Shown here in pieces: positions 1 through 64,000 of a stretch of 64,000 nt of DNA; within the stretch, counting starts at the first letter, position 1, and each line of letters starts with the position of its first letter. A program made the translations under genes and the position numbers. The stretch is from Bolinopsis microptera (taxonomy: Eukaryota; Ctenophora; Tentaculata; Lobata; Bolinopsidae), in contig NC_087076.1 of assembly GCF_026151205.1 (NCBI RefSeq), positions 1-64,000 on the forward strand, in the 5' to 3' direction. A model generated the notes under the pieces. It ran no database searches, had not been told where the DNA came from, and saw only the letters and a list, made by a program, of their open reading frames with translations.

Positions 1-469
1 TAAATTATTATAAGGATACTGATCATTGCAACCAAAGCTTGAAAGCTGTTTGAGATCAAGACATGAAATCTAATAAATATAATCAATAAATTCTAACATT
101 TATTACACGGCATTTTTAAAACATTCTTCAGTTGATAATGTTCTCACTGAGCAGTGGGAAACAAGAGCCTGAAGCATTATAGGTGTAGCCAAAAAATGAA
201 CGATCTACATTTTATAGTAACACAAAAACGGCAATAAGTTTAGTTCGTTGTTATAAAATTCAAAAGTACTGCATATTCCATTGAGAAATCCTTTTGGACA
301 TTTAATGCATCCAGATTAAGAAGATTAAGGACAGCGCGTGATAGTTCATTGTCGGTCACATGTGTTGATATCTGAGTTTAGCTTCCTCATTAAAGTTAAC
401 AATAATGTCGTATATCTTAACTTACGAGGGTTACTTAATACTTTGTATAGTTTACCAGAGTGACCCCAG
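1..469. other. AT-rich stretch, no gene seen
   Basis: AT-rich sequence with only very short open frames. I see no splice-supported exon, RNA gene or repeat here. Confidence 0.4.
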
Positions 470-759
470 CAGTGGCGTAACATTGCCTGTTGGCGCCCCC
501 CTGCCGAAAAAAGCGCCCCCCTGTTGGCGCCCCCTCCCCTTTTGGTGCCCCTCCCTAAAATTGAACAAATTAGGTGATTTTAAAGAATACGCCGGTAAAA
601 TCTCTAAAAAAGTGTGTATCTAGAGCAAAACGCGCAGTTTTGCTAGTACTTTAGTTAAGTTTTCGAAATTGTCCCACATTCAAACGACGATTTGGCGCCC
701 CCCCTAAGACGGCGCCCCCCTGCACAGCGGGGTCAGCAGGGCCTTTCGTTACGCCACTG
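470..759 (+). mobile_element. MITE copy 1 (CAGTGGCGTAAC terminal inverted repeats)
   Basis: A 290-bp non-coding element starts with CAGTGGCGTAAC and ends with its inverse, GTTACGCCACTG. Inside are C-rich stretches containing 'gttggcgccccc' and a stretch around 'ttgaacaaattaggtgatttt'. The same body occurs at 5653-5907 (inverted), 16921-17200 and 52202-52442 (inverted), so it is a dispersed family. It encodes nothing, so it must be non-autonomous. The terminal sequence and the 8-bp target duplications suggested by two other copies fit a hAT-like DNA transposon, but the superfamily is inferred. The flanks of this copy show no clear duplication. Confidence 0.8.
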
Positions 760-879
760 GAGTCAGTGGCAAATAGTCAGGCGTCCAGGAATTTAACACC
801 TAGTCAAAATTTGTTGATGACCGGTAAAAAAAGATTCTTGTGGAAAAAATATTCACATTAATTTAAAATTAAATCAAAA

Positions 880-955
880 TTGGTCGCTCTCAGGGCTAAC
901 GCGATGTTACATCATTCGAAGTTCGAATCGAGCGCATTCCTAGATTCCATGACTA
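880..955 (+). other. tRNA-like relic (possible SINE head)
   Basis: 'ggtcgctctcagggctaacg' resembles an A box, and 'agttcgaatcgagc' about 35 bp downstream resembles a B box. That spacing is typical of RNA polymerase III internal promoters. A clean cloverleaf cannot be drawn, so this is more likely a decayed tRNA-derived SINE head than a functional tRNA. Low certainty. Confidence 0.3.
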
Positions 956-2120
956 TTTCTTACCTATAAGATTGCTTGACTATTTTTTGCGCATTCAGAC
1001 ACCAAAAAACGCGCAGAAAACGCGAGCTATCCATTCCTCCTTCCTCAACATCCCGGAATATGAAAAAATAGTCATGTAAAATAGTCATTTGAAATAGTCA
1101 TGCAAAATTTCAGCTCTGATACGCTAAAATATCAAGTTAATCTTAAACAATCGACAATCTAATATGAATCCTCCCAATCCTCCCAGCCATATTAACTGGT
1201 GAACGGTGTAAATATAGAGCGGTATTTTAAAATGTAGCATTCAAAATTTTATGGATTCAAGTTGGCTCCTTTAGTCTAGATTCATTTAGAAAATTCTCGA
1301 AGTTCGAGTAATACAGTATTCTCAGGGTTTGGCGCTTAAGGAAGCTTCACATCCGAGACCGATTTCCACGAATCAATTTAATATTGTAGCTACAAGTCAA
1401 CAACAGTGCAAGTGGGAAGGAAGTGAATCTAGCCATTGCTACTATATCAGGGGAACTCGTGTGTTCTAGGCTTAAGCAAGTTTCACATCCTAGATCATCT
1501 AGAGTACAGTGCAGACAACCCCCTCCATTACACATCCCTATCCCGCTTTAAGTCCGAAGTTTATCAATGTTTATTGTCCAATATTGTATCTAACCTGGCA
1601 GAAGCAAGCTTCAGATCCAAAGTCAGGCCTTAAATGTCAACACAAGGTCGTAGCAACTTTCAGAGTAGCGAATCGTTCTGTTATTACTGTTCACACCTTT
1701 CTCTCTCTTTCGTGACAGAATACTTCTAACCGTGTTCACCTTTTCTAGCAATGACAAGCAAAGAAGGATAACCGATTGGACTGGGGAGGAGTGGAACATT
1801 GGCAGCACACTACCGTCCAATCGGTAAGTATTTATATTGTTTAGTTATTAGGTATTTATTTGGAATTGGTTTAATTTGGTGGTAAAGTTATTCTATTATG
1901 TAATAAAGTATTTTGTTTTACAGGTTTTGTACATACGACAAATACGGGTTTTATTGTTCAACTAGAGGCCATCTAACAGTGATAGCAGGAAGTCGGAAAA
2001 CGATCTACGCAACGACCTGACAGTGGCACTTTGTTTGTGTGTTATTTAGACTACAATTTAGAGACTAATTTAGAGACTAATTGAGAGACAGTTTTAGAGT
2101 TTTTTAGTCGAACTATAACT
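956..2120. other. no gene seen; small CCAAT-bearing hairpin
   Basis: No supported coding exon. The only structure noted is an inverted repeat, accgattgga at 1771-1780 against tccaatcggt at 1816-1825. It lies about 300 bp upstream of the Gag-like frame and could belong to that retroelement's leader, but nothing proves it. Confidence 0.4.
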
Positions 2121-2586
2121 ATGAGTCTTCGTGAGATACCAGTATTAGACAACAGCGCTGAGGACAGCGCTGACTACAGCACATGGAAGAAAAAAGTGCT
2201 AATATGGCATCTTGGCACCGCAGCATCAACGAAACAGCAAACTAGTAAGCTGATTATGAACATGAAAGGTAGACCACAGGAGGTCTCTATAAACATGACA
2301 TTAGAGATGCTAGGAGCAGAAGATGGAGTTGTTAAACTCATTGCCAAACTGGACAAACTGTATAAGAAGGACAGTACCTACCCAGTCTTTATTTAAGGCA
2401 ATAGATGATTTTGAGGGATACAGGAGAGGAGATGGAGAAGATATAGACAACTAAGGTATGTTGTTTTATATGCCACCAATCAGGTCATATGGTTGCTCAG
2501 TGTTCATTCAACACATTCTCACGAGATCAAAGACAAGAGGATGAGTTTCCCGGATCTGAGGATGCTGACCTTGGAAATACGGAATG
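2121..2586 (+). pseudogene. degenerate retrotransposon Gag with CCHC zinc knuckle
   Basis: The first frame (2121-2393) encodes about 90 residues beginning MSLREIPVLD. It contains an 'ADYSTWKKKVLIWHLGT' stretch and ends in 'VVKLIAKLDKLYKKD', a pattern seen in Gag-type proteins of retrotransposons in aquatic animals. The frame then breaks near 2375-2395. In another frame 'DDFEGYRRGDGEDI' follows, and at about 2455-2500 there is a zinc knuckle with the spacing C-x2-C-x4-H-x4-C (CFICHQSGHMVAQC). This is what I see; assignment to an LTR retrotransposon is family knowledge. No protease, reverse transcriptase or integrase follows and no paired LTRs were found, so this is a lone broken remnant. Confidence 0.6.
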
Positions 2587-4090
2587 ATCGAGCTGGCAAT
2601 ACATAAAAAACCTTTGTTCAGATTAGATTTGAAAAGTATCTTGATTGAAAAACAAGAAGGCAATCAAATGACTGTTTTGTGTCGTTTAATGTATGAGTCA
2701 AGAGCGTTTGGTCAAACAAAAGTCAATGTTTCTATTTTAGGAATTGTGAGTTTATTCAGCTTTATGTTTTGTAATTTGTTATGTGTCGTGTTTTAAGTTT
2801 TTATCGCATTTTATTGTCGGATTCTATGATAATAAATATAGAAATGAGTCGAATATTTATTATAAGATCAATTATGTCTGTTTATAAGAAATAAGAGTAA
2901 TATTCAGTATGTAAATTCAGTTCCATGATTTGTAGATCGTGTTTTAGTCGTTTTTTACGAGTTAATTGCTGAGCAATGTCAGGAGTATATATTATTTCGT
3001 CTCGTCAGTTTTTATTTTAAGTTTGTATATATCATTTTAATTTGCAAAAGAATGTGGTCCCAGGTAAACATAATAATATATCTGCGTATATAATATGTTT
3101 GTAGCTAATTTAGGGAGCTAATCTACTTTGCCGAGTTGTTCTTTTAGTATTTATCTCAATTATTTACTCGTTTTATGGGGACGTTTTTAGTTTTTGAGCT
3201 GGATATTATAACCTCTCGGTGAGTTTTTTTTTTAGAACAAAGGATTTTCTGTGTTGCTAGTAGTTTTGAGCTCGTAGGTGTAGAAAGTACTTATAGTGTT
3301 AGCATTTGAAAATGCGCGCGCGCGCGTGGCATTTATATTTTAGCGGGGTTTTGTTATGTTTTTCTCTGTAATAAGTTCTGAACAGTTTCGTCTCGATAGG
3401 TCAATCATGCTGATGAGAGTCAAATCTTAGAACTCGATCTTCTGAATTATTAAGAAGAATAGCATGGAAATGTCTGTGGGCTAGGACGTATAGTTCTTTT
3501 AAAAAATATTTCCTTGCGTTTCAAATAAATTAAAGAATTCTCAGAAATTTTTTATTTAATTTCAAAATTTGCAATTGCATATTCATCTGGTAATTATTCT
3601 AATGGATACGTTAAGCATTTCAAACTAATCTTGACCTGGGAGAAGAGCTGACCAGTGACAAGTCGGCCGCAAAGCGGCCGAAAAATATATAGCCTTTTTT
3701 TCTTCCCAAAATGGATTCCTAGTCATATTTAAAATTTATTCCACTGGGAGAGTGACTGATAATGATTCAATCAACCAAAGAATAGTGTTGCTTTGTTTAA
3801 CGCCCTTCCATCCCTGTCATACTATATATTTCTTGTTTTCCATAGGATGTTATATTTTCCAAGCCTTCTCAGTGGTACATTTTACTTTGTCCCTTTTTCA
3901 TACCCTACGTCTCCCCCTTCAGATTGGGAATGATGTCCAAACGCGACAATTTTTCAATCCCAAGATTATCATTTTCAGATGTGAGTTTCTAAGAAAAAGG
4001 AGCTTATAATTTTATGCCCAGAGTTAGACAATTAACATAATTAAACAATCACAACATGACAGCAAAACGACTCATGAATTATGTCCATAT
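2587..4090. other. AT-rich non-coding stretch
   Basis: Open frames here are short and have low-complexity AT-driven composition. A (CG)n run lies near 3315-3326 and a short palindrome 'cggccgcaaagcggccg' near 3664-3680. No gene is supported. Confidence 0.4.
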
Positions 4091-4092
4091 AT

Positions 4093-4850
4093 TAATTACT
4101 AGTGTAACCCGGCCTACGGCCGGGATTTCACTGCCGCAGTTAAAAAGGGTAGGAGTAATTACCCGCTGAGTCAAAACCCGCATTAGGTGACCCAATAGTT
4201 TCTTAAACAATAATCTCATAATCAGTTATTTCTTGTGGATAATTAAGTCATTATTAGCCATGAGGCACCACACTCCATGATCATAAGGTCTGAACACCGA
4301 GTATTACACCTCATCACTCCCGTCTTGAACCGCTTTCTATTTTTATTTAAATCGTTATAGAAATTAACCCTTGTTAACTCCGCACCACACCCGCATATTA
4401 TATTTGAAAACACGCATAACATTGTCGTATGAACTCTCTCTCTCTCTCTCTCTCTGCAGTCCAAACAGACCCCAAACACTAACAGTCCCCCCTCCCCTAA
4501 TAAGCTTAAGGTATAACATTACAGCGGATCTTCCGGGCTAATCCAATTATGACGCAGCTATAACATATTACACAGTAATGAGAGAGAGAGAGAGCAAGCC
4601 CCGTAACTCTTGCCGTTCTGCTCACGCAATTTTATGTAACATTTGTGGTACAAAACCATCAATTAAACCACTTACCATCGGCCGATTTAAAAAAAAATTT
4701 CCTATGGGCTTCATCAGAGTTTTGTCGACACTATACCGAAAAAATCAGTCCCGTAACTCTTACCGTTTTTTTTGTATAACCGACCGGAAATTACACACGG
4801 ACAGACAGACAGACAGACACACACACACACACACATTCTGGTGTTATTAA
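4093..4850. repeat. microsatellite-rich segment, possible old transposon
   Basis: The segment begins with the palindromic 'cccggcctacggccggg'. It holds a (CT)n run at about 4432-4455, a (GA)n run at about 4578-4594, two imperfect copies of 'cccgtaactcttgccgtt' (about 4600 and 4750), and an (AGAC)n-(AC)n tract at about 4799-4834. The direct repeats and tracts suggest a decayed mobile element, but no terminal repeats or target duplication are visible. Confidence 0.35.
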
Positions 4851-5652
4851 GGTGATAGAAAACCCATAATTGTGTAGAGTGGACCGTGGCCGTAAAACTG
4901 AGAACTTCTATTAAGATATAACTAGCAGGAACCCGTCTAGCCCTAAAGTGGTGTCAAGAGACGACAATATTTATTTATTATGCGATTAGGTAAAACAAAA
5001 TTTAAGTAAAACAAAATTTAAATTTTATTGCCATTACAATGAATAATGATATCATAATAAATATAAGTAGACATCCGATAATAAACTTGTTACATCCAGT
5101 ACAACCCAAGATGTCAGCCGACGCGACTTACAAAATAAAGAAAGCTAGCATGTTATGTTCATTGTTCATAGTTTTTCTAACGAGCATGCTTAGCACTTAG
5201 GCTGTACGGAAATAGCTTTAGTTCTTCGTCATATTAAAAACTTTACATCATTTTTGAGATACAAAAATAAATTTTAAAATAAATAACTCTTTTGCTGTTT
5301 AGGCGCGGCACCGCGCTTGACCCACATGCTATACAGTGTGTAGCAACACAGCGCTGAAAACAGAAGCTGAATGAGCTATAACATATAAGCGGTGCGTGCG
5401 CCGCGTCTAAACCTAAAACCATAAACTTTAAATATTGTCAAGATATTAAACGAGTTTTGCAAAATAATATAGCATGCTGACTTCGTAGGATATTACAATA
5501 TGTGAAACAATTACAATTGTGAAATTTCCAAGTTCTTATACCTTGGCCAATTTGTAAAGGTACTGAAGGGTACCTTTAAAATATTCCAGTTTGTGGTAGG
5601 GTTCCTCCACATCCAACAGGAAACATGGAATGAGTGATGGATGAGTCGAGGG
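4851..5652. other. no gene seen
   Basis: AT-rich sequence with short open frames only; no splice-supported coding segment or repeat family recognised. Confidence 0.4.
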
Positions 5653-5907
5653 CAGTGGCGTAAAGAAGGGCCCCGCTGACCCCGCTGTGCAGGGGGGCGC
5701 CGTCTTAGGGGGGCGCCAAATCGTCGTTTGAATGTGGGACAATTTCGAAAACTTAACTAAAGTACTAGCAAAACTGCGCGTTTTGCTCTAGATACACACT
5801 TTTTTAGAGATTTTACCGGCGTATCCTCTAAAATCACCTAATTTGTTCAATTTTAGGGAGAGGCACCATAAAGGGAGGGGGCGCCAACAGGCAACGTTAT
5901 GCCACTG
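5653..5907 (-). mobile_element. MITE copy 2 (inverted orientation)
   Basis: Inverted relative to the copy at 470-759, starting CAGTGGCGTAA and ending GTTATGCCACTG. The 8 bp before it (gtcgaggg) and after it (gatgaggg) match at 6 of 8 positions. That is consistent with an aged 8-bp target-site duplication and hence a hAT-like origin. Confidence 0.75.
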
Positions 5908-7969
5908 GATGAGGGGGCTCAAGTCAGGTGTTCCTGTCAAAAGATCTGTAATTACATTGTTGATTATGAACCAAAAGTTTATTTATACCCACAATCAATA
6001 AATTACAAATCCAAATATTCATATATAAGTAATGCAATACTAAATCGGTGAAATTGCATTTACGAAAGGTATCTCGACAATATAACATTGAAGTATTAGA
6101 AATGGAACTTTATTATTATACAGCACTTTACAGTAGTGTAATAAACAATATTGAAACGAAATGAGGTATTTATATCCCGCTCACATGATAAACCGACAAC
6201 ACATGGAAGGTGGTTAACCATGTCAGAGCGGCTGACTGTGAGTGATGTGAGCAAATGTGTAAAAATGAACAAGAATATAACTCAATATAAGAGGCTAGGA
6301 CAAAATTAGAATAATATTAAACCAAATTAATTGAAATTAAACCAGAGAAGGCAAGAACTTGAGAAAAGGACGATACACTAACCGTACAAAAACTTAAATG
6401 ACTTCCAGAGAAGTGTTAATGAAAATTTTACGGTAGCGCTCGATTTCTTTCATATAATAAATTTCTCTCATAAATTTTCAAAGCAAAAAAAATATTTTTT
6501 CTTCCGCTTTCAAATTTTTTCAAACGTTAAAAACTATCAAATAGTATTATTGATAGTTTTTTTTGCGACAAAAATCTTTTTGGGAGGTTCTTTAAAATTT
6601 TTACCGGGTTACTTCTTGTGTATGCTTATTATATCAATATAACTTACTGCCAACTGCGGCATATTAAAATGTATTAGAAACCAAAATATCTAATTTTTTA
6701 CTTTTAGTTTAATTGACGATGTCAGATGTAAATTCATCACAGCTCGGCGAGGCCCAGTAGCGTATTTCGCCGATCTAGTGGTTAATTGCGAGAAGCATAA
6801 TTGAGTGCGCGGCGCGGCCCAGTAACGCATCGCGCTACAAACTTTAAGTTAACTTAATTTTTACGAAGCAGATACGCCATTTTAATTTGACTCGTTTAAA
6901 TTTCTTTAAAGTATGAAGTAGTGCGCCGCTTTCTTCAAGAAGGCAAGTGCTACGAAACAGCGCGCAGCCGGGCAAGTACATTAACAATGTACAACATTTT
7001 AATGCATGCAGCATATATTTGATTGACGTTGTCAACCCTTCCAGATCGTTGCTCTTGCGCGGCGCGTCGAAGCGGCAAAATCCTCCAATGCATATATGAT
7101 ATATTCTCCGCGCGCAGAGCAGTAATAGTCTCGTCGCCTTGTTATCCTCCGCATACGTTTGCACGATTTGACGATTGCATGCATTGATTGAATTATACCT
7201 TCAAATGCGCTGCGCCAAGCATACAATTTGAATTCTATGGCAATTGATTTGAATAAGAAGCGATTTCCGGGATCTTAATCATGTGTTATATATATATATA
7301 TATATATAAATATATTTCGTTGCTATACTCCTACACATTAAAAGTCGGTGTTGATTAGATCTTCAAATAGTTCTTTGCATCATTTTATTAAACATCGTTA
7401 TCTGAGATAAAATTGTTCTAAAAGCAACTGGAATATACACAAATCTTTAAAATAACTTACAAACTAGGAAAGGAAAACAAGTCTTAGGAAGACGTACAAA
7501 ACTATGTGACTCAAAACGGTACAAAACTAAAAAATACTGAGTAATAATCAAACAAAAAGAATGGCTGAGTACATTTTATTTCAGTTTTAATACTTTCAAC
7601 ACTACTATATAACAAATAATTTTAGGCATGGCTACCGATGAGTAATCCGTTGGAGTAAAGTCTGCCGGTGTCCTGGGTGTGATGGATCTGAGTTAGATGG
7701 CAGGTTGTGGAGGTGGTAATCGTTTCTTCCTATTGCCCTAGTAGTCTTGTACTGCCAGGGCTCCTGCGGTCTGGTACGAGGTTAGTTTAATTGTTAGAGA
7801 TCTAGTGATGTTTGAAATTTGTTAACTCCTTTTAGCTACTTCTCCCTTAGATAAGTATTGCATTCTTTTTTCTGCTATACAGTTCTTTACGACAACTCTG
7901 TTCATTATAATTCAAATTTTTTCACTCTGAACTATAAATCTCTGGCCTATTGACTGTTTCAGATCCAGA
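5908..7969. other. no gene; GC-rich dispersed repeat and AT microsatellite
   Basis: No coding exon is supported. The stretch 6738-6845 ('cggcgaggcccagtagcg', later 'cggcgcggcccagtaacgca') recurs in the same orientation at about 54105-54195, so it is a dispersed repeat. A (TA)n run lies at about 7288-7310. Just upstream of 7970 the sequence does not read as reverse transcriptase, consistent with 5' truncation of the LINE that follows. Confidence 0.45.
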
Positions 7970-9586
7970 TTGCTAGGGTTTATAACGGTGCCACTGAAAC
8001 ATCCTGCTGTTGATCTCTTATCCGGATCACCCAGTCTCCTCCCGATCCTCTTTACATTCCCAAGTATATTTAAAACTGGTAAAGTTATTCCTATTTACAA
8101 GAAAGACAATAAGGAATGCATTGAAAATTATCGGCCTGTATCAATATTACCTTTATTTGGAAAAATCTTTGAGAAGATCATTTACAAACGCCTTTATAAT
8201 TTCTTCACATCTAAAGGTGTACTAACAGACTCACAGTTTGGATTTAGAAAAGGCCATTCTACCACTCATGCTCTACACAAATCTATAGACTCCGTTACAA
8301 AGTCTCTGGCTAGCAATAAACATGTATTGGGCATATTCATTGACTTGAGCAAAGCCTTTGACACCCTTGATCACAATATTCTTCTAAGCAAGTTAAATTC
8401 CTACGGTATTAGGGGTTCAGCACTTACCTTACTTAAAAGCTATTTGACTAACAGAAAGCAGTATGTTATGTATAACGATGTACCATCAGTAACAATGGAC
8501 GTGAAATTTGGAGTACCACAAGGGTCAATTCTTGGGCCACTACTCTTCCTACTGTATATGAACGATATAGTAAACTGTTTTTCAGACAGTGAGGTGAAAT
8601 TTGTACTTTATGCTGATGACACTAATATCTTCATATCAGGACCATCTAGAGAAGCAACATATAAAAAAGCCAACTTAGTACTTAAACATGTCTCGATTTA
8701 CATGAAATGTAATCTACTTCATATCAACATGTCCAAATGCTGCTACATACATTTTAAACCTGCCTCTGAATATGATGACACCTGTGCGCGGACTAGACCA
8801 TTTGCTAACCTGCTAGATGAATCTAGATCAATATTCATCGATGGTAAGGTTATTACTAAAGTCAAGGATACCAAATTCTTAGGTGTTGTTATAGATAGTA
8901 AGCTAAACTGGATTGCCCACATGCACTACATCCGTAAAAAGCTGCGGACCATGACTGGTGCAATCTGTAGAATCCGGCACTCTATACCTGCTGAACTATA
9001 CTTGAAAATATATAATGCTCTTTTTGAATCACATCTCAGTTATGGTATAAGTGTATGGGGTGTTGTCATCAAGGAACGGTCCAATGACAGTCTTTTTATC
9101 ACTCAGAAGCACTGTATAAGGATCCTTTTTGGTGATCTCGACTCATATCTAGATAAACAATCAACATGTGCAAGAACTAGACCATATGGTATGCAAAGAT
9201 TAGGCCATAAACATTTTGAAAAGGAGCATACAAAACCCATTTTTAATAGACTAAAAATTCTTACAGTTCAAAACTTGTTCAAGTACCATTGCATTTCAGA
9301 ATTCTCTAAGATTATCAAGTACCACTGCCCATACTCCCTTTATGAGGCCATCAACATTTCAAACCGTACAACGAGTTTAACGGTTATTCTTCTTAATAAA
9401 TCAAATACTTTTTTGTTCACTGCAGCCAAGCTTTGGAACACTGTTCATAAAAAAATTCTAACCTCAAGCAATTGCCTAGAAACTTCCATTAACTTGATAA
9501 AATTGAGAACCAAGGCACTATTATTACAAGTACAGGCTGCTGATTTAAAAGATACTTGGAATCCAAACAATTTTAAATTGCAGTAA
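7970..9586 (+). CDS. LINE reverse transcriptase, 5'-truncated (LINE A)
   Basis: An open frame of 538 codons that lacks an ATG at its 5' end (first codon TTG). It enters inside the fingers region with 'GKVIPIYKKD' and 'NYRPVSILPLFGKIFEK', then 'DSQFGFRKGHSTTHAL', motif A 'FIDLSKAFDTLDH', 'GVPQGSILGPLLF', the catalytic YADDT at 8609-8623, and the thumb plus a C-terminal domain ending 'WNPNNF'. The motif-A and YADD aspartates are intact. Motif order fits a non-LTR retrotransposon of the Jockey/CR1 group. The endonuclease domain is absent upstream, as expected from incomplete reverse transcription. A broken relative lies at 15858-16230. Family assignment is from motifs alone. Confidence 0.9.
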   Translation: MLGFITVPLKHPAVDLLSGSPSLLPILFTFPSIFKTGKVIPIYKKDNKECIENYRPVSILPLFGKIFEKIIYKRLYNFFTSKGVLTDSQFGFRKGHSTTHALHKSIDSVTKSLASNKHVLGIFIDLSKAFDTLDHNILLSKLNSYGIRGSALTLLKSYLTNRKQYVMYNDVPSVTMDVKFGVPQGSILGPLLFLLYMNDIVNCFSDSEVKFVLYADDTNIFISGPSREATYKKANLVLKHVSIYMKCNLLHINMSKCCYIHFKPASEYDDTCARTRPFANLLDESRSIFIDGKVITKVKDTKFLGVVIDSKLNWIAHMHYIRKKLRTMTGAICRIRHSIPAELYLKIYNALFESHLSYGISVWGVVIKERSNDSLFITQKHCIRILFGDLDSYLDKQSTCARTRPYGMQRLGHKHFEKEHTKPIFNRLKILTVQNLFKYHCISEFSKIIKYHCPYSLYEAINISNRTTSLTVILLNKSNTFLFTAAKLWNTVHKKILTSSNCLETSINLIKLRTKALLLQVQAADLKDTWNPNNFKLQ

Positions 9587-10178
9587 TCTATTCTTATCGC
9601 AGCAGCACACACTTAGCACACTTAATATTACTATCATGATTGTATCATAGACTGAAAAGCTCTCAGATCAATTTTGGGCGTTTTTAACCACTTGTTGTAA
9701 TGTTTTTAATTATTTAATATCTTAACTTAACTAAATTTTTATTCAGATCGAATTAACAAATAATATTTGATAATTTATTTGATAGTTTAGTCTGATATTG
9801 ATATTGACTATATTGATATTGTTATTATTGAATGAAGTTAACTCCAGACGTACATAATGTTACTTCTTTTAACAAAGGGACTTGGAGTATAAACGACCAA
9901 GTTAGCATACATTTTCAACCAACCAAGAATTCTGGAGGCAAAGGTGGGTGCGTAAACTTTATGGTCTGTACTCTCCGATCCTGTATCACCCAGGATTCTT
10001 TTCGACGTTTTTGGTAAAAGGTATATACCTTCTAGTCAATCTCTTGCTACTCCAAGTCCCCCAAGATTTCTAAACTAAAGTTCGTCCTAGTTATATTATA
10101 TTATATAAAATATATTTTTTGTTTGCTGTAACTGATACTAAATAAAATTGTTGTTTTCCTCCCACACTTCACAACAAG
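9587..10178. other. LINE A 3' region and spacer to LINE B
   Basis: AT-rich sequence that probably contains the 3' untranslated region of LINE A and the 5' leader of the next LINE. No poly-A tail or target duplication was identified, so the boundary between the two elements is not resolved. Confidence 0.35.
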
Positions 10179-10592
10179 ATGCCAACACTGCCCGCCAACT
10201 TCCTCGCCTTACTGCAAAACCTATCTCTTGAAGTAAAGCAACACATGCATACCCTCCTCACTCAGAGTATCCTGGACAGTCTGAAAGAGGAAAAGCTTGC
10301 TTCTAAAATAAAACGGTTAGATGAAAAGAAGAAGGAAAAGAAAACGAAGAAGGAAACTACTGTTCAAAATGTCTCATATACCCCACATGCGCTCGTAGAG
10401 CACGTCCCAGTCCTCCCTGGAATGGATGAAAGTTTATTCCAGGAAATCACAGAAGAACTAGATTCAATGAATCTTGAAGGCAAATCTAAAAAAGTCCACA
10501 CCTTATGGCTAAGCCCTTCATCAGAAGACTACTGCTTTGGTAACATAGTTAACAAGCCACATCCCATCAACAAAACGGTGGTGGTGTTCTGA
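10179..10592 (+). CDS. lysine-rich ORF at the 5' side of LINE B
   Basis: A 137-codon frame starting with ATG at 10179. Residues about 30-65 are strongly charged, with lysine clusters such as 'DEKKKEKKTKKE'. It overlaps the start of the LINE B open frame (10553) in a different frame. Its end, near 'LWLSPSSEDYCFGN', lies where the first third of the endonuclease domain should be ('TWL..' region). It may be an ORF1-type nucleic-acid-binding protein fused by decay or frameshift to an endonuclease remnant. No named domain is recognised. Confidence 0.4.
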   Translation: MPTLPANFLALLQNLSLEVKQHMHTLLTQSILDSLKEEKLASKIKRLDEKKKEKKTKKETTVQNVSYTPHALVEHVPVLPGMDESLFQEITEELDSMNLEGKSKKVHTLWLSPSSEDYCFGNIVNKPHPINKTVVVF

Positions 10593-13261
10593 TTGCCCAT
10601 AGAACAGACATTGATATCTCGAGTCTAAAGTTCTCTAAAGTTAGTGTTCAAGCTGAATTATTATCCATCATAATTAAGACTCAGTGTGGAAGAAACTTTT
10701 GTATATCAACATTTTATAGAGTAGGAACGCTTGGCTTAGATAATTTTGAATCTTTCAAGAAACATTTTGTTACCTTAGCATCTGCCAGAAAATTGCAAAG
10801 GCACATTCTGGTAGGTGACTTTAATTTGGCTTCGATTTCCTGGCCAGATGGTCAGTCATCTTGCCAGCTACATTCTAGCTTTGTAAATTTTCTCACTGAT
10901 GACCTCGGACATACACAACTTATTAGCTCCCCTACTCACAAGTCAGGCAACACCTTAGATCTTGTGTTCACTAACATTCAAAACCTTATTAAGAATGTTA
11001 AAATTTTAGATCAAAACGAAATGTGTATGTCCGACCACTTTTGTATCACATTTGACATTGATATTAAGACCAAGTATATTAAGCAGCCTAAAAGAAAGAT
11101 CTTTAATTATAGTAAAGGTAATTTTAGGGGCCTGAATTCTGAGTTATTTAGCATCGATTGGGATAGTATATTTGAGTGTAATGATCCTTATCTTGCCTGG
11201 AGTCGATTCAGAGGAGTTCTCGGTGCAGCCTGTGACCGATGGATCCCTAAAAAGACCATTAAGTCTCAGTTCCAGCCCCCATGGTATGACTCCGAATGTG
11301 ATCGTCTCCTACGAAATAAGGAGAAATGGAGGATAAGGCATAAGGGGAGCAACTCTGAGTCTCATAAACAAAAGTTTCGTGCATTTCGCACAAAATTTAA
11401 AAATTTGATGGACGAAAGAATGAGACTCAGTGTTGAGGATGACTCCGATGATGCTCTTATCTCCAAGAAATTCTGGACCTACGTTAAATCTAAATCAAAG
11501 TCAACCAGGATCCCTGAAACTGTCAAATATCATAATTGCTTTCGAAACAATCCATCTGATCAAGCTGCCCTTTTTAACGAATATTTTTATGAGCAGTTTT
11601 CTCAAGAGAGCGATTATGGCATTGACATAGATTTTCGTGATGATTGTTTTTCAAGTCTTGTGTTTAGTAGAGAAGATGTTCTGTTGATTCTTAAAAAGTT
11701 AAATCCTAACAAGGCCCCTGGCCCTGATGGGATTCATGGGAGAGTCCTCAAAAACTGTGCCCAAAGCCTTGCATACCCACTTAGTGTTTTATTTAACCTG
11801 TCTTTCTCGAGCGGATGCATACCCCCTGATTGGAAGCTGGCACTTGTAGTACCAGTGCACAAAAAGGGCGATAAGTCTTCGGTTGAGAACTACAGGCCTA
11901 TCTCGTTAACATCTCTTGTAATGAAAGTCTTTGAAAGGTGCATAAAGACTGCATTATACGCTGCGTGTTCTGATCTGTTGGATGACCGACAACACGGTTT
12001 TGTTAATGAACGTTCATGCACAACCCAAATGATACCTTTCACGGACAATCTTGCACTTGCATTGAATAACAGGTCCAGGACTGATATAATATATTTTGAT
12101 TTTGCGAAAGCCTTTGATAGCGTTTCGCATGACCTCATTTTAAGTAAATTAAAGAATATTTTTAATGTCGATGGACTAATGCTTAAATTTATTAAGTCCT
12201 ATCTTGAGGGGCGACAACAACAAGTAGTGATAGGAGGCCAAACGTCTTCTTCTCTACCAGTTCGGTCTGGTGTCCCTCAAGGTTCTATACTTGGCCCTTT
12301 ATTGTTTGTAATATTTATAAATGACATGTTCTCCTGTGTCTCTGAAGGCACCAATATCGCCCTTTATGCAGATGACACTAAAATTTGGAGGGAGATTCTT
12401 GGTTACCCTGACCATCACATAATCCAAAATGACATCAATAGATTATATGATTGGTCAGTGAGAAATCGAATGAAGTTCCACCCACAAAAGTGCAAAGCCC
12501 TCTCTGTGTCCCTGCAAAGAAACGTGCTGGATAACTTGCCATTCAATACCTTCTTTTATAAACTTTCTGGAAGTGATATTGACTTTGTGCCCTCTCAGTC
12601 AGATCTAGGAGTCGCAATAAACTCCAGGTTTAATTGGGGTGCACAATGTAAAGCGCTTGTTTCCAAAGCTACCTCTAGACTTGGACTACTTAAGAGAACA
12701 TGTCATTTCACTACTGATAAAAGGCAGAAAAGATCGTTCTATTTAGCGTTAATTAGGTCTATATTTGAACATTGTTCTGTCATATGGTCCCCTCAATCTG
12801 CAACTCATCTTCAACAGTTTGTTGCTATCCAAAAGAGGGCTATTAAATGGATCAATGGTGAACCTTACTCCAGTTATAATGACGATAAACTTGCTACAGA
12901 GCAAAAGAAACTAAATATTCTCCCTGTTAAACAGAAGTTTATTTATAACGATCTTATGACCTTCTATAAAATAGTGAATAGCATAATTCCAGTTTCGCTC
13001 CCTACATATATAGTCCTATGCCGTCCAGAGGGCACCCGATACACTAGACACAATGCTCAAATAATTGATAGGTCGGATACTTCAACTTACATGAGTACCA
13101 CTGTGCCCTGCTCGGATGCCTTCCGAAATAGCTTTTTTCATAGATCTATGCTGAAATGGAATAGTCTACCAGTATGTATCCGGCAGTCAGAGCGGATTTC
13201 TACTTTTAAGGCCAAACTGATCAAGTACCTCTGGGCTGCCGATACAGTCTGGCCAGATTAG
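10553..13261 (+). CDS. LINE ORF2: endonuclease-reverse transcriptase (LINE B)
   Basis: The frame is open from 10553 (after a TAA) to the stop at 13259-13261, about 900 codons. The first clear ATG is well inside, so the true start is uncertain. The endonuclease/exonuclease/phosphatase domain shows 'GGGVLIAHRTDI' (10577 on), the catalytic GDFN at 10814-10825 and the terminal SDH at 11030-11038. The reverse transcriptase follows: 'LNPNKAPGPDGIHG' (about 11700), 'ENYRPISLTS', motif A 'FDFAKAFDSVSHD', 'GVPQGSILGPLLF', and catalytic YADDT at 12365-12379. Order and motifs fit a CR1/Jockey-type non-LTR element. The N-terminal third of the endonuclease is missing or frameshifted, so the copy is probably dead although the polymerase part is intact. 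Confidence 0.9.
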   Translation, partial: QATSHQQNGGGVLIAHRTDIDISSLKFSKVSVQAELLSIIIKTQCGRNFCISTFYRVGTLGLDNFESFKKHFVTLASARKLQRHILVGDFNLASISWPDGQSSCQLHSSFVNFLTDDLGHTQLISSPTHKSGNTLDLVFTNIQNLIKNVKILDQNEMCMSDHFCITFDIDIKTKYIKQPKRKIFNYSKGNFRGLNSELFSIDWDSIFECNDPYLAWSRFRGVLGAACDRWIPKKTIKSQFQPPWYDSECDRLLRNKEKWRIRHKGSNSESHKQKFRAFRTKFKNLMDERMRLSVEDDSDDALISKKFWTYVKSKSKSTRIPETVKYHNCFRNNPSDQAALFNEYFYEQFSQESDYGIDIDFRDDCFSSLVFSREDVLLILKKLNPNKAPGPDGIHGRVLKNCAQSLAYPLSVLFNLSFSSGCIPPDWKLALVVPVHKKGDKSSVENYRPISLTSLVMKVFERCIKTALYAACSDLLDDRQHGFVNERSCTTQMIPFTDNLALALNNRSRTDIIYFDFAKAFDSVSHDLILSKLKNIFNVDGLMLKFIKSYLEGRQQQVVIGGQTSSSLPVRSGVPQGSILGPLLFVIFINDMFSCVSEGTNIALYADDTKIWREILGYPDHHIIQNDINRLYDWSVRNRMKFHPQKCKALSVSLQRNVLDNLPFNTFFYKLSGSDIDFVPSQSDLGVAINSRFNWGAQCKALVSKATSRLGLLKRTCHFTTDKRQKRSFYLALIRSIFEHCSVIWSPQSATHLQQFVAIQKRAIKWINGEPYSSYNDDKLATEQKKLNILPVKQKFIYNDLMTFYKIVNSIIPVSLPTYIVLCRPEGTRYTRHNAQIIDRSDTSTYMSTTVPCSDAFRNSFFHRSMLKWNSLPVCIRQSERISTFKAKLIKYLWAADTVWPD

Positions 13262-13779
13262 CTCATCAGTCTTATGAGTCTCAGAAATTTGTTTTTGTTG
13301 ATTACAATTCTGTCCGTCCAATTTCCTATCTGCTTGTCCTTTTCTTTTTCTTTATCAGTTGTGACGGAATTGTAATGAACAAAATCCTTATAATTATTTA
13401 TGATATGTTTGATTTGTTGTTAATGTTTGTCATCCAAATTTGGTAGACGGCCCCAACGTTAATGTGGCTCTTGCTATGTGTTGGTTCAGCCGAATTAATT
13501 ATTATATAATCAAGTTTATTTTTCTCGTTAGTTGTCATCCGGCCAAACATTAAGCAACTTATATTGCAGTACCATTTATCATTTAGTATATCAAAATATG
13601 TCATTGTAACTTTGCATGGCTGAAATGTAACGCTTGATTTATATATATAATGATTAATTGAATTTTCAAATAAAAAAATCTAATCTATTAAAGATTAGTT
13701 TCTCGGAAAAAGCTAGATTTCTCTGAATCAAGCAGTAAAAATATTAAAAACGTCTCTGATAGCAATATTGTAAACTAAT
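13262..13779. other. LINE B 3' untranslated region (probable)
   Basis: Non-coding AT-rich sequence after the LINE B stop, with (TA)n and A-rich stretches near 13640-13680 that could mark the element's 3' end. No target duplication was identified. Confidence 0.35.
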
Positions 13780-13784
13780 ATATA

Positions 13785-14524
13785 TACAGGGTGGCCCATA
13801 AGTGACTACCCACACGCAACCTCTTAATAACTCACGTAATTCGTCTCCAAATTGCACCAAAATTTCAGAGATTATAGATATGAGTCAAACTTAGATTTCC
13901 TGAAAGTTTTGTAAGCCACGCCCAATTACAGTGGGCGTGGCGTGACACTCCCTCTTTTTCACTATTGTCTTCATAAAATGAGAACGCTTTAAGCTAAGAA
14001 CTCAAAATTTTTTGCACACATTTGGCTTGATAATTGAAAACCTTTCCCAAAGTTTCAAGTTCATTGGTTAAAATATGGCTAAGTTATGACCATTTCAAAA
14101 CTCATCGGATACGTGATCCGAGCACTCAGTCAGTGATCTCGTCACTTGGTTAATGGCCTGTTTGGCTCACTTGCACCGCTTGATTGGTTGCAGCCTGCTT
14201 ATGGGCCGGCCTATACAGCTGACTGCACCTAAAACGCTATCACACGAACTTATGGTGGTGTCACCATTTCAGGGCTTGTTAGCCCTGCTAGTCACAGGTT
14301 CCTTACAATCAATAAAAAGGAATGAACCATCCATTGAATCATCGAAAATGGTTCACTATCCTCCCTTTACTGCAGAACAACGATTGTTCGTCTACCTGAA
14401 GAAAGAAAATGGGGAGTTCTACCCTCAGATTAACGAATTTATATATAAGGGGATTAATCTTAAATTACTGTGTTTCAGTCACAGTATTTCTTGGTTTTTT
14501 TCCATTTGTGTTTTTTGTTTTTAA
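13785..14524 (+). mobile_element. mariner-like fragment (low certainty)
   Basis: The segment starts with 'acagggtggcccataagtg', a sequence type found at ends of mariner-like elements, next to 'tatata'. An in-frame ATG at 14348 opens 'MVHYPPFTAEQRLFVYLKKE', resembling the 'FT.EQR.FV' start of the DNA-binding domain of some mariner-type transposases. It runs out after about 40 residues into low-complexity sequence. No second terminal repeat and no catalytic domain are seen. What I see is a weak N-terminal match; the rest is inference. Confidence 0.35.
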
Positions 14525-15857
14525 CTTTTTTTGTAATTTTTCTTATTTTTTTTTTGTTCCTTCATAAAATGAATTTTAAGAATTACAATATCTCCACGAT
14601 AACATTTTAATGATGTTGAGAAGGCCAATAGAGCCTGAGGTTCTGGTGGTCTACAGGTGTTACCAGCTGTTTGGTCAAGTTCTAGCCCGTTACTTTGGAT
14701 AGTAACGGGGGGGGAACCAACAGTGTTAATAGTTTAAACTATGTGCTTTAACACTGAACCTCAGGAAGAAGACATTGGCAAATAACAGGAGTTTGTGAGT
14801 AGCTCTAGCCGGCAGCCATCAATGGATGTGCCGTTACCGACCCCGGGGGTGCTGACCACGAGTATCAGCCTCGGACCCATACTCATAGCTTGGTGTTCTG
14901 AGCGGGGGCCTAATTTTATAATATTATTTTATAAATATATAATAATTTATATTATATAATTTATATTATTATAATAATATATTAATAAGAAAACAGCTCT
15001 GGTGATCAGCAAGAATTCTCAAATTGGTCTTGGACATTTTTAAACACTAACCATGTGCTTTCCGCTTGCTTTAAACCGGAAACCCTTTCTCTTGCAGTAT
15101 AGCGCCGCGACCGCTGTAGGCGAAAAGGCGGAGGCGGTATCTATTCAACTTGTGAAAAACTGGCGCGTTACGCAGTACGAGTTATAACATGGCTTTGTGA
15201 AAGCAGTGAGCGCAGTTAGCAGCATTTAGTAGCAGTGTGCAGGCAGTGAGCAGCGTAGCAGCAGTGAGCTCAGTTTCAGCAATTTCTTTGCACTTTGCCC
15301 CTCCTGTGCGTAATGCCAATTTAAATTTATCATTTGTGAGATTAAAATTTATTACGTGCCTGAATTTTAGCGTGATGCACGAATGGGCCGCGCCCGCGCA
15401 TCAAATAATGAATTCATTTGCAGTTGCGAGATGCATTTTTTGATGCGCGGAGTGGTCCATTTTTATTGTTGTTTTTGTAAGTTGCTACTCGCACACAAAT
15501 TTACAACAAGGTTGAGTTAACGGTTTCTCTTATATACCAATTCATTGATTGCGCTTGCAATAATGAAACAAGGAGCACGTAGTACATGATCAGGAAGGAC
15601 CCTTGTCTTATGTCAGTTTATTTATAAGTTGGTCGACCTACTTGGTGTGAAATGCATATTTATTATGCTATTTGCTTTACTTTTATTTAACTTATACACA
15701 AGTATTGGTGTTATACAATCAATAATATGTTCACTTGTTGGGTTATCTTTTGTTATTTTGGATTGCTTTTAATTGATTTATTTGAAATTTTTTTTTATTT
15801 ATTAAAGATTGTGGGTTTATGGGTATTCCCATAATCAGTTTTAAAACATATTTATAC
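14525..15857. other. non-coding; AT tract and GCAGTGAGC-rich patch
   Basis: Contains a (TA)-rich tract (about 14920-14990), a short inverted pair cctgaggttc (about 14634) / gaacctcagg (about 14756), and a patch of GCAGTGAGC-like repeats at about 15200-15265. No exon is supported. Confidence 0.35.
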
Positions 15858-16230
15858 TCTAACAAGATTGTGTATCAGGATTCTATTTGGAGACTTGAAA
15901 GCTTATGTAGACAAATTTCAGACATGTGCTTGAGCATGTCCAATTAATTTCAACGTTATAGGATCTGAATGCTATGTTTTATTGTAGTCCACTAGCCTCT
16001 ATTCTCAAATCATGAATCTACTTGTTACAGAGAACATGTAACGATACCGTTGTTTATGAAACTTTTTATGTTCATTAAGTCACGAGTTCCAATTTCGTTA
16101 TATAACTTATTCAAATATCAAATAGGAAAGGATAATCTGTTCATTACACCCCTCTCAATATTCAATTTATTTATAAATCGGCATGGAGTGGAAAGAATTC
16201 CGTAATGTTGGCCCGTTAATTTCACCTCCA
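15858..16230 (+). pseudogene. broken LINE A-related reverse transcriptase fragment
   Basis: From about 15863 one frame reads 'RLCIRILFGDLKAYVDKFQTCA', close to 'HCIRILFGDLDSYLDKQSTCA' in the C-terminal part of LINE A at about 9110-9165. Downstream, in a shifted frame, 'SRVPISLYNLFKYQ' parallels LINE A 'LKILTVQNLFKYH'. Stops and frameshifts interrupt it. It is an old, diverged copy of the same LINE lineage. Confidence 0.65.
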
Positions 16231-16920
16231 ATGCGGTTCTGTCAAGGTATTTACTTAAACAGTCACTTTAAGTAGCTCAAAACCGGTATTATGGAACTTG
16301 AGTTGTGTGACAGAAATTTCACTGAATTCTGATTATGAAGTGATTTAATTTGCTGTTATTATATCTTAAGCACTTACGGTACTGAAAGCTTTCTAGAATA
16401 CCATGTTGAATTTAGGTAAAAACATCACTCATTCCAGTAACGCTGAGTCGCAACCGCCGATTGACAACAGTCTTAGTATTATGAGACGCGCATAGCATTT
16501 GCGCGCCCATGCTGTGCGCGTTGCATTGTTTCGGCCGAACTTGGGAGTTCTCGCTCTATATTCTGACGACAGTGATGACTCATTAAGAGCACTAATTTCG
16601 TCCACTTTCCCGTCGAGCCTTACCAAATTCAAACTATGACCCCACGTGTTATACCAATGTCTGGGGTGCTGGCGTGTAAAACTCTTCTAGTAAATTTTTG
16701 TCTCTGTAACTATGTTTATATTTTAATATTTAGGTTATACTGTGTATGTGTACATAGTTATACTTATGGCGTATAGTGTGTGTAGATGTGTAGTGGTTTT
16801 TTGTTGTTTGTGACGTGTCACTTTATACTTTGATACCTTACGTCTGCCTTGGATTACCATTTATTGTTATGGTACAGCATATATCAAAAACTAAAAACAA
16901 TGTTTTCGATCTGACGGCCG
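16231..16920. other. no gene confirmed
   Basis: A 67-codon minus-strand frame (16429-16632) has fairly coding-like composition ('DEISALNESSLSSEYRART') but no homology I recognise and no supporting splice sites, so I do not call a gene. The remainder is AT-rich. Confidence 0.3.
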
Positions 16921-17200
16921 CTGTGGCGTAACGTATGCCTGTTGGGCCCCTGCCGAAAAAAGGCCCCCTGTTGGCGCCCCCTCCCCTTTTGGTGTCCCCT
17001 CCATTAATTGAACAAATTAGGTGATTATAGAGAAATACGCCGGTAAAATCTCTAAAAGTGTGTATATGAGCAAAAAGCGCAAGTTTGCTAGTACTTTAGT
17101 TAGTTTTCGAAAATTGTCCCACATTTCAAACGACGAGTTGGCGCCCCCCTAAGAGGAGCCCCTGCCAAGGCGGGGGTCAGCAGGGCTTTCGTTACGCCAT
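16921..17200 (+). mobile_element. MITE copy 3 (degenerate)
   Basis: Same body as 470-759, starting CTGTGGCGTAAC and ending GTTACGCCAT. Several indels and a decayed right terminus make it the most diverged of the four copies. Confidence 0.7.
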
Positions 17201-18396
17201 ATGTCGGTGATGGGCTCTTCTTGTGGGACACAGTTCTTGGGGGTATCCAGGGGTACGGAGTTAACGAATAGGTTCGTTTGTCTTCCACAATCCCTCTCAT
17301 TTGTGGTTTTTGACGGGGAGATGGCTAGTTTTCATCCGTTTGCATCGCTAATCGAGTTGAAAATTTAGCAATAACAAACGTAATTACATGTTAGAATGAT
17401 AGCGGTGTAGTGTTTATAACATCAATTCTAAAATTTTGACGGGCTGACGATGGTAAGTTCGTACGTTTAATTCGGGTTTTATAGTTAAGTTTGGAGTAAA
17501 ATGTTCTCGTGCTGTGGGACGTACAACACGGGCCACACCACGACACGCCTTACTTCACGGTTGCGTTGCGGGGCGGGTGGTGGACGTTTTGTCTCGGCTC
17601 TCAAGTGGCGAGTGCTTGCCCATCGAATACACGATTGAAAAGATAATTATTTATTGGATTCTACAGTTTCCAAAAGAAAGTATGAGAAGTATATAACTTT
17701 GAGCTTTGTTTTGGCGATGCTTATCGTGGGCGAGTAGGTTATTTGTTGTTTAGCAGTGTTTGAATATTGGAGCAATTTATTATGTATATCTCCATCATAA
17801 TATAGGTAGTGTAATGATATATAATCAAGAATACAAACAATCGCGAACGTATTTGTAAACTCGCTAGATTTAGATGTTAATTTAAACAAATATGGTTTAC
17901 GTCAATTATTACTAAAATTAATATTCTTTTTGCTTGAATATAATTTCATTGTAAATTGTCAATGGATTAATGGATTAGTTGAATGAAACGTGTGCTACAA
18001 ATGTTACGCCTCACGCTGGTGCGTTCGCTCAGTACTAATTCATTGCTTGAGCGGTTTGGTAGATGTTCTCAGTGGCGCGCACTCAATTTAATCAATAAAT
18101 AACGAGCGCGCTGTTTTTTGGAATCTCTCCATTATTATATTTATTATATCGCAGTGCTCACGGCATGTACTGCTTGTGGTGAACGACAGAAAATATCTTT
18201 TAAATTATTTTGCTTTGAAATTTTGGCTTAGTTAGTAATTAAGAAATGTGACTTGTTATTGTAAGTTAACAATTAAAGATCCTGTGCCGGGGCGCTACAG
18301 CTGACCTACGAATTTCTGACAATTTTAATTGTGGCTGTGTGCGCGGCGTACTGTATATGTGTTTGAAAATTGAAATTGAATTTATTTAGAATCCTC
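17201..18396. other. no gene seen upstream of the 36-bp array
   Basis: Any 5' exons of the SAM-domain gene at 25567 would be expected here or further left. I found no exon with good splice sites and matching phase. The rest is AT-rich with short open frames. Confidence 0.35.
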
Positions 18397-18703
18397 CTCT
18401 TTTTAGACAGGTATAATAGCTGTTATCTCCTCCTCTTTTTAGACAGGTATAATAGCTGTTATCTCCTCCTCTTTTTAGACAGGTATAATAGCTGTTATCT
18501 CCTCCTCTTTTTAGACAGGTATAATAGCTGTTATCTCCTCCTCTTTTTAGACAGGTATAATAGCTGTTATCTCCTCCTCTTTTTAAACAGGTATAATAGC
18601 TGTTATCTCCTCCTCTTTTTAGACAGGTATAATAGCTGTTATCTCCTCCTCTTTTTAGACAGGTATAATATCTGTTACCTCCTCCTCTTTTTAGACAAGT
18701 ATA
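18397..18703 (+). repeat. 36-bp tandem array, left part
   Basis: About nine copies of a 36-bp unit 'tcctcctctttttagacagg' + 'tataatagctgttatc'. The same array continues in the same orientation at 24790-25566; the 6.07-kb inverted-repeat element split it. Each unit carries a polypyrimidine tract followed by CAG|GTATAA, so it looks like a splice acceptor fused to a weak donor. Confidence 0.95.
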
Positions 18704-18711
18704 ATAGCTGT

Positions 18712-20605
18712 ATGGTGGACCATGAGTATCACTAATTTTTTTAGGGGGTGGGACATATTGACTTATGCCCCATCAGTATCAATGATATTTTTAGGGGGTG
18801 GGACATACCTGTCCCATGCCCCATCAGTATCAAAATATTTTTTTCAGAGGGTGGGCCGCCCCATCAGTATCAAGAAGAAAACATTGGTGGGATTTCGTGT
18901 ACCATGCCCCATGAGTATCAATAAAAATTTTATGGGGTGGGAAATACCTGTCCCATGCCCCATCAGTATCAAAATATTTTTTTTCAGAGGGTGGGCCGCC
19001 CCATCAGTATCAAGAAGAAAACATTGGTGGGATTTCGTGTACCATGCCCCATGAGTATCAATAAAAATTTTATGGGGTGGGAAATACCTGTCCCATGCCC
19101 CATCAGTATCAAAATATTTTTTTCAGAGGGTGGGCCGCCCCATCAGTATCAAGAAGAAAACATTGGTGGGATTTCGTGTACCATGCCCCATGAGTATCAA
19201 TCAAATTTTTGTGGGGTGGGACATACCTGACCCATGCCCCATCAGTATCAAAAACATTTTCAGAGGGTGGGCCACCCCATGAGTATCAAAATTTCTTTTT
19301 AACGGGTGGGCCGCCCCATGAGTATCAACATTTCTTTTTAACGGGTGGGACATACCTGACCCATGCCCCATCAGTATCAAAATTTCTTTTTAACGGGTGG
19401 GCCGCCCCATGAGTATCAAAATTTCTTTTTAACGGGTGGGCCGCCCCATGAGTATCAAAATTTCTTTTTAACGGGTGGGACATACCTGACCCATGCCCCA
19501 TCAGTATCAAAAACATTTTCAGAGGGTGGGCCGCCCCATGAGTATCAAAATTTCTTTTTAACGGATGGGCCGCCCCATGAGTATCAAAATTTCTTTTTAA
19601 CGGGTGGGACATACCTGACCCATGCCCCATCAGTATCAAAAACATTTTCAGAGGGTGGGCCGCCCCATGAGTATCAAAATTTCTTTTTAACGGGTGGGCC
19701 GCCCCATGAGTATCAAAATTTCTTTTTAACGGGTGGGACATACCTGACCCATGCCCCATCAGTATCAAAAACATTTTCAGAGGGTGGGCCGCCCCATGAG
19801 TATCAAAATTTCTTTTTAACGGGTGGGCCGCCCCATGAGTATCAAAATTTCTTTTTAACGGGTGGGACATACCTGACCCATGCCCCATCAGTATCAAAAT
19901 TTCTTTTTAACGGGTGGGCCGCCCCATGACTATGAGTATCAAAATTTCTTTTTTACGGGTGGGACATACCTGACCCATACCCCATCAGTATCAAAAACAT
20001 TTTCAGAGGGTTGGCCGCCCCATGAATATCAAAATTTCTTTTTAACGGGTGGGACATACCTGACCCATAACCCATCAGTATCAAAAACATTTTCAGAGGG
20101 TGGGCCGCCCCATGAGTATCAAAATTTCTTTTTAACGGGTGGGACATACCTGACCCATGCGCCATCAGTATCAAAAACATTTTCAGAGGGTGGGCCGCCC
20201 CATGAGTATCAAAATTACTTTTTAACGGGTGGGCCGCCCCATGAGTATCAAAATTTCTTTTTAACGGGTGGGACATACCTGACCCATGCCCCATCAGTAA
20301 CAAAAACATTTTCAGAGGGTGGGCCGCCCCATCAGTATCAAAATTTCTTTTTAACGGGTGGGCCGCCCCATGAGTATCAAAATTTCTTTTTTACGGGTGG
20401 GACATACCTGACCCATACCCTATCAGTATCAAAAACATTTTCAGAGGGTGGGCCGCCCCATGAGTATCAAAATTTCTTTTTAACGGGTGGGCCGCCCCAT
20501 GAGTATCAAAATTTCTTTTTAACGGGTGGGCCGCCCCATGAGTATCAAAATTTCTTTTTAACGGGTGGGACATACCTGACCCATGCCCCATCAGAGTTAG
20601 TGGGG
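18712..20605 (+). repeat. subterminal tandem array, left arm of the foldback element
   Basis: Modules built around CCCCATSAGTATCA and GGGTGGGCCGCC repeat throughout. Near the outer end there are three copies of a ~140-bp module containing 'aagaagaaaacattggtgg'. Further in are many 40-60-bp modules containing 'aaaatttctttttaacgggt' alternating with 'aaaacattttcagagggt'. The modules are arranged in a loose higher-order pattern of about 120-160 bp. Long open frames here are by-products of the repeat, not genes. Confidence 0.95.
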
Positions 20606-20688
20606 ACCATAGGCGGCAGCCGGCCCGGCGGCGATCAGATCAGGGAATCATTAAAACCTGTACGAGTGGGACGGTATGGTTTGGGTAA

Positions 20689-20800
20689 ACGTTAGGGTTA
20701 GGGTAAGGGTCAGGGTTAGGGTTTGTGTTAGGGTTAGGGCTAGGGATGAGGTTAGGGTTAGGGATGAGGTTAAGGTTAGGGTTAGGGTTAGGTAATACAA
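20689..20800 (+). repeat. interstitial TTAGGG-type tract, left arm
   Basis: A run of TTAGGG-type hexamers with variants such as AGGGATGAGGTTAGGG. It is mirrored as CCCTAA in the right arm at about 22735-22805. Because both copies sit at the same place in the two arms, this tract is part of the transposable element rather than a chromosome end. Confidence 0.85.
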
Positions 20801-21443
20801 ACCGTCCTACCTGTACAGATTACAATTGGACCCATCAGATCAAGGGACAGAGGCCGCTTGTCTTCCGATCAATCTCCGTAAACGTTACTATTTTTCTGAG
20901 TCTGTGCGTGGACGATTCCATTTCCCGTTGGTTTTGGATCGTTACGAAGTCCGAAAGACGTCAAACTGACATGCAACATTGAACATGGTCACGCACATTC
21001 ACTGCACTGGTAAGTTGGGTAATTGTAGCGCAGATCGTCCAAACGATCGCTGTCCTGTCGCGTCTTTCAAATCATTCCATGTTATATGTGCCGAAATTTA
21101 AATTTCAATTGTGAGCCTATTTCGAATTTTTCTGTTTATAATTATAATTGATCGGGATTGGATACAGTGCTCCATGCACGCGTAAGATATAGCGGCCTTG
21201 GCGGAGCATTTTACAGTAACGTAGCTTGGGCCAATAAGAATCTAGGACGGTTTGTATTACCTTATTCTAATATAACGCGACGCCCGCCGTGAGAACTGAC
21301 AAGTGATGTTACACTACCACTACGGTATATGTTACGCTTGCGTGTGGGTCTCAAGTTAGGATAAGGGTTCAGGTTAGGGTTAGTAACCCTAACCTGAACC
21401 CTATCCCTATAGGTTAGCGTCACTCGTCAGTTCCTCATGTCAC

Positions 21444-22096
21444 TCGTCAGAAACCAGTCTACCAATTTCACGCGCATACCATGGTAACCACGTCATCGTG
21501 CTTACTGGGCCGCGCTCAGCCTGTCATTCCGCCTAATCTCTATTAGGGCTGAGTGAATTACGACCTCCATCGCCCTGAAAAAAAGTGCGGATGCTCATTG
21601 GAAGTTGGTGTGCGCGTGACCAGCATTCACGTGATCGTAAAGAACCAATTGTAGCCTCAGAAAAAACACGTGCACGCTAACTACCAATCAGAGAAATGTG
21701 ACGTATACGCTACAGGAGCCGCGCACTGAGTTAGATTGTAAAATTTGATTATTGGATTGCGCCTACAGCCTAGTAATTAACGCGGTATTAATTAACGCAC
21801 GTATTAATGAACGCGCACAAAGCTGAATTTTCAGACGCGCGCGCCTGTTTTTCATGTAACAGGGCAAAATCAGCTAAAAATGGGCAAAAATCCAGAAATG
21901 CGTAGCTTTTTTAATTGTTTAAAATTAACGCACGCATTAATTAACGCGCAAAGGCTCATTTTTCGAAAATAACGCGCATTTAATACTGCGTATTAAATGC
22001 GCGCGCTAATTAATACGTTTACAGTATCTGCGGTAATTATCAAATTTTATTTCGGCGCGCGTGTCCGAAATTTCAAATTTTAAATTTACTGTAAAA
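21444..22096. other. central loop of the foldback element
   Basis: The 653-bp stretch between the two arms has no frame above 60 codons. Its right half is rich in ATTAACGC/GCGCATTAAT-like motifs and short palindromes (about 21780-22020). No transposase fragment is visible, so the element is non-autonomous in this form. Confidence 0.7.
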
Positions 22097-22734
22097 GTGA
22101 CATGAGGAACTGACGAGTGACACTAACCTATAGGGATAGGGTTCAGGTTAGGGTTACTAACCCTAACCTGAACCTTTATCCTAACTTGAGACCCGCGCAC
22201 AAGCGAAACATATACCGTAGTGGTAGTGTAACATCACTTGTCAGTTCTCCCGGTGGGCGTCGCGTTATATTAAAATAAGGTAATACAAACCGTCCTAGAT
22301 TCTTATTGGCCCAAGCTACGTTACTGTAAAATGCTCCGCCAAGGCCGCTATTTCTTTCGCGTGCATGGAGCACTGTATCCAATCCCGATCAATTATAATT
22401 ATAAACAGAAAAATTCGAAATAGGCTCACAATTAAAATTTAAATTTCGGCACATATAACATGGAATGATTTGAAAGACGCGACAGGACAGCGATCGTTTG
22501 GACGATCTGCGCTACAATTACCCAACTTACCAGTGCAGTGAATGTGCGTGACCATGTTGCATGTCAGTTTGACGTCTTTCGGACTTCGTAATGATCCAAA
22601 ACCAACGGGAAATGGAAACGTCCGCGCACAGACTCAGAAAAATAGCAACGGTTACGGAGATTGATCGGAAGGCAAACGGCCTCTGTCCCTTGATCTGATG
22701 GGTCCAATTGTAATCTGTACAGGTAGGAAGGTTT

Positions 22735-22805
22735 GTATTACCTAACCCTAACCCTAACCCTAACCCTAACTTCATCCCTAGCCCTAACCCTTAATCTAAC
22801 CCTAA
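22735..22805 (-). repeat. interstitial CCCTAA tract, right arm
   Basis: Mirror image of the TTAGGG tract at 20689-20800, with similar degenerate hexamers. Confidence 0.85.
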
Positions 22806-22899
22806 CGTTTACCCAAACAATACCGTCCCACTCGTACAGGTTTTAATGATTCCCTGATCTGATCGCCGCCGGGGCTGCCGCCTATGGTCCCCAATAACT

Positions 22900-24781
22900 C
22901 TGATGGGGCATGGGTCAGGTATGTCCCACCCCTTAAAAAGAAACTTTGATACTCATGGGGCGGCCCACCCGTTAAAAAGAAATTTTGATACTCATGGGGC
23001 GGCCCACCCTCTGAAAATGTTTTTGATACTGATGGGGCATGGGTCAGGTATGTCCCACCCGTTAAAAAGAAATTTTGATACTCATGGGGCGGCCCACCCG
23101 TTAAAAAGAAATTTTGATATTCATGGTGCGGCCCACCCTCTGAAAATGTTTTTGATACTGATGGGGCATGGGTCAGGTAAGTCCCACCCGTTAAAAAGAA
23201 ATTTTGATACTCATGGGGCGGCCCACCCGTTAAAAAGAAATTTTGATACTGATGGGGCATGGGTCAGGTATGTCCCACCCGTTAAAAAAGAATTTTGATA
23301 CTCATGGGGCGGCCCACCCGTTAAAAAGAAATTTTGATACTCATGGGGCGGCCCACCCTCTGAAAATGTTTTTGATACTGATGGGGCATGGGTCAGGTAT
23401 GTTAATGTCCCACCCGTTAAAAAAATTTTTGATACTCATGGGGCGGCCCACCCGTTAAAAAGAAATTTTGATACTCATGGGTCGGCCCACCCTCTGAAAA
23501 TGTTTTTGATACTGATGGGGCATGGGTCAGGTATGTCCCACCCGTTAAAAAGAAATTTTGATACTCATGGGGCGGCCCACCCGTTAAAAAGAAATTTTGA
23601 TACTCATGGGGCGGCCCACCCGTTAAAATGAAATTTTGATACTGATGGGGCATGGGTCAGGTATGTCCCACCCGTTAAAAAGAAATTTTGATACTCATGT
23701 GGCGGCCCACCCTCTGAAAATGTTTTTGATACTGATGGGGCATGGGTCAGGTATGTCCCACCCGTTAAAAAGAAATTTTGATACTCATGGGGCGGCCCAC
23801 CCGTTAAAAAGAAATTTTGATACTCATGGGGCGGCCCGCCCGTTAAAAAGAAATTTTGATACTCATGGGTCGGCCCACCCTCTGAAAATGTTTTTGATAC
23901 TGATGGGGCATGGGTCAAGTATGTCCCAGCCGTTAAAAAGAAATTTTGATACTCATGGGGCGGCCCACCCGTTAAAAAGAAATTTTGATACTCATGGGGC
24001 GGCCCACCCGTTAAAATGAAATTTTGATACTGATGGGGCATGGGTCAGGTATGTCCCACCCGTTAAAAAGAAATTTTGATACTCATGTGGCGGCCCACCC
24101 TCTGAAAATGTTTTTGATACTGATGGGGCATGGGTCAGGTATGTCCCACCCGTTAAAAAGAAATTTTGATACTCATGGGGCGGCCCACCCGTTAAAAAGA
24201 AATTTTGATACTCATGGGGCGGCCCACCCTCTGAAAATGTTTTTGATACTGATGGGGCATGGGTCAGGTATTTCCCACCCCACAAAAATTTGATTGATAC
24301 TCATGGGGCATGGTACACGAAATCCCACCAATGTTTTCTTCTTGATACTGATGGGGCGGCCCACCCTCTGAAAAAAATATTTTGATACTGATGGGGCATG
24401 GGACAGGTATTTCCCACCCCATAAAATTTTTATTGATACTCATGGGGCATGGTACACGAAATCCCACCAATGTTTTCTTCTTGATACTGATGGGGCGGCC
24501 CACCCTCTGAAAAAAATATTTTGATACTGATGGGGCATGGGACAGGTATTTCCCACCCCATAAAATTTTTATTGATACTCATGGGGCATGGTACACGAAA
24601 TCCCACCAATGTTTTCTTCTTGATACTGATGGGGCGGCCCACCCTCTGAAAAAAATATTTTGATACTGATGGGGCATGGGACAGGTATGTCCCACCCCCT
24701 AAAAATATCATTGATACTGATGGGGCATGGGTCAATATGTCCCACCCCCTAAAAAAATTAGTGATACTCATGGTCCACCAT
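22900..24781 (-). repeat. subterminal tandem array, right arm of the foldback element
   Basis: Inverse of the left-arm array, with the same modules (TGATACTSATGGGG and GGCGGCCCACCC) and the same outer ~140-bp triplicate. Copy number and module order differ slightly between arms, so the arms have changed independently or exchanged repeats since insertion. Confidence 0.95.
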
Positions 24782-24789
24782 ATAGCTGT

Positions 24790-25566
24790 TATCTCCTCCT
24801 CTTTTTAGACAGGTATAATAGCTGTTATCTCCTCCTCTTTTTAAACAGGTATAATAGCTGTTATCTCTCCTCTTTTTAGACAGGTATAATAGCTGTTATC
24901 TCCTCCTCTTTTTAGACAGGTATAATAGCTGTTATCTCCTCCTCTTTTTAGACAAGTATAATAGCTGTTATCTCCTTCTCTTTTTAGACAGGTACAATAG
25001 CTGTTATATCCTCCTCTTTTTAGACAGGTATAATAGCTGTTATCTCCTCCTCTTTTTAGACAGGTATAATAGCTGTTATCTCCTCCTCTTTTTAGACAGG
25101 TATAATAGCTGTTATCTCCTCCTCTTTTTAAACAGGTATATTAGCTGTTATCTCCTCCTCTTTTTAGACAGGTATAATAGCTGTTATCTCCTCCTCTTTT
25201 TAGACAGGTATAATAGCTGTTATCTCCTCCTCTTTTTAGACAGGTATAATAGCTGTTATCTCCTCCTCTTTTAAACAGGTATAATAGCTGTTATCTCCTC
25301 CTCTTTTTAGACAGGTATAATATCTGTTATCTCCTCCTCTTTTTAGACAGGTATAATAGCTGTTATCTCCTCCTCTTTTTAGACAGGTATAATAGCTGTT
25401 ATCTCCTCCTCTTTTTAGACAGGTATAATAGCTGTTATCTCCTTCTCTTTTTAGACAGGTATAATAGCTGTTATCTCCTCCTCTTTTTAGACAGGTATAA
25501 TAGCTGTTATCTCGTCCTCTTTTTAGACAGGTATAATAGCTGTTATCTCCTCCTCTTTTTAGACAG
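24790..25566 (+). repeat. 36-bp tandem array, right part, ending at a splice acceptor
   Basis: About 21-22 copies of the same 36-bp unit as 18397-18703. The final copy's 'tcctcctctttttagacag' is the acceptor of the exon starting at 25567. The whole array is therefore a ladder of duplicated acceptor sequences abutting a real exon. Confidence 0.95.
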
Positions 25567-28412
25567 GTGCTCCGGGAGGCAGCCCGTCGGCAAGAAGGAG
25601 GAGGATAAAAGTGCTGCCAAAGTCGGAGTCAGAGGAAATGAAACCTGATGAGGTGTTTGAAGTATCTGCTGGGGACGATCCTAACAAGAAGAAACCCTTT
25701 GCTAATGGTATAGATATAATATATTATATACCTTTGCTAATGGTATAGTCGTATAGATATAATATATTATATACCGTTTATAGAAATGATTCTATTTGTT
25801 CATTTGAAGTTGAAGATATTGGCAAATTAAAAAAATAGTGTTATCTACATAACCCAACTTATCATATCCCCTTGGTGCAGTACAGGCCCCCGTTAGAATC
25901 CTCCCAACAAACTGTGACGCGTCCACAATATGGGAGCAAGCTAAAGCCATGCAAGCGCGGAGGAAAGGGAGTAACCCTTCAGCAGAGCAGGAGGACGATA
26001 GTTTCTTACCTGACACTCCTCCAGAGGACAGGGACCCTGATGCTATAATACAAGTGGTGAGAGGGAACTACTTATTACAGCCCCCCCCCCCCCCAGGTAC
26101 CCTGATGCTATTATACAAGTGGTGAGAGGGAACTACTTATTACAGCCCCCCCCCCCCCCCCCCAGGGACCCTGATGCTATTATACAAGTGGTGAGAGGGA
26201 ACTACTTATTACAGCCCCCCCCCCCCCCCCCCAGGGACCCTGATGCTATTATACAAGTGGTGAGAGGGAACTACTTATTACAGCCCCCCCCCCCCCCCCC
26301 CCAGGGACCCTGATGCTATTATACAAGTGGTGAGAGGGAACTACTTATTACAGCCCCCCCCCCCCCCCCAGGGACCCTGATGCTATTATACAAGTGGTGA
26401 GAGGGAACTACTTATTACAGCCCCCCCCCCCCCCAGGGACCCTGATGCTATTATACAAGTGGTGAGAGGGAACTACTTATTACAGCCCCCCCCCCCCCCC
26501 AGGGACCCTGATGCTATTATACAAGTGGTGAGAGGGAACTACTTATTACAGCCCCCCCCCCCCCCCCAGGGACCCTGATGCTATTATACAAGTGGTGAGA
26601 GGGAACTACTTATTACAGCCCCCCCCCCCCCCCCAGGGACCCTGATGCTATTATACAAGTGGTGAGAGGGAACTACTTATTACAGCCCCCCCCCCCCCCA
26701 GGGACCCTGATGCTATTATACAAGTGGTGAGAGGGAACTACTTATTACAGCCCCCCCCCCCCCCCCCAGGGACCCTGATGCTATTATACAAGTGGTGAGA
26801 GGGGAACTACTTATTACAGCCCCCCCCCCCCAGGGACCCTGATGCTATTATACAAGTGGTGAGAGGGAACTACTTATTACAGCCCCCCCCCCCCCCCCCA
26901 GGGACCCTGATGCTATTATACAAGTGGTGAGAGGGAACTACTTATTACAGCCCCCCCCCCCCCCCAGGGACCCTGATGCTATTATACAAGTGGTGAGAGG
27001 GAACTACTTATTACAGCCCCCCCCCCCCCCCCAGGGACCCTGATGCTATTATACAAGTGGTGAGAGGGAACTACTTATTACAGCCCCCCCCCCCCCCCCC
27101 CAGGGACCCTGATGCTATTATACAAGTGGTGAGAGGGAACTACTTATTACAGCCCCCCCCCCCCCCCCCCCCAGGGACCCTGATGCTATTATACAAGTGG
27201 TGAGAGGGAACTACTTATTACAGCCCCCCCCCCCCCCCCCCAGGGACCCTGATGCTATTATACAAGTGGTGAGAGGGAACTACTTATTACAGCCCCCCCC
27301 CCCCCAGGGATCCTGATGCTATTATACAAGTGGTGAGAGGGAACTACTTATTACAGCCCCCCCCCCCCCAGGGACCCTGATGCTATTATACAAGTGGTGA
27401 GAGGGAACTACTTATTACAGCCCCCCCCCCCCCCCCCAGGGACCCTGATGCTATTATACAAGTGGTGAGAGGGAACTACTTATTACAGCCCCCCCCCCCC
27501 CCCCCCCCCCCCCAGGGACCCTGATGCTATTATACAAGTGGTGAGAGGGAACTACTTATTACAGCCCCCCCCCCCCCCAGGGACCCTGATGCTATTATAC
27601 AAGTGGTGAGAGGGAACTACTTATTCCGCCCCCCCCCCCCCCCAGGGACCCTGATGCTATTATACAAGTGGTGAGAGGGAACTACTTATTCCGCCCCCCC
27701 CCCCTGATTATAATAATAATAATTATAATCTAAGGAGTATGTTATATTAACACCCTGTATTTCAGTGTCGAGATCACCCTTATAAATGGGATGTGTACCA
27801 GACAGGGGTCTGGGTTAAAAGTTTCGGACTCCCAGATGTAGCAGAAGTGTTCGAACACCATGATATCAAGGGAGAGCATCTCAAATACATCAGGTACCTT
27901 TCAAAATATATTAATATTATATATATTAGAATATAGGTTTTTTTCCAATTTTGACCCGGGGATATACTTTAATATACTTAAATATGGTTGCCTCCCCCCA
28001 CCCCCCCCCCCCCCCTCCCCGTGTAATAAAAAAGCAACGAGTTACAAAGTAATTAGCAAAGTAATTAGCAAAGTAATTTACAAAGTAATTGGCAAAGTGA
28101 TTAACAAAATAATTAGCAAAGTAATTAACAAAGTAATTAGCAAAGTGATTAACAAAATAATTAGCATAGTAATTAACAAAGTAATTAACAAAGTAATTAA
28201 CAAACTAATTAACAAACTAATTAACAAACTAATTAACAAACTAATTAACAAACTAATTAACAAACTAATTAACAAACTAATTAACAAAGTAATTACCTGG
28301 CAGCACGGAGGACCTGCGGGGTATAGGTATAACTGACGAGGGGAGTCTAACCCGAATAGCGAAGGAAATTACCAGACTTCTGACGAAATACGACAGCACT
28401 GGGCACGTGTAA
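25567..28412 (+). CDS. SAM-domain protein, 3' exons (spliced)
   Basis: Four plus-strand exons join in consistent phase: 25567-25707, 25881-26056, 27766-27893 and 28304-28406 (or to the TAA at 28410-28412). The first exon has a basic cluster (ARRRRIKVLPK) followed by acidic residues; the second is polar and ends 'RDPDAIIQV'. The third and fourth together form a sterile alpha motif domain: 'DVYQTGVWVKSFGLPDVAEVF', 'EHHDIKGEHLKYI', then across the intron 'TEDLRGIGITDEG' and 'RIAKEITRLLTKY'. SAM domains mediate protein-protein or RNA contacts; the partner here is unknown. Upstream exons were not found. All four boundaries carry tandem repeats. The last exon ends GGGCAC|GTGTAAG, which is both a plausible donor and an in-frame GTG-TAA, so the gene may end here; an AATAAA lies at 28927-28932. 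I do not recognise the gene's name. Confidence 0.75.
25693..25775 (+). repeat. two-copy duplication spanning a splice donor
   Basis: 'cctttgctaatggtatag' followed by a TA-rich stretch ending 'ttatatacc' occurs twice (from about 25697 and from about 25732). The first copy holds the end of the 25567-25707 exon and its donor (AATG|GTATAG); the second copy repeats exon end and donor. Confidence 0.85.
26031..27705 (+). repeat. ~66-bp array (about 25 copies) with poly-C, on a splice donor
   Basis: Unit: 'ggaccctgatgctattata' + 'caagtggtgagagggaact' + 'acttattacag' followed by 12 to 24 C and 'ag'. The first copy is the 3' end of the exon 25881-26056 (coding DPDAIIQV) with its donor GTG|GTGAGAG. Each later copy has a C tract ending in CAG, then 25 nt of former exon, then the donor again, and so looks like a self-contained micro-exon. 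Unit length varies mainly through the C tract. Confidence 0.95.
28040..28295 (+). repeat. short AATTAACAAA/AATTAGCAAA array before an acceptor
   Basis: About 25 copies of 9-12-bp units (aattaacaaa, aattagcaaagt), becoming homogeneous towards the right. The array ends directly at 'gtaattacctggcag', the acceptor of the exon at 28304. Open frames in it are repeat artefacts. Confidence 0.9.
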
Positions 28413-28556
28413 GCTCGCACTGGGCACGAGTAAGCTCGCACTGGACACGTGTAAGCTCGCACTGGGCACGTGTAAGCTCGCACTGGGCACGTGTAAGCTC
28501 GCACTGGGCACGTACGTAAGCTTGCACTGGGCACGAGTAAGCTCGCACTGGGCTCG
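28397..28556 (+). repeat. 21-bp array (about 8 copies) on a splice donor/stop
   Basis: Unit 'cactgggcacgtgtaagctcg', 21 bp. The first copy is the 3' end of the SAM exon with GGGCAC|GTGTAAG. Each unit contains CACGTG or a close variant and an in-frame TAA. Because 21 is a multiple of three, every copy keeps the same stop phase. Confidence 0.9.
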
Positions 28557-29137
28557 CATTGATAATTTTATGTTTTAGAGGAGGACCATGAATTTTAAGC
28601 TTACATTCTTTCAGGGTTTTTTAATTTTAAGCTTGAAAATACATTATATATATTGTACATAATATATTAAGAATTTGCAGAATTGTGCAAGAGGGCAGTA
28701 GTATTTGCATTGTGAAGAGGTATGAGTAACATGTTAAGCTATAAAGTCGTGATCCCACTAATCACATCCTTCTCGCATTCAAGTTGTGTTTTTGCAGAAA
28801 ACTTGGTACATTTTTGCATTTTAGCAGAAAAAGTAGTACACGTTGATATATGTACATTTTATTTGATGTATGAAGTTTATTTTCGGTAAAAATTGTAAAT
28901 AATACAATCAATTTATGCTAAAACGAATAAAAACTTGTAGTCAAAATATAATTGTACATGTTTCAATACAATAGCTATCTACACAGTAAATTGCGAAGGA
29001 AGGGAAACCAAGAAAGTCAAACAACTTTAGATTAATAAAATCTCATCTTTAGCAGAAATAATTATGCCACCCACGTATAATAGTCAAAAAAGTAAGGGAC
29101 GACGTAATTAAGGTACGACGTAATTCGGACCAAAGCG
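28557..29137. other. probable 3' flank of the SAM-domain gene
   Basis: AT-rich non-coding sequence. An AATAAA at 28927-28932 could serve as a polyadenylation signal if the SAM gene stops at 28412. Confidence 0.35.
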
Positions 29138-29348
29138 ATTTCAACGGGAAATGGTCGGGACAGGTTCCACTCAGTAATTTAAGCCCATTTGGAGGTCTTT
29201 ACAATGTTCAAAAGCATCGATGTTAAAAGTGGCAAATAAGTGGCAAGAAAGTGGTAACTGATACTTTGGGAACTCTCTGGGATGACAGTAGTATACTGTA
29301 GTAACCTCAGACTCATGAGACTTGTCCCGACCATTTCCCGCTGAAGTC
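29138..29348. repeat. inverted repeat, possible small MITE
   Basis: 'cgggaaatggtcgggaca' near 29148-29165 is mirrored by 'tgtcccgaccatttcccg' near 29324-29341. The ~210-bp hairpin-forming segment has no coding capacity. No target duplication is obvious. Confidence 0.5.
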
Positions 29349-30333
29349 CAAATAATTTCCGACAACATGCAGCTAAAATTGTCTATATCTAACTCAGTTC
29401 ATAATATTACTCGATAATAGTTATTTTATTCTGATATATGGAAGAAAAGAATAGTTTGTAAGTGAGGGAGGAAAAGGAAGAGTTATATTATACATTATAT
29501 ATGGACACGTTCATTGAAGTTTGAGGATATTGGTAAATATTAGTGACCCTACTGAATGGCACGATGATGTAAAATGTGTCACACTATGACACTATATAAA
29601 CCCTTCATGGTTAGGATAATCGTTTCATCCTCTAGATAAACTTTGTCGCATAACGATATCTTTATCAGACGATAAGATATCGCTTAAATGCGGCCGGCAG
29701 TGAGTTGTAAACTTTGTCACACTATAAAAACGTGACAGAGTTTATATGGACCCCTTGTTGCCGTGTTTGACCAAATTTTCGAATTTCCAATTTATAGGAT
29801 AGTTGCATATGACTATTATCTACATATTTAGCGACTTTTTACGTTAAATTGTAGCATCATGTAAACTCCGTCACACATTTAAGAAATTTATATGAGGGAT
29901 GTTTATGACATCCTGACAAGAAATGCCGAATAATCTAGCATTATTTTGTGAGCTGAATGTGTTTGGAATTGTTCACATATTTCATTGTTATAGGCAAATA
30001 CAAATACAGAAGGCAGAAATAGGTAAATTTAGTCACATAAATTTGTATGATATCTCAACATGTGTGAAATTGAGTAAATATTAGTATACCAACTTAAACA
30101 CCCTATATTACGTACTATGGATCAATTAACAATATTTCAACCATACGCCGGTCATATAAATTATTATATGGCAGTGATATGTTAACATTGGATAAATTTC
30201 AACACCTGAAAGGGGTAAAAATTTGTAAATTTCGTCACAAAAAAATATGATAACTTTATTTGCTATTTGTTGGCAAAATAACTAGTTTATCGACATAGGT
30301 AATATGGTGATAAAGTAACATTATATCATAATC

Positions 30334-31000
30334 GAGGTATGATTCTTCAAAATAGGGGGCAAAAAATGTAAATTTCGTCACATACGTCATTTTAAAATTT
30401 AGATACATTTTCTTTCATATCAATAGTCCTTATTATAGTTGGAATGGATTTATACAAGAAATGTAGAAACCCATGCCAATTTTTCATCACATTGAAATTA
30501 TACTGTTGGGCAGAAAAAGTGAATTCTGTCACATTTCAGTAACTTAGTAAAATTAAACTCAGCATTGTTAAACTTGAGTTCTAATTTGCTAAACAATAAT
30601 CAACCAATAATTCCTGGAAGAAAATTGAATTTTAACTGAGGTATGGTTCTTCAAAATAGGGGCAAGAAATGTAAAATTCGTCACATACGTCATTTTAAAA
30701 TTTAGATAGATTTTCTTTCATATCAATAGTCCTTATTATAGTTGGAATGGATTTATACAAGAAATGTAGAAACCCATGCCAATTTTTCATCACATTGAAA
30801 TTATTGTACTGTTGGGGCAGAAAAGGTGAATTCTGTCACATTTCAGTAACTTAGTAAAATTAAACTCAGCATCATTAAACTTGAGTTCTAATTTGCTGAA
30901 CAATAATCAACCAATAATTCCTGGAAGAACATTGAATTCTAACCGAGGTATGGTTCTTCAAAATAGGGTCAAGAAATGTAAATTTCGTCACATACGCGTA
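30334..31000 (+). repeat. ~305-bp tandem duplication inside the TIR element
   Basis: Segments starting 'gaggtatgattcttcaaaat' at about 30334, 'gaggtatggttcttcaaaat' at about 30640 and again at about 30945 (partial) are over 90% alike by eye. Each contains two of the GTAAATTTCGTCACA-type motifs. Confidence 0.85.
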
Positions 31001-31154
31001 CGTCATTGTAAAATTTAGATACAATTTCTTTCACGTGAACAGTCCTAATTACAGTCTGAAATGATTAATTCAGAGGAAATATAAAAACCCCTGCCCATTT
31101 TATAATGTACGTAATATTATGTTAATCACAGACTATTTCATTCTATAATCATTG

Positions 31155-31382
31155 TTTCCAAATTTAACCTATTTACGATGTCGTATATCATTTTGTGATG
31201 ATGTTTATATCAACTGCCCTATACTTGAATCAACTGTATCCGTGTATCGTCCTTATATAGAGTTTTCCCGCAAAATTTAACCTATTTACGATGTCGTATC
31301 ATTTTGTGACGATGTTTACATCAACTGCCCTATACTTGAATCAACTGTATCCGTGTATCGTCCTTAAATAGAGTTTTCCCGC
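31155..31382 (+). repeat. ~117-bp direct duplication inside the TIR element
   Basis: 'aatttaacctatttacgatg' through 'agagttttcccgc' occurs twice in tandem with few differences. Confidence 0.85.
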
Positions 31383-32019
31383 CTTCCGAAACAAAATCAG
31401 ATATAAATGATTATATATCAAATTCCATATAATGTGACAGAATTTACATCATTTCCCAATAACCAAGTGTATATATTTGCTAACTTTTCAAAACAACATA
31501 TTTTAGGGCTATGATTGGCAGAAGAACCATCAAATAATGAGTTGAAAGGGTTTTGAGGACACCTCACAGTAGAAAAGAGGTCTCGTATTCTGAGTGTGAC
31601 AAAGTTTACGAAATATTGCCTTAAAGCCGTTCGATCACTGCCCTTTAACCAATGTTGAATCATAATTGTTATATTGACCTAATCTACTATATTTTAGACC
31701 AAAGAATGCTGATCGGGCAGCTATGGTAAACAATGTCACAAAAATGTGACATTTTTTACATTATAGTGCCTAAAAGCAATACATTTTATTTCTGAGCGGT
31801 GCATATGGGAGTATGGGTCACGTGGCTAATGTTCAGAACTTATGAACATGTTAGATTAATAGATTCTAAAATTAAGCCACTATCGTCGAAAACGCTATTT
31901 TAGAAATTTACCAATATCCTCAAACTTCAATGAACGTGTCCATATACACTATATATACACTGTATATTACGCACTATTGTATTGATGTAATAACGAGGTA
32001 TGGCCGCAGTTCCTTTAAA

Positions 32020-35000
32020 TTACAAACCGTTCAGATCCATTATTTCCTCCTCATCGTCCATATCACTGATTACAGAATCAGATAACTCCTCCTCCTCCTC
32101 CTCCTCCTCCTCACTACTGCTGGTGCTCTCTTCATATTGACCCAGAGAACTGAGAGGAGTTGGAGGGAAGAGACCTGAGAACTCCTCTACCTGCTCCATT
32201 CTGAGGAACATTAAACACACCTGCCAAGGAAGAGAAGGGTCAAACAAGCAACTAAACTGTGAACATTGTAGCATATTTACTGGGACAGTAACCAGCATGC
32301 AAATTGCAAGGTAAGTTTACTTACCTTACAGTGAACAGCATGCAAATTGCAAGGTAACTTACCTTGACGATGTCTCTGACATATCCGTCGTACTTGTGGG
32401 ACCGACCAAAAACCAACTTCCTTAGTGCTATGTCTTTTGTCTTCGGATGTCGTATCACTCTACTACTGCAGCACATACATGTTAGATTGAAATCGTGGAA
32501 TCTCTGAACGACAGTCAAATTAACATGATAACGTAGATTCCAAATTTGATCAATTGCGCGCGCGATTTACAAGAACGGTTACACGATTTGTATACTAAAA
32601 TGTTTTCGCGGCGTACGTTTGTAGTACAAGGAATTAATAGTGGCCACTAGAAGGGATCCAATTTCATTAGTGAAATCTCATTTTATTTTTCTGCCCTAAA
32701 CTAATGAAGTCTTTCTTGACGTTAACCACATTCAACGTGAAATTAAGTTTTTTCATTAAAGTAGCAACCCAAAGTTAATGAGATAGGTCAGGTTTACTAG
32801 CAGAGCTCAGGTTTGTGAATGTCATGAGGGCCACCGACAGAGGATATACTTAGAGGATAATAAAGATACCTACGGTTGCCATGACTACAGCTAAATATAT
32901 CAGGACACCTCATACACTGGTGTGTCAGTTCTCACGGCCTGTGTTAGCTTATTACTCTAGTAGCAGGGAGGGGTCGGTATGTTACCTACCTACGTGTAGG
33001 TATATAAGCTTATTGGGAATACTTGAACTGATAAGTTCAAGTATTCAAGTGTTAAGGTCACTGGTGAGCGGTCTCAGGTGTGGTATTTGCAATGCACTGA
33101 CCTCTGTAGAGTATGGAGTAGTAAGCGTAGAGTAAGAGTGAAGGAGTGGTGTAGAGGCAGAGATCCGGTGTAGCCAGTGTCTAGTGAGTGCTCCTTTATT
33201 GCAGTGTTAACAAGTGCTACACAGTCCTCCAGGGTTAGGTGCAGTGAGTGCAGCATTCGTAACTCACTCAGCAACACTACTGTGCTGTGTAGTGTAGTGG
33301 AGTCCTGTAGTGGAGTACAACTAATTAACAACTAATTAACAACTAATTAACAACTAATTAACAACTAATTAACAACTTATTAACAACTAATTACCGTCTT
33401 ATTAACAACTAATTAACAACTAATTAACAACTAATTAACAACTTATTAACAACTAATTACCGTCTTATTAACAACTAATTAACAACTAATTAACAACTAA
33501 TTAACAACTTATTAACAACTAATTACCGTCTTATTAACAACTAATTAACAACTAATTAACAACTAATTAACAACTTATTAACAACTAATTAACAACTAAT
33601 TAACTAACCGTTAAATGAGCTAATTGACTGAAAGGTTGCCAGGTAGACTTGCCACTGCACATCAACCAACGCTCATCTAGCTTCTGAGATACAGTTGCTT
33701 ATATTAGATCAGATACTGTGGTTAACATTATTTTAATTTAATCCATTACCAATTACCATGCAGACATTGTTTTGAATCATCTTACACTAAGCTAAAGATT
33801 GTGTGAATTGTTTGATTATTGAGTAACCGGCCACTACCTGACACCTGTACTTACAGTAGAGAATAGCATGGTACTACCTGTACTTACAGTAGAGAATAGC
33901 ATGGTACCCGGTCACTACCTGTACTTACAGTAGAGAATAGCATGGTATGAGCACCTGTCATAGTGACAGGTACTAGTTTGTTATCTACATTCTTAGTCGT
34001 CATGGCAACTACAGGGCACAGATGCAGGGTATACCCATTAACTCCAACAACCTAGGTTAGGGATTGTAATATTTGAAAACAAGTTCTATATTATTATATC
34101 ATAGAGAAAAGATACATAAATTAAAAGCCATTAATTTGAGAAATTACCAGATAAAGATAACTGGTAAAGAAAACTGTTTCTTATTTATACAAATGGTATC
34201 CACTAGCAGAACTAAAAATTAGATGACTAAAGACACTTAGAACTGGATGCTCTGGTTACACACTAAGTGGGGGAGGTACTACTACTAGTGGGGTAAGCTA
34301 CTCTAACCCCCCCCCCCCCCTAACCAATAACTTGCAGCTCTAACTCTAACCCCCCCCCCCGGCCCTATCAAGACTCTAACCTCTATGTAAGTGTCACATC
34401 TGAAGACAGAGAGATTAGGAAGAGTTAGTTTGACAAGGCAGGTAACTTGCTTTAACAATGTGGAGGACTCTATAGTGTTGTAGTCCTTATCTCTCACTAG
34501 GTAGTGACCTCCCACGTGTGTTTTTAAAACCTGTTATAATTACTGGTAACACCAGGGTAATACTGGTTACCGTTAGCAAACAAACTCCCATTATGAAGCA
34601 GTACCCATAAATTATCATTTTCACAAAAACCATTTCGGAGGTGCAACATGGAGCTTCCTCTGCAGTGTGATTGCACATTGCCACCATGGTGATACCATGG
34701 TGACACCATGGTAACACCATGGTAACACCATGGTAACACAACGGTAACACCACAGTAACACCAGGGTAACACCATAGTAACACCATGGTAACATCAGGGT
34801 AACACAACGGTAACACCGCGGTAACACTATGGTGTTATATGCGGAGTACAAGTAGTCCCTCCCTTACCTGTGTGTCTGATTGTTTGACAGGACAGAGCAG
34901 TGTTACAATGTTTGTATTGTACCCCCTCCCTTACCTGTGTGTCTGATTGTTTGACAGGACAGAGCAGTGTTACAATGTTTGTATTGTACCCCCTCCCTTA

Positions 35001-38000
35001 CCTGTGTGTCTGATTGTTTGACAGGACAGAGCAGTGTTACAATGTTTGTATTGTACCCTCTCCCTTACCTGTGTGTCTGATTGTTTGACAGGACAGAGCA
35101 GTGTTACAATGTTTGTATTGTACCCCCTCCCTTACCTGTGTGTCTGATTGTTTGACAGGACAGAGCAGTGTTACAATGTTTGTATTGTACCCCCTCCCTT
35201 ACCTGTGTGTCTGATTGTTTGACAGGACAGAGCAGTGTTACAATGTTTGTATTGTACCCCCTCCCTTACCTGTGTGTCTGATTGTTTGACAGGACAGAGC
35301 AGTGTTACAATGTTTGTATTGTAGCCCCTCTCCCTTACCTGTGTGTCTGATTGTTTGACAGGACAGAGCAGTGTTACAATGTTTGTATTGTACCCCCTCC
35401 CTTACCTGTGTGTCTGATTGTTTGACAGGACAGAGCAGTGTTACAATGTTTGTATTGTACCCTCTCCCTTACCTGTGTGTCTGATTGTTTGACAGGACAG
35501 AGCAGTGTTACAATGTTTGTATTGTACCCCCTCCCTTACCTGTGTGTCTGATTGTTTGACAGGACAGAGCAGTGTTACAATGTTTGTATTGTACCCCCTC
35601 CCTTACCTGTGTGTCTGATTGTTTGACAGGACAGAGCAGTGTTACAATGTTTGTATTGTAGCCCCTCTCCCTTACCTGTGTGTCTGATTGTTTGACAGGA
35701 CAGAGCAGTGTTACAATGTTTGTATTGTACCCCCTCCCTTACCTGTGTGTCTGATTGTTTGACAGGACAGAGCAGTGTTACAATGTTTGTATTGTACCCC
35801 CTCCCTTACCTGTGTGTCTGATTGTTTGACAGGACAGAGCAGTGTTACAATGTTTGTATTGTACCCCCTCCCTTACCTGTGTGTCTGATTGTTTGACAGG
35901 ACAGAGCAGTGTTACAATGTTTGTATTGTACCCCCTCCCTTACCTGTGTGTCTGATTGTTTGACAGGACAGAGCAGTGTTACAATGTTTGTATTGTACCC
36001 TCTCCCTTACCTGTGTGTCTGATTGTTTGACAGGACAGAGCAGTGTTACAATGTTTGTATTGTACCCCCTCCCTTACCTGTGTGTCTGATTGTTTGACAG
36101 GACAGAGCAGTGTTACAATGTTTGTATTGTACCCTCTCCCTTACCTGTGTGTCTGATTGTTTGACAGGACAGAGCAGTGTTACAATGTTTGTATTGTACC
36201 CCCTCCCTTACCTGTGTGTCTGATTGTTTGACAGGACAGAGCAGTGTTACAATGTTTGTATTGTAGCCCCTCTCCCTTACCTGTGTGTCTGATTGTTTGA
36301 CAGGACAGAGCAGTGTTACAATGTTTGTATTGTACCCCCTCCCTTACCTGTGTGTCTGATTGTTTGACAGGACAGAGCAGTGTTACAATGTTTGTATTGT
36401 ACCCTCTCCCTTACCTGTGTGTCTGATTGTTTGACAGGACAGAGCAGTGTTACAATGTTTGTATTGTACCCCCTCCCTTACCTGTGTGTCTGATTGTTTG
36501 ACAGGACAGAGCAGTGTTACAATGTTTGTATTGTAGCCCCTCTCCCTTACCTGTGTGTCTGATTGTTTGACAGGACAGAGCAGTGTTACAATGTTTGTAT
36601 TGTACCCCCTCCCTTACCTGTGTGTCTGATTGTTTGACAGGACAGAGCAGTGTTACAATGTTTGTATTGTACCCTCTCCCTTACCTGTGTGTCTGATTGT
36701 TTGACAGGACAGAGCAGTGTTACAATGTTTGTATTGTACCCCCTCCCTTACCTGTGTGTCTGATTGTTTGACAGGACAGAGCAGTGTTACAATGTTTGTA
36801 TTGTACCCCCTCCCTTACCTGTGTGTCTGATTGTTTGACAGGACAGAGCAGTGTTACAATGTTTGTATTGTACCCTCTCCCTTACCTGTGTGTCTGATTG
36901 TTTGACAGGACAGAGCAGTGTTACAATGTTTGTATTGTACCCCCTCCCTTACCTGTGTGTCTGATTGTTTGACAGGACAGAGCAGTGTTACAATGTTTGT
37001 ATTGTACCCTCTCCCTTACCTGTGTGTCTGATTGTTTGACAGGACAGAGCAGTGTTACAATGTTTGTATTGTACCCCCTCCCTTACCTGTGTGTCTGATT
37101 GTTTGACAGGACAGAGCAGTGTTACAATGTTTGTATTGTACCCTCTCCCTTACCTGTGTGTCTGATTGTTTGACAGGACAGAGCAGTGTTACAATGTTTG
37201 TATTGTACCCCCTCCCTTACCTGTGTGTCTGATTGTTTGACAGGACAGAGCAGTGTTACAATGTTTGTATTGTAGCCCCTCTCCCTTACCTGTGTGTCTG
37301 ATTGTTTGACAGGACAGAGCAGTGTTACAATGTTTGTATTGTACCCCCCCTCCCTTACCTGTGTGTCTGATTGTTTGACAGGACAGAGCAGTGTTACAAT
37401 GTTTGTATTGTACCCCCTCCCTTACCTGTGTGTCTGATTGTTTGACAGGACAGAGCAGTGTTACAATGTTTGTATTGTACCCCCTCCCTTACCTGTGTGT
37501 CTGATTGTTTGACAGGACAGAGCAGTGTTACAATGTTTGTATTGTACCCCCTCCCTTACCTGTGTGTCTGATTGTTTGACAGGACAGAGCAGTGTTACAA
37601 TGTTTGTATTGTACCCCCTCCCTTACCTGTGTGTCTGATTGTTTGACAGGACAGAGCAGTGTTACAATGTTTGTATTGTACCCTCTCCCTTACCTGTGTG
37701 TCTGATTGTTTGACAGGACAGAGCAGTGTTACAATGTTTGTATTGTACCCCCTCCCTTACCTGTGTGTCTGATTGTTTGACAGGACAGAGCAGTGTTACA
37801 ATGTTTGTATTGTACCCTCTCCCTTACCTGTGTGTCTGATTGTTTGACAGGACAGAGCAATGTTACAATGTTTGTATTGTACCCCCTCCCTTACCTGTGT
37901 GTCTGATTGTTTGACAGGACAGAGCAGTGTTACAATGTTTGTATTGTACCCCCTCCCTTACCTGTGTGTCTGATTGTTTGACAGGACAGAGCAGTGTTAC

Positions 38001-40525
38001 AATGTTTGTATTGTACCCCCTCCCTTACCTGTGTGTCTGATTGTTTGACAGGACAGAGCAGTGTTACAATGTTTGTATTGTACCCCCTCCCTTACCTGTG
38101 TGTCTGATTGTTTGACAGGACAGAGCAGTGTTACAATGTTTGTATTGTACCCTCTCCCTTACCTGTGTGTCTGATTGTTTGACAGGACAGAGCAGTGTTA
38201 CAATGTTTGTATTGTACCCCCTCCCTTACCTGTGTGTCTGATTGTTTGACAGGACAGAGCAGTGTTACAATGTTTGTATTGTAGCCCCTCTCCCTTACCT
38301 GTGTGTCTGATTGTTTGACAGGACAGAGCAGTGTTACAATGTTTGTATTGTACCCCCTCCCTTACCTGTGTGTCTGATTGTTTGACAGGACAGAGCAGTG
38401 TTACAATGTTTGTATTGTACCCCCTCCCTTACCTGTGTGTCTGATTGTTTGACAGGACAGAGCAGTGTTACAATGTTTGTATTGTACCCCCTCCCTTACC
38501 TGTGTGTCTGATTGTTTGACAGGACAGAGCAGTGTTACAATGTTTGTATTGTAGCCCCTCCCTTACCTGTGTGTCTGATTGTTTGACAGGACAGAGCAAT
38601 GTTACAATGTTTGTATTGTACCCCCTCTCCACTGTGTTCCCTAACATTGTGCTCCTCCCCCACTCCACCTCCGGACAGCGCCGCGCAGCAACTACACGTG
38701 CAGGGTCGTGTCGTGATATCACCTCATACTTTATATTGTTCTGTAAACACACCAGTTACACAATTAATACCTTAAAATAAAATTGAATATTACTCTGCCA
38801 CTGAACTAACATTGGAATTTAGAAATTAGTAAATATGTGAATATGCATTGTAAGATTACGAAGTAGAGTGATGGTTGTCATGGTGTTACCATGGTGTTAC
38901 CATGGTGTTACCATGGTGTTACCATGGTGTTACCATGGTGTTACCATGGTGTTACCATGGTGTCGCACCTGTTTCTTGTCTAATAGTTTCAACACTTGCT
39001 CTATCAAGTCATCAGAACACTGTCCCCTCATCTCCCACTCAGAGTAGCTTTCCTTCAGAGTCTGTAGCAACCTGGTTATTAAGTTATTAGACTATATATC
39101 AATAATTATCATACACTCCCTTGTAAAAATACCTGGTATAATAAGTAATTATCAATAATTATCAATAATTATCAATAATTATCAATAATTATCAATAATT
39201 ATCAATAATTATCAATAATTATTACGCGCAGGCCTCGCTTGTAAAAATAGGTCAGTCCTACCTAGGTTACACGTATTTGGTCCTACCTAGGTTACACGTA
39301 TTTGGTCCTACCTAGGTTCCACGTATTTGGTCCTACCTAGGTTCCACGTATTTGGTCCTACCTAGGTTCCACGTATTTGGTCCTACCTAGGTTCCGCGTA
39401 TTTGGTCCTACCTAGGTTCCACGTATTTGGTCCTACCTAGGTTCAACGTATTTGGTCCTACTTGGGTTCCACGTATTTGGTCCTACCTAGGTTCCACGTA
39501 TTTGGTCCTACCTAGGTTCAACGTATTTGGTCCTACTTGGGTTCCACGTATTTGGTCCTACCTAGGTTCCACGTATTTGGTCCTACCTGGGTTCCACGTA
39601 TTTGGTCCTACTTGGGTTCCACGTATTTGGTCCTACCGAGGTTCCACGTATTTGGTCCTACCTAGGTTCCACGTATTTGGTCCTACCTAGGTTCCACGTA
39701 TTTGGTCCTACCTAGGTTCAACGTATTTGGTCCTACTTGGGTTCCACGTATTTGGTCCTACCTAGGTTCCACGTATTTGGTCCTACCTGGGTTCCACGTA
39801 TTTGGTCCTACTTGGGTTCCACGTATTTGGTCCTATCTAGGTTACACGTATTTTGTCCTACCTAGGTTCCACGTATTTGGTCCTATCTAGGTTACACGTA
39901 TTTGGTCCTACCTGGGTTCCACGTATTTGGTCCTACCTAGGTTCCACGTATTTGGTCCTACCTAGGTTCCACGTATTTGGTCCTACCTAGGTTCCACGTA
40001 TTTGGTCCTACCTAGGTTCCACGTATTTGGTCCTACCTAGGTTCCACGTATTTGGTCCTACCTAGATTCCACGTATTTGGTCCTACCTAGGTTCCACGTA
40101 TTTGGTCCTACCTAGGTTCCACGTATTTGGTCCTACCTAGGTTCCACGTATTTGGTCCTACCTAGGTTCCACGTATTTGGTCCTACCTAGGTTCCGCGTA
40201 TTTGGTCCTATCTAGGTTCCACGTATTTGGTCCTACCTAGGTTCCACGTATTTGGTCCTACCTAGGTTCCGCGTATTTGGTCCTATCTAGGTTCCACGTA
40301 TTTGGTCCTACCTAGGTTCCACGTATTTGGTCCTACCTAGGTTCCACCTATTTGGTCCTACCTAGGTTCCACGTATTTGGTCCTACCTAGGTTCCACGTA
40401 TTTGGTCCTACCTAGGTTCCACGTATTTGGTCCGAGCTGGAGCTGTTTTGGGTCTGACAGGTAAGAATCTGAGTTTGCGGGACTGTATTTGAGAAGCTCG
40501 TGTGCAAACACCTCGTGACATGGTC
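32020..40525 (-). CDS. multi-exon gene of unknown function, acidic C-terminus
   Basis: Nine minus-strand exons with coding-like sequence and mostly matching phase: 40412-40525, 38969-39071, 38567-38740, 34531-34657, 34381-34399, 33929-33954, 33102-33284, 32363-32501, 32020-32220 (stop TAA at 32020-32022). Together they give about 360 residues. Leucine-rich helical stretches ('LLSELRMLHSLHLTLEDC', 'LRLLLHTLQRFHDFNL') suggest an all-helical scaffold. The last exon has nine consecutive glutamates and ends 'DDEEEIMDLNGL'. Two exons are only 19 and 26 nt. Phase fits throughout except at 40412 and 38567; there it fits if the exon is extended by exactly one repeat unit (to 40387 and 38500). The 5' end is not identified and must lie before 41522. 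I do not recognise the family; no enzymatic motif is visible. Confidence 0.65.
32298..32365 (-). repeat. duplication at a splice donor
   Basis: 'agcatgcaaattgcaaggtaa' appears twice (about 32296 and 32338), next to the donor of exon 32363-32501. On the minus strand the duplicated piece contains a GTAAGT-like donor start. Confidence 0.7.
33321..33605. repeat. 11-bp AACTAATTAAC array with higher-order structure
   Basis: Tandem 'aactaattaac' units interrupted regularly by 'aacttattaac' and 'aattaccgtctt'. Three or four higher-order units of about 66 bp result. It lies in an intron about 35 bp from the acceptor of exon 33102-33284. Confidence 0.9.
33843..33950 (-). repeat. three-copy 33-41-bp repeat on a micro-exon donor
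   Basis: 'acctgtacttacagtagag' + 'aatagcatggta' occurs three times. Read on the minus strand, each copy contains most of the 26-nt exon (33929-33954) and its donor CTACT|GTAAGT. Confidence 0.85.
34682..34845 (+). repeat. CCATGGTAACA minisatellite beside an acceptor
   Basis: About 14 imperfect copies of an 11-12-bp unit 'ccatggtaacac'. Its left end lies about 20 bp from the acceptor of minus-strand exon 34531-34657. The same unit, inverted, forms the array at 38877-38965, which lies on the donor of another exon of the same gene. Confidence 0.9.
34856..38625 (-). repeat. 67-bp array, about 55 copies, built on a splice donor
   Basis: A 3.75-kb array of a 67-bp unit; in plus-strand reading 'cccttacctgtgtgtctgat' + 'tgtttgacaggacagagcag' + 'tgttacaatgtttgtattgta' + C-rich. 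On the minus strand each unit is the last ~57 nt of exon 38567-38740 (coding '..YNTNIVTLLCPVKQSDTQ') followed by CAG|GTAAGGGAG. Copies are nearly identical; variation is mostly in the C-rich joint (ccccct, ccctct, gcccctct). The homogeneity implies recent expansion. Confidence 0.97.
38877..38965 (-). repeat. 11-bp TGTTACCATGG array just after a donor
   Basis: About 8 copies of 'tgttaccatgg'. In gene orientation it starts a few bases after the donor AAACAG|GTGCGA of exon 38969-39071. Confidence 0.9.
39134..39221. repeat. 10-bp ATCAATAATT array
   Basis: About nine perfect copies of 'atcaataatt' in the intron upstream (gene sense) of exon 38969-39071. Confidence 0.95.
39255..40433 (-). repeat. 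25-bp array, about 47 copies, built on a splice donor
   Basis: Unit 'ggtcctacctaggttccacg' + 'tattt'. On the minus strand each copy is the last 20 or so nt of exon 40412-40525 plus the donor CCTAG|GTAGGA. Variants (cctagg/cttggg/cctggg; ttcc/ttac/ttca/ttcg) are unevenly distributed, and blocks of about 150-300 bp are themselves repeated. Plus-strand frames through it are artefacts. Confidence 0.95.
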
Positions 40526-40881
40526 CTGCTTATAACAATACATTACAATAGTGTTACATTACAGACATGTTACGTTAATTTGTAGTTTTATCAATTTTAT
40601 AATTATCAAGTAGTGTGAAATTTTCTATTTAGTTGAAACATTTTAGTGAATTGTTCAGTTATCAGCTTATATTATGCCAGAGCTATTTTTACATTTAGAA
40701 TAATTTCCGAGATGTTCAATAGCATTAATATCACATTTTAATAATTAATAAGCACATCATTTGGTTGAAAATTCTGAAATAACAAACACAAATAACAAAC
40801 ACTTAATTTACTGACTATCAACAACAAAGAAAAAAATAAATCCTTATTTTGAGTTTAAATAAGTAAAATAAGTTCTGGAAT

Positions 40882-41305
40882 CAAAGAAAGAAGAGTGGGA
40901 TAATGAAAGAGGAAGAGCAGGGAGAAGAGGAAACAAAGAAAGAAGAGTGGGATAATGAAAGAGGAAGAGCAGGGAGAAGAGGAAACAAAGAAAGAAGAGT
41001 GGGATAATGAAAGAGGAAGAGCAGGGAGAAGAGGAAACAAAGAAAGAAGAGTGGGATAATGAAAGAGGAAGAGCAGGGAGAAGAGGAAACAAAGAAAGAA
41101 GAGTGGGATAATGAAAGAGGAAGAGCAGGGAGAAGAGGAAACAAAGAAAGAAGAGTGGGATAATGAAAGAGGAAGAGCAGGGAGAAGAGGAAACAAAGAA
41201 AGAAGAGTGGGATAATGAAAGAGGAAGAGCAGGGAGAAGAGGAAACAAAGAAAGAAGAGTGGGATAATGAAAGAGGAAGAGCAGGGAGAAGAGGAAACAA
41301 AGAAA
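40882..41305. repeat. 52-bp purine-rich array, 8 copies
   Basis: Unit 'gaagagcagggagaagagga' + 'aacaaagaaagaagagtggg' + 'ataatgaaagag', almost perfect. On the minus strand it is a strong polypyrimidine tract ending in 'tctttgattccag', a possible acceptor at about 40878. No convincing exon follows, so its link to splicing is unproven here. Confidence 0.95.
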
Positions 41306-41521
41306 ACAACCTCAGTGTGGGGTAAATGAGATACTATATTGGATAAGCTGCACAAACAGAAGTGTTATTGTGGGAGGGCGAATAATATACTATTTCAAAA
41401 TTGCAGTGTCAGCTTGTAACTCAAAAAGGTGTCACCAATCTGTACTGTGTCATGTCTCTCATAATAATAACAGCTAATACAGGCACGTAGTCAGGGGGGG
41501 GGGGGGCTGCTAGCTACTCCT

Positions 41522-44500
41522 CTAAAACCCATCATCGTCTTGTAGCAGCTTACTCCACCGTGTTTTCTCAGACTCCAGACTAATAGCGTCAGATCTACTG
41601 CGGACTATGTAGAGAGCTACTCCGAACAAACAGAACACTGTTAGTGTGCTCACCAGTACTGTTGTTAGTCCTGCAAACATTATTAAAATATATAGTGATT
41701 ATATACACATTTTACACTGACAGAAGGATTAATAAACTATCAAGAGATATGAAAATAATAACAATCAACAAGCAAAGGAGAATGAGTACTTACTTTCAGT
41801 GAGTAGTTTAAGTAAGTAGGAGGAATCAGCACAAAGTGTTTCCAGCTGCTCAGGAGTTGCACTGTACTCTTCTGAGGAGCATAACATCTAGTCACGTGCA
41901 AAGGGGGTCACGTGCAAAGGGGGTCACGTGCAAAGGGGGTCACGAGCAAAGGGGGTCACGTGCAAAGGGGGTCACGTGCAAAGGGGGTCATGAGCAAAGG
42001 GGGTCATGAGCAAAGGGGGTCACGAGCAAAGGGGGTCACGAGCAAAGGGGGTCACGTGCAAAAGGGGTCACGAGCAAAGGGGGTCACGTGCAAAGGGGGT
42101 CACGTGCAAATGGGGTCACGTGCAAAGGGGTCACGTGCAAATGGGGTCACGTGCAAAGGGGTCACTTGCAAAGGGGGTCACGTGCAAAGAGGGTCAAGGT
42201 TTTTTGCCAAGGTTTTTTAGATAGTTGTAATCTACCTGATCAAAACCAGGTACTAAGATAATATGGATAAAAGTAACCTGTGATAGCAAGGAATGTGTCT
42301 GCGTTACACTTTACTGTGCAGTTCCTAACTTTAACCTGAACATATTTTTATGCTAACTGCTACTAAACATATTGTTCAATTTAATGTTTGGATAATCATT
42401 AATACATGTGCGACGTGTTTACCGTAATTTCTGTTTAGAATATCAAATCAACATAAACCATATCAAACGTTTCAGGAGACCTGAAGAATGCGTAAGTTAC
42501 GGCCTTGTTAAAACACAAACCAATTAATATTGAATAATATTAGTTAGTAATGAGCTCACCTCCTTGGTTCTGAGGTTCTGTGTCTTTTTGACAACTACAT
42601 AAGTTCCATTATCAGAGCCCCACACCTCCAGTTGTAACATGGTGGCAGGTACTGGCTCGTAACCCTTGAAGATACCTAGCGAGTTCTGCACCTGCGGAGA
42701 AATAGTCATTAAGTGAACAAGACCCCCCCTGATCAACTCGCACTGCCCCCCCCCCCCCCTGAACAACTCGCACTGCCCTGAGGAGCAAGCAACCATTATA
42801 GTTCACTGTTTCAGGGGTGCAATGAGAATTTGATTTAGATTTTACAAACTATTTGCACTTTCTGTTATCAGCATCTTCAAAATTTGCGTCCATTTTTGCA
42901 TCAACAACATTTTAAAAATCCCCCCTAGCTCTGGGAAATTTTAAATATTTATTGGTGTTAGAAGACTCTTATGTAGGCGTTCCTTGTTTCTTCATAGATC
43001 AAAGACATCTGAGTCAAACCATGTGAGACAGATATCTTAGGAAGATGGTAATTGCAATGAGGATTGAAAACAAGCATCTGCTACTGGCTTATCTCTGGGG
43101 GGGGGGGGGGGGGATAAATTGCATGGGGCGGGGGGGGGGGGGGGGCCTTATCTCTCATTAGATGTTCACAGTTTTCAGAATTTAGTGTATTATTCGAATT
43201 GGTCCAATTGGCCCTTTTAAATACATGTTCCGTTTATTAGATTTCATCTTTCTAGCGTTAAGTAAAATATATATAGTAAGTTAAATATTCACATTTTTGA
43301 ATTTTCCTTTTAGATCTATGAAGCATATTCTTACGGCTGTATTGAAATATTATGCGCTAAATTCATAATTTATGTCAATATATATATATATTTACATAAT
43401 ATGCGAAAAATAAAACTTTAAAAGTTAACTTTTTCACCGTCCGTCAGACAGTTGTGAATGATCTAATGCTCTAATGAGGGGGTACGTGCCCTCTAATGTG
43501 ATCAGGGGTCCCGTCTCCCCACAACTATTTACAATTTCTAGCTATCTTTGAAGTCAGGTACCCTGCAGGTAAATTCCTTTATTAGTTGGTAACCATTGCG
43601 AGGGTATGTTTAATATTACTTTATCATATTATATTGTTTATGCTGATATGTAGCGTAGTGTGGTAGTGCGTGATAATGCTCCCCCGTTAAATATAGGCTT
43701 TAAATAGCTCGTGGACCATGATATTATGAGTCCTTTGTTTATCTTGCTGGAAGTTGGAAGCCATTCCAACATTTTATGTAAACCCTCTCTCTCTCTCTCC
43801 TCCGTGAGCTCTACTCACTCTCTTTTCGTCCCTCATCTAATTTGTCGCTAATTTCAGCTCCGTTATGTTTAAGACGTTTATACTGGTGACTGCTCTGTGT
43901 TTCACACTCGGCTACGCAGAGATTAAAGATAAAGATTACTCCATAACCGTTATATCTGGCTCATACGCCTTTAACATGGTAGTGTCTGGTCTTGCTGACG
44001 GTGACTCACTCCTTGAAGCAATGAATAAGGCTAAAACTGAAGAGAAATTTACGTGAGTAGTTGTTGTGTTATTTGCAAGAACGGCTCCGTGGTTATTGTT
44101 ACTACTACTGTGGTTATTGTTACTACTACTACTACTACTACCGTTGTTATTGTTACTACAATACTACTGTATTATGCATATTGTTACTATATATATTTCA
44201 CTTTTAACCGCAGTCATTTTCACGGGATATAATTAATTTTCACGTGATATAATTAATTAATAATTAATTGTTTTAAATGACTGTTAAAACTTATTAAAAA
44301 AGGCAAACAAATTATGGCTGAGCATGTTCGTAGATCACCTTAATTGTGACTTAAGTTTGCACTCTGGTGTATATTACTACTACTTTGTAGTCTAAAATGT
44401 TCCACGTCAGCAACTAAGCAACTAACACACGTTTACCACATTTTACGACTAATGTTTATAAGCCTTTTTTAAATGAGTGATATCAGTTACTAATTTAGAT

Positions 44501-47500
44501 TTACTAATCAGTTAGTTTATTAGTACTTTAGTATTGCAACACTGTCACGTGATAAGTATTGCACGTACCAATTCCACTGTCACGTGATAAGTATTGCACG
44601 TGCCAATTCCACTGTCACGTGATTAGTATTGCACGTGCCAATTCCACTGTCACGTGATAAGTATTGCACGTACCAATTCCACTGTCACGTGATTAGTATT
44701 GCACGTGCCAATTCCACTGTCACGTGATAAGTATTGCACGTGCCAATTCCACTGTCACGTGATAAGTATTGCACGTGCCAATTCCACTGTCACGTGATAA
44801 GTATTGCACGTACCAATTCCACTGTCACGTGATAAGTATTGCACGTGCCAATTCCACTGTCACGTGATTAGTATTGCACGTGCCAATTCCACTGTCACGT
44901 GATAAGTATTGCACGTACCAATTCCACTGTCACGTGATTAGTATTGCACGTGCCAATTCCACTGTCACGTGATAAGTATTGCACGTACCAATTCCACTGT
45001 CACGTGATAAGTATTGCACGTACCAATTCCACTGTCACGTGATAAGTATTGCACGTACCAATTCCACTGTCACGTGATAAGTATTGCACGTGCCAATTCC
45101 ACTGTCACGTGATAAGTATTGCACGTACCAATTCCACTGTCACGTGATAAGTATTGCACGTGCCAATTCCACTGTCACGTGATTAGTATTGCACGTGCCA
45201 ATTCCACTGTCACGTGATAAGTATTGCACGTACCAATTCCACTGTCACGTGATTAGTATTGCACGTGCCAATTCCACTGTCACGTGATAAGTATTGCACG
45301 TACCAATTCCACTGTCACGTGATAAGTATTGCACGTACCAATTCCACTGTCACGTGATAAGTATTGCACGTGCCAATTCCACTGTCACGTGATAAGTATT
45401 GCACGTACCAATTCCACTGTCACGTGATTAGTATTGCACGTGCCAATTCCACTGTCACGTGATAAGTATTGCACGTACCAATTCCACTGTCACGTGATTA
45501 GTATTGCACGTGCCAATTCCACTGTCACGTGATAAGTATTGCACGTACCAATTCCACTGTCACGTGATAAGTATTGCACGTACCAATTCCACTGTCACGT
45601 GATAAGTATTGCACGTACCAATTCCACTGTCACGTGATAAGTATTGCACGTGCCAATTCCACTGTCACGTGATAAGTATTGCACGTACCAATTCCACTGT
45701 CACGTGATTAGTATTGCACGTGCCAATTCCACTGTCACGTGATAAGTATTGCACGTACCAATTCCACTGTCACGTGATAAGTATTGCACGTGCCAATTCC
45801 ACTGTCACGTGATAAGTATTGCACGTACCAATTCCACTGTCACGTGATAAGTATTGCACGTACCAATTCCACTGTCACGTGATAAGTATTGCACGTGCCA
45901 ATTCCACTGTCACGTGATAAGTATTGCACGTGCCAATTCCACTGTCACGTGATAAGTATTGCACGTACCAATTCCACTGTCACGTGATTAGTATTGCACG
46001 TGCCAATTCCACTGTCACGTGATAAGTATTGCACGTACCAATTCCACTGTCACGTGATAAGTATTGCACGTGCCAATTCCACTGTCACGTGATAAGTATT
46101 GCACGTACCAATTCCACTGTCACGTGATAAGTATTGCACGTACCAATTCCACTGTCACGTGATAAGTATTGCACGTGCCAATTCCACTGTCACGTGATAA
46201 GTATTGCACGTGCCAATTCCACTGTCACGTGATAAGTATTGCACGTGCCAATTCCACTGTCACGTGATAAGTATTGCACAACGAATAGTTCTGAAGTTGC
46301 ATACTGAGATTTTTTCTGGAGCCGCCTTAGTGAAAAGCAGAATATTGGGTTGCAATAAAATGGGAAATTTAAATAACAGCACATGTACTGTCAGGTGATA
46401 GTACTAAAATAAACACGTTTAATATTATAGAATATTGAGATATAAACCTCACCAGGTTTGAAATGTCTGAGGACTCAGTAACCTCTATAAACGCTGTGGA
46501 ACCTGAAGACGCAGGAACCCATTTTTGGCAGGCAGCTGCAAAGATTGGAGACATGTGGGAACCACTAGCTCATGATATCAGCAAGGGGGTACACGCGGAC
46601 GAGTACAAGTGGACTATTGTAGAAATACAGACAGGTGGGGGAATTATCCAGTTCAAATATATAACATTCTAATTGTCGAGATACAGACAGGTGGGGGAAT
46701 CATCCAGTTCAAATATATAACATTCTAATTGTAGAAATACAGACAGGTGGGGGAATTATCCAGTTCAAATATATAACATTCTAATTGTCGAGATACAGAC
46801 AGGTGGGGGAATTATCCAGTTCAAATATATAACATTCTAATAGTCGAGATACAGACAGGTGGGGGAATTATCCAGTTCAAATATATAACATTCTAATTGT
46901 CGAAATACAGACAGGTGGGGGAATTATCCAGTTCAAATATATAACATTCTAAGATTAATCTTGTAATCTCACTTCTGGTAAAATAATGAAATATAATGAC
47001 TGTCTTTATAATACAGATGCAAATGTAAGTGGCAGTACAGTTACAAGTCCTGGCTTCTGGATGATCACTACTGCTATCTTAGCTTCTCTCCTTACCTGGT
47101 AACACGCATTATCTACTTTAATATCTCATCAATGAACCCACGTTTGATAAATAATAGGGTTGCACCACCCCCCTCACAATAATTTGGTCCGACCCCCCCC
47201 CCCCCCCCCCCACAATAATGGGGTCCGACCCCCCCTCCACAATAATGGGGTCCGACCCCCCCCCCCCCCCCCCCCACAATAATGTATGATCGCGGTTGAG
47301 AATGTAATATGTATAATACCTAATACCTATTATTATACTCCTTAATTTCAGGGACTTCTAAAGGCACGGTGTTGTTACCAGCATGGTCACTAAGGTCACT
47401 AAGGTCACGTGACACATTATCACGTGACACATTATCTGTAGTGAACATTCTTTTATTGGAGCTAGACTTCGAATTTTGGGGAAAATGTTGTATAAAGGAC

Positions 47501-50500
47501 GGGAGTGTGATAATAAAGCATGAGACTTCTTGGTTGATTGTCATGTTATCTTTTTATTTTTGTAAGCTTCTACAAAAAGATATAATATAATATTGGACGA
47601 TAATATATGTGTAATAAACTATCTGTATGATATGCCTCATTACATCAATACCCGTACTTAGTTAATGTAATGAATATTGTTTAGTATTGTTTACTAGCTA
47701 GATGTGTGTTACATTCCTACACCAGAGTAGTAGACTCTAGTAGACTTCTGCTAGTCTGTACGTTAATATGACGGTGTATTAAGGTATGTAACACCTATAT
47801 TACCCCCCACACCCCCTCCGGCTGTTTCTATTTGTCCTACCGTTATCTGAACTCGCAACCCTTCTCTTACTGTGGCCGGCAACTTAACGATTATCTGGAG
47901 TTAAATCTACTCATTGCCAGGGGTGAACACCCTATCGAACTACTTATTGAGTACGGGGGAATGATACATATCATGATTAGAGAAACAGAGCAGGGTATTA
48001 TACAGTGCAACGAGAAGGGAGTCATCATGAGGTTATTATTGAGGTCTGAAAGTCTGCGACCATGTGGTGGGGGGGGGGGGGGGCCGGGGGAGGGGGGGGT
48101 ACAGCAGTACTGGTGAAATCTTCGGTCATAAAATGAATCCCATCTTTTGACATATTTTGTAAACTAGAAAGGGCAGAACATAAAGAAAATTAAATTGCTT
48201 TATCGATAATATTAGAATTTTCATTTTTGGAATATAATTGGTTTTTTCACGGAGTTGAACTTTTTCATTCGATACAAGGAACAACTTATCGGAGAAAATA
48301 GATCTGCTATAAAAACCAAAATATCTTTCTACAAGTTTATTCCTAATCTAGATTTCGACCCAAAATCTTGACGAAATCCCCCGGCAAAAACCGAACCTTT
48401 TTTGTGGTCAATTTCAGCTCGCAAATGGAGTTGGAACCTCGCGAAAAGGATAGGAATAGGAGACTGCATTCTTAAATTTTTTATAATTAACGTCGGAAGA
48501 GAGGAAAAATAAACGTTAGAATAATGGCGTAATTTCATCACTTGTTTAAAACATAGTTTAGTGATACGAAAAGTTTGTTTAGCAGGAGCTTTCAAAGTAC
48601 ATGACGTGTAAATCGTCTTTCATCATTGTTTGACTACGTCGTTGCGTAGCAACAGCAGGATATTGCACGTGCGCGAGCAACACAGATTAGCAACGCGCGT
48701 TTCCATGCTTATGCAATAACACGTCATGACTAGCTCATGTTTACGCTCACGCTACAACTATTCATAACTTTGGTTGTGATTAACATTTGTTAATACGGTA
48801 AAAAGTATCGTTTATGGAATCCGAATACTTACAACGTTGTCGTCATTGTAAAACAAAAATCCATACTTTCTACAGTAAAGAGAAATTAAAACATAACTGA
48901 TTTTTAAAATTTCCTCGAACAAAGCTTTCGACTAGCGGGTTTTTAGTGTTCTTTTATTTTTATCTCAAGCAGCTGGGGTAGTAATCATAATTATAATATG
49001 TGAATAATATGTGAATAATATATGGTAGATTATGATACTAGTAAGTAAAAGAGAACTAACCCAAGCTAGTGTCTCTCCAGTGCAAGTGTAGATTACAAGT
49101 AGTGCGCCTGTTGTACACTTCCTGTTCTTACATTCTAATACTTTAGTGTCCAGCTCACTCATTGCTTTTCCTGAATATTAGGTCAATATTTAGTATCCAG
49201 CTCACTCATTGCTTTTCCTGAATATTAGGTACTTTAGTATCCAGCTCACTCATTGCTTTTCCTGAATATTAGGTACTTTAGTATCCAGCTCACTCATTGC
49301 TTTTCCTGAATATAAGCTCAATATTTGGAGTGTCGCCTCAATTTTCGCGAATTTTGTGTCGTAAAAATCGCGAAAATAAATTCCCCGCACAAATCGATGG
49401 TTTTACAGTAAATAGTATATTTATTAACAAAAAGGCCAAAATGCTCTGGTTGACCATACAAATTTGGGTGATGAGCAAGTTAATAGTTTTCGTAATTTCA
49501 TTTTCTGAACGGACATAATCCTGAACGGCATTTCAAAAACCTTAAATAAACTTTTCATTTTTTGGCGATTAGTTTTTAAATTTCAGCAAATAATGAACGA
49601 GGAAGTCAAAGAAAGTTATGCCACAACTTGTTTCTATTTATCCAATGATATCGTTTATTTAGTTCGATAGGAATTGAAATTTACCGAAATTTAAAAGTAG
49701 TCATAGCCTGGGTAATAAGTTTGTAAGAGAATACATTTGGGTAAAAGGAACGGAATTTGATTTGTACGGACATAATATGAACGCTACTAAACGCTAGGGC
49801 CGCCAGCGTCGGAATAATGTCCGTTAAGGTAAGAGTAGTGGTGTGTAGTCAGTTTACTTACCTGTCTCATGAGAAGAAGAATGTGCAATATATGCTGCTG
49901 AGTAAAAACGTGATGCCCATATAAGGATGCTGCTGAGTAAACACGCGATGCCCATATAAGGAATGCAGCTGAGTAAACACGTGATGCCCATATAAGGAAT
50001 GCTGCTGAGGGCTTATCAAACAGTGCTCATGGGAATCCTGAGAATATCAGATTAAATGAAGAGGAATAAGAAATAAGTGAGATATGATGCTACCAACTGA
50101 TACGATATAATATATCAGTATTATATGAGCATTTTTAATATGTACCAGCTAGAGCTCTCACACTGTCCATACTCCAAAACATTTTGCTCTTCCAGATCAA
50201 GTCGTGTCCTTGTTTGAGAATATCTTCGTAAACAGTCAGAGCTTTTTCTTGGACCAACTCGTAGAAACCCTGGAGATCGAAACTCAGACTATTTTATTAG
50301 TTACCTCATAATATCTTATAAAGAATATTATAGATGTGAACAAGGTTAGATAATATCTTATAAAGAACATATATGTGTACAAGCTCCCTTACCTGATATT
50401 GGTGAACTTTGAACAGTTGCTCTAACATATTGATTCCGTTGCCGTCATATCCTACTTTGTTATACAGGTCGTATATCTTGTCCTGAGAAGCAATGGTAAT

Positions 50501-52875
50501 TGTGCACAGAAATATTATAGGTCCTAATAGAAGTAACGGACAAACATTGAGAGAACTTTTGGAATGGTCTATAGTCGAGAATACCGGATTTGTTTCAAAA
50601 AGGAACTGATAATTTCTCCGGGAGTATCCAGTTTTCTTTTAGAAAAGCACCTGATTTTGACCCCAGAAAGCTACAATGTCCCATGTGTTCATTTCTTCAC
50701 GCGTAACTAACTCTCGTCTCCCGATGCAATCTGTCATATCAAGGTACTGATAGAAATGTATCTTAGGATCGTTTAATAACAATTTGATGTAGTATTTCGA
50801 TGATTATAAGCAAGATATTTACGGTAATTTATTGAAAATTGACATTAAAATTACCTCCCCAGGTAAGGGTTTACCTCAGTTTCGTAAATTGGCACGGGTC
50901 TCATCACATCTGGTTTACCATTTTCCTGACATAGATAGTATTTTATACATAAAGCAAGATTGTTAAGCGAGAACGACATATTACAATGCAAGTTGTTTAC
51001 ATTACTTGTGAAGAGCATAATAGATAAAACGTAATACCAGAAGATAGATAAGTCATAGTTTCAATTATTATTAATAAAACAAGCTTCTAAATTTGGGATA
51101 GCCTGTGGCAGGCAACGGCCGATTCTAATGCTCTACAGACCTACACAAGTGCCAGTAAGTAGGTAAATATTTCATGCTAGGCATGTGGCACCCATTACGT
51201 CAACCATCCATTGAAGTTTTTGCTTTTCGCTGTACTATATTGCACAGCTCCCCATTTAATTCTCACACACGATTTCTCGAGCATTCGGCTGGATGGACCG
51301 GGAGGCTGCATAGATCCTATGGGATCCTTAGCAGAATGTCTACGACGCTCACCCCACGACCAGTTAGCCAGCGGGATTTGAACTCGCAACCGAACGATTG
51401 CAAAGCTGGTGCTCTAGCCTCTAACCTCTCTTATAATAATAAGTCATAGTTTCAATTACATAATAAGCTTATACTCCAGTAGCAGAGTGTTATCTGTATT
51501 CCTTGTTGCCTGTGTTTACCTGTGTTTTGTTGGTTGATTTGTACAATCCTCGGAGAAAAGTCTCGGTGCTCATCAGATTGGCATCGTGGGGCGAACTTTG
51601 TACCTCAATCTGTGGGAGTGTAGGATATCATCACACAAGGAGGAGGGGTAAGGGGCAGGGGGAATTTACTACCCTAACGTTTGGGAATTTTGTGACATTT
51701 TACAATTGAGTAGTTAGATTTTTTTTATAAGCTCAAAAAAATAGTCAAAAATTTTGAGCCCCTGTTTACAGAATAAAAGATATGAAATCTGTTGATCATA
51801 TTCACAAACAAACCAGTTTTCTGTGATACTCTGTATCCAGAAGATAAAGAGATGAGCTAGGATCTGTGTACAAATTTCGTATGTAAATACCGTTTCTGTA
51901 TTCCTGGTCAATCCCATACTGAAATTGAAGTAACAATTTCAATGATTGTGATTTCGTGTTTTGAAAACAGGCAAACTAACACAGGACTGCCGATAATTTG
52001 GTTTGATTTCCTTGTAAATGTGTGCAATTGTATGTCCACAGAAGTAACAAACATGACATTTAGAAAGATTTGAGTGGGTGTACAAAAATGTACAATTAAG
52101 TGAAAACTTGCTGTGTTTACAATCCAAGGTATCCTCATTATAGGATAAAGTAAGCTGGTAAGCCAAGTACCAATCATTACAACTATAGAACTATGAAGGG
52201 GCGCCATCTTAGGGGGGCGCAAAATTGTTGTTTGAATGTGGGACAATTTAGAAAAACTTAACTGAGGTACTAGCAAAACTGCACGTTTTGCTCTAGAAAC
52301 ATACTTTTTTAGAGATTTTAATGGCGTATCCTCTAAGATCACCTAATTTGTTCAATTTTAGGGACAGGTGCCAAAAGGGGAGGGGCGCCAACAGGGGGGT
52401 GCATTTTCGGCAGGGGCGCCAACAGGCAATGTTACGCCACTGTGAAGGAGCAAAAAAGCCTTGTATAAATGCATGTGTCAGGTCCAGCATGGTCTTATGA
52501 CAGGAGTATAAGGTATAAGCCAAAAAATAAATTAACCTTTGTTAGTTGACTAACTCCCTCTTGGGCCCAAGCGCTATCTTTTAGTGATATGGACGGCGTT
52601 GTCTCTCCATTTGAAATCACCTGAGAGTAAATTCATTGTTAGGTTAGAACTGGTGAAAACTACTAAGCTGAACTAAATGTCCAAAAGAGATATGTGCAAT
52701 TAATAAACCATGCCATACAGAAAGCATGCTATCTTAATTTTCTGGAGTTTTTTTTTTCAGTGTAAACATAATTTTGTTCACTAACAAGTATTAGCCGAAG
52801 AAGTTCGTCAGACCATACTGTCACTAAAATACTCAAAAGTACTGCCAATGTGAGAGGTTTCATTTGTCGTGCCAT
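41522..52875 (-). CDS. histidine acid phosphatase family membrane protein, catalytically dead (pseudoenzyme)
   Basis: Twelve minus-strand exons join without frame conflict into 404 residues: 52786-52875, 52537-52620, 51814-51918, 51520-51609, 50875-50925, 50651-50746, 50393-50482, 50146-50269, 49061-49170, 42560-42691, 41794-41887, 41522-41670. Start ATG at 52875; signal peptide at about residues 1-22. Length and layout match lysosomal/prostatic acid phosphatases: lumenal domain, then one membrane span (about 357-378) and a 26-residue tail. The family signature RHGxRxP reads SNGETTP (33-39); the VRSTDxxRT block reads VQSSPHDANL (96-105); the late HD pair reads TG (274-275). Nucleophile, proton donor and phosphate-binding arginines are therefore all gone, although the frame is intact. 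Two N-glycosylation sites (NKT 120, NGT 308) fit a lumenal protein. It may act as a receptor or binding protein; function is unknown. Introns hold a MITE, a SINE and a whole opposite-strand gene. Confidence 0.85.
41888..42200 (-). repeat. 16-bp CACGTGCAAAGGGGGT array abutting an acceptor
   Basis: About 19 copies of 'caaagggggtcacgtg' with variants (cacgag, catgag). In gene sense each unit is a short pyrimidine run (acccccttt), and the array ends directly at GACTAG|ATG, the acceptor of exon 41794-41887. Confidence 0.95.
43865..47102 (+). CDS. small secreted transcobalamin-like (DUF4430-type) protein, probably GPI-anchored
   Basis: Three exons, 43865-44052, 46456-46634 and 47017-47102, join in phase to 150 residues; donors AC|GTGAGT and ACAG|GTGGGG, acceptors CACCAG and ATACAG. 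Residues 1-18 form a signal peptide ending LGYA. The middle contains 'GDSLLEAMNKA', 'FEMSEDSVTSINAV', 'THFWQ' and 'EPLAHDISKGV', the spacing of the C-terminal domain of transcobalamin-like proteins (DUF4430), which in vertebrate relatives helps bind cobalamin. The C-terminus, after 'DANVSGSTVTSPG', is a hydrophobic 'FWMITTAILASLLTW' stop, typical of a GPI-anchor signal. The whole gene lies inside intron 9 of the opposite-strand acid-phosphatase-like gene. An AATAAA lies at 47512-47517. Domain assignment is by motif spacing only; ligand unknown. Confidence 0.75.
44545..46278. repeat. 35-bp CACGTG array, about 50 copies
   Basis: Unit 'cactgtcacgtgataagtat' + 'tgcacgtgccaattc', 35 bp, in intron 1 of the DUF4430-type gene. 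Two sites vary: gaTAag/gaTTag and gcacgtG/gcacgtA. The T-type always carries G, so three monomer classes exist. Their order repeats roughly every eight monomers (~280 bp), giving a higher-order repeat. Each unit has one or two palindromic CACGTG E-boxes. Confidence 0.97.
46615..46951 (+). repeat. 56-bp array (6 copies) built on a splice donor
   Basis: Unit 'gaaatacagacaggtggggg' + 'aattatccagttcaaatata' + 'taacattctaattgtc'. The first copy is the 3' end of exon 46456-46634 with donor ACAG|GTGGGG; five further copies of exon end and donor follow in the intron. Confidence 0.95.
47178..47280 (+). repeat. three copies of a poly-C/AATAATGGGGTCCGA unit
   Basis: 'caataatggggtccgacccc' with variable C runs occurs about three times in the 3' flank of the DUF4430-type gene. 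Confidence 0.85.
47512..47517 (+). promoter_or_regulatory. polyadenylation signal AATAAA
   Basis: A canonical AATAAA about 410 bp after the stop of the three-exon DUF4430-type gene, and the first on its strand that I noticed. Use is inferred. Confidence 0.4.
47832..48115 (+). CDS. unidentified ORF, possible exon
   Basis: A 94-codon plus-strand frame whose first ~78 residues look coding-like ('GRQLNDYLELNLLIARGEHP', 'IELLIEYGGMIHIMIRETEQ') before it runs into a G tract. No clear acceptor or donor pairs it with the neighbouring gene. It lies in intron 9 of the minus-strand gene. Could be a small gene, a transposon scrap or chance. Confidence 0.3.
48117..48960. other. intron 9 sequence, no feature seen
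   Basis: AT-rich sequence within intron 9 of the acid-phosphatase-like gene. No further exon or repeat was recognised. Confidence 0.4.
49139..49316 (-). repeat. 44-bp array (4 copies) built on a splice acceptor
   Basis: 'cagctcactcattgcttttc' + 'ctgaatattaggtactttag' + 'tatc' occurs four times (one copy is 47 bp). On the minus strand each copy is an acceptor (AATATTCAG) plus the first ~30 nt of exon 49061-49170. Only the copy nearest the exon keeps the frame; using the next one brings a stop within about 19 codons. Confidence 0.92.
49885..50010. repeat. three-copy ~44-bp repeat in intron 8
   Basis: 'gctgctgagtaaacacgtga' + 'tgcccatataaggaat' repeats three times with few changes, about 140 bp downstream in gene sense of the donor of exon 50146-50269. 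Confidence 0.9.
51048..51458 (-). mobile_element. tRNA-derived SINE with 20-bp target duplication
   Basis: The element proper is 51068-51438, flanked by identical 20-bp direct repeats 'ataagtcatagtttcaatta' (51048-51067 and 51439-51458). On the minus strand it begins with a tRNA-like head: 'ggttagaggctagagcacc' as A box, anticodon-loop-like 'ctttgcaat' (TGC, alanine-type), and 'gttgcgagttcaaatcccg' as B box. A non-tRNA body of about 290 bp follows and ends in an AT-rich tail. The duplication and internal RNA polymerase III promoter identify a SINE. It sits in intron 4 of the acid-phosphatase-like gene. Confidence 0.85.
52202..52442 (-). mobile_element. MITE copy 4 in intron 2, one end missing
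   Basis: Inverted relative to 470-759. The right end GTTACGCCACTG is intact; the other terminal repeat is absent. Flanking tgaagggg (52194-52201) and tgaaggag (52443-52450) match at 7 of 8, an apparent 8-bp target duplication. Confidence 0.7.
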
Positions 52876-54391
52876 GCAACTAAGAGATATTATGTATACT
52901 ATATTGTGAAACCACAAAGAATAGTTTTAACCCAGTTAGACTACTGGGCCCAAAACTTCTATTTGCAAAAACTCGCTCTCTAGTTTCTACTGTCACTTTG
53001 AAGTTTTCAAATTGTTCAAGCTGTGGGTTTTAAACAGATTCATATTCTTTATTTAATTATCAGCTGGAAAGCAGGATTCTTCCATAAGCTCTTTAAAAAG
53101 TACAATAAACTTCCAAATATTGTCGGTTGTGGACATTTTTAGTAAAAGCCAAAATCAGTCGAGAGATCTATCAAAAATATTATCATCCCAAAAATGGACA
53201 TAACCAATAAAAGGTGTTTGCATCACAAATGCCTAACAAACTAAAATTTGGAACATAGATGTTACTTCAGACTTGCACAGAGTTTAAAGAAAAAGGATCG
53301 ATTTTATTCCATAATATAATATGAACAAATCAGTGCCTAACTTAAGGCTTCGGCAAAATTCTTTAAATTATGTTAATCTGACTTAGACTTATAAAAATAA
53401 AGTACTTAACAGTTAAGCACTAGGGACAATATTCACTTCAATACGATAAAAGGTCACTCAAACAATATTTACATTCAATAAAATACCAATATTTCTGAAC
53501 TTTAAGCAATCAAATCTTATAAACACATAATTTCCAAAACACATGATCTACTCCATCATCGTGGCATGGGCATGGATGAGGTTGTGCAAAACTTTTGAGG
53601 GGGGTTCATATTTGTAATTTGTTATCCATCTTTTTTTTTCTTATGTAGCCACGTAGAGCAATAAATGTTTTTTTCCTCTTTCTGGCAATGAAGTCCGCTA
53701 GTCTGTTCGATTTTTTCACTTCGATCCTCAAAAATCACTGACGCTATATAATATACAGCGCGGCTTTGTCTTATCAATAAACCATAGAGTCTACCAAACT
53801 TAATTACACAGCCTGGTTGCCTTGATTAACGATTTTAATGCTTACTAGGCATTGTGGTCAGTGTGTCATTATGTCAACGATCGGTTACAATTCTTGTTTA
53901 TGAATAGAAAAGCCTAGCTCTAGGTAAAACAAAGTACGGTGCTTTATCCAGAGCCCTCGCACTTACAGTGGCGCGCCTCCCGCCTTGTGAAACAAGCCCG
54001 CCTTGTGAAACAAGTGCGCGAAAGCACATGGTTAGGTGAACAAAGTGCGCGGCGCGATGCGTCGAATAGGCGACGTCCTTTTTAATTGAAAATGTCAATT
54101 CTTCGCAGCGAGGCCTAGTACCGCATTTCGCCGATCTAACGAGAAGCATTATTGGATGCGCGTCGCGGCCCAGTAACGCATTGCACCACAACGTTTTTCG
54201 GATTGTTGTCTTTTGTCTCTGAAGGGCGCGCGTCAAAAACGTAATTTAGTGGATTATTAGTAAGGTTGCTCTAACCAGAGCCCTCTCGCTTGCAGTAGCG
54301 CGCGACCGCCGGAGGCGGCAAAGAGGGCTCTATCCATGGCCACAACTGGCACCACAAATCGTGGTGCCAGATTTCCTCCCATATTTCTGAT
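52876..54391. other. upstream flank of the acid-phosphatase-like gene; dispersed repeat
   Basis: Should contain the promoter of the minus-strand gene; I could not identify specific elements. The stretch 54105-54195 repeats the GC-rich segment at 6738-6845. An inverted pair agagccctct / agagggctct brackets about 54275-54332. Confidence 0.4.
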
Positions 54392-54491
54392 NNNNNNNNN
54401 NNNNNNNNNNNNNNNNNNNNNNNNNNNNNNNNNNNNNNNNNNNNNNNNNNNNNNNNNNNNNNNNNNNNNNNNNNNNNNNNNNNNNNNNNNN
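54392..54491. other. assembly gap of 100 N
   Basis: Exactly 100 N, the usual placeholder for a gap of unknown size. Sequence just right of it is a poor-quality version of the 188-bp satellite. Confidence 0.99.

Positions 54492-60553
<6,062 letters not shown>

Positions 60554-60607
<54 letters not shown>
60554..60607 (+). repeat. 54-nt T run at the edge of the clean satellite
   Basis: A T homopolymer marks the abrupt change from nearly perfect satellite copies to highly corrupted ones. Confidence 0.9.
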
Positions 60608-60612
<5 letters not shown>

Positions 60613-63600
60613 AAAATTGGGGGGGTTGGGGGTTCAAAGCATACAAAGTGCATCAAAAAAATTTCGGTTTATTTTTTTAAATTAGGTTTTTTAAAAACTT
60701 TTTGGAGAAATTTCATTTAAGGTTTTAAAAAATTGGGGTTACCCAATGTTAAAACGCCTTTATTCAAACTTGGAACTTTATTTTTAGGTCTAAAAATGGC
60801 CAGGGGTTCAACTACAAAAAGGTTTATATTAAATTTTCGTTTGGGGGGTTATAAATTTTAAATTTGGTTTTAATAAGTTTTCTGGGCGAGTTTTTTAATT
60901 TTGGTTATCAAAAAATCGTTACCAAAAATTTTTGGACGGCCATTTAATTTTACTTCCCTTTTTGACCAAATTTGATTTTTTGGGAAACACTCAAATTAAA
61001 AAAGGGGCTTTGAGGTTCAAATAAAAGTGATCATAAATTTTAATTTATTAAAATTTTTTAAACATTTAAAGGGATTTAATATCTGGAAACATTTTTTTTT
61101 ATTTCTTAAAAAAATGTTTTAAACCATGTCCCATTAATTTAATATTTGGAAACAATTTTTTTTTAAGAATCTACAAATGCGCGTTTTTTGGGGGAAAAAT
61201 ATACCAAAAGGTCATCTTAAATTTCCCCTAAAATTAGTTTTTAAAAATTTAAGGATTAAACTGGATAAGGCTAAAAGAAAAATTTAAGTTAATTTAAAAA
61301 TTCTTTAAACAAAACTATTTTAATTACATTTTTTTTACCGATTTAAACAATAATTTTTTTTGATTCAAAAATTTGGCGGGTTTTTAAAGGATCAAATTTT
61401 ACAAAAGTTGTTCTTCTTTTAATTTTTATTTAATTTTTCAATATTTAAGGATTTTAAAGGTTCTGGGGATTTCGGTCATTTTAAGGTCTACAAAAATTGG
61501 TTTCAACCAAAGTTTAATCATCTTTTATTTTATACACTTTGGAAAACCCAATTGGGAAATTTTTATAATCTAACAATGTGGGGTAAATTCTTTGGAAATA
61601 TTCAAATTCAAATTGGTTCATTTCAAATTTAGAAGGATTTTTTATTTCAAATTTTAAGGTTTTAAACGGGTTTTAAGGGTCTTTTTAAAATTTTTTCCCA
61701 AAATCGTTACCCTGTTGCCCCAAATTTTTTTAAAAAAATGTTTTGGGGAAAAAAATGGATTTTTATAATTTTAAAAAAAATGGGGGTCTGGGGGTTTAAG
61801 CAAAAAATTTTCTCCCTATTTTACTTTTAGATTTCAAATTTGAAGGGAATTTTTATAAATTTGGGAGTTTTTTAAGGGTTAATCAAAAAATTTTACCACA
61901 TTTAGTCATTAATTTCAAAAATTTTTTTTAATATAAATTGATTTTTTATTAAATTTCTCAAAATAAGGGGGGGGTTCTAGGTTGCATCATTAATTTCCCC
62001 ATCTTGTTTTCAATTTCAAGGTTTTATATTTCAATTTAAGTTTTAAAAAATTTAACTGATTGGACCGTTTATTTTTTAAATTTTCCCCCCTGCCCCCCCC
62101 ACCAAAAAATAATTAATCTTTAAACAATGTTACCCATTCCTTTAAAATTTCACTTTTTGGAAAATATGGATTTTTTAGAATTTAATTTTCCGGTTGGGGG
62201 GTTCAACCATTTTACAAAGGTTGAAATTTTTAAATTCACAAATTGGAGTTATTTCAATTAGGATTTAACTGGTTTTCTGGACGATTATTTAAGGTTTTTT
62301 TTCAAAATTTTTCGTTACCCCAATTGAGACCGCCATTTAATTGTAAAATTTTTTGAAAAAAATTGATTTTTTAAACTCAAAATTTGGGGTTGAGGTGTAA
62401 AAATTTAAAAGGTTTACTAATTTCAGCTTTGGGGTTTATTTCAAATTAAATTTACTGATCCATTTGACAGTCATTTTAAAACTTTTAAAACATTGTTCCA
62501 ATGGGGTTGACAGTTTAAATTCTAACTTTTTGGAAAAAATTATTTATTTGGATCTCAAAAATGCTTGGGGGGTTTAAAAAACTTACAAAAATTTGCATTT
62601 TAAGAATTTTTCAAAATATTGGGTTTTTCAATTTTTAAAAGGGATTTAATGGAAATTGGTAAAAATTTATTTTTAAGGTTTTTACAAATAAATTTTCAAC
62701 ATGTTGACCGCTTTATTTTAAAACCCCCTTTGTAAAAACAATGTTTTTTTTTATGAATCTCAAAAATGGCGGTCTGGGGTGCATCAAGCATACAAATTGT
62801 TTTATTATAATTTTACGGTTTATTGGAGTTTTATTAAATTTATAAAATTGAACCATTTTTGACGATTATTAAAAGGTTTTATAAAAAAAATGGGTTTACC
62901 AAACGTTGCTCAATTTACAACCTTTGGAACAATTTAATTTATTTTGGCGGAATTTTAAAAAAAAGGGGCCGTTGGGGTAAGCATTCAATTAATTTCTTTT
63001 AAAAATTTTTAAATAAAAAAGGGTTATGGTTAAAAAATTTTAAGTATTTAAATATTTGGATTTCAAAAAATTTTTAAAGGATCAAATTTTATCCACAAAA
63101 TGTTAACACCGCCATTTAATTCTAACCTTTTGAAACAATTGATTTTTAAGAATTTCTCAAAAATGGGCGGGTTAAGTTCAATGCATAAAAAAAGGTTGGT
63201 TTTCTTTAATTAAATTTAGGGAATTTAGGTTTTTTAAAATTTAAGTTTAACTTAATCTTTTTTGGGGGGAAACATATTTTTTAATAAAGGGTTTTAAAAA
63301 ATTCACAATTTTATCCATTTAAATTTTTCACTTTGGAATGTTTTTTAATTTTTAATTCTAAAAATCGTTCCCCCTTTGGGGTTTCATTTTTTGAAAAGTT
63401 TTTATAATTTAAAAATTTGGTTGTTTAATTTAAAAAATTTTTTAAATTTTTTGGTTTTTAAAAAGGTTTTTTAGGTCATTTGGGAAAAATTTTTTTCCCA
63501 AATGTTGGAAACCCAATTTTTTAAAAATCTTTTTTTTAAATTTAAAAATGGGTTTTTTAGCATAAAAAAACAAAATTTTCGTTTTTGGGTTTTTCTTTTT

Positions 63601-64000
63601 AAAATTTAACGGTTTTGGGCTTTATTTTAAGGTTTTTTCTTCCAAAATTGGGGGTTTTTTTTAATTTAAAAATTTTTTTTTTAAAAAAAAAAAAAACCTG
63701 TAAAAATTTTAAAATTTTCCTTTTTTTTTTTTTTTTGGAAAAAATTCTTTTAAAAAATTTAAAAAAAAAATTTTCCGATTTTTTAAAATTTTAAAAAATT
63801 TATTTTTTTAATCAAAATTTTCAGTTTTATTTTTGTTTAATTTATTTAAAAAATTTTTTTTTTAAAGGAAAAAAAAAAAAAAAAAAAGTTCCCCCCAAAA
63901 AATTTGTTAAAAAAAAAATTTTTTAAAAAATTTTTAAAAAAAAATTTTTTATTTTTTTTAATTAAAAAGGGGGGGTTTTTAAATTTTTAAGGGATTAAAT
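60608..64000 (+). repeat. progressively corrupted satellite / low-quality contig end
   Basis: Fragments such as 'gaccgccatttaattcta' and 'caaaaatggcggtctgggg' keep recurring (about 62320, 62700, 63110), so this is the same 188-bp satellite. Homopolymers of A, T, G and C are inflated and units blur until only A/T runs remain by about 63700. No gene is readable. Confidence 0.85.

Follow-up and report, generated by a model that had tools for sequence, protein, structure and literature searches.

In this work, the window denotes the whole stretch of DNA analysed, which is 64,000 nucleotides long and forms the beginning (64 kb) of contig C5 in the Bolinopsis assembly. Tandem arrays detected with TRF lie at, near or away from the exon ends of several genes in the window (here A to E), on both strands (Table 1). 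Reading frame and splice consensus served to locate the exon boundaries in the window. The original prediction listed twelve places between 24790 and 49316 at which an array would contain or abut such a boundary. It took this placement as consistent and as possibly the sign of a system not yet described.

Table 1. Arrays and exon boundaries in the window (upper rows, with window positions) and arrays at exon ends elsewhere in the genome (lower rows); a slash within a motif marks a predicted junction.
Feature	Position	Strand	Basis
36-bp array, other part, 8.9 copies	18392..18711	+	TRF, sequence
36-bp array, 21.9 copies	24782..25568	+	TRF
Two-copy imperfect duplication around donor 25707, CTAATG/GTATAG	25672..25772 (ends approximate)	+	Read from sequence
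~65-bp array, 25 copies, variable C-tract, across donor 26056	26029..27704	+	TRF
Last two exons of gene A, donor 27893, acceptor 28303, stop 28410-28412	27766..28412	+	Pfam, reading
12-bp array, 21 copies, 8 bp short of the acceptor supported by the SAM domain	28044..28295	+	TRF
21-bp array whose start overlaps the gene A stop codon	28396..28553	+	TRF, reading
43-bp array, two copies, touching donor 32362; absent from the original list	32285..32365	-	TRF
67-bp array, 56 copies	34857..38627	-	TRF
11-bp array, ~5 bp inside the intron after donor 38968	38879..38963	-	TRF
25-bp array, 47 copies	39255..40433	-	TRF
16-bp array, 19 copies, 19 bp from acceptor 41871	41891..42196	-	TRF
Exon start and acceptor, single-copy in the window	42629..42719	-	Match coordinates
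35-bp array, 50 copies, intron interior, touching no junction (counter-example)	44540..46279	+	TRF
56-bp array, 6 copies, across donor 46634	46616..46952	+	TRF
44-bp array, 3.9 copies	49139..49313	-	TRF
Kinesin L035: 53-bp array, 8 copies, across donor			Homology on both sides
Kinesin L049: 38-bp array, 2 copies, across donor			Homology on both sides
Kinesin L049: 21-bp array, 25 copies, across acceptor			Homology on both sides
Kinesin L037: two arrays at donor, 21 bp in 30 copies and 13 bp in 22 copies
Kinesin L031: array at exon end, intron outside the 62 counted
ARF-like GTPase L010: array across donor			Pfam, E = 8.7e-10, continuous over the array-bearing intron
ALDH L013: array at donor			Two exons matching 6mvu/6mvr collinearly, E = 4.9e-9 and 0.055; homology of the second extends to the array edge
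Zinc ADH L022: array stopping 5 nt before acceptor			ADH_N, E = 2.1e-19, match spanning the intron

Several of the arrays in Table 1 lie at gene A (+ strand). The unit of the 36-bp array contains TTTTTAG/ACAG/GTATA, and its last copy provides the likely acceptor (25562 or 25566) of exon 1, a candidate exon with a readable open frame and without homology support. The two parts of this array are separated by a transposon at about 18713-24780 and were formerly continuous. The unit of the ~65-bp array includes 28 nt of exon, the donor and intron sequence, and the first copy is the exon end with its donor. After donor 26056 the frame continues into the exon of the SAM domain; the intron is 1709 bp long, and 126 bp with the array collapsed. 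The junction 27893/28303 is fixed because the SAM domain runs across it (Pfam SAM_1, E = 6.9e-10 for the protein of the joined exons). The array at 28406, proposed to lie on a junction, needs no splice site, since its first unit holds the in-frame stop codon. This 21-bp unit does include the donor-like GTGTAAG, a possible donor, but the best donor score of the unit is 4.1, and only 3 of the 43 kinesin donors that were scored do not exceed it.

Among the arrays further along the window, the 56-bp unit opens with 19 nt of exon and the donor, the frame goes on in the next exon at 47016, and the intron is 120 bp with the array collapsed. The 67-bp unit carries the strong donor CACACAG/GTAAGG (38566, - strand) next to a candidate exon without homology. 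The 25-bp unit contains CCTAG/GTAGGAC, and a search for exon evidence at this array (40412) found none. The 44-bp unit, ATATTCAG/GAAAAGCAATGAG, represents either an acceptor or the surroundings of a start codon, again beside a candidate exon without homology. Pfam and PDB searches with the pieces tried of genes B, C, D and E gave nothing above the cut-off. An 8-base word for spliced-leader ends had four matches in the window and none in the arrays at issue.

The arrays themselves are real. For 11 of the 12 listed places TRF reports one that covers the place or lies no more than 10 bp away; the exception is 25707, where there is a two-copy duplication and no TRF row with a score of at least 40. 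The claim that the arrays contain or abut an exon boundary held to varying degrees. The junction is spanned with an open frame on both sides at two of the 12 places (26056 and 46634), and at four more (25567, 38567, 49170 and 40412) capture is partial, in that exon-end-like sequence plus AG or GT lies within the unit and the exons are without homology. At three others (28304, 38969 and 41887) the array stops 5-19 bp short of the junction, near it and not containing it, and at 33929 exon evidence was looked for and not found. That the unit joins an exon end to a splice signal is true of several arrays, and the same was observed in homology-supported cases elsewhere in the genome. Consistent placement is not supported, however, because six sizeable arrays of the interval touch no recognised junction (33317-33604, 34682-34833, 39146-39222, 40877-41305, 44540-46279 and 47202-47265), and several of the listed arrays are merely near one. 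The arrays had also been said to share no sequence. The units are indeed mostly dissimilar (88 of 93 are nonredundant), but those at 34682-34833 and 38879-38963 belong to one dispersed 11-bp family in opposite orientations, and the two parts of the 36-bp array are a single array.

A near-copy of much of the region is located at C5:757-792 kb and is 79-98% identical by segment, while for 28.4-34.9 kb of the window all matches returned were to a dispersed element. Array lengths differ widely between the two. The 67-bp array occupies 3.8 kb (56 units) in the window and about 6.5 kb (about 95 units) in the near-copy, the 65-bp array 1.7 kb and about 4.8 kb, the 16-bp array 0.3 kb and about 1.1-1.2 kb, and the 35-bp array 1.74 kb and about 0.25 kb, respectively. 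The 11-bp array at 38879..38963 has about 2.5 units in the near-copy. Of the 25-bp array, which has 47 copies in the window, the near-copy stretch read as letters (L008 only) shows a single unit; 1.7 kb alongside (C5:776811-778472) falls outside that stretch and may hold more. Two arrays with an acceptor are present in the near-copy alone: one with a 33-bp unit, recognised by eye in L008, and one with an 89-bp period at C5:781847-782287, placed by coordinates over window positions 42629-42719. Arrays without a known junction are also new or grown in the near-copy, near 44089 and as a C-rich tract at 47150. To judge from these two copies, junction-spanning arrays appear to arise and grow fast, alongside non-spanning ones. 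An assembly artefact as the main cause was set aside, given that the near-copy has related arrays of differing lengths.

The assembly searched for further cases comprises 264.65 Mb in 232 contigs, 13 of which carry about 97% of it. Exon ends independent of the original prediction were obtained from kinesin domain matches (Pfam PF00225, 120 matches), from which 21 kinesin genes were taken. The gaps between neighbouring matches that continue the domain gave 62 introns holding 30 arrays. Adjacent matches with too large a profile gap are omitted from this set, and therefore the intron of L031 is uncounted; the pairs L032/L033 and L045/L046 are near-identical, so that their introns are not independent. 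The kinesin introns are short, with a median of 199 bp (46 introns). Arrays over exon ends are not local to the window and also occur in conserved genes elsewhere (kinesin, ARF-like and ALDH). In a random sample of 20 stretches of 10 kb each, 17 of the 18 arrays with at least five copies were inspected by eye. There were three junction cases with homology (one of them 5 nt short), three candidates without homology (L018, L022:1624 and L014) and 11 arrays without an evident exon. Pfam searches with 20 sequences flanking random arrays, either exons or open frames, gave two above the cut-off.

We hypothesize that the arrays are mirages, which are minisatellites with an exon-intron boundary within the unit, and that they result mostly from fast neutral growth in short introns; we consider this the probable explanation. 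Tandem duplications of about 10-90 bp would arise at near-random places and would be amplified by slippage or unequal exchange. Because the introns are short, the unit often overlaps an intron end. At a repeated donor, splicing could then take the first copy, and at a repeated acceptor the last; the remaining copies would become intron. Such a duplication would be tolerated because the exon itself is untouched. Duplications deep within exons would be purged by selection, so that the surviving arrays appear pinned to exon edges. Neutral seeding is supported by kinesin counts close to the random-seed null given below, by the lack of a clear splice-motif excess in the units of 38 random arrays, by the turnover between the near-copies, and by the intron of L049 that carries the acceptor array. 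In place and phase this intron agrees with one in the paralog L039 that lacks this array and has a TTAA microsatellite, and it is thus probably older than its array.

The proper null for such arrays is position within a short intron, rather than within the genome. We dropped a unit of length p randomly on an intron of collapsed length I, which gives a chance of contact with one end of about (p+12)/(I+p+12). The contact tolerance was 6 bp, the TRF cut-off was a score of 50 with a period of at least 9, and the cut at five copies was set after viewing the data. For the two clean introns of the window the chance of touching either end is already about 0.76 (65-bp unit, I = 126) and about 0.72 (56-bp unit, I = 120). 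The mechanism first suggested, duplication aimed at junctions, is therefore unsupported by these two cases, since the collapsed introns are so short that a random unit often touches an end. In the 62 kinesin introns, 5 of the 30 arrays contact a junction against 3.68 expected (P = 0.29), with 4 donor contacts (1.80 expected, P = 0.09) and 1 acceptor contact (1.80 expected). In the window, seven arrays in seven introns make 2 donor contacts and no acceptor contact, with 1.11 expected for each; one of the seven introns, B2-B3, holds no array and has its donor misplaced, there being no GT at that position. Thus, the arrays as a whole are not beyond chance, and a lean, marginally so, is restricted to arrays with at least five copies. 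Four of the seven kinesin arrays of this class contact a junction (1.34 expected, P = 0.02), against one of the remaining 23 (2.34 expected). Together with five arrays of the window the figure is 6 of 12, compared with 3.34 expected (P = 0.055). Furthermore, in the same kinesin introns the five arrays at junctions exceed the 25 interior ones both in length (Mann-Whitney P = 0.003) and in copy number (P = 0.02).

This lean and the greater length of junction arrays speak for the strongest competing explanation, in which duplication or growth favours junctions, donors above all, through a process coupled to transcription or to splicing, for example by way of R-loops, breaks, or U1 or stalled spliceosomes. 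Overall, we regard it as unlikely, because the kinesin arrays taken together and their acceptors stay near expectation and some of the largest arrays, such as that at 44540-46279, are far from known junctions. The sequence of the units bears on the same question. For 88 units, 7 have a donor score of at least 8.5 where 2.98 are expected (reversed sequence, 2 against 2.56), and 7 reach that score as acceptors where 3.89 are expected (reversed, 0 against 2.45), which favours a link to junctions. Against this, for 51 random units at a cut-off of 7 the excess was gone (4 donors against 4.44 expected and 5 acceptors against 5.26). The units of 38 random arrays show no clear splice-motif excess over shuffles or genomic segments, the share with p of at most 0.1 being 0.13 (shuffles) and 0.16 (genomic) for donors, and 0.16 and 0.11 for acceptors. 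For six of the 22 window units, the donor score ranks within the highest tenth when set against genomic segments. None of the 6-mers in array units survives correction, the best P being 4e-4 among about 2000 possible. These unit tests are low in power, because real junctions score only moderately, as at L010 (6.2).

Consensus donors in tandem were counted genome-wide as well. Three tandem CAGGTAAGT with a spacing of 15-45 bp have 431 matches, compared with 0 for the reversed word, tandem AAGGTAAGT triples 432 compared with 0, and tandem CAGGTAAG 984 compared with 26. Singly, CAGGTAAGT occurs 2462 times genome-wide and its reversed word 1212 times, and AAGGTAAGT occurs once in a 200-kb sample where the reverse occurs 9 times. 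Matches inside one array are counted many times, and among the first roughly 100 matches listed there were 9 separate places for CAGGTAAGT and about 5 for AAGGTAAGT. Taking 9 places against none, and a single-copy ratio of about 1.7 once array copies are removed, a hand calculation gives a chance of about 0.014. These triples would fit growth that favours donors, but the reversed word is an unmatched control, because donors by nature lie in introns and the reversed word also lies in exons and transposons. The question of placement beyond chance was thus answered in the negative for all arrays together and marginally in the affirmative for arrays with at least five copies and for consensus donors. 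This lean of high-copy arrays and consensus donors makes junction-targeted growth possible. In its wider form, a junction-linked process would amplify edge-anchored repeats, donors above all, and perhaps thousands of introns would carry long arrays of usable splice sites; we hold this with considerable doubt. If it were true, the genome as a whole would be running a natural experiment on how splice sites are chosen and how introns grow.

It was also suggested that selection keeps the splice signal while the ends slip, so that edge arrays grow only with a usable splice site in every copy. In the internal copies of nine arrays, the splice dinucleotides are changed at 3 of 382 positions, compared with 114 of 8658 elsewhere (P = 0.49), and there is no clear constraint on them. 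Without the 36-bp array, the remaining eight arrays have 0 changes in 338, compared with 106 in 7917, and this exclusion was chosen after the data had been seen. The latter figure is what such selection would produce, and it is not predicted by a purely neutral model. Moreover, some arrays that do not reach the splice site (28044-28295 and 41891-42196) likewise lie just inside introns, which counts against selection on the site. We therefore judge this explanation to be improbable. Besides the figure for the eight arrays, the lean at five or more copies, the longer junction arrays and the tandem donors in excess of the single-copy ratio stand against pure neutrality. Finally, it is very improbable that the pattern is an artefact of prediction, in which GT and AG are everywhere, any array fits some exon end and the listed exons are unreal, for although 28406 is explained by a stop codon, 33929 and 40412 are without exon evidence and the units of the random stretches lack a clear motif excess, homology running across array-bearing introns establishes the kinesin and ARF exons, and homology up to the array edge an ALDH exon.

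The explanation by mirages that grow mostly neutrally also places the arrays among known systems. Ordinary intronic minisatellites (VNTRs) have the same turnover mechanism and the same changes of copy number as the arrays, with a unit that holds no junction. Mirages, as described in two papers on amphioxus, are minisatellites across exon-intron boundaries in Adh3, troponin C, the globins BflGb6 and BflGb9 and PGBD5 (PMC3087553, PMC3902484). They share with the Bolinopsis arrays units of tens of bp with an exon end and a splice signal, an intact exon and a copy number that varies between copies of the locus (here the window and its near-copy). The structure is thus the same, and the system is not an undescribed one. 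In Bolinopsis, the unit lies across a real exon boundary in L035, L049 and L010, with homology on both sides, in L013 up to the edge, and at 26056 and 46634 by reading frame. Donors (L035, L049, L010 and L013) and an acceptor (L049) are both affected, the units of the supported cases are 13-65 bp long, within the ~10-160 bp of mirages, and the differences between the window and the near-copy correspond to the length instability of mirages between haplotypes or copies. The arrays differ from those of amphioxus in that Bolinopsis is a comb jelly and several unrelated conserved genes are affected in a small sample. They have up to 30 copies at homology-supported junctions, compared with 3 and 6 in the amphioxus globin mirages. 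In amphioxus, regular splicing is described as undisturbed, and somatic instability was reported at Adh3. The globin paper calls the mirage mechanism unclear and proposes mirages as possible creators of introns.

The Rogers model (named in PMC3087553) and the RdRp case of potato (PMC4974935) concern introns gained when exon sequence containing AGGT is duplicated in tandem. There too, the duplicated sequence brings splice signals with it, and cryptic sites within the copies could be used. Unlike in that model, the intron of L049 probably predates its array, and in this one comparison, with L039, there was no sign of a new intron at the array. Introners (PMC9860276) are also repetitive sequences with splice signals, whereas the Bolinopsis arrays appear to be local and tandem, with mostly unrelated units, rather than a family scattered by insertion into exons; the 11-bp family among them is dispersed. 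In the comb jelly Hormiphora, TRF repeats were reported to make up 13% of the genome (PMC8527503), which fits a high array load. Among titles and abstracts of the openly accessible literature searched, there was no report of such arrays in comb jellies, and the accessible part of a chromatin-loop paper (PMC12221973) showed no link to them. The pattern is real and of a described kind, in a phylum, Ctenophora, that is very likely new for it, mirages being reported only from amphioxus in the papers covered.

Comb jellies are a phylum far from chordates. The presence of mirages in conserved comb-jelly genes suggests that they may appear in any genome that combines short introns with high minisatellite turnover. 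The arrays also offer many naturally duplicated splice sites, on which the choice between copies and the growth or origin of introns could be tested.

Within the window, the region at 25560-28420 and 38593-50345 is in large part duplicated on the same chromosome, at C5:756905-791583, with a segment-wise identity of 79-98%. This near-copy is either a segmental duplication or a second haplotype left unremoved at the contig end.

The 36-bp minisatellite array of gene A is interrupted, and so lies in two parts, by an element whose terminal inverted repeats are TGGTGGACCATGAGTATCACTAA, with TA at either end. The element carries telomere-like GTTAGG repeats and contains inverted subterminal tandem arrays. 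Inverted repeats (TAAGACAACATT / AATGTTGTCTTA) accompany an insertion of ~0.9 kb within one intron, by which two near-identical kinesin paralogs on C13 (L032 and L033) differ. The dispersed element of the window had at least dozens of matches on many chromosomes, at ~85-99% identity among the matches listed. Judged by eye, the two open frames look like non-LTR retrotransposon reverse transcriptases. The satellite array is broken up by a run of 336 A.

Repeated and mobile-element-like features of the window
Feature	Position	Size or unit	Source
Open frame	7931-9586	551 aa	
Open frame	10553-13261	902 aa	
Element with terminal inverted repeats	18713-24780	~6 kb	TRF and sequence reading
Dispersed element, inverted ends	29482-31969	~2.5 kb	
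Satellite array	54619-60559	188-bp unit, ~32 copies	TRF

By 6-mer count, 7 nonredundant array units out of 88 contain CACGTG where 1.37 would be expected, an excess lost after correction across all 6-mers. The units bearing it belong to the window arrays starting at 28396, 41891, 44540 and 49892, and to three random 10-kb stretches (L010, L012, and L014). The 11-bp motif CATGGTGTTAC, or its complement, forms the unit of the window arrays 34682-34833 and 38879-38963, and among the matches listed it also builds arrays at many further sites on about ten chromosomes.
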